Below, piece after piece: positions 1 through 64,000 of a stretch of DNA of 64,000 nucleotides (positions within the stretch are counted from its first letter, which is position 1; each line of letters starts with the position of its first letter). The translations under genes were made by a program, and so were the position numbers. This DNA comes from an uncultured Flavobacteriales bacterium (GTDB lineage: Bacteria > Bacteroidota > Bacteroidia > Flavobacteriales_G > Salibacteraceae), in the NCBI GenBank assembly GCA_943788725.1, contig CALSRJ010000003.1, forward strand, positions 124,001 to 188,000. Direction: 5' to 3'. Under the pieces are notes generated by a model, which searched no databases, was not told the DNA's origin, and saw only the letters and a program-made list of their open reading frames with translations.

Positions 1-279
1 GCGAATCTTGATATCCCCCAGTCGCGTCTTGAGTAACACAAGCGTTTCTGGATGAGCAGCACCATAGTCTTCGAAGAATTGCCTGACCTTTCCTTCTCGT
101 GGACGTGGCGCATTCTTCTTTGAGGGGATCTCTTGCTCTACCACGTGTTTCGGTTCTTCCGCTTTGGGTTCAATTGTTTCCTTCTTTTCAGGCGGTGGTC
201 CAGCACAAGCAAGCAGGAGGGCAGCAGATAAAATCGTTAAAATGATGTATCTACCTTTCGATGTAACGGGGATGTTCAT
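1..279 (-). CDS. Partial lipoprotein, probable cyclophilin-type peptidyl-prolyl isomerase (N-terminal 93 residues)
   Basis: Translating the minus strand from the ATG at 279 gives an open frame that runs off the window edge. It starts with a positively charged N-terminus, a hydrophobic stretch and the lipobox LLLAC with Cys25, so it should be a lipoprotein. A charged Pro/Glu/Lys linker (about residues 28-65) follows, then the sequence ETLVLLKTRLGDIKIR. This last piece resembles the first beta-strand of cyclophilin-type prolyl isomerases, but only that strand is visible, so the enzyme assignment is an inference. The gene is divergent from the CpsB-type gene and their 5' ends nearly touch. The lipoprotein call is fairly sure; the isomerase call is moderate. 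Confidence 0.65.
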   Translation of the reverse strand, partial: MNIPVTSKGRYIILTILSAALLLACAGPPPEKKETIEPKAEEPKHVVEQEIPSKKNAPRPREGKVRQFFEDYGAAHPETLVLLKTRLGDIKIR

Positions 280-301
280 GAATGAGAATACCTTTGCTGC
301 A

Positions 302-1054
302 ATGTTCGGAAGATTAGCCAAACTATTCGGAAAGAAAGAGCAATTGCTCGATCCTGCAGACCTAGGAAAGTTGCGCGTAGATGTGCATTCCCATTTTATC
401 GATGGCATTGATGACGGCGCGAAGACGATTGAGGATTCGCTTGGCATGCTCGCTGGCATGAAGGGGTTGGGCTATCAAAAAGTAATTACCACGCCCCATG
501 TGATGAGCGATTACTACCGCAATACCACCGAGATCATCACCACCGGAAGGGATCGGATTGCGGAGGCTGCCGGCAAGGCTGGGATTGATATTGAAATCGA
601 GTGCGCCGCCGAATACTATTTGGATGCCGATTTGATGCCGAAGATCAAGGCGAAGGACATCCTGACTTTCGGGGATGGCTATGTCTTGTTTGAACTCCCT
701 TTTCTCAGTGAGCCGCCTAACCTGGCCGAAATCGTTTTTGAAATGCAGTTAGCGGGCTACAAACCGGTGTTAGCGCATCCAGAACGATATGCTTTTTGGC
801 ACCAAAAATTCGAGAAATACCAAGAATTGGCGGATAAGGGTGTGGTGTTGCAACTCAACATCAATAGCCTTACTGGACATTACTCTCCTGAAGTAAAGCA
901 GATTTCCAAGCGACTTGTAGACAAAGGACTCATCAGCCTACTCGGTTCAGACTGCCACCACGATAGACATATTACGCTGATGGATCATGCGCGAAGACTC
1001 CCCACCCTTCATCAACTGATGGACAGTGGGCTACTGATCAATCAGAAGCTTTAA
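302..1054 (+). CDS. CpsB/CapC (YwqE)-type tyrosine-protein phosphatase, PHP-fold metal enzyme
   Basis: About 250 residues. The PHP-type metal ligands are visible: VDVHSH (H29, H31), TPHVM, ECAAEYYLD, AHPERY and the C-terminal GSDCHH. This family dephosphorylates bacterial tyrosine kinases that control capsule or exopolysaccharide polymerisation. No kinase or polysaccharide cluster lies in the window. The open frame extends upstream to 164, but that part overlaps the lipobox-bearing divergent gene and is not plausible coding. In-frame ATGs are at 272, 278 and 302. I chose 302 because it gives the usual length and avoids overlap with the lipoprotein start at 279. The 3' end overlaps the convergent fabD by 4 bases. 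Confidence 0.85.
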   Translation: MFGRLAKLFGKKEQLLDPADLGKLRVDVHSHFIDGIDDGAKTIEDSLGMLAGMKGLGYQKVITTPHVMSDYYRNTTEIITTGRDRIAEAAGKAGIDIEIECAAEYYLDADLMPKIKAKDILTFGDGYVLFELPFLSEPPNLAEIVFEMQLAGYKPVLAHPERYAFWHQKFEKYQELADKGVVLQLNINSLTGHYSPEVKQISKRLVDKGLISLLGSDCHHDRHITLMDHARRLPTLHQLMDSGLLINQKL

Positions 1055-1926
1055 GCTTGAGCCACTTCTGCCTCGCGGTGGATTTTCTTGACCAATCCAG
1101 ACAATACCTTACCTGGGCCTACCTCCACGAAATGCGTGGCGCCATCGGCAACCATTTGCTGCACGCTCTGCGTCCAGCGGACCGGAGCGGTGAGTTGTGC
1201 CATCAGGTTTTTCTGGATGGCTATCGGATCGCTTACGGCGCTTGCGGTGACGTTCTGATATACCGGACAGGTTGGCTCGCTGAAGACTGTGTTTTCAATA
1301 GCTTGCGCCAATTCAGCCCTTGCGGGTTCCATCAGAGGTGAATGGAATGCGCCACCAACGGGCAGCTTGAGTGCGCGCTTCGCTCCTTTTTCGGTCAGTG
1401 CGGCGCATGCTGCATCGATGCCAGCGTTGCTTCCGCTGATGACCAACTGGCCGGGACAATTGTAGTTGGCCGCTACCACTACCTCGTCGATTGAGGCACA
1501 AGTCTCTTCAACGATACTGTCTTCCAATCCAAGTATCGCTGCCATGGTGGAAGGGTTCATTTCACAGGCCTTTTGCATGGCCATTGCCCTTTTATACACC
1601 AAGTTGAGTCCATCCTCGAAACTAAGGGTCTTGTTCGCCACCAATGCTGAAAGCTCGCCGAGACTATGTCCTGCGACCATGTCGGGTCGAAAATTATTGA
1701 GGGTAGAAGCAAGTACTACGGAATGAAGAAAAACGGCCGGTTGGGTCACCTTGGTCTGCTTGAGCTCGTCGTCGCTTCCCTCGAACATGATCTTAGTGAT
1801 CTCGAATCCAAGGATATCATTGGCTTGGTGAAAAAGTGCTTTGGCGGAAGGATTGCTGTCGTAAAGTTCTTTTCCCATTCCTGAGAATTGGGCTCCCTGT
1901 CCGGGAAATACATAGGCTGTTTTCAT
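1051..1926 (-). CDS. fabD: Malonyl-CoA:ACP transacylase
   Basis: A 291-residue cytosolic enzyme that transfers malonyl from CoA to acyl carrier protein, supplying the extender unit for type II fatty acid synthesis. The oxyanion-hole motif FPGQGAQ is at 7-13. The nucleophile elbow GHSLGE has Ser88 and the catalytic His is in GAFHSPLM (His195). Length and motif order match FabD. It is the last gene of a minus-strand unit with folE, whose stop ends 2 bases upstream of the fabD start. Co-transcription with pterin genes has no obvious metabolic logic and is probably positional. Confidence 0.97.
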   Translation of the reverse strand: MKTAYVFPGQGAQFSGMGKELYDSNPSAKALFHQANDILGFEITKIMFEGSDDELKQTKVTQPAVFLHSVVLASTLNNFRPDMVAGHSLGELSALVANKTLSFEDGLNLVYKRAMAMQKACEMNPSTMAAILGLEDSIVEETCASIDEVVVAANYNCPGQLVISGSNAGIDAACAALTEKGAKRALKLPVGGAFHSPLMEPARAELAQAIENTVFSEPTCPVYQNVTASAVSDPIAIQKNLMAQLTAPVRWTQSVQQMVADGATHFVEVGPGKVLSGLVKKIHREAEVAQA

Positions 1927-1927
1927 C

Positions 1928-2548
1928 TTAGCTAAGTTTTGCGGAAATCAAACTGATAAATTCTTTGCGGGTTGAGTCTTTTAGGAACTCTCCGGTGAAT
2001 GCTGAAGTCGTGGTTACTGAATTTTGCTTTTGCACACCGCGCATTTGCATGCACATATGCTGAGCCTCTATGACCACCGCCACACCCATGGGGTCAAGCG
2101 CTTTCTGGATGCTGTCTCGGATTTGATGTGTGAGGCGCTCTTGCACTTGCAGTCTTCTGGCAAATACATCTACCACCCTAGGGATCTTGCTCAAACCGAC
2201 GATCCTACCATTTGGTATATAGGCGATGTGCGCTTTTCCAAAAAAGGGAAGCATGTGATGCTCGCACAAGGAGTACATCTCGATGTTCTTCACCAACACC
2301 ATCTGCTGGTGTTCTTCTAGGAAAATGGCAGATTCCAAAATTTCTTGGGCATTTTGCTCGTAGCCCTGGGTGAGGAATTGAATGGCTTTGGCAGCACGCT
2401 CAGGCGTTTTGGCTAATCCTTCTCGGCCGATGTCTTCACCCAAGTTAACAATGATGGATTCGAAGCCGTCTTGCAGCGCGTCTAGATGTTCGGCATTGTA
2501 GGCATCGGTGCGTTCAAAACCCTTGGTGGATCCTTTGTCTTCAGCCAT
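1928..2548 (-). CDS. folE: GTP cyclohydrolase I
   Basis: 206 residues from the ATG at 2548. It converts GTP to 7,8-dihydroneopterin triphosphate, the entry to folate and other pterins. The zinc ligands are visible as Cys95 and His98 in SLCEHH and Cys166 in HMCMQMRGV, followed by the conserved TTSAFTGEF end. A longer frame starts at 2605, but it lies wholly inside queD and has no conserved residues. The start at 2548 overlaps the queD stop by 8 bases, which suggests translational coupling. The next gene encodes the enzyme that uses the product of FolE. Confidence 0.96.
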
Positions 2549-2960
2549 AATACTCGACGTAATTATTCTCGGTTTCTTGGAGCTTGATGTAGTGGAGTGT
2601 AGCACCTTGATCGGCGATCGGCTGCGCTAGCTCTTCCCAAACCGCAATACAAATATTCTCCGTGGATGACAATTGACCTTTCATGAAAGGAGTGTCTAAG
2701 TTCACGTTTTTATGATCCAAATGTCGGATTACATACTCCTTGATCATTTCGCCGAGCAATTTGAGGTCCATGACGAAACCAGTTTCTGGATTCACTTCGC
2801 CCTTCACGGTAATGAAAAGCTCGTAGTTGTGTCCATGCCAGTTTGGATTCGCACACTTGCCAAATACTTCTAGGTTCTTTTCATCGCTCCATTCCTCTTT
2901 AGAGAGTTTATGGGCGGCGGAAAAACGCTCCCGCCTCGTGATGTACATCGTCTTCGACAT
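2541..2960 (-). CDS. queD: 6-pyruvoyl/6-carboxy-tetrahydropterin synthase family protein (PTPS/QueD)
   Basis: 139 residues acting on dihydroneopterin triphosphate made by the adjacent FolE. The zinc ligands are His17 (SAAH) and His42/His44 (WHGHNY); the catalytic Cys36 is in GKCANPN. The spacing from Cys to HGH is five residues, as in animal-type PTPS (GKCNNPNGHGHNY). E. coli QueD, from memory, has three (CGRLHGH). It may therefore make 6-pyruvoyltetrahydropterin for tetrahydrobiopterin rather than the queuosine precursor. The symbol queD follows common annotation practice only. It is the first gene of the queD-folE-fabD unit. Confidence 0.85.
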
Positions 2961-2976
2961 CGTTCAAAATTGGCCG

Positions 2977-2984
2977 CAAAGATA
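2977..2984 (-). promoter_or_regulatory. Candidate -7 box for queD-folE-fabD
   Basis: On the minus strand the sequence TATCTTTG fits the Bacteroidota -7 consensus TAnnTTTG exactly. It lies 16 bases upstream of the queD ATG. No clear TTG -33 element is found at the usual distance, so this is a candidate only. Confidence 0.4.
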
Positions 2985-3003
2985 GGGCGCATTGATCATT
3001 GAA

Positions 3004-3011
3004 TACCTTTG
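3004..3011 (+). promoter_or_regulatory. Candidate -7 box for hldD
   Basis: TACCTTTG matches TAnnTTTG exactly and sits 18 bases before the hldD ATG at 3030, implying a very short leader. A TTG at 2992 is too close to be the -33 element, so support is partial. It would fire divergently from the queD promoter about 20 bases away. Confidence 0.4.
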
Positions 3012-3029
3012 TTCACCAAAGGGGTTAAA

Positions 3030-3989
3030 ATGATAGTGATTACTGGTGCAGCGGGATTCATAGGCAGCTGTTTAGCAAAAGACTGGAAGGCGAAGGGCGA
3101 AGCGGTGGCCATCGTGGATGATTTCACCATACCCGCAAAACAACGAAACTTGGATGCGCTCGAAGGCGTTTTAAAGGTCGAACGAACCGAATTGTTTTCA
3201 TGGCTGCAAGGCAGAGAGGACGTGTCAGCGATCTTGCACATCGGAGCGCGTACGGATACGACCGAGTTTGATTACGAGATTCTTGAGGCATTGAACCTGC
3301 ATTACACCAAGGAGCTTTGGAAGTACTGTACAGAGCAACAAATACCGCTGGTATATGCTTCTTCGGCAGCTACGTACGGGGGTGGAGAATTCGGATATAA
3401 GGACGATCACGCCCTTTCTGAAAAATTGGTCCCACTCAATCCCTATGGTGTCTCTAAGAATGAGTTTGACAAATGGGCATTACAGCAGGAGGAGACTCCC
3501 CCGAATTGGTATGGTCTGAAGTTTTTCAATGTTTACGGCCCCAATGAATACCACAAAGGACGAATGGCCTCTGTGATCTTCCACGCATATAATCAGATTC
3601 AGGAAAAGGGAAGCATGAAGCTATTTCGTTCCCACAATATTGACTACAAGGACGGGGAGCAACTGCGTGACTTCGTTTACGTGAAGGATGTGCTGAGTGT
3701 GATTGAATTTTTAATGGACAAGTGTCCAGAGAGTGGTTTGTACAACTTGGGCACGGGCACGGCAAGAACTTTCTTGGATCTCGTAAAGAGTGTATTTGAA
3801 TCCTTGGATATGGAGTCGGAAATCACGTTTGTGGACACGCCTGAGGATATTCGGGATAAATACCAATACTACACCGAAGCAGATATGTCGAAGCTGCGGG
3901 AAGCTGGGTATGAGGCATCGTTTACTGGGCTAGAAGCGGGCGTGCGAGACTATGTCCAACAGTATTTAGTACCAGGAAAGAGTTATTGA
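3030..3989 (+). CDS. hldD: ADP-L-glycero-D-manno-heptose 6-epimerase
   Basis: 319 residues from the ATG at 3030; an upstream TTG start at 3009 would add seven unconserved residues. It is a short-chain dehydrogenase/epimerase with the Rossmann motif GAAGFIG at 6-12, the Ser-rich loop YASSAATYG and the YxxxK catalytic pair (Tyr139, Lys143 in YGVSK). The motif KFFNVYGPNEYHKGRMAS and the length fit HldD (RfaD), which makes the heptose of the lipopolysaccharide inner core. The gene is convergent with the MerR gene, only 2 bases apart. No other heptose genes are in the window. Confidence 0.93.
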   Translation: MIVITGAAGFIGSCLAKDWKAKGEAVAIVDDFTIPAKQRNLDALEGVLKVERTELFSWLQGREDVSAILHIGARTDTTEFDYEILEALNLHYTKELWKYCTEQQIPLVYASSAATYGGGEFGYKDDHALSEKLVPLNPYGVSKNEFDKWALQQEETPPNWYGLKFFNVYGPNEYHKGRMASVIFHAYNQIQEKGSMKLFRSHNIDYKDGEQLRDFVYVKDVLSVIEFLMDKCPESGLYNLGTGTARTFLDLVKSVFESLDMESEITFVDTPEDIRDKYQYYTEADMSKLREAGYEASFTGLEAGVRDYVQQYLVPGKSY

Positions 3990-3991
3990 TC

Positions 3992-4327
3992 TCAGAGCGA
4001 ATCCTTCAGGTCGAGGAGCATTTCCTTCACATGCTTGAGCGAGTCGATCATCTCTGATTTTTCGAGCAATGCCTTGTGTTGATCCTTGATTTTCTTTTTA
4101 GCGCCGTCTAGGGTAAAGCCACGTTCTTTCACCAAGTGATGGATCAACTTGAGGTTCTTTACGTCTTGATTCTTGTAAATGCGGTTTCCTTTGGAATTCT
4201 TTTGAGGCTTGATAACGTCAAACTCCTTCTCCCAAAACCGCAGCAGCGATGCATTCACGTCTAACATCTCAGCTACCTCGCCGATGGAGTAGTAAAGTTT
4301 GAACGATTCCTTCTCTTTGAATGCCAT
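3992..4327 (-). CDS. MerR-family transcriptional regulator
   Basis: A small 111-residue protein. Residues about 12-80 form the winged-helix MerR DNA-binding domain (YYSIGEVAEMLDVNASLLRFWEKEF, GNRIYKNQDV), followed by a short coiled-coil dimerisation helix. There is no effector domain and no metal-binding cysteines, so it is not a metal sensor. It follows the M23 peptidase gene by 13 bases on the same strand, so the two are probably co-transcribed. The block alaS / M23 peptidase / MerR is, from memory, a recurring arrangement in Bacteroidota. Targets are unknown. Confidence 0.88.
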   Translation of the reverse strand: MAFKEKESFKLYYSIGEVAEMLDVNASLLRFWEKEFDVIKPQKNSKGNRIYKNQDVKNLKLIHHLVKERGFTLDGAKKKIKDQHKALLEKSEMIDSLKHVKEMLLDLKDSL

Positions 4328-4340
4328 GGTCGCCTTGGGG

Positions 4341-5315
4341 TCAGTCGAATGATTGGTTTTCCTGTGACGCCAGTTGAATCATCATATCGAATTCCTCTGG
4401 TGTCAGGTCACTAAAGTAGAAATTGATTGGGTTTACAGGGCGATCATTCTTGTGAACTTCATAATGCAAGTGAGGACCACTCGATTTCCCAGTGTTTCCA
4501 ACATACCCAATGATTTCTCCGCGAAGCACATCTTGGCCTGGCTTTACCGCGATTTCACTCATGTGTGCGTACAAGGTCATGTAGCCGAAGCCATGGTCGA
4601 GTCGAACGTGGTTGCCATATCCCCTGGCCTTTCTGTCTGCACGTATTACGGTGCCATTGCCTGTAGCGTAGATGGGAGTCCCTGTAGGCGCCGTAAAGTC
4701 CATGCCCTCATGAAAAGCGGGGGTCTTGTACAATGGGTCAATGCGCATTCCAAACCCACTGGCAAGACGTGTCAGGTCTTTGTTTGAAACGGGCTGTATG
4801 GCAGGAATGCTCGCGAGCATCTCTTCCTTCTGCTTGGCCAGGTTGTAGATTTCATCAAATGACTTCGATTGGATGTACAATTGCTTGGCAAGTCTGTCTA
4901 GTTTCTTGGTAGCAGAAATGACAATGTCGGCGCTTCCTTTGAATTTTTCGAGGTTCTTGTAGCGATTGACTCCGCCGATTCCTGCACGTCTTAAGTTGTC
5001 GGGAATAGGCTCAACTTCAAATACAGCTCGATAGATGTTGTCATCGCGATTTTCAAGGTCGGCGAGAATGAGACCCATTTGATCCGCACGCTTGTCGATG
5101 AGCTCGAGTTGAAGCATCAAGTCTTGATTCTCAGCCTGAAGCTGCCTGTCCTTGGGCGAATCGTACACGGTTTCGAAGAGGACGTAGATACCTGCCGCGA
5201 AGAACAACGAAGCCATCATAAACACGAGTCCACGGATCAGGCGTTGGCCCGTGGAGACCTTCACCTTTTCATAGCTGAGGGTGCTTTCGTTGTATTGATA
5301 GCGTACTTTGGCCAA
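4341..5315 (-). CDS. M23 (LytM-type) peptidase, membrane-anchored murein endopeptidase
   Basis: 324 residues. A cytoplasmic N-tail is followed by one membrane segment (about 28-50), a short coiled coil (about 55-95), a helical linker and the M23 domain (about 185-305). The zinc ligands are present: His202 and Asp206 in FHEGMDF, and His284 in PHLHYEVH, with the catalytic histidines His251 and His282. It is therefore expected to be active and to cut peptidoglycan cross-links in the periplasm. It is transcribed divergently from alaS across an 86-base gap in which the two candidate promoters overlap. Confidence 0.93.
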   Translation of the reverse strand: MAKVRYQYNESTLSYEKVKVSTGQRLIRGLVFMMASLFFAAGIYVLFETVYDSPKDRQLQAENQDLMLQLELIDKRADQMGLILADLENRDDNIYRAVFEVEPIPDNLRRAGIGGVNRYKNLEKFKGSADIVISATKKLDRLAKQLYIQSKSFDEIYNLAKQKEEMLASIPAIQPVSNKDLTRLASGFGMRIDPLYKTPAFHEGMDFTAPTGTPIYATGNGTVIRADRKARGYGNHVRLDHGFGYMTLYAHMSEIAVKPGQDVLRGEIIGYVGNTGKSSGPHLHYEVHKNDRPVNPINFYFSDLTPEEFDMMIQLASQENQSFD

Positions 5316-5333
5316 GTCCTTTTAAAATTTAAG

Positions 5334-5362
5334 TTGCAAAAATAGGCTAACCGCTACTTTTG
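5334..5362 (+). promoter_or_regulatory. Promoter of alaS (TTG-N18-TACTTTTG)
   Basis: The -33 element TTG at 5334-5336 is followed after 18 bases by TACTTTTG at 5355-5362, an exact TAnnTTTG. Transcription should start near 5369, leaving a leader of about 32 bases that contains a short CCCTTTAAGGGG hairpin. Confidence 0.65.
5337..5344 (-). promoter_or_regulatory. Candidate -7 box for the M23 peptidase-MerR unit
   Basis: Read on the minus strand this is TATTTTTG, an exact TAnnTTTG, 22 bases before the M23 start codon. It abuts the -33 element of the divergent alaS promoter. No TTG is found at the right upstream distance, so it is a candidate only. Confidence 0.35.
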
Positions 5363-5401
5363 CATCCCTTTAAGGGGTGAATTTCAGCAGATTTAACAGA
5401 C

Positions 5402-8028
5402 ATGGAGTGGACAACAAACAAGGTGAGGGCTACATTTTTAGGGTATTTCAAGGACCATGGTCATGCTGTGGTGGACTCTGCTCCGATCGTAATAAAGGAC
5501 GATCCCACGCTGATGTTTACCAACGCAGGAATGAACCAATTCAAGAGCATTTTTGTCGGGAATGAGGATGCTGTGCAAAAGCGGATTGCGGATACCCAAA
5601 AGTGCCTTCGCGTGTCGGGTAAGCACAACGACTTGGAGGAAGTTGGGCGTGATCACTATCACCACACGATGTTCGAGATGCTTGGTAATTGGTCCTTTGG
5701 AGACTATTTTAAAAAGGAAGCCATTGCGCTTGCATGGGACTTGCTGATCAACGTATACGGGATCGATGCAGACCGTGTATACGTTACCATTTTCGGGGGA
5801 GACGATGACTTGGGGTTGGGGCTAGATGAGGAGGCGCGTGACCTTTGGAAACAGCACATTGATGAGGAGCGCATCCTACCGTTCGGTCGCAAGGACAATT
5901 TCTGGGAAATGGGCGAAACGGGACCTTGCGGGCCTTGCTCTGAGATCCATGTCGACCTTCGATCGGAGGATGAACGAGGGAAGGTAGACGCGCGTTCTTT
6001 GGTGAATCAAGATGATCCGTCGGTTATTGAGATTTGGAACTTGGTGTTCATGCAGTTCAACCGCCTGGAAAATGGCGATTTAAAGACGCTGAAAGAGAAA
6101 CACATTGACACTGGAATGGGCCTTGAGCGATTGGTTCGAGTGCTTCAAGGCGTTGATTCCAACTATGAAATTGATTTGTTCCGAGCATTGATCGCCAGTA
6201 TTTCGAAGCAAACTGGTGTTGCGTACAAAGGAACAGCGGAGTTGCCTGATGTTGCCTTTCGGGTAATCGCTGATCATATCCGAGCCATCGCATTTTGTAT
6301 TGCGGATGGACAGCTGCCTTCTAACAATGGAGCAGGATATGTGGTGCGTCGCGTGTTGAGAAGAGCCATCCGATATGGATTCAGTCAGCTGAACATGAAA
6401 AAGCCCTTCATCTATGCCATTGCAGGCACACTTGTGGACGAAATGGGTGCTGAATTCTCTGAATTGACTCGGGGAAAGGAGTTGATCCAAAAGGTGATCA
6501 AAGAAGAAGAGAGCACGTTCTTATCGACCCTTGAAAAGGGCCTCGATAGATTGAGTACTCTGTTTGACTCTGAGAACGGACAAGTGGTGGAAGGTCCGGT
6601 TGCATTTGAATTGTATGACACCTTCGGATTTCCGATTGACTTGACCAATCTTATTGCAGCGGAAAAGGGTTGGAAAGTTGACATGGAAGGGTTCAACAAA
6701 GAATTGCTGAAGCAGAAGGAGCGTTCTAGGAATGCTGGAAAGACATCGTTTGGAGACTGGACAGTATTGCACGAAGGTCCCAACTCATATTTCTTGGATA
6801 TGACAATTTGCGATCTTCTGCGGTGATTTCCAAGTATCGACTGGCAACAGTAAAAGGAAAAGAAACGGCGCAGATCGTACTCGACCAAACGCCTTTTTAT
6901 GCAGAAAGTGGTGGACAGGTAGGCGATAAGGGAAGGTTGACTGTTGGTGGTGAACAGCTGAACGTATTCGACACCAAAAAGGAGAACAATGAGATCATTC
7001 ACTTTGTGGAACGCCTGCCGAAGGACGTAAACGGTGAGGTTGCTGCTCAGGTGGACGAAAACCTGCGAAGCGAAACACTCAAGAATCATTCTGCCACGCA
7101 CTTGCTGCACCTCGCTTTGCGCAATACGCTGGGCACGCACGTGGAGCAAAAAGGATCATTGGTCGCGCCAGATCGCCTTCGATTTGATTTTTCGCATTTT
7201 GAAAAAGTCACGGACGAGCAAATCCATGCGATAGAGGTGCAAGTACGGGAGATGATTTCGAAAGACCTCGCTGCCGACATCCGCGAAATGCCCATAGCAG
7301 AAGCGAAGGAGTTAGGGGCTATGGCCCTTTTTGGTGAGAAGTACGGTGATCAAGTGCGTGTGGTGCAGTTCGGTCCTTCCATCGAATTGTGCGGTGGAAC
7401 CCATGTCCATCGATCTTCAGAAATTGGGGGCTTTGCATTGCTCTCTGAGTCTAGTATTGCGAGTGGAATAAGAAGAATAGAAGCATTGACAGGCAAAGCA
7501 TATCAAACCTACGTAGATGAGCGCTTGGGACAGTTGGATGCCATTGAAGCTGAATTAGGCCACCCGAAGGACTCCGTTGCGAGCGTTGCCAAACTTCAGG
7601 CTGACTTGAAAAAGGCAAGCAAGCTCTTGGAAGAATTGGCCGACCGTGAGAAGGGGCAATTCAAGAAGGATTTGGCTGCCAAGGTCAGCCGATCCGGTGG
7701 GATTTCTGCGGTGACTTCCTTGGTCACGGATATGGAAGGAAAAGCAGTAAAAGATGCGGTCTATGGACTGACGCTAGAGCACAGTGATTTGCTGGCCATC
7801 GTGGTAGGCGAGTTTGAGGACAAGCCTTATATCGTTGTTGGAGTGAGTAAGGAGCTAGTGAATACTATTGGTATGGACGCTTCCAAGCTGATCCGAGAGC
7901 TGGCTGTTCACATTGATGGAGGTGGCGGTGGTCAGAAGTTTCTGGCGATGGCCGGGGGGAAAAACAAAGAAGGGCTCCGAAGAGCCCTTGCACATGCTGA
8001 TGATATTGTAAAGGATCAAGCCAGTTGA
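5402..8028 (+). CDS. alaS: Alanyl-tRNA synthetase, with an apparent -1 frameshift near 6788-6793
   Basis: It charges tRNA-Ala and hydrolyses mis-charged products. Two frames are needed: 5402-6826 carries the class II catalytic core (FTNAGMNQFK, MFEMLGNWSFGDYFK, ETGPCGPCSEIH, GMGLERLV) and a second, -1 frame (opening by 6808, ending at 8028) carries the editing domain (HSATHLL, CGGTHV) and the C-terminal Gly-rich DHHA1 region. One base is missing around the TATTTC at 6788-6793. Restoring it joins SYF to LGYDNLRSSAV and gives about 875 residues, the normal AlaRS length. The gene is essential and no second copy is visible, so a sequencing error is most likely. No classic slippery heptamer was seen. 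The 3' end overlaps the convergent membrane-protein gene by 13 bases. Confidence 0.92.
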
Positions 8029-8537
8029 CCTTCGAGCTTTTCTGAGCTCTCTTTCTCATTTTTTTTTCCGTACACCGGCCCTTTGTAGTTTTCCGAATAG
8101 GAAAGACCTAGGTGCAGGACGTAGAATCCATTGAATAGGGTAACCAATACGTAATCCATGAGCTTATAGTGTCCAAAGCTCTGGCACAGCTCGATGTACA
8201 CTTTCGACATGAATACGGCCCACACGGCTCCTATTAGCCCTGCAACTCCATATGCGGCCATCGTGTTGTCTACAAACAGCAGAACTCCAAAGATGAGAGG
8301 TGGGGGCAAGATGACCCACCAACTATGTGACGCGGGCCTACCAACGATTTTTAGAAATGTTACTACGTTCTTGACGGGGATAATGCAATCGATTCCAGGC
8401 AGTCCGCATTTGTCGTAGAGAGACCACTGTGCCAGTATTCCTACCACTGCAAAGGCTCCGAGGGGAATGAGTATAGCTGGGCCGAAGGAATTGAAAAAAT
8501 CGAATATGACGGATAGCTTGTCTAGTACTGTTTCCAT
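8016..8537 (-). CDS. Small integral membrane protein, DUF5684-like
   Basis: 173 residues with about four hydrophobic segments (about 18-38, 60-90, 95-115 and 125-145) and a charged cytoplasmic C-terminal tail rich in Lys/Glu/Ser. The early motif AQWSLYDKCGLPGIDCIIPVKN recalls the W-x-L-Y-x-K-A-G-x-P-G-W-x-x-I-I-P-x-x-N signature of DUF5684 proteins, sometimes found in front of signal peptidase I domains. No peptidase catalytic residues are present. Function is unknown. Its 3' end overlaps the end of alaS. Confidence 0.7.
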   Translation of the reverse strand: METVLDKLSVIFDFFNSFGPAILIPLGAFAVVGILAQWSLYDKCGLPGIDCIIPVKNVVTFLKIVGRPASHSWWVILPPPLIFGVLLFVDNTMAAYGVAGLIGAVWAVFMSKVYIELCQSFGHYKLMDYVLVTLFNGFYVLHLGLSYSENYKGPVYGKKNEKESSEKLEGQLA

Positions 8538-8651
8538 GGCGATGAAGTTTAGGCTAATTTACGATTTATAACGAGTTACGCAACGTTTGTCGAAAAAAAG
8601 TAGCAATTGGTCGAAATGCAGTACTGAACGGTCGGATTGAAGGTGTGAAAC

Positions 8652-8686
8652 AAAAAAAAAGCGCCCCTCTTGAGGGGCGCTTTTTA
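8652..8686 (-). terminator. Intrinsic terminator after T9SS gene A (A/T-flanked, could act both ways)
   Basis: GCGCCCCTC and GAGGGGCGC form a perfect stem (8661-8669 with 8672-8680) flanked by an A-run and a T-run. It lies about 20 bases beyond the stop codon of the gene at 8707-12906. The same GCGCCCC/GGGGCGC hairpin follows genes B, C and D. Confidence 0.85.
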
Positions 8687-8706
8687 TAGAACTATGATGA
8701 AGTTGA

Positions 8707-11700
8707 TTACTGAACGATCAACTGCTTCATTTGTGTGTCAGCGTCGGTTGCAACTTTCACGATGTACGCACCAGCAGCGAGGCCGCTTACGTTGATCTCG
8801 TGGTTATTGCTTCCAGCGCTCATTACAGCTTGAGCTACTGTTCTTCCGCTCATGTCGAGGATGAGGATAGATCCTGCATCAACGTCCTTGGTCGCGATGG
8901 TCACTACATCGTTTGCAGGGTTAGGGAAGATAGCAAACTCACCTGCTTTGAGGTCTTCGATACCTACTGAAGGCTGGATCACTTTAGTTGCGATGTCCAC
9001 ACCACAACCGTTGTTGATCTCCAAGCTCACGGAGTAAGAAGCTGGATTAGATGGGCTAGACCATGGGTAAACCACTGTCTCCATCACGTTGGTAGAAGTA
9101 GCAGGACTTGCTCCAGCACCAAAGTTCCAGTTCACCGTACTTGTAGAAGTCAAGTAAGGCGAAGAGCTCGCATCAAATACGTAGATAAATCCACTGTATG
9201 TTGGGTTTGTGATGACTGCTTCAGGAGCTTCCAACACAACCACTTCAAACGAATCTACAGAAGAACATCCGTAAGAATCGGTAGCAGATACGGTGTAAGC
9301 ACCGGCATCGTTGAAGGTATTCACAGCATTGGTTGGGGCAGCGCCACCAGACCATGCATATGTAGTACCGTTAGCGATGGTAGCATCCAAGGTCAATGGA
9401 AGGTCGTCAGAACAAACTTCAGTTCCGATGATCTCAACAGCTTCAGACTGAGTAACTGCAGTAGTAGCAGAACTCACGCAACCCATTACATCTTTGGTTA
9501 CTGTGTATGTACCTGGCTCATCGATAACGATGGTTTGGGTCATAGCACCTGTAGACCAAGTGTAGCTTCCAGAAGAAAGTCCGCCTGGATCGAGGGTAGC
9601 GTTCTCATCGGCACAGATGTGCAGCATGCTATCCAAGTTTGCGTTTGGTACCAAAGTAATCAACGCGTTGTCAGAAGCAGAACCGCAATACTCGGTCTGG
9701 ATGCTTACCAATACGTTGTACGTAGTAGCCTCAGTTCCACCGGTGAGGGTGAGGGTAGGGGCAGTACTAGAGTTACCATTCACACTCCAAGTTACACTCT
9801 GAGCAGGACCAGCTTCGATGGTCACTTCATCAGCACAGTAAGTAGAATCACCACCAAGGGTGAAGCTAGCAGGAGAAACCCACTCAACGGCTCCGATGTC
9901 AGGCGTGTTCATGCTTCGCATGTTGCTGTCGATGTCATACATGGCTACACCGCTGTTCGTTCCAGCGTTGTCCATTGTATCGTTACAAGTAACACAAGCA
10001 AGGGTATCAACCCAAGCTGGATCAGTACTTATACCGTCAGCGTCAAAGCCAGTACCGTTTTGGTAATCTTCCAAGTTAGAGTAAGCAGAGCTTCCGTGGT
10101 AAACGAGCGTTCCGCCGTTTGAGTAGAAGTTGTTGTTCTCAGACTCAGATACAGTGAAGCCGTCTGCATAACGAGCATAGCCGTTGTTGTAGTCAGCCAA
10201 ACTGTTGTTCTTCATAGATACTAGACCTCCAGCGTTGAACTGAGAAGTGTAGTATCCATTGTTACCACCGCGACGCGTCACGGAGTTGTTGTGGAAGTTG
10301 TACAAACCACTGTAGTATGAATACACACCGTAGTAACCGTAAGAGGTACTTCCCTCAACACCTACGTTAATACAGTTGTTTGCAACCATACTGCGTGGGT
10401 TGTTGGAACCGATACACTGATACAAGTACAGGCCATAGGCGTATCCACCGTAAGAACCATTTGTTACATCAGAACCGATGTAGTTACCCGAAATGTTGAA
10501 ATTGTCAACATAGTAACAGTAAACAGCACGAGGACCGTAGGGATACAGGTTGGAATCATTGTCCACAACGTTGTTGTTGAACTCTAATCCATCGATGTAA
10601 TACAAGTAGTTCGCGAAGTAGTATGCATCGTGTAGTTGGTTGTTTTCAACCGTCACGTTTTCAACGCGTGCCGTATTACTACCACCATATACGTACAAAC
10701 CATACCCACCTTTCTCGATTAAGTTATTGGTCAAGGTAAGGTTGTGGTTTTGACCGTATGCATACACTGCAGTCAAAAGGTTTCCAGTGTAACCATACTC
10801 ACCAGCGCGGATGTGGCAACCGTCGAAGGTTACGTTTTCAGCGCCATTTACGATGCGAACAGCAGTAGCGTAGTAGAACGTACCGTTGTTACGAATCGTA
10901 ACATCATTGAAGTTCACATAGTCAGAACCATCTAATAGAACAACTTGGTTATCAGAAGAGCCAAGCGTAGTGTAGTTGATGATTACATCAGCAGCGTTAC
11001 CCGTTGTGCTTGTCCAAGTCAAAGTACCATCAGGTCCTGATCCTACGAACTCACCTAGTGAGATCTGCTCTGTATAGGTTCCAGGAGAGATATTCATCAC
11101 AACATCTCCACAAACACCCTTCGCCATTACGTCTGCAGCAGCAGCTGTCAATGTTGCGTAGTCGTTAGGAATGCTGTATGTACCCTCCAAACCAGCGTAA
11201 AGCATTACAGATGCTGTATCGTTGGTAGCGTTACTGTCTTGAACACCGTTTGGCATAGAAGACCAAACCTTCACCTCGTCACCATCCACAAAGCTGGTAG
11301 TAGAAACAAGTGTAAGGGTAGTGTCACCACCTACAGGGATGCTACCGCTGAACGCCATCGTAGTAACTACTGAGCCATTCAAAGCATAAGTGATCGTGCA
11401 AGATGTCAATGGAACGAGTCCAGTGTTGGCAAGCGTTGCGATCACAGTAGTATCATCAGAACAAAGTGGAGCATCTGGCTTCACGAGGTCAGAAATACCT
11501 GCGTTGTTGGTAGGAACGACAAACTCATCAGCTCCAGGGTCTGGAGTTGAGCTTCGCGCTTCACCATCAAAGTCATCGTTCACATTGGTGTTCACACCCA
11601 TGTTGTCAATCACCAAAGCCGACTGAGATGGGTTGATGTGGAAGTCACCACTGCCTACGAAAGGAACTTCTGTGATGATTCCGTTGGACTCACCACCGCC

Positions 11701-12906
11701 AACGGCAGAAGACAACGCAGAAAGAGACGTGACCTGACCAGAAGAATACGTGTAAACATACATCTCGCCGCCGTGGAAGTCATAGACGTTACCATCTAAG
11801 GTGTCAAAAAATGTAGTGTTCACATTGTAGGCGTAGTAGTAAGCATTGTAACCGTATCCCTGTCCATCATTGGGGTTGTGCAGGATGTTGTTCATCACTG
11901 TGTTTCCACCATACGAGTATGAGTAGTTGTACATCATCAAGTTGTACCCACCGTAACCAGATCCTTCAGAAGAGATGGTGTTGTGCTTGATGTCTAGGTT
12001 ACCAGAATAGTAGGTATACATTCCATAGTCGTAGTACAAGTTGTTTCCAGCGCTTCTGATGAAGTTGTTCTCGATGCGTGTTGGGTTGCCTGTTGTACCA
12101 TAGTGATAGTAGACCATCAATCCATAGTTGTAGCCATATCCATTTCCTTCGATGTCATTACCGAGGATGCTGTGGCCACTACCGTAGTAGATGTAAAAAC
12201 CATATCCGTAGTAAGAAGTAGAACCATCTCCAGCAGAGATGTGGTTGCCTTCCCAACGCGTGTCGTTACAGTTGTACAAGTACACACCATAATAGTACGT
12301 GTCATGGATATCGTTGTTTGTAAACACGAGATCATCAGAATAGCCAATGTAAACTTGGCCGTTGGTAATCTCGTTTCCGTCGAACACAACGTTGTTGCTG
12401 TTCGTGAAATACGCATAAATCGAAGCGTAGTAGTTTGACGTAGATGTGGTGCCGTAAGCGATGATCTTGTTGTTTTCAAACAAGATGTTCGTGTTAGTAC
12501 TCGCCAAATAGATAGTACGGTTATACGCTCCAGTTGCCTCGAAAGTCAGACCTGAGAAGGTGACGTTCGTAGTTCCATCAATACGAAGGGTGTGGCTGAA
12601 GAAGGTGTTTGACGCCAACTTAGCTTCTCCCGTATTCGATGGGTTTGCTTGGAAAGTAACCGTGTTTGTGGTAGATGAACCAGGAATGGCGTCCAACTGG
12701 ACGTTCTCATTAAAGGTGTCATCCGACACGTTCATTGTAACGGCACCGTTGACCCCGCTTGTTTCGAGGGCGGTAACCGCAGCGTTCCAGGTTGTAAAGT
12801 TGGTCGGCCCGGAACCGTTGGGGTCAATCGTATAGGTACCACTCAACTGAGCGAAACCGGATAACGAAGCAACCCCTACCATAAGAGATAGTAGAACTTT
12901 TTTCAT
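8707..12906 (-). CDS. T9SS-exported beta-helix surface protein, paralog A
   Basis: 1399 residues. Signal peptide MKKVLLSLMVGVASLSGFAQ. Then a first parallel beta-helix (about 25-440) rich in Tyr, Asn and Gly; a CARDB-like domain (about 465-570, starting NNAGISDLVKPDAPLCSDD); a second beta-helix (about 580-1000) with repeated N-N-x-x units; a PKD/Ig-like region (about 1030-1300); and a T9SS type A sorting domain (FAIFPNPANDVVTIAT to the end). It should leave through Sec and then the T9SS and be displayed on, or released from, the surface. An adhesin or matrix role is an inference; no catalytic motif was seen. It is almost identical to paralog D over long stretches and to paralog B in the last 530 or so residues. 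Confidence 0.9.
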   Translation of the reverse strand: MKKVLLSLMVGVASLSGFAQLSGTYTIDPNGSGPTNFTTWNAAVTALETSGVNGAVTMNVSDDTFNENVQLDAIPGSSTTNTVTFQANPSNTGEAKLASNTFFSHTLRIDGTTNVTFSGLTFEATGAYNRTIYLASTNTNILFENNKIIAYGTTSTSNYYASIYAYFTNSNNVVFDGNEITNGQVYIGYSDDLVFTNNDIHDTYYYGVYLYNCNDTRWEGNHISAGDGSTSYYGYGFYIYYGSGHSILGNDIEGNGYGYNYGLMVYYHYGTTGNPTRIENNFIRSAGNNLYYDYGMYTYYSGNLDIKHNTISSEGSGYGGYNLMMYNYSYSYGGNTVMNNILHNPNDGQGYGYNAYYYAYNVNTTFFDTLDGNVYDFHGGEMYVYTYSSGQVTSLSALSSAVGGGESNGIITEVPFVGSGDFHINPSQSALVIDNMGVNTNVNDDFDGEARSSTPDPGADEFVVPTNNAGISDLVKPDAPLCSDDTTVIATLANTGLVPLTSCTITYALNGSVVTTMAFSGSIPVGGDTTLTLVSTTSFVDGDEVKVWSSMPNGVQDSNATNDTASVMLYAGLEGTYSIPNDYATLTAAAADVMAKGVCGDVVMNISPGTYTEQISLGEFVGSGPDGTLTWTSTTGNAADVIINYTTLGSSDNQVVLLDGSDYVNFNDVTIRNNGTFYYATAVRIVNGAENVTFDGCHIRAGEYGYTGNLLTAVYAYGQNHNLTLTNNLIEKGGYGLYVYGGSNTARVENVTVENNQLHDAYYFANYLYYIDGLEFNNNVVDNDSNLYPYGPRAVYCYYVDNFNISGNYIGSDVTNGSYGGYAYGLYLYQCIGSNNPRSMVANNCINVGVEGSTSYGYYGVYSYYSGLYNFHNNSVTRRGGNNGYYTSQFNAGGLVSMKNNSLADYNNGYARYADGFTVSESENNNFYSNGGTLVYHGSSAYSNLEDYQNGTGFDADGISTDPAWVDTLACVTCNDTMDNAGTNSGVAMYDIDSNMRSMNTPDIGAVEWVSPASFTLGGDSTYCADEVTIEAGPAQSVTWSVNGNSSTAPTLTLTGGTEATTYNVLVSIQTEYCGSASDNALITLVPNANLDSMLHICADENATLDPGGLSSGSYTWSTGAMTQTIVIDEPGTYTVTKDVMGCVSSATTAVTQSEAVEIIGTEVCSDDLPLTLDATIANGTTYAWSGGAAPTNAVNTFNDAGAYTVSATDSYGCSSVDSFEVVVLEAPEAVITNPTYSGFIYVFDASSSPYLTSTSTVNWNFGAGASPATSTNVMETVVYPWSSPSNPASYSVSLEINNGCGVDIATKVIQPSVGIEDLKAGEFAIFPNPANDVVTIATKDVDAGSILILDMSGRTVAQAVMSAGSNNHEINVSGLAAGAYIVKVATDADTQMKQLIVQ

Positions 12907-13126
12907 ATGAATTAAAATTTAATTAATTGTGGGGCAATTTAGTCCATCATAAATCCATATTCGTCGATGGAAAGTATAAGTAGGAGGGTATTGTTGAAGA
13001 GCTTTTATTCCAAAATTTTCTTGAATCCACTCTTGCGCGATTAATCCATAGATGAATGTGTGTTATTCATAGACGAAACTATGAATTGATGTATGGCATA
13101 CCCCCTGATTCTTGAACTCTTAAAAA
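12907..13126. other. Intergenic region upstream of gene A
   Basis: About 220 AT-rich bases between the terminator of gene B and the start of gene A. It should hold the promoter of gene A. The best -7 candidate is a weak TAAATTG (one T short of TAnnTTTG), about 35 bases before the ATG. A perfect 8-base inverted repeat lies at 13065-13086. Nothing else was recognised. Confidence 0.5.
13065..13086. promoter_or_regulatory. Perfect inverted repeat, possible operator upstream of gene A
   Basis: ATTCATAG, six bases, CTATGAAT: a perfect 8-base dyad about 160 bases upstream of the gene A start. It is not followed by a T-run, so it is not a terminator. It could be a regulator binding site or a chance palindrome in AT-rich DNA. 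Confidence 0.3.
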
Positions 13127-13155
13127 CAAAAGCGCCCCAAAGAGGGGCGCTTTTT
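13127..13155 (-). terminator. Intrinsic terminator after T9SS gene B
   Basis: GCGCCCC (13132-13138) pairs with GGGGCGC (13144-13150) around a 5-base loop, with flanking A- and T-runs, about 22 bases past the stop codon of gene B. Confidence 0.85.
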
Positions 13156-14790
13156 ACAGAACTATGATGAAGTTGATTACTGAACGATCAACTGCTTCAT
13201 TTGTGCGTTGGCGTCAGTAGCAACTTTCACGATGTACGCACCAGCAGCGAGGCCGCTTACGTTGATTTCGTGGTTATTGCTTCCAGCGCTCATTACCGCT
13301 TGAGCTACTGTTCTTCCGCTCATGTCGAGGATGAGGATAGATCCTGCATCCACGTCCTTGGTCGCGATGGTCACTACATCGTTCGCAGGGTTAGGGAAGA
13401 TAGCAAACTCACCGGCTGCTAGATCATCTACACCTGTAAGGGTAGGAGCTACAACCTTAGTTGCGATGTCTACACCACAACCGTTGTTGATCTCCAAGCT
13501 CACAGAGTAAGAAGCTGGATTAGCTGGGCTAGACCATGGGTACACCACTGTCTCCATCACGTTGGTAGAAGTCGCAGGACTTGCTCCAGCACCAAAGTTC
13601 CAGTTCACCGTACTTGAAGAAGTCAAGTAAGGAGAAGAACTCGCATCAAATACGTAGATAAATCCACTGTAAGAAGGAGTTGTGATAACCGCCTCAGGAG
13701 CTTCCAACACAACCACTTCAAACGAATCTACAGAAGAACATCCGTAAGAATCGGTAGCAGATACGGTGTAAGCACCGGCATCGTTGAAGGTATTCACAGC
13801 ATTGGTTGGGGCAGCGCCACCAGACCATGCATATGTAGTACCGTTAGCGATGGTAGCATCCAAGGTCAATGGAAGGTCGTCAGAACAAACTTCAGTTCCG
13901 ATGATCTCAACAGCTTCAGACTGAGTAACTGCAGTAGTAGCAGAACTCACGCAACCCATTACATCTTTGGTTACTGTGTATGTACCTGGCTCATCGATAA
14001 CGATGGTTTGGGTCATAGCACCTGTAGACCAAGTGTAGCTTCCAGAAGAAAGTCCGCCTGGATCGAGGGTAGCGTTCTCATCGGCACAGATGTGCAGCAT
14101 GCTATCCAAGTTTGCGTTTGGTACCAAAGTAATCAACGCGTTGTCAGAAGCAGAACCGCAATACTCGGTCTGGATGCTTACCAATACGTTGTACGTAGTA
14201 GCCTCATTTCCACCGGTGAGGGTGAGGGTAGGGGCAGTACTAGAGTTACCATTCACACTCCAAGTTACACTCTGAGCAGGACCAGCTTCGATGGTCACTT
14301 CATCAGCACAGTAAGTAGAATCACCACCAAGGGTGAAGCTAGCAGGAGAAACCCACTCAACGGCTCCGATGTCAGGCGTATTCATGCTTCGCATGTTGCT
14401 GTCGATGTCATACATGGCTACACCGCTGTTTGTTCCAGCATTGTCCATTGTATCGTTACAAGTAACACAAGCAAGGGTATCAACCCAAGCTGGATCAGTA
14501 CTTATACCGTCAGCGTCAAAGCCAGTACCGTTTTGGTAATCTTCCAAGTTAGAGTAAGCAGAGCTTCCGTGATAAACGAGCGTTCCGCCGTTTGAGTAGA
14601 AGTTGTTGTTCTCAGACTCAGAAACAGTAAAGCCGTCTGCATAACGAGCATAGCCGTTGTTGTAGTCAGCAAAGCTGTTGTTCTTCACAGAAACAAGACC
14701 TCCAGCGTTGAACTGAGAAGTGTAGTATCCATTGTTACCACCGCGACGCGTCACGGAGTTATTGTGGAAGTTGTACAAACCACTGTAGTA
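13127..14790 (-). repeat. Direct repeat, 3' third of gene B (pairs with gene A 8652 to about 10320 and gene D 23067 to about 24735)
   Basis: This segment aligns with the 3' end of gene A at an offset of 4470 to 4473 bases and is nearly identical by eye, including the terminator. Upstream of about 14790 gene B diverges sharply from A and D while keeping the same domain plan, marking a recombination or conversion boundary. Confidence 0.8.
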
Positions 14791-17373
14791 GGAATATATA
14801 CCGTAGTAACCGTAAGAAGTAGAACCTTCTTTACCTACATTGATGCAGTTATTAGAAAAGGAGCTGCGCGGATTGTTTGATCCGATACACTGGTACAAGT
14901 AAACGCCGTATGAATAACCTCCATATGCGGAATTGTATTCTGCATCGGTGCCAATGTAATTGCCTGTTACGTTGAAATTATCTACGTAGTACAAATACAA
15001 ACCATAAGGAGACACATAGATGTTTGTGTCATTGGTCACAACGTTGTTATTGAACTCGAATCCATCAATGTAATAGATATACGTCTGCAGGTAATATGCG
15101 TTCTTGATGATGTTGTTATTGATAACGATGTTCTCTTGACGAGATGTGTTACCACTACCTTGTAAGAAAAGGCCGTATCCACCATAAAGAATCTCACTGT
15201 TAGTAACAGTCAGGTTGTGATTGTTTCCTACAGAATACAACGGCGATAAGTTAGAACTGGTGGTTGGGTATGTACCTGTCTTAAGGATGCAATGATCAAC
15301 CGTTATGTGTTCCGCACCTCCATCCAATCTCAAAGCAATACCATTGGTTGAGGTGGTGTTGTTGTGGATGGTCAGGTCCTGAAAGGTCACCCAATCTGAA
15401 CCGCTCAACTGAACCACATTCGCTGTCGTGCTGTACTGGATTTTCACGTCTGAAGCGTTTCCGCTTGAGCTGGTCCAAGTGAGTGTGGCATCTTGATCCG
15501 CACCAAGGATTTCACCCAGGGTGAATTGCTCATTGTACGTTCCGCTATTGATTTCCATCACAACATGTCCACAAAGTCCTTTCAACATCACATCAGCTGC
15601 TGCATCTGTGAGGGTGGCGTAGTCATTCGGAATGTTGTAAGTTCCGGTAAGCCCGGAGAAGATTTGAACGCTGACGGTGTCATAGGCCGCGTTAGAATCT
15701 ACGACGCCATTTGGCATTGAAGACCAAACCCGAATCTCGTCTCCACTAGAAAAGCTAGTGCTTCCGAGGATAGTCAGGGTTGTGTCATCTCCAACAGCTA
15801 GACTTCCAGAATAAACAAAGTTGGTTTGAATCGTGCCGTTCAACTCATAGGTGATGGTGCATGATGTAAGTGGAACCAAACCTGTGTTTTTCAGAACAGC
15901 TACTACAGACGTATCGTCTGAACAAAGTGGAGCATCAGGAGCGATCAGTTCGTCAATTCCGGCATTATTAGTTGGAACACTGAACTCATAACATCCTGGG
16001 TCAGGAGTCGTCAAACTGCGCGCAAGTCCATCGATGTCCTGGAGGACACCAACTGGTTCTGCGATATCGTTCACTGCAACCGCTTGCGGGGTCAAGTTGG
16101 TGGCAGAAGTGAACGAAGGATCTTCACACACTGCGCCTGGATCGCTTGATGAGGCAGTTTGCCAAGCGGGTACGGTCGAATAACTTCCGAGACCGGCGGC
16201 ATAAATGTTCACGTTGTTTCCAGAGTTTGCATAGTAGACGTTATCGGCCATGTCCAAATAACTTCCTCCGTTGTACAAGTAGATTGAGTAGGAGCTAGTT
16301 CCTGCCGTACTTACGATGTTGTTCTTATACTCATTACCTGCGCCTGAGTATGTAAAGTACATGTACGCACCATAGCTTCCAGCGTAGTTGTTCGTGATAT
16401 TGGTGGTGTTGTGGAATATCTTGTTATAATAACCATAGCCCATCCGAAGACCGTACTGTGAGTAGGCAGGTTGAGACAGATAGGTAATGGAGTTGTTGGT
16501 CACCATAACAGGATCCGTGCTGGTTCCTTCTGCGTAGTAAGCCAAGACACCATAACCGTAGTTGGTCGGTGAAAGCTCAAATCGGTTACCTGAGATGTTG
16601 GTTCCTGCGCCAGAATAATAACAGTACAGACCATAAACACTAGAGTTAGCCCCAGAATCGTGAACGTAGTTGTTTGTAAATGTGACTTTAGGATACGCCT
16701 GGTAACCGTAGAGATAGCCTGACATATAGTAGAAGTTCGAAAATTCACATTCGTTGAACGTTAGTTCGGATCCCGTAGCGCCATAATAGCAATAGCCGTA
16801 AACGCTGTAATACCCACCGTCGATTTGACAGCCATCAAATGAAACTTTCATTTGACCACCGTAATAACCGTACATGTAAACAGGGTACTGACCAGAGCTA
16901 TAGGTTGGAACCTGAATCAAGCAATCTTCAAAGTTGATATCAGTGTACGAATAAGACGTGCTGTAGTATGGGTACAGACGCACACAATAAGTACTGGTAC
17001 CGACCAAATCCAATTCACGGAAGGTGATATTGTTCAAACTTCCATTCTGCATGTTGATCACGTAACTCGAAGAAGTAATCACCGGATTGCTAGTGTTACT
17101 AGCCGCACTTTGAAAAGTGATGTTGTTAGTGGAAGAGGTACCACTAATAGAGGTAGGGAATGTCACCGATTCGGAATAGGTTCCTTGGGTAACGTTAAAC
17201 GTAACGGCACCACTCACCCCGTTAGCACCTAGTGCAGAGACTGCAGCGCTAAAAGTTTGAAAGTTGGTACCACTAGTTGCTGCGCCTGAGTTGATCGTGT
17301 ATGTTCCATTCAGCTGTCCGAATGAAATTACCGAAATCAACCCCAACGCTACTGAAAGTAGAGTTTTTTTCAT
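13177..17373 (-). CDS. T9SS-exported beta-helix surface protein, paralog B
   Basis: 1398 residues from the ATG at 17373, which begins the signal peptide MKKTLLSVALGLISVISFGQ; a longer frame to 17409 adds only untypical residues. The domain order matches paralog A: Tyr-rich beta-helix, CARDB-like domain, second beta-helix, PKD/Ig-like region and T9SS type A sorting domain. The first beta-helix is unrelated in detail to that of A and D and very Tyr-rich (for example VYGYCYYGATGS). The C-terminal 530 or so residues are nearly identical to A and D, so this protein has an own front half on a shared back half. Role unknown; surface adhesin or matrix protein is the likeliest guess. Confidence 0.9.
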   Translation of the reverse strand: MKKTLLSVALGLISVISFGQLNGTYTINSGAATSGTNFQTFSAAVSALGANGVSGAVTFNVTQGTYSESVTFPTSISGTSSTNNITFQSAASNTSNPVITSSSYVINMQNGSLNNITFRELDLVGTSTYCVRLYPYYSTSYSYTDINFEDCLIQVPTYSSGQYPVYMYGYYGGQMKVSFDGCQIDGGYYSVYGYCYYGATGSELTFNECEFSNFYYMSGYLYGYQAYPKVTFTNNYVHDSGANSSVYGLYCYYSGAGTNISGNRFELSPTNYGYGVLAYYAEGTSTDPVMVTNNSITYLSQPAYSQYGLRMGYGYYNKIFHNTTNITNNYAGSYGAYMYFTYSGAGNEYKNNIVSTAGTSSYSIYLYNGGSYLDMADNVYYANSGNNVNIYAAGLGSYSTVPAWQTASSSDPGAVCEDPSFTSATNLTPQAVAVNDIAEPVGVLQDIDGLARSLTTPDPGCYEFSVPTNNAGIDELIAPDAPLCSDDTSVVAVLKNTGLVPLTSCTITYELNGTIQTNFVYSGSLAVGDDTTLTILGSTSFSSGDEIRVWSSMPNGVVDSNAAYDTVSVQIFSGLTGTYNIPNDYATLTDAAADVMLKGLCGHVVMEINSGTYNEQFTLGEILGADQDATLTWTSSSGNASDVKIQYSTTANVVQLSGSDWVTFQDLTIHNNTTSTNGIALRLDGGAEHITVDHCILKTGTYPTTSSNLSPLYSVGNNHNLTVTNSEILYGGYGLFLQGSGNTSRQENIVINNNIIKNAYYLQTYIYYIDGFEFNNNVVTNDTNIYVSPYGLYLYYVDNFNVTGNYIGTDAEYNSAYGGYSYGVYLYQCIGSNNPRSSFSNNCINVGKEGSTSYGYYGIYSYYSGLYNFHNNSVTRRGGNNGYYTSQFNAGGLVSVKNNSFADYNNGYARYADGFTVSESENNNFYSNGGTLVYHGSSAYSNLEDYQNGTGFDADGISTDPAWVDTLACVTCNDTMDNAGTNSGVAMYDIDSNMRSMNTPDIGAVEWVSPASFTLGGDSTYCADEVTIEAGPAQSVTWSVNGNSSTAPTLTLTGGNEATTYNVLVSIQTEYCGSASDNALITLVPNANLDSMLHICADENATLDPGGLSSGSYTWSTGAMTQTIVIDEPGTYTVTKDVMGCVSSATTAVTQSEAVEIIGTEVCSDDLPLTLDATIANGTTYAWSGGAAPTNAVNTFNDAGAYTVSATDSYGCSSVDSFEVVVLEAPEAVITTPSYSGFIYVFDASSSPYLTSSSTVNWNFGAGASPATSTNVMETVVYPWSSPANPASYSVSLEINNGCGVDIATKVVAPTLTGVDDLAAGEFAIFPNPANDVVTIATKDVDAGSILILDMSGRTVAQAVMSAGSNNHEINVSGLAAGAYIVKVATDANAQMKQLIVQ

Positions 17374-17596
17374 GATAAAATAATTTGATTTGATACCAAA
17401 GTATAGCATGAAAAGGTGGCGTGCATCCTTTGTGATGAGCGATGTTGGGTGGATTATAGGTCCAATTTTTTCGCTGTGATTGAAAGGGGATTCGAGATAG
17501 TCACAACCCCATCGACCAATAGTCTTATTTGATAGAGGAATGTTTAATCAGATACAGAAGGTAGCGCCTTAATCTTGTATTCTTATGGGATAGGAT
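17374..17596. other. Intergenic region upstream of gene B
   Basis: About 220 bases holding the leader and presumably the promoter of gene B. The nearest -7-like sequence on the minus strand is TATACTTTG (one base too long for TAnnTTTG), about 20 bases before the ATG, without a clear -33 TTG. No small ORF or RNA was recognised. Confidence 0.4.
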
Positions 17597-17630
17597 TAAA
17601 AAAAAGGAGGGCCTAAAGCCCGCCTTCGCC
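17597..17630 (-). terminator. Intrinsic terminator after the T9SS gene at 17648
   Basis: On the minus strand AAGGCGGGC pairs with GCCCTCCTT with one mismatch, followed by a run of T. It differs from the GCGCCCC-type hairpin that follows paralogs A to D. Confidence 0.7.
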
Positions 17631-17647
17631 AGGAAAAACATGATTAA

Positions 17648-19375
17648 TTATTCAATCACAAGTATTGCTTGACCGTCGACATTCGACACATCACGGATGC
17701 TCAATATATATGTCGCGGGTTCAAGATGAGAAAGATCGAATTGGAGGAGGTTACCCGCTATTGGGTTGGTTTCGCTCCAAATCAAACGGCCTTGCAAATC
17801 ACTGATGTATAGTTCCGAGATGCTGGGTGTTGCTGTATTTAGCTCAATGCTAAATATGCCTTGACTAGGGTTTGGATACACAATCAAGCTGGATGTGTTA
17901 TCATCCGAAATGCCAGTAGGCCAGCAACTGACAAAATTCACCTTGACCGTATCACCGCCGGTGCAGCCGTTCGCGTCGGTTACGATGACCGAGAAGTTTT
18001 GAGCCCCCACCGGTATACCATAGCCTCCAATGAGGATGTTGCTCGTGGTTTCGCCCGTGTTCCAATTATAAAATTGGAATTGACTTCCAGCCGCAAGTAC
18101 AGCAGTTTCGCCTTCTTCTACACAGAGGGTCACATTGGGGCCGAGGTCGATGGAAGGGGATGGGTTGATGGTTACTTCCACTTCTTCGATGGTTTCACAG
18201 CCCTGTGCACTTTCTACAGTTACGGAATAGAACCCGGAGCTCGTTACGAAGATCGATTGCGTGGTTTCTCCAGAACTCCATAAGAAGGAGGCTCCAGTAT
18301 TTCCTGCGTCCAACACCAGGTCGTCGCACGCTGAAGTGTCTCCCCCTAGGTCAACAACTGGCGAGGGAAACTCTGTCACCAATGCTGTGGAAGAGTCTTG
18401 ACAACCAACATAATCCGTTACGGTGACTGAATAAGACCCGCCTTGCGTGATTTGAATCTGTTGGGCCGTGGACCCCGTACTCCATAAGTATCCGCTGAAA
18501 CCTGGATCGGCTTGTAAGATGAAGAATTCACCTTCACACATATCTTGGTTGTCCAAGGTTATTTCAGGATTAGGAGCCACTAAGTCAAACGTCAACGTAT
18601 CGTTGTCATTGGAGGTGTCAGCTACGTTGTTGGGCAGCGTCGTCCAAACTTTTAGTGAGATGGAATCCTCAAAGAAATAGTTACCCAAGGAGACAGTCGC
18701 TGTATCCGTTCCACTACCGCCAGCTGTATCCAAAACACCAGAATAGGTAACGGGAGTTTGCACTGTTCCGTTTATCGACCATCCTAAGGTTACCGGCGTA
18801 ATTTGATTGATGCCAAAGTTTTTAATCCGTACAGATACTTCGGCTGAGTCCGCGCAAAAGTCACCTGAGGGATTGAGGATTTCGTCCACACCGGCATCGT
18901 TGGAAGCGGAAATAGGGGCTGAAAAATTCGTAATGGTGGCGACAAAAGTTCCGCAGCAACCATCGAAGGTTTCTCCGTAAAAAGCAAAGGGTTGTCCTTG
19001 GCTTACCGAGATTGAAGTTGTACCCGACTGCGTTATATCAGTTAACTCAGTGTAGGTGTTGTTGTACCAATATCCAAATCCATCGTAGCCAGGATCTTGA
19101 TGTGCTACACTCCACGAAAAACTCAAAGTACCCGTAGCGGGAAGTGTAATCTGATAACGTGTCCATGCCTGACCAGAGACATTGTCTGGCCCGGTGAGTG
19201 CGATACTCGTCGGTGCGCTATTCGCATTCACGGAGCCATTGGCTCCACTTACTTGAATAGTAGACCAGTTGCCAGGGTCGTAGCTGCCGCTGAATTGAGC
19301 CTCTGCAGTGGTGTATATAAAACAGGACACGCTTAAGAAGAGCATCCTAAAGTATAAGGGTAGTGCCGGATTCAT
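17648..19375 (-). CDS. T9SS-exported multidomain surface protein (CARDB/PKD type)
   Basis: 575 residues. Signal peptide ends at AEAQ near residue 27; an internal start at residue 11 (19345) is also possible. An N-terminal all-beta domain (about 28-155) is followed by a CARDB-like domain (about 158-270), three PKD/SprB-like repeats carrying the motif Y-L/N-W-S/N-T-G-x-T (about 272-490) and a T9SS type A sorting domain (VYPNPSQGIFSIEL to the end). It lacks the beta-helix of its neighbours and shares no long DNA identity with them, so it is a relative by architecture, not a recent duplicate. Likely surface-exposed; binding partner unknown. It has its own terminator. Confidence 0.87.
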   Translation of the reverse strand: MNPALPLYFRMLFLSVSCFIYTTAEAQFSGSYDPGNWSTIQVSGANGSVNANSAPTSIALTGPDNVSGQAWTRYQITLPATGTLSFSWSVAHQDPGYDGFGYWYNNTYTELTDITQSGTTSISVSQGQPFAFYGETFDGCCGTFVATITNFSAPISASNDAGVDEILNPSGDFCADSAEVSVRIKNFGINQITPVTLGWSINGTVQTPVTYSGVLDTAGGSGTDTATVSLGNYFFEDSISLKVWTTLPNNVADTSNDNDTLTFDLVAPNPEITLDNQDMCEGEFFILQADPGFSGYLWSTGSTAQQIQITQGGSYSVTVTDYVGCQDSSTALVTEFPSPVVDLGGDTSACDDLVLDAGNTGASFLWSSGETTQSIFVTSSGFYSVTVESAQGCETIEEVEVTINPSPSIDLGPNVTLCVEEGETAVLAAGSQFQFYNWNTGETTSNILIGGYGIPVGAQNFSVIVTDANGCTGGDTVKVNFVSCWPTGISDDNTSSLIVYPNPSQGIFSIELNTATPSISELYISDLQGRLIWSETNPIAGNLLQFDLSHLEPATYILSIRDVSNVDGQAILVIE

Positions 19376-19451
19376 AGTGATGGATGGTTAGTAGTGAAAA
19401 GTTGATTCAAGTTAAGCTAAATTATTGATTCTAAGATGAAAAGCTTTGGAG

Positions 19452-19484
19452 TAAAAAAAAGCGCCCCGGAAAGGGGCGCTTTTC
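19452..19484 (-). terminator. Intrinsic terminator after T9SS gene C
   Basis: GCGCCCC (19461-19467) pairs with GGGGCGC (19473-19479) across a 5-base loop, with an A-run before and a T-run after, about 22 bases past the stop of gene C. Confidence 0.85.
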
Positions 19485-19505
19485 ATAGAACTATGATGAA
19501 GCTGA

Positions 19506-22500
19506 TTATTGAACGATCAGCTGCTTCAATTGTGTATTCGCGTCGGTTGCAACTTTCACGATGTACGCACCTGCAGCAAGGCCGCTTACGTTGATCTCGT
19601 GGTTGTTGCTTCCGGCGTTCATAGGAGCTTGCCCTACGGTTCTTCCGCTCATGTCGAGGATGAAGATAGATCCTGCGTCCATATCCTTGGTCGCGATGGT
19701 CACTACATCGCTTGCAGGGTTAGGGAAGATCGCAAACTCACCAGAAGCGAGGTCTTCAACACTCAATGGATCTGGAGCTACAATCTGCGTAGTGATGTCG
19801 ACACCACAACCGTTGTTGATCTCCAAGCTCACAGAGTAAGAAGCTGGATTGCTTGGGTTACTCCATGGATACGTTACGGTCTCCATTACATTGGTAGAAG
19901 TAGCGGGTGATGCTCCAGCACCGAAGTTCCAGCTCACTGAGCTAGATGACGTGAGGAAGGTAGAAGAACTAGCATCGAAGATGTAGATCGTTCCACTGTT
20001 GCTCACTACGCTGATCACAGCGTCAGGCTGCTCAAGCACAACCACTTCGAATGAATCCACTGAAGAACATCCGAAAGCATCCGTAGCAGTTACTGTGTAG
20101 GCACCAGCATCGTTGAAGGTATTCACAGCATTGGTTGGGGCAGCGCCACCAGACCATGCATATGTAGTACCGTTAGCGATGGTAGCATCCAAAGACAACG
20201 GAAGGTCGTCAGAACAAACTTCAGTTCCGATGATCTCTACTGCTTCAGATTGCGTTACCGCTGTAGAAGCAGTGCTCACACAACCCAATACATCCTTGGT
20301 AACTGTGTACACACCAGGTGCATCCACTACGATGGTTTGGGTAGCAGCGCCTGTAGACCAAGTGTAGGTACCGGAGGTAAGCCCACCTGGGTTGAGGGTA
20401 GCCGTTGCATCAGCACAGATGTGCGTAGCGCTATCCAAGTTCGCGTTTGGTACCAAAGTAATCAACGCGTTGTCAGAGGCAGAACCGCAAAACTCGGTCT
20501 GAATGCTCACCAATACGTTGTAGGTAGTAGCCTCACTTCCACCTGTCAAGGTGATGGTAGGAGCAGAGCTCGAGTTACCGTTTACACTCCAAGTAACGCT
20601 CTGAGCAGGACCTGCTTCAAGGGTTACTTCGTCAGCACAGTAAGTTGAATCACCTCCAAGGGTGAATGCAGCAGGAGAAACCCACTCAACCGCTCCGATG
20701 TCAGGAGTGGCAGTGCTGCGCATGTTGCTATCGATGTCATACATCGCAACCGAAGCTGTGCCTCCTGCGTTGTCCAAGGTGTCGTTACAAGTAATACACG
20801 CCAGGGTATCAACGTAGGCTGGGTCAGTACTGATTGAGTTCAGGTCGTAACCGCTGCCAGCTGCGTATTCTTCCACAGTCGAGTAGTTGGTGTTGTTGAA
20901 GCGAACAACAGTACCGCCATTTGTATAGAAGTTGTTGTTGTCAGATGCGTTCAAAGACCAAACACCATTGACATACATCCATATCCATTGTTGTAATCAG
21001 CAAAACTGTTGTTACGAACAGTAATGGCGCCTCCAGCATTGATGTAGAAGGTGTAGTAGCCATGATTACCACCTCGACGGGTCACCGAGTTGTTGTGGAA
21101 ATCTAGGTTGCCACAGCTATCCGAGGTATGCGCCATAGTAGCCATAAGAAGTGGTGCCTTCCGCGCCAGCATTGATACAGTTGTTGGCAATCATGCTCTT
21201 TGGATTGGCACTACCCAAGCAGTAGTACATGTAGAATGGATAGCCGTATCCACCGTAAGATCCAGAGGTCACATCAGAACCGAAGTAGTTACCGGTGATG
21301 TTGAATTCATCCGTGTAGTAACTCATCATGGCACGTGGGCCATACGGATAAAGGTTAGAATCATTGTCAACCACGTTGTTGTGGAATTCATATCCCTTTA
21401 CATAGTACGTATAGACACCATAGTAATACGCATCGTGTAGGTGGTTGTTTTCAATTACCACATCTTCAACTTGCGACGTGGTGCTACTCCCCCACAGGTA
21501 AAGACCGTATCCACCTTTTTCAATGATGTTGTTGGTCAATGTCAAGTTGTGGTTTAGACCGCTAGCGTACACTGCAGAAAGTTGGTTTCCTGTATATGGA
21601 TACTCAGCTGCACGAATGTGACAATTGTCGAACGTCGCATGCTCAGCGCCTCCTTCGATACGCACGGCAGTTCCGTAGATATACGTCGCGTTATTTCGAA
21701 TGGTCAGGTCTGTGAAACTAACCCAGTCAGAGCCATTCAAATACACCACGTAGTTGTCGGTTGAACCGGTGGAAGCATAAGCGATGGTTACGTCGTTCAT
21801 GTTGCCAGTAGCACTCGTAAACGTGACGGTAGCATCTTCGCTTACCCCGAGTACGTCACCAAGGGCAACTTGCTCGTTGTACGTTCCAGAATTGATTTCG
21901 ATTACCACATCATCGCAAACGCCGAATACGTTCAGCGCATCAGCAGCTTCTGTTAGCGTAGCAAAGTCCGAAGGAACGTTGTACGTACCGGAAAGACCTG
22001 AGGCTACTACCATGTTGGCAGTATCATTCACAGAAAGACTGTCTTGTGAGCCATTTGGGTTTTCTGTCCATACGGTCAATTCGTCGAAGTTGGTAAAGCT
22101 ATACGTAGCAATGACAACGGTGTCGGTTCCTCCTTGAGGTGCAACAGATCCAGAGAAGCTGTACGTGGTAGGTGTACCGTTTCCGATTTGCCACTTGACG
22201 TCACATGTGTTCAAGGTGTCTTGTCCAGCATTCTGAATGACCACTTGTACATCAATAGAATCCAAATCACACGTCGGGAGGGATGGGCTCAAGATAGCGC
22301 CGATTCCTGCATCATCCGCGTAAGGAGGAAGGATGGTGAATTGTGTTTGTGCACGGTAGTATCCAGTACCTCCGTATCCACCATTTGTTCCACAAATCGT
22401 TCCGGATGAAAGATCTTGATAACGACTGTATACCTTTCCGTAGTTGTAATCAGCGTATACTGCTCCATTGTAATAGAGGTAAGAACTGTTATCAAAACAA

Positions 22501-22946
22501 ACATCGATGACGAGATTGTCGGTTCCATTCCAAAGGAATGGGGTATTGAAGGTGTACGTTGTCCATCCGAGGGAAGATACGGTGTTCGTTACAGGACCGT
22601 AAACTTGCTCCAAGGTCGCAGGAGCATATCCACCAGCGATGCTGGTTGCTGACGTCGTGCCAATCGAGATCTTGAAGGAGCCCATTGGAAGACTTGGTAG
22701 CGTCGCCGAGTTAAAGGCTACAGCGCTAATAGATCCAGCATTTCCACCTGCAGCGATTATTTCGCTTGCCGTGTAGAGAAACTGGGTGCGGTCATCCATA
22801 TAATAGGTGCCGTAAGGCGAATCAGTAGTCGAATTCGTAGTAGTAGAACCGCTGCCAATCGTAAAGGTCTGTCCGATGGCTGTAGAGCCAATCATGCCAA
22901 ACACCCCAACCAACAAGGTCTTCATTAAAAAAGTAAATGTTCTCAT
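19506..22946 (-). pseudogene. T9SS-exported beta-helix surface protein, paralog C, with two compensating frameshifts
   Basis: One gene read in three pieces: frame one 22946-21117, a middle frame about 21125-20980, and the first frame again down to 19506. An extra C (plus-strand G at 21125/21126) shifts the frame. A missing base near 20980-20985 restores it. The middle piece (FHNNSVTRRGGNHGYYT, NNSFADYNNGY) matches the paralogs, so the intact protein would have about 1146 residues. It has a signal peptide, then a different N-terminal domain (about 27-205, GTYYMDDRTQFLYTASEIIAAGG) replacing the first beta-helix, followed by CARDB-like, beta-helix, PKD/Ig-like and T9SS sorting domains. Either two sequencing errors or a recently damaged gene. 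Confidence 0.8.
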
Positions 22947-23066
22947 ATGTAGTATGATTTAAATTAGGTAACGAAATTACTTAATAGACGGTTCAATTCC
23001 ACTTTAGTTTGTCACTAATTGATATTGGTCTTCTATAAATGGTGTTTCATCTGTGAAAGCTAGCAT
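22947..23066. other. Short intergenic region upstream of gene C
   Basis: About 120 AT-rich bases. A minus-strand TAATTTCG (one mismatch to TAnnTTTG) lies about 35 bases before the gene C start. A TTG upstream of it is only 14 bases away, shorter than usual, so the promoter is uncertain. Confidence 0.3.
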
Positions 23067-23097
23067 AAAAAAAGCGCCCCTCTTTGGGGCGCTTTTT
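23067..23097 (-). terminator. Intrinsic terminator after T9SS gene D
   Basis: GCGCCCC (23074-23080) pairs with GGGGCGC (23086-23092) with A- and T-runs on either side, about 23 bases past the stop of gene D. Confidence 0.85.
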
Positions 23098-23119
23098 ATA
23101 GAATTTATGATGAAGTTGA

Positions 23120-26100
23120 TTACTGAACGATCAACTGCTTCATTTGTGCGTTGGCGTCAGTAGCAACTTTCACGATGTACGCACCAGCAGCAAGGCCGCT
23201 TACGTTGATTTCGTGGTTATTGCTTCCAGCGCTCATTACCGCTTGAGCTACTGTTCTTCCGCTCATGTCGAGGATGAGGATAGATCCTGCATCCACGTCC
23301 TTGGTCGCGATGGTCACTACATCGTTCGCAGGGTTAGGGAAGATAGCAAACTCACCGGCCGCTAGATCAGCTACACCTGTAAGGGTAGGAGCAACAATCT
23401 TAGTTGCAATGTCAACACCACAACCATTGTTGATCTCCAAGCTCACGGAGTAAGAAGCTGGATTAGATGGGCTAGACCATGGGTAAACCACTGTCTCCAT
23501 CACGTTGGTAGAAGTAGCAGGACTTGCTCCAGCACCAAAGTTCCAGTTCACCGTACTTGTAGAAGTCAAGTAAGGCGAAGAGCTCGCATCAAATACGTAG
23601 ATAAATCCACTGTATGTTGGGTTTGTGATGACTGCTTCAGGAGCTTCCAACACAACCACTTCAAACGAATCTACAGAAGAACATCCGTAAGAATCGGTAG
23701 CAGTTACTGTGTACGCACCAGCATCGTTGAAGGTATTCACAGCATTGGTTGGGGCAGCGCCACCAGACCATGCATATGTAGTACCGTTAGCGATGGTAGC
23801 ATCCAAGGTCAATGGAAGGTCGTCAGAACAAACTTCAGTTCCGATGATCTCAACAGCTTCAGACTGAGTAACTGCAGTAGTAGCAGAACTCACGCAACCC
23901 ATTACATCTTTGGTTACTGTGTATGTACCTGGCTCATCGATAACGATGGTTTGGGTCATAGCACCTGTAGACCAAGTGTAGCTTCCAGAAGAAAGTCCGC
24001 CTGGATCGAGGGTAGCGTTCTCATCGGCACAGATGTGCAGCATGCTATCCAAGTTTGCGTTTGGCACCAAAGTAATCAACGCGTTGTCAGAAGCAGAACC
24101 GCAATACTCGGTCTGGATGCTTACCAATACGTTGTACGTAGTAGCCTCACTTCCACCTGTAAGGGTGAGGGTAGGGGCAGTACTAGAGTTACCATTGACA
24201 CTCCAAGTTACACTCTGAGCAGGACCAGCTTCGATGGTCACTTCATCTGCACAGTAAGTAGAATCACCACCAAGGGTGAAGCTAGCAGGAGAAACCCACT
24301 CAACTGCTCCGATGTCAGGCGTGTTCACGCTTCGCATGTTGCTGTCGATGTCGTACATGGCAACAGAGGTGTTCGTTCCAGCGTTGTCCATTGTATCGTT
24401 ACAAGTAACACAAGCAAGGGTGTCCACCCAAGCTGGATCTGTACTTATACCGTCTGCGTCAAAACCAGTACCGTTTTGGTAGTCTTCCAAGTCGGAGTAT
24501 GCAGAGCTTCCATGATAAACGAGCGTTCCGCCGTTTGAGTAGAAGTTGTTGTTCTCAGACTCAGAAACAGTAAAGCCGTCTGCGTAACGAGCATAGCCGT
24601 TGTTGTAGTCAGCGAAGCTGTTGTTCTTTGTAGAGACAAGGCCTCCAGCACGGAACTGAGAAGTGTAGTATCCATTGTTACCACCGCGACGCGTCACGGA
24701 GTTGTTGTGGAAGTTGTACAAACCACTGTAGTATGAATACACACCGTAGTAACCGTAAGAGGTACTTCCCTCAACACCTACGTTAATACAGTTGTTTGCA
24801 ACCATACTGCGTGGGTTGTTGGAACCGATACACTGATACAAGTACAGGCCATAGGCGTATCCACCGTAAGAACCATTTGTTACATCAGAACCGATGTAGT
24901 TACCCGAAATGTTGAAATTGTCAACATAGTAACAGTAAACAGCACGAGGACCGTAGGGATACAGGTTGGAATCATTGTCCACAACGTTGTTGTTGAACTC
25001 TAATCCATCGATGTAATACAAGTAGTTCGCGAAGTAGTATGCATCGTGTAGTTGGTTGTTTTCAACCGTCACGTTTTCAACGCGAGATGAAGTACCACCA
25101 CCGTAAATATACAGACCGTATCCACCTTTCTCGATCAAGTTATTGGTCAAGGTAAGGTTGTGGTTTTGACCGTATGCATACACTGCAGTCAAAAGGTTTC
25201 CAGTGTAACCATACTCACCAGCGCGGATGTGGCAACCGTCGAAGGTTACGTTTTCAGCGCCATTTACGATGCGAACAGCAGTAGCGTAGTAGAACGTACC
25301 GTTGTTACGAATCGTAACATCATTGAAGTTCACATAGTCAGAACCATCTAATAGAACAACTTGGTTATCAGAAGAGCCAAGCGTAGTGTAGTTGATGATT
25401 ACATCAGCAGCGTTACCCGTTGTGCTTGTCCAAGTCAAAGTACCATCAGGTCCTGATCCTACGAACTCACCTAGTGAGATCTGCTCTGTATAGGTTCCAG
25501 GAGAGATATTCATCACAACATCTCCACAAACACCCTTCGCCATAACGTCTGCAGCAGCAGCTGTCAATGTTGCGTAGTCGTTAGGAATGCTGTATGTACC
25601 CTCTAAACCAGCGTAAAGCATTACAGATGCTGTGTCGTTGGTAGCGTTACTGTCTTGAACGCCGTTTGGCATAGAAGACCAAACCTTCACCTCGTCACCA
25701 TCTACAAAGCTGGTAGTAGAAACAAGTGTAAGGGTAGTGTCACCACCTACAGGGATGCTACCGCTGAACGCCATCGTAGTAACTACTGAGCCATTCAAAG
25801 CATAAGTGATCGTGCAAGATGTCAATGGAACAAGTCCAGTGTTAGCAAGCGTTGCGATCACAGTAGTATCATCAGAACAAAGTGGAGCATCTGGCTTCAC
25901 GAGGTCAGAAATACCTGCGTTGTTGGTAGGAACGACAAACTCATCAGCTCCAGGGTCTGGAGTTGAGCTTCGCGCTTCACCATCAAAGTCATCGTTCACA
26001 TTGGTGTTCACACCCATGTTGTCAATCACCAAAGCCGACTGAGATGGGTTGATGTGGAAGTCACCACTGCCCATGAAAGGAACTTCTGTGATGATTCCGT

Positions 26101-27319
26101 TGGACTCACCACCGCCAACGGCAGAAGACAACGCAGAAAGAGACGTGACCTGACCAGAAGAATACGTGTAAACATACATCTCGCCGCCGTGGAAGTCATA
26201 GACGTTACCATCTAAGGTGTCAAAAAATGTAGTGTTCACATTGTAGGCGTAGTAGTAAGCATTGTATCCGTATCCCTGTCCATCATTGGGGCTGTGCAGG
26301 ATGTTGTTCATCACAGTGTTGCCACCATACGAGTATGAGTAGTTGTACAGCATCAAGTTGTAACCACCATAACCTGCTCCTTCAGAAGAGATCGTGTTGT
26401 GCTTGATGTCTAGGTTTCCAGAATAGTACGTGTAGATACCATAGTCATAGTACAAGTTGTTTCCAGCACTTCGAATGATGTTGTTCTCGATACGTGTTGG
26501 GTTACCTGAGGTACCATAGTGATAATAGATGCGCAGTCCATAGTTGTAGTAGGCCCCATTTCCTACAATCTCATTGCGAAGGATGTTGTGGCCACTGCCG
26601 TAATAGATGTAAAAACCATATCCGTAGTAAGAAGAACCCCCTCCAGCGGAGATGTAGTTGTCCTCCCAACGGGTGTCATCGGAGTTGTACAAGTACACAC
26701 CATAGTAATAGGTGTCATGGATGTTGTTGTTTGTGAAAACAAGGTCATCCGAGTAGTAAATGTACACCTGACCGTTCGTGATCTCGTTTCCGTCGAACAC
26801 AACGTTGTTGCTTCCTGCGAAAGACGAATAGATCGACGCGTAGTAGTTTGACGTAGAAGTAGTGCTGTACGCAATAATCTTGTTGTCTTCAAACAAGATG
26901 TTCGTATTGCTACTCGCCAAATAGATGGTGCGGTTGTACGCTCCAGTGGACTCGAAAGTCAGGCCTGAGAAGGTGACGTTCGACGTTCCATCAATACGCA
27001 TGGTGTGACTGAAGAAGGCATTGGATGCCAGTTTCGCCTCGCCAGTATTGGATGGGTTTGCTTGGAAAGTAACCGTGTTTGTGGTAGATGAACCAGGAAT
27101 GGCGTCCAACTGGACGTTCTCATTAAAGGTGTCATCCGACACGTTCATTGTAACGGCACCGTTGACCCCGCTTGTTTCGAGGGCGGTAACCGCAGCGTTC
27201 CAGGTTGTAAAGTTGGTCGGCCCGGAACCGTTGGGATCGATCGTATAGGTACCACTCAACTGAGCGAAGCCTGATAGCGAAACCAATCCTGCCACTAATG
27301 ATAGTAGAACTTTTTTCAT
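23120..27319 (-). CDS. T9SS-exported beta-helix surface protein, paralog D
   Basis: 1399 residues from the ATG at 27319, the start of the signal peptide MKKVLLSLVAGLVSLSGFAQ; a longer frame to 27388 runs through a good promoter and is rejected. Domain order as in paralog A: Tyr-rich beta-helix, CARDB-like, second beta-helix, PKD/Ig-like and T9SS type A sorting domain. Same length as A. Inside the sorting-domain linker it reads APTLTGVADLAAGEF, as in B, where A has QPSVGIEDLKAGEF. The protein is a mosaic of A and B. It has the clearest promoter of the family. Expected location: outer surface of the cell. Confidence 0.9.
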   Translation of the reverse strand: MKKVLLSLVAGLVSLSGFAQLSGTYTIDPNGSGPTNFTTWNAAVTALETSGVNGAVTMNVSDDTFNENVQLDAIPGSSTTNTVTFQANPSNTGEAKLASNAFFSHTMRIDGTSNVTFSGLTFESTGAYNRTIYLASSNTNILFEDNKIIAYSTTSTSNYYASIYSSFAGSNNVVFDGNEITNGQVYIYYSDDLVFTNNNIHDTYYYGVYLYNSDDTRWEDNYISAGGGSSYYGYGFYIYYGSGHNILRNEIVGNGAYYNYGLRIYYHYGTSGNPTRIENNIIRSAGNNLYYDYGIYTYYSGNLDIKHNTISSEGAGYGGYNLMLYNYSYSYGGNTVMNNILHSPNDGQGYGYNAYYYAYNVNTTFFDTLDGNVYDFHGGEMYVYTYSSGQVTSLSALSSAVGGGESNGIITEVPFMGSGDFHINPSQSALVIDNMGVNTNVNDDFDGEARSSTPDPGADEFVVPTNNAGISDLVKPDAPLCSDDTTVIATLANTGLVPLTSCTITYALNGSVVTTMAFSGSIPVGGDTTLTLVSTTSFVDGDEVKVWSSMPNGVQDSNATNDTASVMLYAGLEGTYSIPNDYATLTAAAADVMAKGVCGDVVMNISPGTYTEQISLGEFVGSGPDGTLTWTSTTGNAADVIINYTTLGSSDNQVVLLDGSDYVNFNDVTIRNNGTFYYATAVRIVNGAENVTFDGCHIRAGEYGYTGNLLTAVYAYGQNHNLTLTNNLIEKGGYGLYIYGGGTSSRVENVTVENNQLHDAYYFANYLYYIDGLEFNNNVVDNDSNLYPYGPRAVYCYYVDNFNISGNYIGSDVTNGSYGGYAYGLYLYQCIGSNNPRSMVANNCINVGVEGSTSYGYYGVYSYYSGLYNFHNNSVTRRGGNNGYYTSQFRAGGLVSTKNNSFADYNNGYARYADGFTVSESENNNFYSNGGTLVYHGSSAYSDLEDYQNGTGFDADGISTDPAWVDTLACVTCNDTMDNAGTNTSVAMYDIDSNMRSVNTPDIGAVEWVSPASFTLGGDSTYCADEVTIEAGPAQSVTWSVNGNSSTAPTLTLTGGSEATTYNVLVSIQTEYCGSASDNALITLVPNANLDSMLHICADENATLDPGGLSSGSYTWSTGAMTQTIVIDEPGTYTVTKDVMGCVSSATTAVTQSEAVEIIGTEVCSDDLPLTLDATIANGTTYAWSGGAAPTNAVNTFNDAGAYTVTATDSYGCSSVDSFEVVVLEAPEAVITNPTYSGFIYVFDASSSPYLTSTSTVNWNFGAGASPATSTNVMETVVYPWSSPSNPASYSVSLEINNGCGVDIATKIVAPTLTGVADLAAGEFAIFPNPANDVVTIATKDVDAGSILILDMSGRTVAQAVMSAGSNNHEINVSGLAAGAYIVKVATDANAQMKQLIVQ

Positions 27320-27343
27320 GTGAAATAAATTTGATTTAGCTGT

Positions 27344-27376
27344 CAAAATTAGCGATTCATCTTTTAATAAGTCAAA
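27344..27376 (-). promoter_or_regulatory. Promoter of T9SS gene D (TTTG-N21-TAATTTTG)
   Basis: On the minus strand TTTG (27373-27376) is followed after 21 bases by TAATTTTG (27344-27351), an exact TAnnTTTG. The predicted start near 27338 leaves a leader of about 20 bases. Confidence 0.6.
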
Positions 27377-27502
27377 TTCATCTATCAAAAAAGGCTGTTT
27401 ATTGCGTGAATAATGAGCGCGACGTCTGCTTTACCCTATGGGTAGCGCGATAGGGGAATACCGCCAGCTGCAATAAAAAATGAAAGTGAGAGGCTTCAGG
27501 AT

Positions 27503-28660
27503 TTAGGCATAGCGCTCTACCAAGGCTTCGGAAATTCCTGTATCCGCCATGATCATTAGGCGTTCAATGGTATTTCGGAGCTGTCGAATATTTCCCGTCC
27601 AATCTACGTTGCACAATGCCTTTATGGCCTTATTGTCGATAGAAGGAGGGTTTGAGCCATGCTCTGCGGCAATCTGTTCCATGAAGTGCTGGATCAGTAT
27701 TGGGATGTCATCTCTTCGATCATTCAAAGAGGGAACTTCGATGATGATCACCGAAAGGCGGTGGTAGAGGTCTTCTCTGAAGTTTCCATTGGCGATCTCT
27801 TCCTTTAAATGCTTGTTGGTCGCTGCGATCACCCTTGGTGAAACCTTGATTTCCTTCTCACCTCCGACACGGGTAATGGTGTTTTCCTGAAGGGCTCTCA
27901 AGACTTTTGCTTGGGCGCTCAGGGACATATCCCCAATTTCATCTAGGAAAAGCGTGCCGTCTGTGGCTTGTTCAAACTTTCCTATGCGCTGCTTGATAGC
28001 TGAAGTAAAGGCCCCTTTCTCATGACCGAACAACTCGCTCTCGATCAGTTCAGATGGTATAGCCGCGCAATTGACTTCGATGAAAGGAGCTTTGCTGCGC
28101 TTACTTTTCTTGTGGACCTGGGAAGCGACCAGCTCCTTACCGACACCGTTAGGGCCAGTGATCAGTACTCGGGCTTCGGTCGCGGCTACTTTCTCGATGA
28201 TGTCTTTGACTTCATTGATCGCACTTGAACTACCGATGATTGGGGAGGGCGAGCGCTCGCCTGCCTTTTTCTTGAGGACCTTGGCTTCTTTCACCAGCAC
28301 TTTCCTGTCCAAGGCATTGCGAACGGAAACCAGCAGTCGATTTAAATCAGGGGGTTTGGAGATGTAGTCGTAGGCGCCTTTTTTCAAGGAATCCACCGCG
28401 GTCTCGATCGTTCCGTGTCCGCTGATCATGATCACAGGCACATCGGGTTTGCTCGCTTGCATGCGTTCCAAAACTTCTACGCCGTCCATTCCGGGCATTT
28501 TGATGTCACAAAGGACCACGTCAAAGTCGGATTTCAGGAAAAGTTCCATGCCCTTCTTTCCATCCTCTGCTTCTTCGATGTCGAGCTTTTCATACTCGAG
28601 GATCTCTCTGAGGGTAGATCGAATCGGTCGTTCATCGTCTATGATCAATACTCTTGGCAT
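27503..28660 (-). CDS. NtrC-type response regulator with GAFTSA motif and no DNA-binding domain
   Basis: 385 residues. Receiver domain (1-120) with acidic pocket DDE at 8-10 and phospho-acceptor Asp52 in CDIKMPGMDG. AAA+ domain (about 140-375) with Walker A GPNGVGKE (169-176), Walker B LFLDEIGD (237-244) and an Arg finger region FREDLYHRL. The sigma-54 contact loop reads GAFTSA (216-221) instead of GAFTGA, and the chain ends after the AAA+ lid without a Fis-type helix-turn-helix. It may therefore act on a partner other than sigma-54-RNA polymerase, or bind no DNA. It follows the ABC permease gene by 11 bases. No sensor kinase is nearby. Confidence 0.9.
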   Translation of the reverse strand: MPRVLIIDDERPIRSTLREILEYEKLDIEEAEDGKKGMELFLKSDFDVVLCDIKMPGMDGVEVLERMQASKPDVPVIMISGHGTIETAVDSLKKGAYDYISKPPDLNRLLVSVRNALDRKVLVKEAKVLKKKAGERSPSPIIGSSSAINEVKDIIEKVAATEARVLITGPNGVGKELVASQVHKKSKRSKAPFIEVNCAAIPSELIESELFGHEKGAFTSAIKQRIGKFEQATDGTLFLDEIGDMSLSAQAKVLRALQENTITRVGGEKEIKVSPRVIAATNKHLKEEIANGNFREDLYHRLSVIIIEVPSLNDRRDDIPILIQHFMEQIAAEHGSNPPSIDNKAIKALCNVDWTGNIRQLRNTIERLMIMADTGISEALVERYA

Positions 28661-28671
28661 ACGTAGTCGTG

Positions 28672-30012
28672 TTATCTAAAGGTGATCCATTTCAACAATT
28701 CTCTCAGAGATGCCTTCTTGCCATACATCAAAATTCCTGTTCTGTAAATGCGTGCAGAAACCCATGCGGCAGCGATGAAGGTAGCGATCAACAAGGCGCA
28801 TGACAAGTATACTTGCCACAGATCTGCGCTAGGAATGCCATACGAGACGCGGATCATCATGATGATCGGGGAAGTAAACGGAATGATGCTCAACCAAATC
28901 GCCATCGTGCTTCCCGGGTTGGCGAAGACCTGAAAGGATAGAAAATAGGCGAGAAGTAAGGGGAAAGTAACGGGCAGGACGAATTGCTGGGTGTCCGTGT
29001 CGCTATCTACGGCCGAACCAACAGCTGCCATCAATGCGCTGTACAAAAGGTATCCGCCGATAAAATAGAACAAGAACAGGCCGATCATCAAAGGGAAATT
29101 CACCCGCCGGATCTGATTGAAGAGATTGTCGTCCGCGCTTATCTGGGTCAAGCTCAATGCGTTTTCAGCACTCATCTGTTCCTGGATCATTTCGGTAGCT
29201 GCTCCAGGCGGCTCTGCTCCTGCAACGTACTTATTGCCAATGATGATGGTTTGCCCAATGCTGACAATGGTGAATGTCAATACTACCCAAATCAGGAACT
29301 GGGTCAGTCCCACAGCGCCAACGCCTATGATTTTACCCATCATGAGTTGGAAGGGCCGCACCGAGCTGACCATGACTTCAATGATGCGGTTCGTTTTTTC
29401 TTCAATCACCCCGCGCATCACCGAAACGCTGTACAGAAAAATGAAGAAGAAGATAAGGATGGAGAAAATTTGTCCAACGATCGCCGGAAGGATATCAGCG
29501 CGCTCCGCATCTTGCCCCGGGCCTTGGTATTGAAAGGTGGAGATGATGACGGGTGCTTTCAGCCTGCGGTAATCAGTTTCGGTGAGGTTGAATTCCTTCA
29601 GCTTGCTGATCTCCAAGTATTGTTGGAGCCGTTCTTCGAGTTGCCGCTGTACCCTGAATGAAGGCTGTTTCTTAAAAATCAGTTCGGCGGACTTGTTGGC
29701 TAGGATTTTCCCTGGTAAATACAAGATGCCGGTATAATCAGATACTTCTAACAAAGCCTCTGCCTTGGCAAGTGAAATGTCTTGAATGTCTAAGGCAATC
29801 GTGCTGGTCCCTTCGAGGTCGGCGAAGAAGGGATAACTGTCATCAACTACTAAAATCTTTTGATCTTCACTTTCCTCAAGGCTGCTCCAAAATGCGAAAA
29901 TGATCACACCCGCCATGATCAATGGACCCAACAGGCCCATGACAATGAAGGACCGCTTTCGGATCCTCGACAGGTATTCTCTGCGTATGATGAGGATGAT
30001 CTTATGCTGCAT
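28672..30012 (-). CDS. ABC-2 type transporter permease (NatB-like)
   Basis: 446 residues. One N-terminal membrane segment (about 23-45) precedes a large extracytoplasmic domain (about 46-180). A C-terminal bundle of about five membrane segments (185-430) follows, with the motif RGVIEEKTNRIIEVMVSSVRP typical of NatB/ABC-2 exporters. It overlaps the upstream ATPase gene by 11 bases, so the two should form one transporter. The substrate is unknown; family members export sodium, drugs or other small molecules. Confidence 0.9.
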   Translation of the reverse strand: MQHKIILIIRREYLSRIRKRSFIVMGLLGPLIMAGVIIFAFWSSLEESEDQKILVVDDSYPFFADLEGTSTIALDIQDISLAKAEALLEVSDYTGILYLPGKILANKSAELIFKKQPSFRVQRQLEERLQQYLEISKLKEFNLTETDYRRLKAPVIISTFQYQGPGQDAERADILPAIVGQIFSILIFFFIFLYSVSVMRGVIEEKTNRIIEVMVSSVRPFQLMMGKIIGVGAVGLTQFLIWVVLTFTIVSIGQTIIIGNKYVAGAEPPGAATEMIQEQMSAENALSLTQISADDNLFNQIRRVNFPLMIGLFLFYFIGGYLLYSALMAAVGSAVDSDTDTQQFVLPVTFPLLLAYFLSFQVFANPGSTMAIWLSIIPFTSPIIMMIRVSYGIPSADLWQVYLSCALLIATFIAAAWVSARIYRTGILMYGKKASLRELLKWITFR

Positions 30013-30952
30013 CTTGCGCTGGATCAGTTGAAGCTTCGGGAGAACTGACTTGGGCGATGAAAATATCGTGCATAGAAGGCATCTTTTCGTGAAAACTCAA
30101 GACTTCCACGTGATCTGCCATTGCTTTGAGTAGCAGGCGACTTCCCTCATCGGTGTGTGAGCGCACCAAGGCGTGCAGTTTATCGCCCGTTTCCTTGATC
30201 GAGTCGATCTCGAATTGATATCCCATGGCATTGGCAAAGGCAACCTTACTTCCTTTAAAGGTGATTTCGTAGAGGTTCTGTCTGAAGGAGGATCGCACTT
30301 CCTGCGTAGCCCCGTGCAGGATGTTTTGACCTTTGTGGATCAATGCAATGTCATCGCAAAGCTCTTCTACACTGGACATGTTGTGCGTCGAGAAGATGAT
30401 CGTTTTACCGCTCTTTTTGAGCCCTAGAATTTCTTGTTTGATTTCCTCCGTATTGACGGGGTCAAAACCGCTGAAGGGTTCATCCAGTATGAGGATTTCG
30501 GGATCGTGTGCTGCGGTAATCACGAACTGAAGCTTTTGCTGCATTCCCTTTGAGAGCTCCTCGACGCGCTTGGACCTCCAGTCCTGCATGTTGAAACGGT
30601 CGAACCAATCATTGAGGTTGGCGCTGGCCGTGGATTTGTCTACCCCTTTGAGTCGGATGAGGTACATGGCTTGCTCCCAAACGCGCATTTTGCGGTAGAG
30701 ACCTCGTTCTTCAGGCAAATAGCCAAAGTGGCGACGGGTCTCATCTGTGAGGGGCTGGCCCTTGAATAGAATGGCGCCTGAGTCAGGAGCAGTAATGCGT
30801 GTTAGTGTCCGAATGAGCGTAGTCTTTCCAGCGCCATTAGGACCTAGAAGTCCAAATATGGATCCTTCTTGAACGTCGATGCTCACATCCTTGAGGACGT
30901 GGAAATCACCGAAGTGTTTGTCGATATGTTGCGCTTGGAGTAGAATGGACAT
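30002..30952 (-). CDS. ABC transporter ATP-binding protein (NatA-like)
   Basis: 316 residues. Walker A GPNGAGKT (37-44), Q-loop region GYLPEERGLYRKM, signature LSKGMQQKLQ, Walker B ILILDEPFSGFDP and switch His in STHNM are all present, so it should hydrolyse ATP. The C-terminal 90 residues form an extra domain usual in this subfamily. Partner is the overlapping permease gene. Located 38 bases after dnaJ on the same strand. Confidence 0.93.
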   Translation of the reverse strand: MSILLQAQHIDKHFGDFHVLKDVSIDVQEGSIFGLLGPNGAGKTTLIRTLTRITAPDSGAILFKGQPLTDETRRHFGYLPEERGLYRKMRVWEQAMYLIRLKGVDKSTASANLNDWFDRFNMQDWRSKRVEELSKGMQQKLQFVITAAHDPEILILDEPFSGFDPVNTEEIKQEILGLKKSGKTIIFSTHNMSSVEELCDDIALIHKGQNILHGATQEVRSSFRQNLYEITFKGSKVAFANAMGYQFEIDSIKETGDKLHALVRSHTDEGSRLLLKAMADHVEVLSFHEKMPSMHDIFIAQVSSPEASTDPAQDAA

Positions 30953-30990
30953 GCATGCCTTCTTAGCCGCGGCAATTTACGCGAAGCGCA

Positions 30991-32115
30991 TCAGTGTGAA
31001 AAGAATTCCTTCATTTTTGAGAAGAAGCCTTTCTCATTCTCTCCTGGTTGAGGAGCGAAATTTTCAGAACTGCGCAGTTTTTCAAGCACTTCCTTTTCTT
31101 CTTGACTGACTTTTTGTGGCGTCCAAACGTTGACGTGTACCAGCAAATCACCGTTTCCATAACTGTTGATCGATGGAAGGCCCTTCCCTTTTAGGCGCAG
31201 GATCTTGCCAGAATGCGTTCCTGGAGTGATCTTGATTTTCGCTTTTCCTCCAATGGTGGGAATCTCATAGCTTTCACCGAGTGCGGCATCAGAAAAGTGG
31301 ATGTACAAGTCGTAGTGAAGATTGGATCCGTCTCTGGTGAAGTGCTCATGTGGAACTTCTTCGATAACGACCAAAAGATCTCCAGCTGGACCTCCCATGG
31401 GGCCGTCGTTTCCTTTGCCTCTGACTGAAAGTTGCATTCCTTCTTCCACTCCTGCAGGAATGTCGATAGGGATGACCGATTCTTTGCGCTCTAGTCCATC
31501 TGGAAGAACCCCAGGTTTGGATGTCTTTACTTGCTTGCCGGTGCCTTGGCATGTGGGACAAGGACTCGCGGTCTGCATTTGGCCCAAGAAAGTTTGGGTT
31601 ACCCGCGTAACTCTTCCGGATCCACCGCAAGTGCCGCAGTTCGTGTACTCAACTCCTTCGGCGTGGACGAGTTTGTTGACTTTAATTTTTTTCTCGGCTC
31701 CATTGGCAATGTCTTCCAAGGTCAGTTTTACCCGAACCCTCAAATTAGTGCCTCGTCGCATGCGCGGCTGGCCAGCTTGACCGCCACCACCACCAGCACC
31801 ACCAAAGCCGAAGGCGCCACCGAAGATGTCTCCGAAATGTTCGAAGATGTCTTCCATGTTCATGCCTTGTCCTCCGAAGCCACCGCCAGCGCCCATGCCA
31901 GCGTGACCGAAGCGGTCGAACTTGGCTCGTTTCTCATCGTTGCTGAGGACCTCGTAGGCTTCGGCAGCTTCCTTGAAATTCTCCTCTGCTTGCTTATCGC
32001 CAGGATTCTTGTCTGGATGATACTTGATGGCTAGCTTTCGATAGGCCTTCTTGATCTCGTCCTTTGCAGCGCCTTTTGAAACGCCCAACACTTCATAATA
32101 ATCTCTCTTCGCCAT
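30991..32115 (-). CDS. dnaJ: Chaperone protein DnaJ with a reduced zinc-binding domain
   Basis: 374 residues. J domain (1-70) with HPD in [10 protein letters not shown], a Gly-rich linker, a zinc-finger region and the substrate-binding C-domain. Only two CxxCxGxG motifs are present (CGTCGGSG and CPTCQGTG) instead of four. Their spacing and the sequence between them ([14 protein letters not shown]) mark them as motifs 2 and 3, so zinc centre II remains and centre I is lost. It works with DnaK (not in the window) and with GrpE, encoded 13 bases upstream. Confidence 0.96.
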
Positions 32116-32128
32116 TGCCTTTGTTGTC

Positions 32129-32728
32129 CTAGGTTCCTACTACCACTTTCGGATGTCTGAGTATCTTTTCGTTCAATTCGTATCCGCTCTCAACTACATC
32201 GATGATTTTGCCTTTTTCCTTTGCCGAAGGAGCTGGAATCTGTGCAATCGCTTCGTGCACCTCAGGATCGAAATCGAGTCCTTTTGATTCAATTGGCTTC
32301 AGGCCTTTGTTTCCAAGCAGCTTAAACAATTTGCTGTGGAGCAATTCAAAGCCTGCTTTGACGGCATCTATGTCTTCTACTTCCTTGTTGGATTCAATCG
32401 CACGCGTAAAATCGTCGAGCACAGGGAGGATCTCTTTCATGAGGTCTCCGGTGGCGGTGCCAATCAGTTCAATCCGTTCCTTGGCCGTGCGTCTCCTGAA
32501 ATTTTCAAATTCTGCGTAAAGACGCATGAACTTGTCTTTTTCAGCGAGCAGTTCTTTTGAGAGTTGCGCCACTTGGTCTAATTCTTCAGCAGCTCCAAAC
32601 TCCTTGGTTTCGGAATCCTCTTCGGTGCTGTCCTTTGTTGTTTTTTCTTGCGTCTCCTCGGTGACGTCTTCATTGGAGGGCTCTTGCGCTGTGCCCTCAA
32701 CTGTCATTTCTTCATCTTTTTCACTCAT
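32129..32728 (-). CDS. grpE: Nucleotide exchange factor GrpE
   Basis: 199 residues from the ATG at 32728; a longer frame to 32776 runs through a promoter box. A very acidic N-terminal tail (1-65) precedes the long dimerising helix ([22 protein letters not shown]) and the C-terminal beta domain ([35 protein letters not shown] end). It releases ADP from DnaK. It is followed directly by dnaJ. Confidence 0.95.
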
Positions 32729-32761
32729 CGAGATCTGTTTTTCGGTCGGATTGGAAAGGCG

Positions 32762-32769
32762 CAAATGTA
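32762..32769 (-). promoter_or_regulatory. Candidate -7 box for grpE-dnaJ
   Basis: Minus-strand TACATTTG, an exact TAnnTTTG, 33 bases before the grpE ATG. No TTG at the expected -33 position. No CIRCE-type repeat or other heat-shock operator was seen. Confidence 0.45.
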
Positions 32770-32836
32770 CTGCCAATGCCCGATAAGGGACATAATGTCA
32801 GGGAAAGGGAAGGAGGGAGGTTCAGATGACTGTCAG

Positions 32837-33373
32837 TCAAAGCCCTTTGATGAGCTTATCAAGCTCTAGATCGAGCTGATTGCCGCGCAGGTTTTTGGCG
32901 ATGACAATGCCGTTGGCGTCGATCAAGTAGCTGCTCGGAATGGAGCGCACTCCATAGGTCTGGGCAGCCTCGTTGCGCCATTTCTTCAGGTCACTCACGT
33001 GGGAATTCCAGATCAGACCGTCTCTTTGAATGGCCTCTTGCCATGCCTTTGGATTGGCATCCAACGAAACACTGAAAATTTCAAATCCTTTCGCGTTCTT
33101 AAACTTAGCCTTGTTGTATTTCTTGTATACGCGCACAACATTCGGATTTTCCCTTCTGCACGGACCACACCAGGATGCCCAAAAGTCGATCAGTACAACT
33201 TGGCCTTTGAGCGAAGAAAGTTTGATCATTTTTCCGTCGGGACTTGCCATTTCAATTTCTGGGGCTTTATCACCTACGCGGATGCCGTTGCTCTGCAATG
33301 ATGTTGCGGACGTAGAATCAGATCCTGGAAAGAGGAGCAAGAAGCTGAGGAATGTTGTAAGAAGTATGCGCAT
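32837..33373 (-). CDS. TlpA/ResA-like periplasmic thioredoxin-fold protein
   Basis: 178 residues from the ATG at 33373. A hydrophobic signal segment (1-18) should place it in the periplasm. The AhpC/TSA-type thioredoxin fold has the motif WCGPC (Cys69, Cys72) and the cis-Pro loop SIPSSYLID. The early motif VGDKAPEIEM is typical of the TlpA/ResA group, which reduce disulfides in cytochrome maturation or other envelope proteins. Starts 10 bases after murA. The client protein is unknown. Confidence 0.88.
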   Translation of the reverse strand: MRILLTTFLSFLLLFPGSDSTSATSLQSNGIRVGDKAPEIEMASPDGKMIKLSSLKGQVVLIDFWASWCGPCRRENPNVVRVYKKYNKAKFKNAKGFEIFSVSLDANPKAWQEAIQRDGLIWNSHVSDLKKWRNEAAQTYGVRSIPSSYLIDANGIVIAKNLRGNQLDLELDKLIKGL

Positions 33374-33383
33374 GTTACTATGA

Positions 33384-34694
33384 TTAGGTCTCGCTACGTA
33401 CAATTTTCGCACCAATTGCATTTAGTCGCTGGTCAATATTCTGATAGCCACGGTCGATTTGCTCGATGTTGCTGATGACACTGGTTCCTTCAGCCGAAAG
33501 GGCAGCGATCAGCAGCGATACTCCAGCGCGGATGTCTGGCGAGGTCATGTGGATGCCCCTCAATCGGTTTTCTCTGCCGTGACCAATGACCGTGGCTCTG
33601 TGTGGGTCACATAAAATGATCTGTGCGCCCATGTCGATCAACTTATCTACGAAGAACAGACGGCTCTCAAACATTTTTTGGTGGATCAAGACACTGCCTT
33701 TCGCTTGTGTAGCAACCACGAGAACAATGCTGAGGAGGTCAGGCGTAAAGCCGGGCCAAGGCGCATCTGCGATGGTCATGATAGATCCATCGATGAAGGA
33801 TTCGATTTCGTAAATTTCTTGCTCAGGAACAAAGAGGTCGTCTCCTCGGCGTTCCATTTTAATCCCAAGTTTACTGAATACCGAAGGCATCATTCCAAGG
33901 TGCTCATATCCTACATCCTTGATCAAGATTTCGGATTGGGTCATGGCAGCAAGTCCGATGAAGCTTCCAATTTCGATCATGTCGGGCAAGATGCGGTGGT
34001 GACACCCCTGCATTTTTTCTACGCCTTCAATGTGCAGAAAGTTGGATCCAACACCCGTGATCTTCGCGCCCATGGCGTTCATCATCTTGCAGAGTTGCTG
34101 GATGTAAGGCTCACAAGCAGCGTTGTATATAGAAGTCTTTCCTTCTGCTAATACTGCAGCCATGATGATGTTCGCGGTACCGGTTACGCTGGCCTCATCC
34201 AACAGCATGAACGTGCCTTTCAGCTTGTCGCCTTTTGCCGTATAGAAGTGCGTTTTAGGATCGTATTTAAAGTGAGCACCTAGTTTTTCAAAACCGATGA
34301 AGTGGGTGTCGAGTCTCCTTCTGCCGATCTTGTCTCCGCCAGGTTTAGGGATAGAGCCTGTGCCAAAACGAGCGAGCAGAGGACCGACAATCATGATGGA
34401 TCCACGAAGGCTTGACCCTTTTGTATGGAACTCAGGACTGTTTAAGTAGTCGAGGTTAACCTCGTCTGCTTGAAAGATGTAATGTCCAGTACCCTTTTTT
34501 TCGACTTTGACACCGAGCGATGCGAGAAGATCGATCAGCTTATTGACATCACGGATATCCGGGATGTTCTCTATCTCTACTTTTTGGTCTGTTAATAGGG
34601 TTGCGCAAAGGATTTGAAGCGCCTCGTTTTTGGCGCCTTGAGGAGTGAGGGTTCCTTTGAGCTTGTGCCCTCCTTCAATATGAAATGATCCCAT
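33384..34694 (-). CDS. murA: UDP-N-acetylglucosamine 1-carboxyvinyltransferase, Asp in place of the fosfomycin-target Cys
   Basis: 436 residues; first committed step of peptidoglycan synthesis, adding enolpyruvyl from PEP to UDP-GlcNAc. The substrate motif GAKNEAL is at 20-26. The mobile catalytic loop reads PKPGGDKIGRRRLD, with Asp121 where E. coli MurA has Cys115. Asp supports catalysis in several lineages but is not alkylated by fosfomycin, so intrinsic resistance is predicted. C-terminal residues are normal. Part of the run pcrA-DUF4290-murA-tlpA with gaps of about 10 bases. Confidence 0.96.
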   Translation of the reverse strand: MGSFHIEGGHKLKGTLTPQGAKNEALQILCATLLTDQKVEIENIPDIRDVNKLIDLLASLGVKVEKKGTGHYIFQADEVNLDYLNSPEFHTKGSSLRGSIMIVGPLLARFGTGSIPKPGGDKIGRRRLDTHFIGFEKLGAHFKYDPKTHFYTAKGDKLKGTFMLLDEASVTGTANIIMAAVLAEGKTSIYNAACEPYIQQLCKMMNAMGAKITGVGSNFLHIEGVEKMQGCHHRILPDMIEIGSFIGLAAMTQSEILIKDVGYEHLGMMPSVFSKLGIKMERRGDDLFVPEQEIYEIESFIDGSIMTIADAPWPGFTPDLLSIVLVVATQAKGSVLIHQKMFESRLFFVDKLIDMGAQIILCDPHRATVIGHGRENRLRGIHMTSPDIRAGVSLLIAALSAEGTSVISNIEQIDRGYQNIDQRLNAIGAKIVRSET

Positions 34695-34703
34695 TTGGTC
34701 TGC

Positions 34704-35327
34704 TTACTTTTTCCACTTGCGTTTCTTCCCTCCTCCTTTGCTGGAGGATTTTACGGGGCGCTTAGGGCTAGATGCGAGAATATCGTTGGTGTGTTGGAAT
34801 TTGAAGTCATCGGCAAGCTTTAGTTCGCCTTTTGACATCTCTTTTAATTGATCAATGATCATCTCCTCATTTACAGAGTCCCTATTGTAATTCAAATAGC
34901 TTCTCTTCATGAGGTTGGCGATCATTTGAGTGAGTGCTTGCTTTTCCTCCTCCTTTTCCATGGTTCGGGCGTAGGTGATCAAGTCTTCGATCGACTTTCC
35001 GTAGTGACGATATTTGAAGTCGCCTTTTGGATAATCGATCTTTTCGGCTTGCACGTCTTCTTTGGGCGAGGGCACCGGATAGGGAGAGTCCACGTCCAAC
35101 TTATACTTGGCAATCACATGCAGGTCATCCCACAGTTTTTGTTGAAGCTCTTCATTCCCTTTGTACGAAGGATTCATGGTCGTCATGACCTGGACAATCG
35201 ACTTGGCCGCCTTCGATCTTTCTACTCTGTCCTCGATGCTTAGGGTGTGTTCTACCATCTCTTGAAGGTATCTTCCATATTCTCCTAAGATCAGGGGCGT
35301 TCTTTCTGTATTGTATTTCATCGTCAT
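34704..35327 (-). CDS. DUF4290 family protein
   Basis: 207 residues, no signal peptide or membrane segment. The start YNTERTPLILGEYGRYLQEMV is the hallmark of DUF4290, a family that I know only from Bacteroidota, commonly beside murA. The body is helical and charged; the last 25 residues are Lys/Ser-rich and end in KKRKWKK, as expected for a nucleic-acid or ribosome contact, though that is only an inference. The third residue is also Met, so the start may be 35321. Function unknown. Confidence 0.88.
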   Translation of the reverse strand: MTMKYNTERTPLILGEYGRYLQEMVEHTLSIEDRVERSKAAKSIVQVMTTMNPSYKGNEELQQKLWDDLHVIAKYKLDVDSPYPVPSPKEDVQAEKIDYPKGDFKYRHYGKSIEDLITYARTMEKEEEKQALTQMIANLMKRSYLNYNRDSVNEEMIIDQLKEMSKGELKLADDFKFQHTNDILASSPKRPVKSSSKGGGKKRKWKK

Positions 35328-35337
35328 TGTTTGTTCC

Positions 35338-37605
35338 TCAATCTATAATCTGCAGTTTGGCAAATTTGAGCAAAAGTTGCTTCTTACCAATGTTTTGAAA
35401 TTCTACGGTGGCTTTTCTATTGGGTGGCTCACCTTCAAGTCCTACGATTTCACCCCTGCCAAACCTGTCGTGCCGCACCTTTGCGCCTATTATCAGGTCG
35501 GCCATGTCGGCGTTAGAAACGCTGCCAGCATTCGCTTCAGGTTTCACAAGTTTTCTTCGCTTGACATGATTAGAGAGTGAATATCCAGGTTTGGTTGTCA
35601 GTTCTCGCTTCTCAATCTTCTGCACTTGTGGTGAGTCGATCAAGGATGCATCGATTTCTGAAATGAAACGACTGGGTTCATTGTATTGCATGTTTCCGTA
35701 TCGAAATCGGGTGGAGGCGAAGGAGAGAAAGGCTTGTTTTTCAGCCCTGGTCATTGCCACATAGAACAGTCGGCGCTCTTCCTCGAGGTCGGCCCTTGAG
35801 TTGACGGATAACTGTGAGGGAAAAAGGTCTTCTTCAAGACCGGCGATAAAGACGTACGGGAATTCAAGTCCTTTCGCCGCGTGAATGGTCATCATGGACA
35901 CTTTCGGGGTGTCGTCGTCTTTGTTATCAGTGACATCCACATCCGTCAGTAGTGCTACGTCTTCCATATAGAGACCGAGCGCTCTTGGATTGGTCTGTTC
36001 CTTTTCTGCTTCGCTCAATTCGATCTCGGTGAATTCTTTCATTCCAGAGAGAAGCTCCTGCACGTTTTCGTAACGGCTGATGCCTTCTGGTGTTCGGTCA
36101 CTGTAAAATTCTTTGAGGATGCCCGTGGCCGATGCGATGTGTTGCCCTACCTCGTAAGCGTCTTTGTCTTTAGACAGCAATTGAAAGCTGTGGATCATGC
36201 GGGCAAATTCCATGATCTTGTTTTTCGTGCCAGAATTGATGGCCAAATGGGCTCGCTCGATGTCCATGACAATTTGCATGGGTGCCTTTCCTTCTTCAAT
36301 GGCAGCGGTCAATATTTTCATCTCTGTGGTCTTCCCAATGCCGCGCGCCGGATAGTTCAATACTCGTTTAAAAGCCTCTTCGTCGTTCGGGTTGATGCAA
36401 AGCTTGAAGTAGGCGAGGAGGTCTTTGATTTCTTTCCGCTGATAGAAGCTGAGGCCCCCGTAGATCCGGTAATGAATGTTCTTCCTTCTAAGGGATTCTT
36501 CAATGGCCCTAGATTGGGCGTTGGTCCTATACAGCACCGCGAAGGAGTCTTCGGTCACATGATCTCTGTTCTTGACATCTAGGATCTCATTCGAAATGAA
36601 GTTGCCTTCTTCTGTTTCGCTTAGGCATTTGATCAGCTTAATGTTTTCCCCTTCGGTGTTGGACGTCCAAACATCTTTCTTCAGTTGCTCCTTATTGTTC
36701 GCGATGATTTGGTTGGCAGCTGCAACGATGGTCTTGGTGGAACGATAGTTTTGTTCGAGCTTGAAGACCTCTACGTCGGGGTACAGGCTTTTGAATTGAA
36801 GGATGTTTTGGATGTTCGCCCCTCGAAAGGCATAGATGCTCTGTGCGTCATCTCCTACCACACAAATGTTCTCATGTCTCGCCGCGAGCATTTTGAGGAT
36901 GCTGCTCTGCGCGAAGTTGGTGTCCTGAAACTCGTCCACTAGAATGTACCTAAACTTCGACTGGTACTTGAGTAGAATGTCATTGTGGTTCTTCAGTAAT
37001 ATGTTGGTCTTATATAGTAAGTCATCAAAGTCCATGGCGCCCGCCTTGAAGCAGCGCTTTTCATAGATGCCATAAATCTTCCCAAGGAGGGGCTTTTTGG
37101 CTTGTACGTCGTCATTATATATGACGCTGTCGTTTTGATACTCCGTTGCGCTGATCAAACCATTTTTGGCGGATGATATTCTGCGTTGAACCAACTGCGG
37201 TTTGTACACTTTATCGTCGAGGCTAAGTTCTTTTATAATGGAACGAATGAGGCTCTTTGAATCATCCGAGTCGTAGATGGTAAAATTGCTCGGGTAGCCG
37301 ATCTTCTCCGCTTCGTAGCGCAGGATCTTGGCGAAGATGGAGTGGAAGGTCCCCATCCATAGGGCTTTGGCGTAGCCTTCGCCGACCAATCTACTGATCC
37401 GAGCCTTCATCTCACGCGCCGCTTTATTGGTAAAGGTGAGCGAAAGGATGTTAAACGGGTCGACGCCAGACTCGATCAAATGCGCGATACGGTACGTCAG
37501 TACACGGGTTTTACCCGATCCAGCCCCCGCCAATACCATGACCGGTCCTTCTACATGGGTGGCGGCTTTGCGCTGCACATCGTTGAGTTCTTCGAGGTAT
37601 GACAT
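35338..37605 (-). CDS. pcrA: UvrD/PcrA-type ATP-dependent DNA helicase
   Basis: 755 residues, superfamily 1A. Walker A AGAGSGKT (26-33), motif Ia TFTNKAAREMK, motif II VDEFQDTN, motif III GDDAQSIYAFRGA, motif IV LEQNYRST, motif V VSMMTIHAAKGLEF and motif VI YVAMTRAE are all present. The C-terminal Tudor-like tail (KVRHDRFGRGEIVGLEG to the end) is that of PcrA. It acts in nucleotide excision repair and replication restart. First gene of the minus-strand run, divergent from rpsL. Confidence 0.94.
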   Translation of the reverse strand: MSYLEELNDVQRKAATHVEGPVMVLAGAGSGKTRVLTYRIAHLIESGVDPFNILSLTFTNKAAREMKARISRLVGEGYAKALWMGTFHSIFAKILRYEAEKIGYPSNFTIYDSDDSKSLIRSIIKELSLDDKVYKPQLVQRRISSAKNGLISATEYQNDSVIYNDDVQAKKPLLGKIYGIYEKRCFKAGAMDFDDLLYKTNILLKNHNDILLKYQSKFRYILVDEFQDTNFAQSSILKMLAARHENICVVGDDAQSIYAFRGANIQNILQFKSLYPDVEVFKLEQNYRSTKTIVAAANQIIANNKEQLKKDVWTSNTEGENIKLIKCLSETEEGNFISNEILDVKNRDHVTEDSFAVLYRTNAQSRAIEESLRRKNIHYRIYGGLSFYQRKEIKDLLAYFKLCINPNDEEAFKRVLNYPARGIGKTTEMKILTAAIEEGKAPMQIVMDIERAHLAINSGTKNKIMEFARMIHSFQLLSKDKDAYEVGQHIASATGILKEFYSDRTPEGISRYENVQELLSGMKEFTEIELSEAEKEQTNPRALGLYMEDVALLTDVDVTDNKDDDTPKVSMMTIHAAKGLEFPYVFIAGLEEDLFPSQLSVNSRADLEEERRLFYVAMTRAEKQAFLSFASTRFRYGNMQYNEPSRFISEIDASLIDSPQVQKIEKRELTTKPGYSLSNHVKRRKLVKPEANAGSVSNADMADLIIGAKVRHDRFGRGEIVGLEGEPPNRKATVEFQNIGKKQLLLKFAKLQIID

Positions 37606-37634
37606 TGGATGGATTAAAAATGAAAAATGACGTC

Positions 37635-37642
37635 CAAAGTTA
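37635..37642 (-). promoter_or_regulatory. Candidate -7 box for pcrA
   Basis: Minus-strand TAACTTTG, an exact TAnnTTTG, about 30 bases before the pcrA ATG. No TTG at the usual -33 distance. Confidence 0.4.
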
Positions 37643-37792
37643 TCGGCGCATGAAATGCATACCTCATAAAACCCTGTTCATATTTATCAACACCCCCTTT
37701 TTTGAGAGCGCTGAAAGCCCTTTTAAACATCAAGTTTCCAGAGGTCTGCATACCTTTTAGGTGAGGGATGAAAAAAAATAATAAGCCCCGTA

Positions 37793-37822
37793 TTGTGTAT
37801 AAAAAGTAATCGCGTACCTTTG
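37793..37822 (+). promoter_or_regulatory. Promoter of the str/S10 super-operon (TTG-N19-TACCTTTG)
   Basis: TTG (37793-37795), 19 bases, then TACCTTTG (37815-37822), an exact match to the flavobacterial consensus. Predicted start near 37829 gives a leader of about 52 bases with a small CCCC/GGGG hairpin. No other strong promoter was seen before rplQ. Confidence 0.75.
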
Positions 37823-37880
37823 CGCCCCCTTTTTAGTGGGGATTATACTGTCTAAACGTTAGAAAATAGATACTTAGCGA

Positions 37881-38255
37881 ATGCCAACGATAAGTCAATT
37901 AGTGAGAAAAGGTCGCCAGAGCCAGAAGAAAACCAGCAAGAGTGCTGCGTTGACTTCTTGTCCTCAGCGCCGGGGAGTATGTGTACGTGTGTACACCACT
38001 ACACCTAAGAAGCCGAACTCAGCGATGCGTAAAGTAGCGCGTGTTAGGTTAACCAATCAGAATGAGGTTAACGCCTACATTCCAGGAGAGGGTCACAACC
38101 TTCAGGAGCACTCAATTGTGCTTGTCCGTGGAGGTAGAGTGAAGGACCTTCCGGGTGTTCGTTATCACATCGTTCGCGGTGCGTTGGATACAGCTGGCGT
38201 TGAAGGCAGAAAACAAAGACGTTCAAAATACGGCGCTAAGCGTCCTAAGAAATAA
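37881..38255 (+). CDS. rpsL: 30S ribosomal protein S12
   Basis: 124 residues, decoding-centre protein. The loops [12 protein letters not shown] and [13 protein letters not shown] carry the usual lysines (equivalents of Lys43 and Lys88) whose mutation gives streptomycin resistance, so the drug-sensitive form is predicted. First gene of the super-operon. Confidence 0.98.
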
Positions 38256-38264
38256 AGGCTCGAG

Positions 38265-38732
38265 ATGAGAAAAGGAAGAGCAAAAGACAGGATCATTGTT
38301 CCAGACCCACGCTACAAGAGTGAGTTGGTTTCAAAGTTTGTAAACAACCTGATGCAAGACGGTAAGAAGAGCATCGCTTACAAGATTTTCTACGAAGCCA
38401 TGGATCGCATGGAAGCGAAAGGAATCGAGGATCCATTGGAGACTTGGAAAAAAGGCCTCGAGAATGTTACTCCTCAGGTAGAAGTGCGCAGCCGCCGAGT
38501 TGGTGGAGCGACTTTCCAAATTCCACAAGAGATCCGTGCTTCACGAAAAGTGAGCCAAGGAATGAAGTGGCTAATTCAGTACTCTGAGAAGCGCAACGGA
38601 AAGAGCATGGGTGAGAAGCTTGCCGATGAGTCTATTGCAGCATCGAAGGAAGAAGGGGCCGCGTTCAAGAAGAAAGAAGATACGCATCGTATGGCTGAAG
38701 CGAACAAAGCATTCGCTCACTATCGATTCTAA
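38265..38732 (+). CDS. rpsG: 30S ribosomal protein S7
   Basis: 155 residues; nucleates assembly of the 30S head and binds the 3' domain of 16S rRNA. Starts with MRKGRAKDR and ends AFAHYRF, both typical. Nine bases after rpsL. Confidence 0.98.
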
Positions 38733-38752
38733 ATAAGTATTAGAGAGAAGAA

Positions 38753-40861
38753 ATGGCAAAGAGAGATCTATCATTGACGAGGAACATCGGTATCGCGGCT
38801 CACATTGATGCGGGCAAGACGACTACTACTGAGCGTATCCTATATTACGGAGGTGTTAGCCACAAGATTGGTGAGGTGCACGATGGTGCGGCTACAATGG
38901 ACTGGATGGAGCAGGAGCAGGAGCGTGGTATTACCATTACTTCAGCAGCGACTACGCTCAATTGGAAGTACCGTGAGCAACTGTATCACGTTAACATCAT
39001 TGATACTCCAGGTCACGTTGACTTTACCGTTGAGGTGAACCGTTCGCTTCGTGTACTTGATGGACTCGTTTTCCTTTTCAGTGCAGTTGATGGTGTTGAG
39101 CCTCAGTCTGAGACGAACTGGAGACTTGCTAACAACTACAATGTACCTCGAATCGGATTCGTCAACAAGATGGACCGTCAGGGTGCTGACTTCCTCAATG
39201 TTTGTAAGCAAGTAAAGGAGATGTTAGGATCTCATGCGCTTCCGCTTCAATTGAACATTGGAGCTGAAGAAGGATTCCAAGGTGTGGTTGACTTGATCAA
39301 CTTCAGAGGCATCACTTGGAACGAAGAAGATCAGGGAATGACATTCCAAGAAATTGAAATTCCTGCCGACATCGTTGATGAAGCTCGCGAATTGCGCGGT
39401 CAATTGCTCGAAGCAGTTGCGGAGTTTGACGAGAGCTTGATGGAGAAGTATTTCGAGGATGAAAATTCCTTGACTGAAAGAGAAATTCTCAACGCATTGC
39501 GTCAGGCTACCATCGCTGGAAAAGTTGTTCCAATGATGTGCGGTTCTGCATTCAAGAACAAAGGCGTTCAGGCCATGCTTGACATGGTGATGGAAATTCT
39601 TCCTTCGCCACTTGATACAGAGGCGATCATTGGAGTCAATCCAAGAACAGAGGCAGAAGAGAAAAGAATACCTAGTCCAGAGGAGCCATTCGCAGCCCTT
39701 GCATTCAAGATTGCTACGGATCCATTCGTTGGACGTCTTTGCTTTACACGTGCTTATTCAGGTATTCTGGAGGCAGGTTCTTACGTATTGAATACACGTT
39801 CTGGTAACAAGGAGCGTATCTCTCGTATTTTCCAAATGCACGCTAACAAGCAGAATCAAATTCCAGAGTTGTACTGTGGAGACATCGCGGCACTGGTTGG
39901 ATTTAAAGACATTAAGACAGGCGACACGCTTTGTGCTGAGAAGCATCCAATCGTATTGGAATCCATGGATTTCCCAGATCCAGTAATTGGACTTGCGATT
40001 GAGCCTAAGACACAAGCTGACGTAGACAAATTGGGCATGGCCTTGGCCAAGCTAGCAGAAGAGGATCCTACCTTCCAGGTACGTACCGATGAGGAGACAG
40101 GTCAAACCGTAATCTCTGGTATGGGAGAGCTTCACCTCGACATTATCGTTGACCGCTTGCGTCGCGAGTTCAAGGTGGAGGCGAATCAAGGAGCCCCTCA
40201 GGTAAATTACAAGGAATCCATCCTCGGCTCATTACAACACCGCGAAGTGTACAAGAAGCAGTCGGGTGGTCGTGGTAAGTTCGCGGACATTATCGTGAGC
40301 ATAGAGCCAGGAGATGCTGAAAAGCCAGGACTTGATTTCACAAGTGCAGTGAAGGGCGGTAACGTTCCTAAGGAATTTGTTCCATCTGTAGAGAAAGGTT
40401 TCAGAGAGGCCATGAAGAATGGTGTACTCGCTGGCTATCAAGTAGACAACCTTAAGGTTACGCTTCTCGACGGTTCATTCCACGCTGTGGATTCGGATCA
40501 ATTGTCCTTCGAATTGGCCGCTAAGATGGCTTATCGAAATGCAATGCCTCAATGTAACCCTGTGTTGCTTGAGCCAATCATGAAGCTTGAAGTATTGACT
40601 CCAGAGGAGAATATGGGAGATGTTGTTGGTGACCTTAACCGACGTCGAGGCGTTGTGGAAGGAATGGGCGATCGCGCCGGTTCTAAGGTGATCAAAGCGA
40701 AAGTTCCACTGTCTGAAATGTTTGGCTACGTGACGCAACTCCGTACCATCACTTCTGGTCGTGCTACTTCTACCATGGAGTTCTCTCACTATCAGGATAG
40801 TCCAAAGAATATTGCCGAAGCGGTTGTTGCTGAGGTGAAAGGAAAATTAGCAAAAGCATAA
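38753..40861 (+). CDS. fusA: Translation elongation factor G
   Basis: 702 residues; GTPase that drives translocation on the ribosome. G1 motif [12 protein letters not shown], switch [20 protein letters not shown] and GSAFKNKG are present, followed by domains II to V of normal length. Between rpsG and rpsJ; tuf, found after fusA in many bacteria, is absent here. Confidence 0.98.
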
Positions 40862-40873
40862 TAAGTAAAACGC

Positions 40874-41179
40874 ATGGCGCAACGAATCAGAATAAAGTTG
40901 AAGTCCTACGATCACAACTTGGTAGACAAGTCTGCTGAGAAGATCGTGAAGACAGTGAAGACTACTGGAGCTGTCGTATCAGGACCGATTCCTCTGCCCA
41001 CTCAAAAGCAGATCTATACGGTTCTCAGATCACCTCACGTCAACAAGAAAGCACGTGAGCAGTTCCAATTATCAAGCTACAAACGATTGATGGACATCTA
41101 TAGTAGTTCATCTAAGACAATCGATGCTTTGATGGGGCTTGAGCTTCCTAGTGGTGTCGACGTTGAAATCAAAGTGTAA
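40874..41179 (+). CDS. rpsJ: 30S ribosomal protein S10
   Basis: 101 residues, also the NusE transcription antitermination factor. Contains [14 protein letters not shown] and [28 protein letters not shown]. Directly follows fusA, so str and S10 blocks are fused into one run. Confidence 0.98.
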
Positions 41180-41200
41180 CCGCCACAAAGCTTAAGAGTC

Positions 41201-41818
41201 ATGTTAGGAATAATTGGAAAGAAGGTCGGAATGACCAGCGTGTTCGATGAGAATGGTAAAAACATTCCATGTACAGTGATCGAGGCGGGACCATGTGTGG
41301 TTACGCAGATCCGAACACAAGAGAACGATGGGTACTCTGCTACTCAGATTTCTTTTGGTGATGTTTCATCGAAGCATACAACCAAAGGAGAAGCAGGTCA
41401 CTTTGCGAAAGCAAACACTGCTCCGAAGGCCAAAGTGGTCGAGTTCCGTGATTGGGAAGGAGAGCAGGCGTTGGGTGAGTCCATCGGCGTTGAAATTTTT
41501 GAAGAAGGCGAATTTGTTGACGTAGTCGGCACCGCAAAGGGTAAAGGCTTCCAAGGTGTTGTTAAGCGCCACGGTTTTGCCGGTGTGGGTGATGCAACGC
41601 ACGGTCAGCACAACAGACTTCGTGCACCAGGTTCTATCGGTGCTTGTTCTACTCCGTCACGTGTATTCAAAGGAATGCGAATGGCAGGACGTATGGGTGG
41701 ACAGCGCGTTAAGATGATCAACCTTCAGGTGGTCAAGGTGCTTACAGAAAAGAATGTGGTATTGGTGAAAGGAGCTGTTCCTGGAACTAAGGGTTCATAT
41801 GTCATAATTGAGAAATAA
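41201..41818 (+). CDS. rplC: 50S ribosomal protein L3
   Basis: 205 residues. Contains the characteristic central loop [13 protein letters not shown] and [24 protein letters not shown] reaching toward the peptidyl-transferase centre. Its stop overlaps the rplD start by one base (TAATG). Confidence 0.98.
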
Positions 41819-42447
41819 TGGAATTAGCTGTACTCAACACACAAGGAAAGGAGACCGGTAAGAAGGTCAAGTTGGACAAGGACGTGTTTGGCATTGAACC
41901 AAATGAGCATTCCATCTACCTAGACGTGAAGCAGTACTTGGCGAATCAACGTCAAGGCACGCACAAGTCTAAGGAGCGAGCAGAAGTATCTTACTCTACT
42001 CGTAAAATTAAAAGACAAAAAGGTACCGGTACTGCACGTGCAGGTAGCATCAAGAGTCCAGTCTTTGTAGGAGGAGGCCGAGCATTCGGTCCAGAGCCTA
42101 GAGATTACGGATTCAAATTGAATAAGAAAGTAAAGCGTTTAGCGCGTAAGTCAGCCCTATCTATCAAAGCCAAAGGCGAAGGTGTGAAGGTGTTGGAAGA
42201 TTTCACCATGGCAGCTCCTAAGACTAAGGAGTTTGTTGAAATCATCAAGAACCTAGAGCTCTCTGGAAAGAAAGCATTGGTTGTGACTTCTGAGGCGAAC
42301 GCAAACCTCGTATTGAGTTCAAGAAACGTCGGGAAGACCAAGGTCGTTCTGGCCAGCAACTTGAATACTTACGATATCATGAATGCTAACGTATTGGTCG
42401 TGTGTGAAAGTGCACTCGAAGCGATCAATGAAGTTTTAAAGAAATAA
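41818..42447 (+). CDS. rplD: 50S ribosomal protein L4
   Basis: 209 residues, globular domain plus extended loop ([17 protein letters not shown]) that lines the exit tunnel. In enterobacteria L4 also represses the S10 operon; no such leader structure was recognised here. Confidence 0.98.
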
Positions 42448-42450
42448 GAC

Positions 42451-42741
42451 ATGAGCGTACTAGTAAAACCTCTGATCACGGAGAAAATGACCGAGTTGAG
42501 CGAGAAGCGCAACCAATACGGTTTCATCGTGAACAGGAAAGCCAATAAGGTAGAGATCCGAAAGGCAATCGAGGGTCAGTACAATGTGACTGTCACTTCT
42601 GTCAATACCATGATCTACGCTGGTAAGAGCAAGAAAAGATTTACCAAGTCTGCCATTTTGGATGGACGTACTAATCACTTCAAAAAGGCTGTTGTAACAG
42701 TAGCTGACGGTGATGTTATTGATTTCTACGCTAACATTTAA
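42451..42741 (+). CDS. rplW: 50S ribosomal protein L23
   Basis: 96 residues, exit-tunnel rim protein that docks trigger factor and SRP. Begins [23 protein letters not shown], a typical start. Confidence 0.97.
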
Positions 42742-42752
42742 GAAGAGGAGAG

Positions 42753-43577
42753 ATGGCAGTAAGAAAATTTAAACCGATGACACCGGGAACACGACACAAG
42801 ATCGTGAGTTCCTTCGATACGGTGACTACCGATACTCCTGAGAAGAGCTTGATCGCTCCATTGAAGAAGTCTGGAGGTCGAAACAATACCGGTAAGATGA
42901 CCATGCGTAACCGAGGAGGTGGGCACAAGCGTCGTTACCGTGTGATCGATTTCAAACGTGATAAGCAGGAAATGAAGGCTACGGTTCAAACCGTGGAATA
43001 CGATCCAAACCGAAATGCGCGTATCGCATTGGTGAAGTACACCGATGGAGAAAAGCGTTACATCATTGCCCCAACGGGAATCCAGGTAGGGCAAGAGGTG
43101 GTTAGCGGTGATGGTGCAGCTCCAGAAATTGGAAACGCACTTTACTTGAAGGACATTCCATTGGGTACGATCGTTCACAACATTGAATTGAATCCACGTC
43201 AAGGCGGAAAGCTTGCGCGCAGCGCAGGAACCTATGCTCAACTTACCGCGAAAGAGGGTAAGTACGGAGTGTTGAAGATGCCTAGCGGTGAGGTTCGTAT
43301 GATATTATTGGGCTGTATGGCGACCATCGGTACCGTTTCCAATTCTGATCACTCGCTTGAGCGCAGTGGTAAGGCTGGACGCAGCAGATGGTTAGGACGT
43401 CGTCCACGCGTTCGTGGTGTTGCTATGAACCCTGTCGATCACCCAATGGGTGGTGGTGAAGGCCGTTCATCAGGAGGACACCCACGTTCACGTAAGGGAC
43501 TTCCAGCTAAAGGGTACAAGACCCGTTCTAAGACGAAGTCGTCAAACAAGTTCATCGTAGAGAAAAGAAAGAAATAA
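42753..43577 (+). CDS. rplB: 50S ribosomal protein L2
   Basis: 274 residues. The C-terminal motif [18 protein letters not shown] includes the conserved His near the peptidyl-transferase centre. A purine-rich AAGAGGAG lies just before the ATG, one of few Shine-Dalgarno-like sites in this run. Confidence 0.98.
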
Positions 43578-43584
43578 ATAAGGC

Positions 43585-43860
43585 ATGAGTAGATCTCTAA
43601 AAAAACCGCCATTTGTTCACTACAAGCTTCAAAAGCGTGTGGATGAAGCTCAGACTTCAGGGAAGAAGAGCGTGATCAAGACATGGAGCCGCGCCTCCAT
43701 CATCACCCCTGACTTCGTTGGGATGACGATCGCAGTTCACAACGGGAATAAATTCATTCCTGTATTTGTAACAGAGAACATGGTAGGACACAAATTGGGC
43801 GAATTCGCGCCAACCAGAAACTTCCGTGGTCATGCTGGAAATAAGAAAGGCAAAAAGTAA
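43585..43860 (+). CDS. rpsS: 30S ribosomal protein S19
   Basis: 91 residues. [15 protein letters not shown] at the start and [18 protein letters not shown] near the end are diagnostic. Head protein contacting S13. Confidence 0.98.
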
Positions 43861-43870
43861 TTGATAAGTC

Positions 43871-44320
43871 ATGGGTAGTCGAAAGTCTAATATGGCCAGC
43901 AAGATTCGCGAAGAGCGAAAGGCGCAATACATGGCGCGATTGAACAACTGTCCTACTTCTCCTCGTAAGATGAGATTAGTAGCAGACCTCGTTCGCGGTA
44001 TGGATGTGACAAAGGCCGCAGCTGTACTCCAATTCACCAAGAAACACGCAGCCCGTGATCTTGAAAAGTTGCTTCGTTCAGCGATCTCAAACTTCGAGCA
44101 GAAGTCTGGTGAGCGTTACGAGGAAGCAGATCTTTTCATCAAAGAGATCCAAGTGGATAGTGGTCGCATGTTGAAGCGTATTCAACCTGCTCCGCAGGGT
44201 CGTGCGTACCGAGTACGAAAGCGCTCTAACCATGTCACCATGATCCTCGCTCCTGCGAGTCAGGACGTGAGTGCAAGACTGAGCAAATCCATCAACGAAA
44301 CAACAGAAACTGAAGCTTAA
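43871..44320 (+). CDS. rplV: 50S ribosomal protein L22
   Basis: 149 residues, longer at both ends than E. coli L22; the core starts at [20 protein letters not shown]. The tunnel loop ([23 protein letters not shown] region) is present. Stop overlaps the rpsC start by one base. An internal Met at residue 8 is an alternative start. Confidence 0.96.
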
Positions 44321-45063
44321 TGGGACAGAAAACAAATCCGATCGGCAATAGACTTGGATTCATCCGAGGCTGGGATTCACAGTGGTACGGCGGCAAAAAG
44401 TTCGAAGAGAAGCTGGTGGAAGACCACAAGATTCGTGAGTACATCTACGCTCGATTGAAGAACGCAAGTGTATCACACATCGTGATCGCGCGAACATTGA
44501 AGCTCGTTACTGTAACGATCAACACCGCACGTCCAGGTATCATTATCGGAAAGGGTGGACAAGAAGTAGACAAGTTGAAAGAGGAGTTGAAGAAGCTTAC
44601 CAAGAAGGAAGTGCAAATCAACATCTACGAGATCAAGCGTCCGGAGTTGGATGCGAAACTGGTAGCGGACTCTATCGCTCGTCAAATTGAGGGACGTATC
44701 TCCTTCAGACGCGCGGCCAAGATGTCTGTAGCTTCAACCATGCGAATGGGAGCTGAAGGAATCAAGATCATGATCAGCGGTCGATTGAACGGTGCTGAAA
44801 TGGCTCGAACAGAACAATATAAAGACGGAAGAACTCCGTTGCACACTTTCCGTGCTGACATTGATTACGCTTTGTCAGAAGCACAGACCACTTACGGTCG
44901 TATCGGCATCAAAGTATGGATCTGTAAAGGTGAAGTATACGGTCGCCGAGACCTTTCTACAACAGTTGGTTCCGGAACGCCGAACAAAGGCGGCGGCGGT
45001 GGTGGAAAGCCTAGTGGACCTCGCGGTGGCGGCGGTGGCGGAAGAAGAAAGTCGAACGGATAA
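44320..45063 (+). CDS. rpsC: 30S ribosomal protein S3 with a Gly-rich C-terminal tail
   Basis: 247 residues. The KH domain motif [20 protein letters not shown] is present, followed by the C-terminal domain. The last 30 or so residues are a low-complexity Gly/Arg/Lys tail ([16 protein letters not shown]) longer than in E. coli S3. The tail may bind RNA, but this is inference. Confidence 0.97.
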
Positions 45064-45077
45064 AAGAGAATTGAGAG

Positions 45078-45500
45078 ATGTTATCACCAAGGAAAACGAA
45101 ATATCGTAAGCAGCAAAAAGGGCGCATCAAGGGTATCGCAGGTCGCGGTCACCAATTGGCGTTCGGAACCTTCGGCATCAAGACGCTCGAAGAAGGTAGG
45201 CTTACATCTCGCCAGATTGAAGCAGCACGTATCGCGGTAACCCGTTATATGAAGCGTGAAGGTCAGGTGTGGATTCGCATCTTCCCGGATGTACCCGTTA
45301 CTAAGAAACCTGCTGAGGTTCGAATGGGTAAGGGAAAAGGAGCATTGGATCACTGGGCAGCTAAGATTGAGCCAGGACGTATCCTCTTCGAAATTGAAGG
45401 TGTTTCATTGGAAGTGGGACGTGAGGCGCTTCGCCTTGCAGCTCAGAAGCTTCCAGTGGTAACCAAGTTTGTTGTACGCAGAGCTTACTCTGGTAATTAA
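45078..45500 (+). CDS. rplP: 50S ribosomal protein L16
   Basis: 140 residues. Motifs [15 protein letters not shown] and [19 protein letters not shown] are diagnostic. Located near the A-site and elbow of tRNA. Confidence 0.98.
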
Positions 45501-45508
45501 GATTGGCC

Positions 45509-45709
45509 ATGAAGTCGAACGTAGTCAGAGAAATGACCACCGAAGAGATCCAAGACGCGTTGCTGAATGCACGCGAAGGTCTCGCAAAGATGAAGATGCA
45601 ACATGCGATCTCTCCATTAGAGAACCCAATGGTTCTCAAGGAAAAGCGCAAAGAAGTTGCGCGATTGCTTACTGAATTGTCAACCCGAACCGAAGAGGCT
45701 CAACAATAA
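45509..45709 (+). CDS. rpmC: 50S ribosomal protein L29
   Basis: 66 residues from the ATG at 45509; a TTG six bases earlier is less likely. Two-helix hairpin protein, REMTTEEIQDALLNAREGLAKMKMQ. Followed by rpsQ after 6 bases. Confidence 0.95.
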   Translation: MKSNVVREMTTEEIQDALLNAREGLAKMKMQHAISPLENPMVLKEKRKEVARLLTELSTRTEEAQQ

Positions 45710-45715
45710 GAGATC

Positions 45716-45973
45716 ATGTCTGAAAGGAATTTAAGAAAAGAGCGAGTTGGTGTAGTGACCAGTAATAAGATGGACAAATCCATCGTGGTTACCGTTTCGC
45801 GTAAGATGAAGCATGCCAAGTATGGTAAGTTCATCAACGTTTCGAAGAAATTTGTCGCTCACGATGAAAAGAACGAATGCGGCATCGGTGACTCTGTGAA
45901 GATCATGGAGATTCGCCCGCTCAGCAAGCGCAAGCGCTGGAGATTAGTTGAGATTGTAGAAAAAGCTAAATAA
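45716..45973 (+). CDS. rpsQ: 30S ribosomal protein S17
   Basis: 85 residues, OB fold. [19 protein letters not shown] and [26 protein letters not shown] are typical. Confidence 0.97.
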
Positions 45974-45982
45974 GATTTTAAG

Positions 45983-46351
45983 ATGTTACAGCAGGAGTCA
46001 CGAATGAAAGTTGCCGATAACAGTGGTGCCAAAGAGGTGCTCTGTATTCGGGTACTTGGAGGAACCAAGAGACGATACGCAAGTATCGGCGATACAGTGG
46101 TTGTTTCCGTTAAGGAGGCAATGCCATCTGGCAACATCAAGAAAGGAGCAGTAAGCCGGGCAGTTGTCGTTCGAACTCGAAAAGAGGTTCGTCGTGCCGA
46201 TGGTTCTTACATCCGCTTTGATGAGAATGCCGTGGTTCTTTTGAATCAAACAGGCGAGATGCGCGGAACGCGAATCTTTGGCCCTGTGGCAAGAGAGCTG
46301 CGTGAAAAGCAGTTCATGAAGATCGTTTCATTGGCCCCTGAGGTGCTTTAA
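45983..46351 (+). CDS. rplN: 50S ribosomal protein L14
   Basis: 122 residues starting [27 protein letters not shown], with [23 protein letters not shown] at the end. Universally conserved start of the spc block. Confidence 0.98.
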
Positions 46352-46362
46352 AATTGGAAAGA

Positions 46363-46686
46363 ATGCAAAAGAAATTGCACATAAAGAAAGGTGATCAGGT
46401 AGTTGTCATCGCTGGCAACGAGAAAGGTAAGTCAGGACGAGTGCTTGAAGTTAACCGCGATAAAATGCGCGTCATCGTAGAGGGCTTGAACATGCTTTCA
46501 GTTCACTCAAAGGCGAGCGCTGCAAACCCTGACGGAGGCATCGTAAAGAAAGAAGGTTCAATCCACATCTCGAACTTGTTGCATGCAGACCCGAAAGATG
46601 GTCAACCATGTCGCATTGGACGCAAGGTGGACGAGACCGGTAAGAAAGTAAGATATTCTAAAAGATCTGGGGAGGTAATCAAATGA
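46363..46686 (+). CDS. rplX: 50S ribosomal protein L24
   Basis: 107 residues from the ATG at 46363; a TTG at 46354 is rejected. KOW motif [23 protein letters not shown]. Stop overlaps the rplE start (ATGA). Confidence 0.96.
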
Positions 46687-47234
46687 GCGAATACACACCA
46701 AGACTGAAAAAGCAATACAACGAAGAGATTGCTGAGGGACTGAAAGAAAAGTTCCAGTACACTAGCGTAATGCAAGTTCCTAGACTCAAGAAGATTGTCT
46801 TGAGCCAGGGATTGGGTGACGCTACCGCGGACAAGAAACTGGTTGACAACGCCATCCAAGAGATGACGATGATCACAGGTCAAAAGGCCATTGCGACATT
46901 TGCGAAGAAGGACGTTTCGAACTTCAAGCTTCGTAAGGGTATGCCGATTGGCGCGAAAGTGACTCTGCGTGGAGATATGATGTACGAATTCCTTGATCGT
47001 TTGGTCTCTGTGGCTTTGCCACGTACACGTGACTTCCGAGGAATCAACCCAAAGGGCTTTGATAAGCGAGGTAACTACAACCTAGGCATCAAAGAACAAA
47101 TCATCTTCCCTGAGATCAATATCGATAAGATCAATCGAGTGAGTGGAATGGACATCACGTTTGTGACATCTGCCAACACCGATGAGGAAGCATTCGAACT
47201 ACTAAAAGCATTTGGAGTACCATTTAAGAAATAA
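46683..47234 (+). CDS. rplE: 50S ribosomal protein L5
   Basis: 183 residues, binds 5S rRNA. Contains [38 protein letters not shown] lies 5 bases upstream of the ATG, a good Shine-Dalgarno match inside the end of rplX. Confidence 0.98.
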
Positions 47235-47237
47235 ATT

Positions 47238-47507
47238 ATGGCAAAGGAATCAATGAAAGCCAGAGAGCGCAAGCGTCAGAAGCTTGTAGATCGATACGCT
47301 GAGAAGCGAGCTCTACTGAAGGCAGAAGGACGATGGGATGAGCTTCAGCAGCTCCCAAAGAATTCGTCTTCCGTACGTCTTCACAACCGGTGCAAGCTCA
47401 CCGGACGTCCAAGAGGATATATGCGCCAGTTTGGTGTCTCTCGAGTATTGTTCCGTGAGATGGCAAACAAGGGTTTGATTCCGGGTGTTACAAAGGCCAG
47501 TTGGTAA
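47238..47507 (+). CDS. rpsN: 30S ribosomal protein S14, long zinc-free form
   Basis: 89 residues. Contains [23 protein letters not shown] but lacks the CxxC...CxxC of the short zinc form; only one Cys is present. This C-minus form does not need zinc. Confidence 0.97.
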
Positions 47508-47537
47508 TTCAAAGCAAGAGATAAAAGAGAATAAGAA

Positions 47538-47939
47538 ATGGTTGTTACTGATCCAATAGCAGATTACCTGACACGACTTCGCAACGCGATTCGTGCCAAT
47601 CACCGCGTGGTAGACATCCCAGCTTCAAACTTGAAGAAGGAGATGACACGGATCCTTTATGAAAAGGGTTACATCCTGAACTATAAGTTCGAAGATGAAG
47701 GTCCACAAGGAAGCATCAAAATCGCATTGAAATACGATAAGGTGACCAAGACCTCTGCCATCAAAGGTCTTAAGAGAATTAGTAAGCCTGGTCTGCGTAA
47801 GTACAGAGGATCAGATAGCCTACCGCGCGTTTTGAATGGATTGGGTATCGCTATCCTATCTACTTCAAAAGGCCTCATGAGCGACAAAGAAGCGCGCTCA
47901 GAGAAAGTGGGTGGTGAAGTATTGTGTTACGTCTATTAA
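47538..47939 (+). CDS. rpsH: 30S ribosomal protein S8
   Basis: 133 residues. [20 protein letters not shown] at the start and [26 protein letters not shown] at the end are diagnostic. Early 30S assembly protein. Confidence 0.98.
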
Positions 47940-47950
47940 AAGATTGAAGA

Positions 47951-48502
47951 ATGTCACGAATTGGAAAAGCACCAGTAACAATCCCGCAAGGCGTTGAAGT
48001 GAAGATGGAAGGAAATACCATCTCCGTGAAAGGTCCTAAGGGTGCGTTGCAGCAAGACATCGACAGCTGCATTACCGTGAGCATCGAAGGTGATACGATC
48101 ACGTTCGCTCGCGAGAATGATCATAAAGATCAGCGCTCTAAGCACGGTCTCTATCGCTCGTTGGTCAACAACATGATAGAAGGTGTGTCGAACGGATATA
48201 CCATCAAGCAAGAGCTCGTTGGTGTAGGTTACCGAGCTACTGTGCAAGGTCAAAAATTGGAACTCGCTTTGGGCTACTCTCACAACGTATTGTTTGAGAT
48301 TCCTGCGGAAGTTTCGGTTTCAGCTGAGCAAGAAAGAGGTAAGAACCCTATCGTGACATTTCAGTCGCACGACAAGCAATTGATCGGACAAGTGGCCGCA
48401 AAACTGCGCTCACTAAGAAAGCCTGAGCCTTACAAAGGAAAAGGTATCCGATTCGTAGGAGAACAGATCAGAAGAAAGGCCGGAAAATCGGCAGCTAAAT
48501 AA
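47951..48502 (+). CDS. rplF: 50S ribosomal protein L6
   Basis: 183 residues, two similar domains; SRIGKAPVTIPQGVEV start and RKPEPYKGKGIRFVGEQIRRKAGKSA end. Near the factor-binding site. Confidence 0.98.
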   Translation: MSRIGKAPVTIPQGVEVKMEGNTISVKGPKGALQQDIDSCITVSIEGDTITFARENDHKDQRSKHGLYRSLVNNMIEGVSNGYTIKQELVGVGYRATVQGQKLELALGYSHNVLFEIPAEVSVSAEQERGKNPIVTFQSHDKQLIGQVAAKLRSLRKPEPYKGKGIRFVGEQIRRKAGKSAAK

Positions 48503-48512
48503 TTAGGAAGAA

Positions 48513-48866
48513 ATGGCACTTAGCAAATTCGACAAGAGAACACGCATCAAGCGTCGTATTCGTAAGAAGATTTCTGGAACCACAGAGACCCCAAGGTTGT
48601 CTGTTTTCAGAAGCAACAAAGAAATCTATGCACAAATCGTGAATGATTTGAGCGGAGAAACGCTTGCGGCTGCAACTTCCCTTGGTGATAAAGCGGCTCA
48701 GAAAGTGAACAAAGTGGAGCAAGCTACACTCGTTGGAAAGAAGATCGCAGAGGTTGCTAAGGCAGCTGGCGTAGAGAAAGTGGTTTTTGACCGTAATGGT
48801 TACCAGTACCACGGTCGCGTTCGAGCTTTGGCTGAAGCGGCGAGAGAGAACGGATTAAAATTCTAA
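48513..48866 (+). CDS. rplR: 50S ribosomal protein L18
   Basis: 117 residues, binds 5S rRNA with L5. [29 protein letters not shown] and [26 protein letters not shown] are typical. Confidence 0.98.
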
Positions 48867-48876
48867 GCAGAAAACA

Positions 48877-49395
48877 ATGGCAAGCGAGAATATAAAAAGG
48901 GTAAAATCAAGCGAGATCGAATTGAAAGATCGTCTCGTTGAGGTGCGTAGAGTAACGAAGGTTACCAAAGGAGGTCGTGCTTTTGGATTTTCAGCTGTAG
49001 TAGTCGTAGGTAACGAAAACGGTGTAGTGGGACACGGACTTGGTAAGGCCAAGGAAGCAACCAGTGCTATCGAGAAAGCGATCGACGATGCAAAGAAGAA
49101 TTTGATCAAAGTGCCCCTTCAAAGCGGAACCGTTCCTCACGAGCAGGAAGGACGCTTCGGTGGAGCACATGTCTTCCTTAAGCCAGCCTCTCATGGTACC
49201 GGAGTAATTGCCGGTGGTGCGATGCGCGCTGTATTGGAGAGTGTTGGAATTATTGACGTACTCGCCAAGTCAAAAGGAAGTTCTAATCCGGCCAACGTGG
49301 TTAAGGCAACCATTGAAGCCCTGACACAAATGAGAGATGCTAACACTATCGCACGTCAGCGCGGTGTGAGCTTGGATACGGTTTATAACGGATAA
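48877..49395 (+). CDS. rpsE: 30S ribosomal protein S5
   Basis: 172 residues. [29 protein letters not shown] and the loop [19 protein letters not shown] are diagnostic. Decoding accuracy protein working with S4. Confidence 0.98.
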
Positions 49396-49401
49396 GAAAG
49401 C

Positions 49402-49584
49402 ATGGCAAAGTATAAGATCACACTAGTACGTTCAACCATTAAGCGATCCAAGGATCAAAAAGCGACCGTTCAGGCGCTTGGTCTAAAGAGAATGCATCAC
49501 ACGGTTGAGGTGAATGGAACTCCTCAGATCCTTGGAATGGTGAAGAAGGTCAATCACTTACTTAACGTAGAAGAAGTTAAATAA
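49402..49584 (+). CDS. rpmD: 50S ribosomal protein L30
   Basis: 60 residues; [24 protein letters not shown] is typical of the short bacterial form. Confidence 0.96.
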
Positions 49585-49593
49585 TCCGCAATT

Positions 49594-50046
49594 ATGGACT
49601 TGAGTAATTTACAACCTGCAAAAGGTTCGGTCAAGAAGAACAACAAGCGATTAGGTCGCGGTGAGGGATCAGGTAGTGGCGGAACAGCCTCTCGTGGTCA
49701 CAAAGGCGCAAAGTCTAGAAGCGGTTATTCAAAAAAGCTTGGTTTTGAAGGAGGCCAGATGCCACTTCAACGTCGTGTTCCTAAGTTCGGATTTAAGAAT
49801 CCAAACCGAAAGGAGTTCCACGGCATTAACCTCGACACACTTGAGGCGCTTGCAACTCAGCACAAAGTGACAGAGATCACTGCTGAATTTTTAGTGGAGC
49901 GCTCTATCGTAGGAAAGAAAGATTTGATCAAGATCCTCGGAAGAGGGGAATTGAAGTCCAAGCTGAGCGTTGAGGCACACGCCTTCTCTAAAACAGCCAT
50001 GGCAGCGATTGAATCAAAAGGTGGATCGACTAAGATCATTGAATAA
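49594..50046 (+). CDS. rplO: 50S ribosomal protein L15
   Basis: 150 residues. Gly-rich basic N-terminus (RLGRGEGSGSGGTASRGHKGAKSRSG), LQRRVPKFGFKNPNR and the C-terminal globular domain are as expected. Directly before secY. Confidence 0.97.
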   Translation: MDLSNLQPAKGSVKKNNKRLGRGEGSGSGGTASRGHKGAKSRSGYSKKLGFEGGQMPLQRRVPKFGFKNPNRKEFHGINLDTLEALATQHKVTEITAEFLVERSIVGKKDLIKILGRGELKSKLSVEAHAFSKTAMAAIESKGGSTKIIE

Positions 50047-50048
50047 GG

Positions 50049-51380
50049 ATGAAAAGACTGATAGATACACTTCAGAATATCTGGAAGATCGATGATCTCA
50101 GGGTGAGAATACTCAACACCTTGGGATTCCTTCTGATCTACCGTTTGGGATCGTTTATCGTTCTCCCAGGCGTGGATCCGGAAATTCTGGGTGACGTAAA
50201 CGGACAGGCCTCCGGCCTCGCAAACCTGATTAACATCTTCGCAGGGGGTGCATTTTCACGTGCATCCATTTTCGCGTTGGGAATCATGCCCTACATTTCC
50301 GCATCCATTGTGATGCAGTTGATGGGCATCGCAGTTCCTGCGATTCAGAAGATGCAGCGCGAAGGAGAGAGCGGACGAAGAAGGTTGAACCAATGGACGC
50401 GTATGTTGACCATCGCGATCACTGCTGTTCAAGCACCTTCTTACATCACGTCTCAGATCCCCGCGCAAGCAGTAGTTGGCGGCGATACTACCTTCTGGTG
50501 GATCACTACTACACTCCTGCTCATTACGGGTACCGTATTCGTCATGTGGTTAGGTGAGAAGATCACCGACAAGGGTATCGGTAACGGTATTTCCATGATC
50601 ATCATGATCGGTATCATCGCCCAGTTGCCTAGCTCGTTCATCTTCGAGATTGAGCAACGTACCAACGCGGGTGGTTTCGTGATGCTGTTGATAGAATTAG
50701 TATTCCTCCTCCTGGTTACCATCGCAACGGTCGCTCTGGTGCAAGGAACGAGACGAATACCGGTGAACTTCGCGAAGAAGGTTGTCGGTAATAAACAATA
50801 CGGTGGCGTTCGTCAATACATTCCTTTGAAAGTGAATGCTGCTGGTGTAATGCCGATCATCTTTGCCCAAGCGTTGATGTTCCTTCCAATGACCTTCGTG
50901 GGTCTTTCAGGATCGGACGCGGCCACAGGGTTTGCATCGGCGTTTGCTGACATCACTGGATTCTGGTACAACTTCACCTTCTTCCTTTTGATCATTGCCT
51001 TTACGTATTTCTATACGGCGATCACGGTAAATCCGAATCAGATGGCAGAAGATTTGAAGCGCAACGGTGGATTCATCCCCGGGGTGAAGCCAGGTAAGAA
51101 AACTTCAGAATTCCTAGACAATGTCCTTTCAAGGATTACGCTTCCAGGTTCTGTGTTTTTGGGTATTGTTGCCATCCTACCAGCCTTTGCAATGATTGCT
51201 GGTGTATCAACTGGTTTTGCCTACTTCTACGGAGGTACGTCACTGTTGATTATGGTTGGTGTAATCCTCGATACGCTACAGCAAATCGAGAGTCACTTGT
51301 TGATGAGACATTATGATGGACTGATGAAGTCTGGAAAAATAAAAGGACGTTCTTCTTCTGCCTTTGGAATGGCAGGGTAA
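50049..51380 (+). CDS. secY: Protein translocase subunit SecY
   Basis: 443 residues with about ten membrane segments; central channel of the Sec translocon. Signatures LGIMPYISASIVMQLM and the cytoplasmic loop PVNFAKKVVGNKQYGG are present. Coupled to rplO two bases upstream. All the T9SS cargo in this window must first pass through this channel. Confidence 0.98.
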   Translation: MKRLIDTLQNIWKIDDLRVRILNTLGFLLIYRLGSFIVLPGVDPEILGDVNGQASGLANLINIFAGGAFSRASIFALGIMPYISASIVMQLMGIAVPAIQKMQREGESGRRRLNQWTRMLTIAITAVQAPSYITSQIPAQAVVGGDTTFWWITTTLLLITGTVFVMWLGEKITDKGIGNGISMIIMIGIIAQLPSSFIFEIEQRTNAGGFVMLLIELVFLLLVTIATVALVQGTRRIPVNFAKKVVGNKQYGGVRQYIPLKVNAAGVMPIIFAQALMFLPMTFVGLSGSDAATGFASAFADITGFWYNFTFFLLIIAFTYFYTAITVNPNQMAEDLKRNGGFIPGVKPGKKTSEFLDNVLSRITLPGSVFLGIVAILPAFAMIAGVSTGFAYFYGGTSLLIMVGVILDTLQQIESHLLMRHYDGLMKSGKIKGRSSSAFGMAG

Positions 51381-51396
51381 GAATGCGTGAGCGCGT

Positions 51397-52176
51397 ATGT
51401 TGAGAGGGAAGAGCGAAGAAGAGATCGCGCTGGTAAGAGAGAGTTCTTTACTTGTTGGAAAAACTTTAGCAGAAGTAGCTGCACTGGTAAGACCAGGGGT
51501 TACGCCGCTTGAGCTGGATAAGAGAGCCTATGAGTTCATTCATGACCACGGTGCAGTGCCTGGTTTCTTGAACTACAATGGCTTCCCGAACAGCTTGTGC
51601 ATCTCTAAGAACGAAGCTGTGGTGCATGGCATTCCAGATAAAAAGGCGGTCGTCGATGGCGATATCCTTTCTGTGGATTGTGGTGTGCTCATGAACGGAT
51701 ACTACGGAGACAGCGCTTATACCTTTAAGGTAGGTGAGGTTTCTAAAGAAGTCGATCACTTGTTGGAAACAACAAAGCGCAGCTTGGCATTAGGGATAGA
51801 ACAGGCAATAGCTGGTAATCGCGTTGGCGACATCGGTTTTGCAGTTCAGCAAGAAGCGGAAACGCATGGCTATGGAGTGGTAAGAGAATTGGTAGGGCAC
51901 GGCTTGGGTAAGAAATTACACGAAGCACCTGAGGTTCCGAATTTCGGACGAAGGGGACGCGGTCCTATGTTGATCGAAGGTCTTGTGATCGCGATCGAAC
52001 CAATGATCAACTTGGGCACGAAGGGAGTAAATCAGTTGAGGGATGGTTGGACCATTGTAACAGCTGACCGAAAGCCTTCGGCGCATTATGAGCACACTAT
52101 CGTGGTGAGAAAAGGAAAGGCTGAAGTGCTTTCAACGTTTGAATACATTGAAGAGAAACTTAAAATAGAAGCATAA
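51397..52176 (+). CDS. map: Methionine aminopeptidase, type I
   Basis: 259 residues; removes the initiator Met. Metal ligands and active-site residues are visible in [37 protein letters not shown] and VIAIEPMI. Usual place between secY and infA. Confidence 0.97.
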
Positions 52177-52184
52177 ACAGAAGT

Positions 52185-52403
52185 ATGGCTAAACAAGCGT
52201 CCATAGAGCAAGACGGAGCAATCACTGAAGCATTGTCAAACGCAATGTTTCGCGTGGAACTTGAGAATGGCCACGTCATTACGGCTCATATTTCTGGGAA
52301 GATGCGCATGCATTACATTAAGATATTACCTGGCGATAAAGTGAAGGTGGAGATGTCTCCATACGATCTATCAAAAGGAAGAATAACCTATAGGTATAAA
52401 TAG
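52185..52403 (+). CDS. infA: Translation initiation factor IF-1
   Basis: 72 residues, single OB fold; [47 protein letters not shown] region and the RITYRYK end are typical. Confidence 0.98.
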
Positions 52404-52411
52404 ACTGGATC

Positions 52412-52528
52412 ATGAAAATTAGAGCATCCGTAAAGAAAAGATCGGCTGATGACAAGATCGTAAAGCGCAAAGGGCGCGTCTACGTCATCAACAAGAAGAA
52501 TCCAAAACACAAACAACGTCAAGGATAA
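52412..52528 (+). CDS. rpmJ: 50S ribosomal protein L36, cysteine-free
   Basis: 38 residues (ATG at 52412, TAA at 52526-52528), too short for most ORF filters. [20 protein letters not shown] then [18 protein letters not shown]. The zinc-ribbon Cys and His set of the C-plus form is missing; no Cys at all remains. It sits in the canonical slot between infA and rpsM. Confidence 0.96.
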
Positions 52529-52539
52529 AAGAATAAGAT

Positions 52540-52917
52540 ATGGCTCGTATAGCAGGTATTGACCTACCAAGAAATAAAAGAGGCGTTATTGGATTGACTT
52601 ACATCTTCGGGATCGGTCGTTCGACCGCTCAAGAGATTTTGACAAAAGCCAACATCGACTGGAGTAAAAAAGTTGGTGAGTGGAACGATGAAGAGCTAGC
52701 GCTCGTGCGTGAGTTTATCAACGAGAATCTCAAGGTAGAAGGTGCTCTTCGTTCAGAGGTCCAGCTGAACATCAAGCGCCTAATGGACATCGGTTGTTAC
52801 CGAGGCGTTCGTCACAGAGTAGGACTTCCTCTCCGTGGTCAGCGTACGAAGAACAACAGCCGTACCCGTAAAGGAAAAAGAAAGACCGTTGCAAACAAAA
52901 AGAAGGCAACTAAGTAA
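52540..52917 (+). CDS. rpsM: 30S ribosomal protein S13
   Basis: 125 residues. [29 protein letters not shown] start and [26 protein letters not shown] end are diagnostic; contacts the P-site tRNA. Confidence 0.98.
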
Positions 52918-52939
52918 TAATAACTAGAATCCGTTTTCG

Positions 52940-53323
52940 ATGGCGAAGACTCAGACAAGAAAGAAAAAAGTAAAAGTAGACGCAGTTGGTGAAGCGCACA
53001 TACACGCTTCATTCAATAACATTATCATCTCATTGACCAATTCGGGCGGTGATGTGATTTCATGGTCGTCTGCAGGCAAATTAGGTTTCCGTGGTTCCAA
53101 AAAGAACACGCCCTATGCTGCACAAATGGCAGCACAAGATTGTGCCAAGGTAGCCCACGAATCGGGCCTTCGTAAAGTGAAGGTGTTCGTAAAGGGACCA
53201 GGATCTGGCCGCGAGAGTGCGATTCGTTCGCTCTCTAACAGCGGTATCGAGATCGCGGAGATCATGGATGTAACGCCGTTGCCACACAACGGATGTCGTC
53301 CTTCAAAACGAAGAAGAGTTTAA
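52940..53323 (+). CDS. rpsK: 30S ribosomal protein S11
   Basis: 127 residues. [15 protein letters not shown] and [17 protein letters not shown] are diagnostic. Platform protein of the 30S subunit. Confidence 0.98.
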
Positions 53324-53334
53324 TTCAGTAAGCA

Positions 53335-53943
53335 ATGGCAAGATATACAGGACCAAAATCCAAAATCGCACGTAAGTTCAAGGATCCGATCTTCGGCCCA
53401 GACAAAGCGCTGGAGCGTAAGAACTACGGACCGGGAATGCACGGACCAAATAAGCGACGAAACAAGCAGTCGGAATACGCTGTTCAGCTTCAAGAGAAGC
53501 AAAAGGCAAAGTATACCTACGGAATTCTTGAGCGTCAATTCTCGAACCTGTTCTCAGAGGCCTCTAGAAGGAAGGGAATTACAGGTGAGAACTTGTTGAT
53601 GCTTTGTGAATCGCGTCTAGACAACACTGTGTTTCGTTTGGGCATTGCTCCTACGCGACGTGGTGCACGTCAGCTCGTTTCTCACCGTCACATTACTGTG
53701 AACGGGCACATCGTTAACATCCCATCTTACGAATTGAAGGCCGGTGATAAGGTTGCAGTGCGTGAGAAGTCTAAATCGCTTGAGGCGATCTCGAATTCAG
53801 TTTCAGGAAGTTCTACCAAGAGCTACCCATGGCTAGAATTTGATAAGAACGATCTTATAGGAACGTTCATCGTTCCTCCAACGAGAGACCAGATTCCGGA
53901 GAATATCCGCGAGCAGCTCATCGTTGAATTGTACTCTAAATAA
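53335..53943 (+). CDS. rpsD: 30S ribosomal protein S4, cysteine-free N-terminus
   Basis: 202 residues. S4 RNA-binding motif [25 protein letters not shown] is present. The N-terminal region lacks the zinc cysteines seen in C-plus S4 proteins. 30S assembly nucleator. Confidence 0.98.
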
Positions 53944-54046
53944 GTAGAAATAACCATCATTGGAGATAAGCAAAAATGTTTGAGCACTCTTCTTCAAGTA
54001 GCTGAAGCGAAGACACTTAGATCTAATTAAAACTGAAGAAATTAAC
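53944..54046 (+). other. Spacer between rpsD and rpoA
   Basis: 103 bases, the widest gap inside the super-operon. It contains a weak CTTCA/TGAAG stem near 53990-54010 without a T-run. No TAnnTTTG box was found, so rpoA probably relies on upstream transcription. Confidence 0.4.
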
Positions 54047-55039
54047 ATGGCAATACTTGATTTTCAACGTCCTGACAAAGTAATAATGATTCAGGCGGAT
54101 GACTTCAAAGGTCAATTCGAATTCCGTCCACTTGAGCCAGGCTATGGAATTACCATTGGGAATGCCCTGAGGAGAATTTTGTTGTCTTCTCTCGAAGGAT
54201 TTGCGATCACCTCGATCAAGGTCGAAGGTGTGGATCACGAGTTCAGCACTCTTAAAGGTGTAATCGAAGATGTTACTGAGATCGTACTCAACATGAAGGA
54301 GGTGCGGTTCAAGCAACAAATCAAAGAGGAAGATACTGAGAAGGTGCGCATCAAAGTGAGCGGTCAAGACAAATTCACCGCTGGCGATATCGGACAGTTC
54401 ACTACTTCATTTCAGGTGTTGAACCCAGATCACGTGATCTGCCACATGGATGAGAAAGTGACCATCGAAATGGAAGTGACCATCGGTAAAGGCCGTGGAT
54501 ATGTTCCTTCTGAAGAGAATAAGTCCTCAAACGCAGCGATTGGAACCATCTTCCTAGATTCAGTCTTCACTCCAATCCGTAACGTACGTTATACGATTGA
54601 GAACTATCGTGTTGAGCAAAAGACCGACTACGAAAAGTTGATCTTCGATATCGATACCGACGGTTCAATTCATCCAAAGGAGGCACTCAAGGAAGCTGCT
54701 AAAATTCTGATTCACCACTTCATGTTGTTCAGTGATGAGCGCATTACCCTTGATCAGGTAGAAAAGAAGGCGGAAGAAGAGTTGGATGAAAATACCCTTC
54801 ACATGCGCCAGTTGCTCAAGACTAAGTTGGTGGATATGGACCTCTCGGTTCGTGCGCTCAACTGCTTGAAGGCTGCTGATGTAGAGACACTGGGTGACCT
54901 CGTGACTTACGAAAAAAATGACCTCCTCAAGTTCCGCAACTTCGGTAAGAAGTCGTTGACGGAGTTAGAAGACCTCGTTCAGATGAAAGGCTTGCACTTT
55001 GGAATGAACGTGTCGAAGTATTTGTTAGAAAAGGAATAA
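54047..55039 (+). CDS. rpoA: DNA-directed RNA polymerase subunit alpha
   Basis: 330 residues. N-terminal dimerisation domain ([22 protein letters not shown]) and C-terminal domain ([27 protein letters not shown]) for DNA and activator contacts. Usual position between rpsD and rplQ. Confidence 0.98.
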
Positions 55040-55060
55040 AGAACGCTTGATACTTAAGCA

Positions 55061-55753
55061 ATGAGAAACCGTAATAAGATCAACCAATTAGGTCGCACCG
55101 CCTCGCATAGAAGTGCGTTGATGATGAACTTGGCAAATGCCCTGATCACACACAAACGCATTTCAACGACGATAGCGAAAGCTAAGGCGCTCCGTGGATA
55201 CGTCGAGCCGTTGATCACCAAAGCAAAGAATGACACCACCCACTCACGTAGATTGGTGTTCCGTCACTTACAGAATAAAGAGGCGGTAGCTGAGCTCTTC
55301 CGTGAAGTTGGACCAAAAGTCGCTGATCGTCCGGGTGGTTACACCCGCATCATCAAGACCGGTTTCCGTTCTGGTGACTCTGCTGAAATGTGTATGATCG
55401 AGCTGGTAGACTTCAACGAAGTTTATACTACAGACAGCAAAGCATCTGCTGCTAAGAAAACCCGTCGTTCTCGACGTGGAAGTGGAGGAGGAGCCAGTGC
55501 AGATGCACCGGCTGCTGAGCAGAAAGCTGCTACTGAAAAGGCAGTTGCCGCAGAGGTAGTGGAAGAGGCTGTTGTTGAAACGGCAGAAGAGGTGAAAGAG
55601 GAAGCCCCAATTGAAACTGCAGAAGCTGCAGTGGAAGAGGTGGCCGAAACGGAAGCTCCGGCTCAAGAGGCGCCTGCAGAAACTGAGTCTTCAGAAGATG
55701 CTGGTGACGAGACCAACGAAAGTGATGATGATAAAAAGGAAGCTTCGAACTAG
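55061..55753 (+). CDS. rplQ: 50S ribosomal protein L17 with a long acidic C-terminal extension
   Basis: 230 residues. The first 125 or so are ordinary L17 ([35 protein letters not shown]). A basic stretch ([15 protein letters not shown]) is followed by about 85 residues of Glu/Ala/Val/Asp-rich low-complexity sequence ending [11 protein letters not shown]. The tail roughly doubles the protein and has no recognised fold. Last ribosomal gene of the run, followed by a terminator. Confidence 0.95.
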
Positions 55754-55782
55754 AAAGTGTACCTCAATCATTTAGAAATATC

Positions 55783-55818
55783 AAAAGAGGATGGGTCATA
55801 CCTATCCTCTTTTTTTTG
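55783..55818 (+). terminator. Intrinsic terminator ending the ribosomal super-operon
   Basis: AGAGGATGGGT and ACCTATCCTCT form an 11-base stem with one G-T wobble, followed by eight or more T. It lies 30 bases after the rplQ stop. Confidence 0.85.
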
Positions 55819-55842
55819 CTCAAAATTTGACAATATTGTTGT

Positions 55843-56967
55843 ATGAAATATTTGCAAGGACAGCGGGCCATCTTACTCCTAGAAGATGGAACTTATTACG
55901 AAGGAAAAGCCGCCGGTAAATTCGGTACCACTACTGGCGAAATTGCTTTCAATACGGGGATGACCGGTTACCAAGAGATCTTTACGGATCCTTCTTACTT
56001 CGGGCAGATATTATTGATGACTCCTTCACACATCGGGAATTACGGCATTCACCCCGATGAAGTAGAATCGGAATCGGTGAAGATTTCAGGTTTAGTGTGT
56101 AAGAAGTTCTCCCAGATATTTTCTCGGGCAGCTTCCGAAGAGTCCATTCAGGCATATTTTGAACGGCAAAACTTAGTGGGCATCTCAGACATTGATACCC
56201 GTGCACTCGTGCGGCATATTCGAGATAAGGGCGCCATGAATGCCATTATCTCCAGTGACAATTTGGATGTTGAAGCCCTAAAGGCTAAGTTGGCTGAGGT
56301 TCCCAGCATGGCTGGACTCGAATTGTCGAGTAAGGTTTGCACCAAAGAAGTGTATGAATTTGGGGACCCTTCTGCTGAACACAAGGTGTCCGTTATTGAC
56401 TTCGGCGTGAAAAAGAACATCCTACGCTGCTTGAGCGACCGTGGTTGCTACCTCAAGGTATTTCCAATGGATGCGTCTGTGGATGAAATCACCGCGTGGG
56501 GACCTGACGGTATCATGCTGAGCAATGGACCCGGCGATCCCGCTGCAATGGGAGCGTCAGTTGAGTTGATCCAAGGCCTCATCCGTACCAACATACCCAT
56601 GTTTGGGATTTGCTTGGGGCATCAACTGCTGTCACTGGCAGCGGGGTTGACTACCTACAAAATGCACAACGGCCATCGGGGTATCAATCACCCTATCAAG
56701 AATATGATCACGGGTAAATGCGAGATTACTTCACAGAATCATGGTTTTGTGGTGAACCGAGAAGAAGCTGAAAACCGTGACGATATTGAAGTGACACACA
56801 TCCACCTTAACGATGATACTTTGGCAGGCATTCGATTGAAGAACGCCAAGGCGTTCTCCGTTCAATTCCACCCGGAATCATCTGCTGGTCCAAATGACTC
56901 GCGTTACCTCTTCGATGATTTCATTACGTTGATCAAAGAGAATAAGACACAAACCATTGAAGCCTGA
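55843..56967 (+). CDS. carA: Carbamoyl-phosphate synthase small (glutaminase) subunit
   Basis: 374 residues. The class I amidotransferase triad is present: Cys257 in FGICLGHQ, and His343 with Glu345 in QFHPES. It supplies ammonia from glutamine to CarB for pyrimidine and arginine synthesis. carB is not in the window. Starts 25 bases after the terminator; no full promoter was recognised. eno follows after 6 bases, so they are co-transcribed. Confidence 0.97.
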   Translation: MKYLQGQRAILLLEDGTYYEGKAAGKFGTTTGEIAFNTGMTGYQEIFTDPSYFGQILLMTPSHIGNYGIHPDEVESESVKISGLVCKKFSQIFSRAASEESIQAYFERQNLVGISDIDTRALVRHIRDKGAMNAIISSDNLDVEALKAKLAEVPSMAGLELSSKVCTKEVYEFGDPSAEHKVSVIDFGVKKNILRCLSDRGCYLKVFPMDASVDEITAWGPDGIMLSNGPGDPAAMGASVELIQGLIRTNIPMFGICLGHQLLSLAAGLTTYKMHNGHRGINHPIKNMITGKCEITSQNHGFVVNREEAENRDDIEVTHIHLNDDTLAGIRLKNAKAFSVQFHPESSAGPNDSRYLFDDFITLIKENKTQTIEA

Positions 56968-58260
<1,293 letters not shown>

Positions 58261-58269
58261 GGACTTCGC

Positions 58270-58300
58270 TTGTTTAAAAGCGCTTTCGGTTGTAATTTCG
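58270..58300 (+). promoter_or_regulatory. Candidate promoter of gltA (TTG-N20-TAATTTCG)
   Basis: TTG at 58270-58272 and TAATTTCG at 58293-58300 (one mismatch to TAnnTTTG) spaced by 20 bases, about 70 bases before the gltA ATG. Confidence 0.4.
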
Positions 58301-58367
58301 TGACCATTCTGCCGATGGATTAAGCAGGGGTTGAGTTGATAAAATAATACGTTCAAAAAAAACAGAG

Positions 58368-59654
58368 ATGTCAGATTTCGCAGAATTGCATTACAACGGA
58401 GAAGTAATTAAACTTCCCGTCATCGTAGGGACAGAGGATGAAAAGGCTCTGGATATAAGTAAGTTAAGAGGGCAGTCTGGCCTGATTACGATTGATCCAG
58501 GTTACAAGAATACGGGCTCGACAAAGAGCGCGATTACTTTTCTCGATGGCGAAAAAGGCATCTTGCGGTACCGTGGCTATCCAATCGAGCAATTGGCTGA
58601 AAAGTCATCATTCCTTGAGGTGGCATACCTTATCATTTATGGTGAGCTTCCATTAAAGGAAGATTTGGCGACGTGGGAAAAGGATATCACTTATCATACA
58701 TTAATCCATGAGGATTTTAAAACCTTATTGGAGGGCTTTCCTTCGAATGCACACCCAATGGGAGTGTTGTCGTCTTTGGTAACATCCTTAACCGCGTTCT
58801 ATCCAGAATCGTTGGATCCTGTTCGTTCGGCGGACGAGGTCCGAATGAACATTGTTCGCCTCCTTGCGAAACTTCCAACCTTGGCTGCATGGGCCTATAA
58901 GAATGAAATCGGTCAACCACTTGTCTATCCCCATAACTCTTTAGACTACAGCGGAAACTTCTTGCGAATGATGTTCGCCACTCCTGCCGAAGACTTCAGA
59001 GCTGACCTTGTGGTTGCGAACGCCTTGAATAAACTGCTGATTCTCCATGCTGAGCACGAGCAGAACTGCTCTACTTCAACTGTTCGTATTGTAGGTTCAT
59101 CACACGCTAGTTTGTACGCTTCGGTGTCTGCAGGCATTAATGCACTGTGGGGCCCACTTCACGGTGGAGCGAACCAAGCAGTCATCGAAATGCTAGAAGC
59201 CATTAAGGCGGATGGTGGAGATACCGCCAAGTATTTAGCGAAAGCCAAGGATAAAGATGATCCTTTCCGATTGATGGGCTTTGGTCACCGCGTGTACAAG
59301 AACTTTGATCCACGAGCAAGAATCATCAAGAAAGCTGCAGACGACGTCCTCAGCAAATTAGGCGTGAATGATCCAATATTGGAAATTGCTAAGCATCTTG
59401 AGGAAGCTGCGTTGAATGACCCGTACTTCGTGGAGAGAAAGCTCTATCCAAACGTTGATTTCTATTCAGGAATCATCTACAGAGCATTGGGCATCCCTAC
59501 CAACATGTTCACCGTAATGTTCGCATTGGGTCGACTCCCTGGTTGGATCGGCCAATGGAAGGAAATGAGAGAGAATGATGAACCGATTGGTCGACCTCGT
59601 CAGGTCTATACTGGTGAGAATGAGCGTGATTATGTCGACCTCGACAAGCGATAG
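58368..59654 (+). CDS. gltA: Citrate synthase (type II, GltA-like)
   Basis: 428 residues. Catalytic His residues are in LWGPLHGGANQAV and LMGFGHRVYKNFDPRA, with the catalytic Asp downstream in LYPNVDFYSGI. N-terminal extension (FAELHYNGEVIKLPVIVGTE) is that of the Gram-negative hexameric form regulated by NADH. First step of the TCA cycle. Confidence 0.96.
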   Translation: MSDFAELHYNGEVIKLPVIVGTEDEKALDISKLRGQSGLITIDPGYKNTGSTKSAITFLDGEKGILRYRGYPIEQLAEKSSFLEVAYLIIYGELPLKEDLATWEKDITYHTLIHEDFKTLLEGFPSNAHPMGVLSSLVTSLTAFYPESLDPVRSADEVRMNIVRLLAKLPTLAAWAYKNEIGQPLVYPHNSLDYSGNFLRMMFATPAEDFRADLVVANALNKLLILHAEHEQNCSTSTVRIVGSSHASLYASVSAGINALWGPLHGGANQAVIEMLEAIKADGGDTAKYLAKAKDKDDPFRLMGFGHRVYKNFDPRARIIKKAADDVLSKLGVNDPILEIAKHLEEAALNDPYFVERKLYPNVDFYSGIIYRALGIPTNMFTVMFALGRLPGWIGQWKEMRENDEPIGRPRQVYTGENERDYVDLDKR

Positions 59655-59688
59655 CTAAAACCTATTGACGGGTTTTCTCGTATATCAG

Positions 59689-59719
59689 TGCTCCGACAAT
59701 CGTTCGGAGCATTTTTTTT
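59689..59719 (+). terminator. Intrinsic terminator after gltA, ending 3 bases before the next start codon
   Basis: TGCTCCGA and TCGGAGCA form a perfect 8-base stem with a 7-base loop, followed by eight T. The next gene starts at 59723, so the hairpin must also lie in or next to its leader. Confidence 0.85.
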
Positions 59720-59722
59720 GCA

Positions 59723-62644
59723 ATGAATCGCACACTCGCACTTCTGATAGTGTTGTTTTCTTCCATTGGGCTGCAAGCGCAGATCATTTGGTATGAAGAT
59801 TTTAACCTTCCTAATTTCACAACCGTTGACAACGGGAGTACCGCGTGGACGATTGACCTTTCCTATGATTGCTCGGGTTCTGTAACCGGGTATTACTACG
59901 TTTTAGGAGGTCAATTCCAAAGCTATGACACCGACTGCGATGCCCGCTGGATAAGCGAGTGGATCGATGTAAGCGCATATCCATCAGTGGATGTATACGG
60001 TGTCCTCGATGGAGTAGGAGGCATGGAAACCAGTGGCACGTGCGCTGATTCCCTTAAAATCGGCATTCGAGTGGATGGAGGTTCAACGATCAACTGGCTG
60101 GATGTATACGCAGGTACTACTGTACAAAACTCAGTCTCGTGCGGTGGAGCAGCCGTTGGCGCCGATAGTATTCAAATTGTTATCCAAGAAAGGAGTACCG
60201 GAGGTGATGAGATTCATTACTTCGATGATGTTACGGTTTCTGTTTCGAATGACTTGCCGACAGGTGGAGGCGATACGCTTTTCTCAAGGCAGGATGGTGA
60301 TTGGGGCCAAACCGCTACTTGGTCTACAACAGTGGGTGGTTCTTCCTGCAGTTGCACACCAGACTCCAACAGTATTGTTTACATCTTATGTGGAGACGTG
60401 GTGCTGATTGACAACGACGAATGGGCAAGGGAAGTGCATGTTGAGTTTGGCGGAAGGGTTCAATGGGACAGTGATGACGATGAATTGCACATCTCTAGCA
60501 ATGGAACCGTCGAGCTTGCAGTGGGCAGCTACATGTGGGAAAATGGCCGTACTTCTGCCTTCCTTGAGTTCGAGGGGTCGGGAACCAATCATTTAAAAGT
60601 TTATAGCGAGGATACAGGACTTGAGATTGATCAAATACGCGTGAACCACGCATGCGCGTTGATCATTGAGGGCAACGGTCGAATCGATGTTGAGGATGAC
60701 TTTGAGTTGACTGTGGATAACGTTACGGTGATCAACAATTTCACAAATCAACTTTATGTTGCAGATGATTTGGATGTTTTGGCGGCGAACTGCACTTGGG
60801 TCAACGATTCGGGTGAGTTGTATTTGGATGGTACATTCGAAGTTCTAGATCAAAACTTCACCATGATCAACAGGGATACGGTCTTTGTTGATTTGGACAT
60901 TCACGGTGACAATGCCGACAACGGGCAGATTACCAATTATGGGCAGATCTGGGTAGACGGTGATGACATTGAGTTGAGCTATAATTCTGATAATTTCAGG
61001 ATCGATAATTACGGATATTTTGAGATCGTAGATGATTTGAAAGAGTCAGGAACTGGGGCAGTAGCCTGTGAATTCCATAATCGAAACGGTGGACATCTGT
61101 ACCTAGGACATGATGATGTCGAACAAGATTGGGAAATATGGGCTAGTTACGATTCAAATACGGTAGAGTACTACCGATCGGGTAGTCAGTTGTACATATT
61201 CACTCCTCAGGACGCGTATTGGAATCTTTCCTTAACTGGTTCGGGTACAAAGCAAGCAAGAGCTAACCTCGATATCAATGGATCAGTGAGTATTGAGGGA
61301 ACTGCTGCTTTTGATGTGAATACGAGTAATGCGAACCTCACAGTAGCGAAGAATTGGAAGGTAACGAGCGGAACAGGAACTCCATTTGATTATGGGACAG
61401 AAACAGTAACATTCGATGGATCCGGCCGTCAATGGATAAATTCAATTGGAGGAGCGCCGTTCTACAACGTCACATTGAACAAGTCTGCAGACTCATTAGT
61501 GCTGCAATGTGACATGACCATAGTTTCCGCTGGGAATATGACATTCACTGGCGGATACGTGAGTTCAAATTCGACCAATCGGTTGATTTTCCCTGATAAT
61601 GCTACTGCGACTGGAGGGAGCGATGCCAGTTTTGTTGACGGTCTTGTAGAAAAGAATGGAAATGATGCCTTCACTTTTCCTGTAGGGGATGTCGCAAATT
61701 ATCAACCAATCAGCATTTCCGCACCATCAAATACGGGCGATCAGTTTACAGCTGTTTATCGCTTTGCGGATCCTAGATCCTTCTGGGATGAGACCTCCTT
61801 AGGGACAGATATACACCACGTTAGTACCGAAGAGTATTGGATCTTGAATCGCACGGCTGGAACTTCAGCTGTGAATGTGACCATTGGTTGGAATGCTAAT
61901 TCAGGAGGAGTTCAGACACCTGACAGCTTAGTAGTAGCGCGTTGGGACGGAGCTCAATGGGCCAATGAAGGCAATGGCGGTACCACCGGTGATGCTTCTT
62001 CTGGCACTTTGGTCACAGGTGCACCGTTCGCATCCTTTAGCCCTTTCACTTTGGCGAGTGTAGGGTTTGGATTCACGGGTAATACGCTTCCTGTGGAGTT
62101 GGTTAGTTTTGAGGCAGTTAGAATGGATGAGGATGTGTTAATCTCGTGGTCTACTGAGACAGAAATTGATAACGAGCGCTTCCATGTAATGAGAAGTTCG
62201 GACGGCGAAACTTGGCAGGAGGTGGGTATGCTCCAGGGAGCCGGCAACTCATCTGTTAGGAGGGACTATGTATATGTGGATATCGACGCACCTCGAATGG
62301 GTCTTAATTATCGATTGAAGCAGGTCGATTACAATGGCACTTCCTCATTTTCTGAGATCGAGTATGTACCCTTCATGGGTTCCACCGAATTAAATGTTTC
62401 CTTTTTCCCTAATCCTGTGCGATCGGGCGATATTCTTCACTTACAGGCAGGAAGGGATATGAAAGGAACTGCTGAAATATCCTTGATCGATCTCACCGGT
62501 CGAGTAGTCTTCCGTGATCAAATCAGATTCGTCGAGAATGGAATCGTTTCTCTGCCGATCCAAAATCGAATAGCTCCTGGACACTACACCTTGTCAATCA
62601 AACAAGGTGTGCGTGATGTTTTCTCTAGATTGGTGGTCCATTGA
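59723..62644 (+). CDS. T9SS-exported large secreted protein
   Basis: 973 residues. Signal peptide MNRTLALLIVLFSSIGLQAQ fixes the start. An N-terminal beta domain (about 22-185), a long Asp/Asn-rich beta-solenoid-like region (about 190-620) with repeated V-x-x-D/N-N units, then a region (about 640-760) with FPVGD, a fibronectin-like domain starting LPVELVSFEAVRMDEDVLISWSTETE (about 790-870) and a T9SS type A sorting domain (FFPNPVRSGDILHLQ to the end). The LPVELVSF module just before the sorting domain is common in Bacteroidota cargo. Substrate or function unknown. A hairpin terminator abuts the start codon. Not related at DNA level to paralogs A to D. Confidence 0.88.
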   Translation: MNRTLALLIVLFSSIGLQAQIIWYEDFNLPNFTTVDNGSTAWTIDLSYDCSGSVTGYYYVLGGQFQSYDTDCDARWISEWIDVSAYPSVDVYGVLDGVGGMETSGTCADSLKIGIRVDGGSTINWLDVYAGTTVQNSVSCGGAAVGADSIQIVIQERSTGGDEIHYFDDVTVSVSNDLPTGGGDTLFSRQDGDWGQTATWSTTVGGSSCSCTPDSNSIVYILCGDVVLIDNDEWAREVHVEFGGRVQWDSDDDELHISSNGTVELAVGSYMWENGRTSAFLEFEGSGTNHLKVYSEDTGLEIDQIRVNHACALIIEGNGRIDVEDDFELTVDNVTVINNFTNQLYVADDLDVLAANCTWVNDSGELYLDGTFEVLDQNFTMINRDTVFVDLDIHGDNADNGQITNYGQIWVDGDDIELSYNSDNFRIDNYGYFEIVDDLKESGTGAVACEFHNRNGGHLYLGHDDVEQDWEIWASYDSNTVEYYRSGSQLYIFTPQDAYWNLSLTGSGTKQARANLDINGSVSIEGTAAFDVNTSNANLTVAKNWKVTSGTGTPFDYGTETVTFDGSGRQWINSIGGAPFYNVTLNKSADSLVLQCDMTIVSAGNMTFTGGYVSSNSTNRLIFPDNATATGGSDASFVDGLVEKNGNDAFTFPVGDVANYQPISISAPSNTGDQFTAVYRFADPRSFWDETSLGTDIHHVSTEEYWILNRTAGTSAVNVTIGWNANSGGVQTPDSLVVARWDGAQWANEGNGGTTGDASSGTLVTGAPFASFSPFTLASVGFGFTGNTLPVELVSFEAVRMDEDVLISWSTETEIDNERFHVMRSSDGETWQEVGMLQGAGNSSVRRDYVYVDIDAPRMGLNYRLKQVDYNGTSSFSEIEYVPFMGSTELNVSFFPNPVRSGDILHLQAGRDMKGTAEISLIDLTGRVVFRDQIRFVENGIVSLPIQNRIAPGHYTLSIKQGVRDVFSRLVVH

Positions 62645-62675
62645 TCCAAGCACATTTCTCAAATAACTAGAAATG

Positions 62676-62710
62676 AAAAAGGCCTCACCGCGGTGAAGCC
62701 TTTCTAATTT
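62676..62710. terminator. Terminator between convergent genes, may act in both directions
   Basis: AAAGGCCTCACC and GGTGAAGCCTTT pair with one mismatch around a 2-base centre, with A-rich and T-rich flanks. It serves the genes ending at 62644 and 62728. Confidence 0.75.
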
Positions 62711-62727
62711 TTATAGCATTCCTGCTA

Positions 62728-63525
62728 TTAAGCGACAACCGCCTTGTTAGTCAGTTCCTTGATCTTATCGCCCTCTTCAGCTGCAAGTTCGGCATCTACA
62801 AGAATGCGTCCACTGTGCTCGTCGGTAATGATCTTTTTGCGTGCTGCAATGTCCAGCTGACGTTGTGGGGGAATTTTGATGAAGGATCCTCCTGAAGATC
62901 CGCGCTCTACTGGAACAACGGCAAGACCGTTCTTTACGCTGCCACGAATACGTTTGTAGGCGCTGAGCAAGCGCTCTTCAATGCTGTCAGCAGCTTCTTC
63001 AGATGCTTTCACCAATGCTTTTTCTTCTTTCTCCGTCTCCTTGACAATGCTGTCGAGTTCCTTCTTCTTGTGATCGAGGTCCTTCTTTCTTTCGTTGAGA
63101 CCTTCCTCCGCAGTAGTCATAACCTCTTTCTTCTGCACAATCAGTGCTTCGAATTCCTTCATGCGCTTCTCAGAAAGCTGAATTTCCAGGGTCTGGTATT
63201 CAATTTCCTTAGAAATAGAATCAAACTCACGGTTATTACGAACGTTCTTCTGCTGCTCCTCGTACTTCTTGATCATATCGCTAGACTCGATGATCGCATT
63301 CTTGCGATCTGAAACCTTGTGCTCTAAATCTTCAAGTTCCGTTTGAAGGTTGTTTGACCTTGTTTGGAGTCCTTCAATCTCGTCCTGAAGGTCCTCCACC
63401 TCTAGTGGAAGTTCACCTCGAACGGTTCGAATCTTGTCGATTGCTGCATCTATCAACTGCAGGCGATAGAGCGCCCTCAGCTTTTCTTCAACCGTGTTCT
63501 CCTTAGCGCTTTTCTTCTTAGCCAT
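62728..63525 (-). CDS. Coiled-coil protein of the C4 zinc-ribbon family, cysteines lost
   Basis: 265 residues. Residues about 15-190 form a long charged coiled coil. The C-terminal module RNGLAVVPVERG...CGGC...CEHCGRILVD of this family reads here KNGLAVVPVERGSSGGSFIKIPPQRQ and DEHSGRILVD: the four zinc cysteines are Ser211, Ser214, Asp235 and Ser238. The whole protein has no Cys. It should therefore not bind zinc. Family members such as HP0958/CdsZ act as RNA- or nucleic-acid-associated adaptors, but this is not established here. It follows the NIF3 gene by 3 bases, a common pairing. Confidence 0.88.
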   Translation of the reverse strand: MAKKKSAKENTVEEKLRALYRLQLIDAAIDKIRTVRGELPLEVEDLQDEIEGLQTRSNNLQTELEDLEHKVSDRKNAIIESSDMIKKYEEQQKNVRNNREFDSISKEIEYQTLEIQLSEKRMKEFEALIVQKKEVMTTAEEGLNERKKDLDHKKKELDSIVKETEKEEKALVKASEEAADSIEERLLSAYKRIRGSVKNGLAVVPVERGSSGGSFIKIPPQRQLDIAARKKIITDEHSGRILVDAELAAEEGDKIKELTNKAVVA

Positions 63526-63528
63526 ATA

Positions 63529-64000
63529 TCATGAAATGTAGTAATGAACAGGATTGGTTCCTGCCTCTGATAAAAGGACGGCAAATGTAGGAATTTTTTC
63601 CTCTAGATATTCCTTAATAAGTTCAGGTGTAAATTGCTCACTTTCAAAGTGTCCGATGTCCATGATGACCACCTTTTGCTCGGCATCAAAGAACTCGTGG
63701 TACTTGAAGTCAGCCGTGATGAATACATCTGCTTTCCGCGCCATTGCATTTGGTAAAAGGAAGCGACCTGCACCTCCGCAAAACGCTACGGTTTTTACTG
63801 ACTTATTCAACAAAGTCGTATGTCGGATTACCTTTAGGTTAAAGCGGGAAGAGACGTGTTCAAAAAAACACTTTTCTGAAAGGGGAGTGTTTAAGCTACC
63901 GATCATTCCACTGCCCAAGCGTGGATGCTCATTTTGCAATGCGACGAGATCGTAGGCGACTTCCTCATAAGGATGAGCCGCCAAGAGTGCCTTCACAACG
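63529..64000 (-). CDS. NIF3 family protein (GTP cyclohydrolase I type 2-like), C-terminal part
   Basis: 157 residues visible; the frame continues past the window edge, so the GTG at 63996 is not the real start. Metal-site motifs of the family are present: AAHPYEEVAYD, GGAGRFLL, ADVFITADFKYHEFFDA and DIGHFESE. NIF3 proteins form hexameric toroids with two metals per site; the biological role is unclear. The downstream coiled-coil gene is 3 bases away and probably co-transcribed. Confidence 0.92.
   Translation of the reverse strand, partial: VVKALLAAHPYEEVAYDLVALQNEHPRLGSGMIGSLNTPLSEKCFFEHVSSRFNLKVIRHTTLLNKSVKTVAFCGGAGRFLLPNAMARKADVFITADFKYHEFFDAEQKVVIMDIGHFESEQFTPELIKEYLEEKIPTFAVLLSEAGTNPVHYYIS

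Follow-up and report, generated by a model that had tools for sequence, protein, structure and literature searches.

Organization of the cluster

The locus considered here raises the question of how neighboring genes for putative surface proteins can carry different fronts on one common rear part, and of what has kept that rear part alike. Positions are those of the window, i.e., the whole stretch of 64,000 nt analyzed, from a Bacteroidota genome (G000). As the original prediction stated, four genes (A, B, C, and D) built on one chassis lie in a single direction within 8652-27319; all four are on the minus strand. However, the cluster is not limited to these four, since a fifth gene for a surface protein (X), which lies between C and B and has a sorting domain but lacks the chassis, had been overlooked. 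The features are as follows.

8016-8537, minus: DUF5684 gene, downstream flank, with alaS beyond it
8656-8685, minus: intrinsic terminator of A
8707-12906, minus: gene A, 1399 aa
8710-8964, minus: A, T9SS sorting domain
8965-9234, minus: A, PKD-like domain
9235-9873, minus: A, two Ig-like domains
9874-11193, minus: A, beta-helix 2
11194-11508, minus: A, Ig-like "CARDB" domain
11509-12849, minus: A, front beta-helix F1, after the putative signal peptide
13177-17409, minus: gene B, 1410 aa, likely Met at 17373
13180-13434, minus: B, sorting domain
13438-13707, minus: B, PKD
13708-14346, minus: B, Ig
14347-15654, minus: B, beta-helix 2
15655-15969, minus: B, CARDB-like domain
15970-17316, minus: B, front beta-helix F2
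17648-19375, minus: gene X, 575 aa; sorting domain, front F4, and CARDB-like domain, without the beta-helix 2 chassis
19506-22946, minus: gene C, two ORFs, 1-bp shifts near 21120 and 20980
19509-19760, minus: C, sorting domain
19773-20036, minus: C, PKD
20037-20675, minus: C, Ig
about 20676-21998, minus: C, beta-helix 2
22005-22316, minus: C, class II CARDB-like domain
22317-22871, minus: C, front F3, 185-aa non-helix module
23066-23100, minus: intrinsic terminator of D
23120-27319, minus: gene D, front F1 plus chassis
23123-23377, minus: D, sorting domain
23381-23650, minus: D, PKD
23651-24289, minus: D, Ig
24290-25609, minus: D, beta-helix 2
25610-25924, minus: D, CARDB-like domain
25925-27262, minus: D, front F1
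27503-28660, minus: response regulator/sigma-54 activator (ntrC), upstream flank

Gene D starts with the ATG at 27319, the TTG given by the ORF tool lying further upstream, at 27388. The sequence common to the copies stops at the terminator hairpin and, since each copy ends with a hairpin of its own, the genes look separately transcribed. The alaS gene in the window is also split by a 1-bp shift, so that the assembly probably contains indel errors, and the interruption of C is equally likely to stem from sequencing error and from decay. In the related genomes G011 and G012, shifts occur in one copy each, at positions that differ from each other.

The sorting domain (TIGR04183/PF18962) scores above the curated cutoff in A, B, C (rear ORF), D, and X, as do about 91 such domains in the genome, which also encodes the T9SS sortase (NF033707 match of 1209 bits, with a cutoff of 420). 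In the translations, inspection by eye recognized a putative signal peptide, with a hydrophobic N-terminal stretch followed by Q (e.g., MKKVLLSL..GFAQ). Judging from these sequence features, all five genes encode predicted T9SS substrates with a putative surface location. Among the domain labels first assigned, that of the sorting domain held, while the PKD and Ig labels are weakly backed in Pfam; the CARDB label did not hold, as the Pfam CARDB model gave no match at an E value of 0.01 in the cluster proteins, and the region is an Ig-like beta-sandwich by structure prediction only.

Patchy identity and probable conversion tracts

The patchiness of DNA identity already noticed is evident in 100-bp windows, where identity ranges from 28% to 100% and the closest pair of genes changes along their length. 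Uniform divergence had been named in advance as the outcome that would speak against conversion; instead, dS between A and B drops from saturation in the front and the first Ig-like domain to about 1.0 in beta-helix 2 and to 0.000 in the Ig region (213 codons), and the pair shares a run of 513 identical bases (A 9733-9221). The GENECONV-type test suggested together with the original prediction, carried out as 2000 permutations in a script of our own that follows Sawyer's method instead of running GENECONV, detected many significant tracts, distributed over three pairs of genes.

A 10237-11850 with D 24653-26266, minus: A-D tract region with several tracts, running from the last part of F1 across the CARDB-like domain and through most of beta-helix 2; main tracts (A 11127-10721, 10668-10237, and 11850-11429) with P = 0 of 2000
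A 9221-10098 with B 13694-14571, minus: A-B tract region, in pieces, covering the end of beta-helix 2 and the Ig domains; P = 0 to 0.0005
B 13177-13449 with D 23120-23392, minus: B-D tract region, in pieces, at the sorting-domain end; P = 0 to 0.004, dS of 0.034

Chassis segments have thus been copied from one gene to another within the genome, and this in several distinct tracts, from which it follows that they evolve in concert.

Module trees in related genomes

The comparison with related genomes, also envisaged at the outset, was conducted on orthologous and paralogous segments across species, not strains, and the mosaic pattern recurs in G001, G011, G012, and G013. In the tree of the CARDB-like domain, class I and class II are separated with a support of 99/95, and a single G000 clade is rejected (dlnL of 83.7, p-AU of 6e-88). 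The tree of beta-helix 2, instead, groups the sequences by genome (95/97 for G000, 90/90 for G011, and 100/99 for G001) and rejects class II as a single clade (p-AU of 3e-39); the tree of the Ig, PKD, and C-terminal domains likewise rejects it (p of 5e-4), with a support of only 76/74 for the G000 clade. Mean identities in the genus follow the same course, being, for the CARDB-like domain, 37% within genomes across classes versus 56% between genomes within a class, and, conversely, 60% within versus 48% between genomes for beta-helix 2. Across species, the head and the Ig-like domain behind it are inherited according to type; the border of this Ig-like domain with beta-helix 2 marks the switch, and homogenization is usually strongest toward the 3' end.

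Significant tracts also occur in G011, G012, and the single-contig G013, the last with five tandem copies, and in G012 and G011 tracts or high identity join copies at separate loci. In particular, G012 copies on different contigs are 92 to 99% identical in much of the region from Ig to the C-terminal domain and 42 to 79% identical in the fronts. Homogenization is weak in G004. Moreover, the two chassis classes remain distinct in the Ig and C-terminal domains of G011 and G001, and PKD means (55% versus 55%) reveal no average excess within genomes; homogenization across classes is thus not universal.

We therefore propose, with a probability of roughly 0.68 for the reading as a whole, that the locus holds a repertoire of heads on a common T9SS chassis homogenized by intragenomic gene conversion. 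The evolutionary mechanism is a highly probable part of this explanation, whereas for the fronts a function as binding heads stands at even odds. That gene conversion keeps the C-terminal chassis uniform, as originally supposed, is borne out by the tracts, the identity at silent sites, the conflict between module trees, and the recurrence in several species; the process may be conversion or an equivalent intragenomic recombination, as the data are also compatible with unequal crossing-over plus duplication. It is possible to hypothesize that RecA-type homologous recombination between tandem, sometimes distant, copies homogenizes the chassis, in which beta-helix 2 and the Ig-like, PKD-like, and sorting domains would form a stalk and a secretion and anchoring unit. 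Every gene, ending in a terminator of its own, would display a different putative binding head, directed to surfaces, glycans, or particles.

Function and variability of the fronts

The fronts differ as first described: A and D share the same beta-helix F1 (91 to 93% at the amino acid level), B carries another beta-helix, F2 (about 40% or less to A), and C carries the non-helix module F3. A different function is conceivable, though unlikely, namely, that the beta-helix proteins are polysaccharide lyases or hydrolases and the array is a glycan utilization set instead of a group of adhesins, a possibility which concerns function and is compatible with a history of conversion. In the structure predicted for residues 20 to 1160 of B, two capped beta-helices are confident and the rear is poor, and the best fold matches are indeed beta-helix polysaccharide enzymes and phage tailspikes (PL6 alginate lyase, GH87, and LnbX). 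However, these matches are weak (TM score by target of 0.2 to 0.5, identity of 9 to 13%) and common to the fold in general. Pfam and NCBIfam yielded no enzyme family, the only matches being the sorting domain and generic Beta_helix/NosD models, and no enzyme relative emerged by sequence over the helices among solved structures. Furthermore, many copies have, in place of the front helix, GEVED, MAM, or other modules for which no catalytic role is known. The structure predicted for F3 with the CARDB-like domain has low confidence (mean pLDDT of 62) and resembles a generic jelly-roll plus Ig in the PDB (TM score of 0.2 to 0.3).

Improbable in our view is antigenic or phase-type variation, in which hypervariable exposed fronts would be reshuffled against a host, predators, or phages, and the uniform chassis would be a by-product. 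The mosaic genes, the tandem layout, the differing fronts, and the one interrupted copy would fit it, and similar families of Helicobacter pylori have been tied to variation (PMC3960876). However, the assumption that the fronts vary in the way of antigen families is not supported. From their sequences, they appear to be a small set of stable, old types that other species possess as orthologues (identity is 70% between F3 of C and its G001 counterpart, and 56% between F2 of B and that of G012); A and D even carry the same front, with an omega of about 0.13 from silent and replacement changes, indicating purifying selection. Old, conserved types under purifying selection do not support antigenic variation. 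Signal peptides (by eye), sorting domains, and terminators are present in all copies, which excludes a silent archive of pseudogenes. Nor did we find inverted repeats flanking a promoter, as an invertible promoter would have, but solely terminator hairpins and a few imperfect intragenic repeats.

Just as improbable are recent tandem duplications followed by replacement of the head through illegitimate domain shuffling, without recurrent conversion. Copy number at the site does vary, and identical sequence lies mostly in the rear, as if a young copy had received a new head. Nonetheless, the closest pair shifts from A-D to A-B and then to B-D along the segments, which is incompatible with any single duplication tree, and both the links between separate loci in G012 and G011 and the independent recurrence in several species argue against it. 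Finally, a mis-joining of near-identical repeats into chimeric genes is very improbable even though the alaS shift makes indel errors probable and the assembly of the relative G005 breaks exactly at the array, since the window lies within a 753-kb contig, the conflict between module trees is present at the protein level and across species, and the pattern is found in other genomes of the family, including G001, G011, G012, and the single-contig G013.

Comparison with known systems

The original prediction knew of no described system with this layout, but the babA/babB and homA/homB adhesin genes of H. pylori match it: their 5' parts group with orthologues from other strains and their 3' parts with the paralogue of the same strain, several conserved loci are possible, selection is purifying overall, and intragenomic conversion has been invoked (PMC2795765, PMC3960876). 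The array shares the orthologous 5' and concerted 3' parts. Different from it, bab and hom encode outer membrane proteins unrelated to the T9SS cargo of the array, their pattern has been shown between strains of one species and not between species, and their variable parts are alleles and not different folds. No homology to Hop/Hom outer membrane proteins was detected, the matches being limited to beta-helix and T9SS sorting domain models; by analogy, the array would work like bab and hom without being a member of their family.

In Porphyromonas gingivalis, the T9SS-exported surface proteins RgpA, Kgp, and HagA and related proteins with adhesin domains are built of modules in varying combinations, contain repeats that are identical both inside one gene and from gene to gene, and carry a sorting domain at the C terminus (PMC5266723); the array proteins are likewise predicted to be T9SS-exported modular surface proteins ending with such a domain. 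However, in P. gingivalis it is internal adhesin modules that are shared and reshuffled, and strains exchange alleles, whereas in the array the whole rear chassis is homogenized and the N-terminal head differs; no protease domain was found in the array proteins. The type A sorting domain common to all five genes (TIGR04183/PF18962) defines the export route only and predicts neither a common chassis nor concerted evolution. In the literature covered, mostly outside subscription journals, P. gingivalis was the only case of conversion among T9SS paralogues. As far as could be found, the combination of orthologous 5' and concerted 3' parts, known from Helicobacter adhesins, is new in T9SS proteins, for which the array offers a clean and repeatedly observed example of concerted evolution that is partial, with the switch at a domain border. 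Immune evasion need not be implied by this layout, although it is known from a host-adapted pathogen, and orthologue calling from the rear part of such proteins is unsafe. Moreover, the array is a natural series of heads on one chassis, useful for binding tests.

Conserved chromosomal site

Across the genus, the site has the order alaS-DUF5684-array-ntrC, with 0 to 5 array genes. A homogenized rear would allow heads to be duplicated or moved by crossover, and in this way the site may gain and lose members. More tentatively, and somewhat against the odds, the homogenized 3' chassis may serve throughout the family as a landing platform at a fixed site (alaS to ntrC in the genus), on which unrelated T9SS-exported folds (beta-helix, jelly-roll, GEVED, and MAM) would be gained, lost, and re-mounted by chassis recombination; if so, each species would own its set of surface binding heads. 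The array is truly absent from the site in G002, G003, and G008. Its apparent absence in G005 is instead an assembly gap, since one contig breaks off after the first 80 aa of an F1 gene and a second one opens with the final 27 aa of the chassis, and the homogenized copies suggest a reason for such breaks of draft genomes at the array locus.

Organization of the array

The array comprises four genes (A, B, C and D) that share a C-terminal chassis and a fifth surface gene, X, that carries a sorting domain but lacks the chassis. In transcription order, the genes are as follows.

27319-23120, minus strand: D, first, front type F1
22946-19506, minus strand: C, second, front type F3
19375-17648, minus strand: X, third, a T9SS protein of other build within the array
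17409-13177, minus strand: B, fourth, front type F2
12906-8707, minus strand: A, last, front type F1

The rear part common to A, B, C and D consists of an Ig-like domain of ~105 aa, for which the CARDB label of the original prediction has no Pfam support, followed by the chassis proper, namely, a beta-helix of ~440 aa (beta-helix 2), two Ig-like domains (213 aa), a PKD-like domain (90 aa), and a sorting domain (85 aa). F1, F2, and the chassis helix all have a beta-helix fold, and the predicted structure of B contains two such helices, both capped at the N terminus by an alpha-helix. Every copy is closed by a terminator hairpin of its own, at which the similarity between copies ends. A gene with a CARDB-like domain similar to that of X occurs at the same site in the related genome G006 (L060:3824-6061).

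The source genome (2.93 Mb, 7 contigs, 99% complete; window at bases 124001-188000 of a 753-kb contig) encodes a T9SS sortase and ~91 sorting domains above the cut-off. A 973-aa ORF after citrate synthase (59723-62644) gave no Pfam match at E 1e-4, and in the own-genome scan a T9SS sorting domain scoring below threshold was located at the end of this ORF (G000:C3:186405-186638). In the essential gene alaS (5402-8028), a 1-bp shift near 6808 leaves two ORFs that overlap, where relatives have a single ORF of 870-875 aa; an indel error of the assembly is the most likely cause. Since alaS is thus interrupted in the same window, errors may also lie behind the interruption of gene C in this assembly.

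Copying of chassis DNA between paralogues

Chassis DNA has been copied repeatedly between the paralogues. As originally predicted, DNA identity is patchy: sliding identity ranges from 28 to 100%, and the closest pair shifts along the gene. A Sawyer-type permutation test (our own implementation, 2000 shuffles; most tracts P=0) detected the expected tracts, significant for A-D (A 11850-10237), A-B (A 10098-9221), and B-D (3' end). From front to rear, the A-B comparison gives saturated dS for the front and for the first Ig-like domain, dS of about 1.0 for beta-helix 2, 0.000 for the Ig region, and lastly 0.33 and 0.22; in the sorting domain, dS is 0.034 for D-B versus 0.27 for A-D. This pattern of silent divergence shows the identity blocks to result from DNA copying rather than from protein constraint.

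Two histories within one gene

Across genomes, the tree of the first Ig-like domain is split by head class, helix versus non-helix (support 99/95), and a single clade for the four domains of the window's genome is rejected (dlnL 83.7). The beta-helix 2 tree groups mostly by genome, as does that of the Ig, PKD, and sorting domains, and class II (the first Ig-like domain class of C) as one group is rejected in both (p-AU 3e-39 and p 5e-4, respectively). Before the Ig-like/beta-helix 2 border, mean identity is 37% within a genome across classes versus 56% between genomes within a class; after it, the values are 60% versus 48%. In most pairs, identity climbs toward the 3' end. Homogenization has exceptions: two chassis classes are retained in the Ig and sorting domains of G011 and G001, and in G004 the effect is weak.

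The tract test was also significant in three related genomes: G011, G012, and G013, the last of which is a single contig. Copy 4 of G012 is a mosaic within a single gene, its beta-helix 2 resembling that of a class II neighbor (100% over ~400 bases) and its Ig-to-sorting region the adjacent class I gene (mostly 78-94%); G012 copies from separate contigs share 92-99% in much of the latter region. Outside the arrays, solo copies of G011 and G012 (L055:6126-9700 and L059:5295-8770) are ~89-90% identical to each other across a beta-helix and the first Ig-like domain. Array copies from these two genomes match far less well, and the solo copies may evolve more slowly than they do.

Distribution

Matches to gene B (E 1e-30) occur in 9 of the 13 genus genomes, the window's included; several relatives are draft assemblies. 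The conserved genus site, alaS-DUF5684-[array]-ntrC-ABC-dnaJ-grpE, holds one gene in G009, three in G004, four each in G011 and G012, and five, X counted, in the window's genome. Because it is empty in G002, G003, and G008 (L073, L074, L076), the array in its entirety behaves as a presence/absence locus. Copies also occur at a second locus, next to a macB/hlyD-like operon, in G012 and G001. G005 (ntrC 94% aa) is the closest of the relatives identified; here the ends of the array lie at contig breaks within array-type genes. One contig retains 80 aa of an F1 head (L072 end), another 27 aa from the end of a chassis (G005:C18 start, L083). One copy each of G012 and G011 has a frameshift, at different positions (L049:5371-9508, L052:9042-13239).

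At the family level, the beta-helix 2-Ig unit is present in 22 of 35 genomes and 11 of 14 genera, frequently in tandem arrays, several of them next to alaS, with GEVED and MAM domains among the heads. G013 (L099+L097+L098) has five tandem copies with alternating heads (F3-like, MAM-like, F3-like, MAM-like, another), located between GTPase genes (era/engA-like) and metK and not at alaS.

Putative mechanism, function, and known counterparts

The chassis DNA would be moved by homologous recombination, both between tandem copies and between dispersed ones; since copy number varies, conversion and unequal crossing-over are likely both at work. It is possible to hypothesize that the heads bind different targets, with the chassis serving as stalk and export/anchor module; fold matches are compatible with either adhesin or enzyme. 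The suggested resemblance to variable surface antigens fared less well: omega is 0.13 for the A versus D fronts and 0.07 to 0.33 in G013 segments with estimable dS (stubs of ≤6 codons excepted), and the fronts are found as orthologues in other species, which argues against antigenic variation.

No earlier description of this array was found in the literature searched. In H. pylori babA/babB and homA/homB, the genes are split in the same way, the 5' segments being orthologous and the 3' segments concerted (PMC2795765, PMC3960876); among T9SS proteins, P. gingivalis RgpA/Kgp/HagA come nearest in their modular recombination (PMC5266723). Different from both systems, the present array involves other proteins, with heads of different folds, at a site conserved across the genus and beyond.
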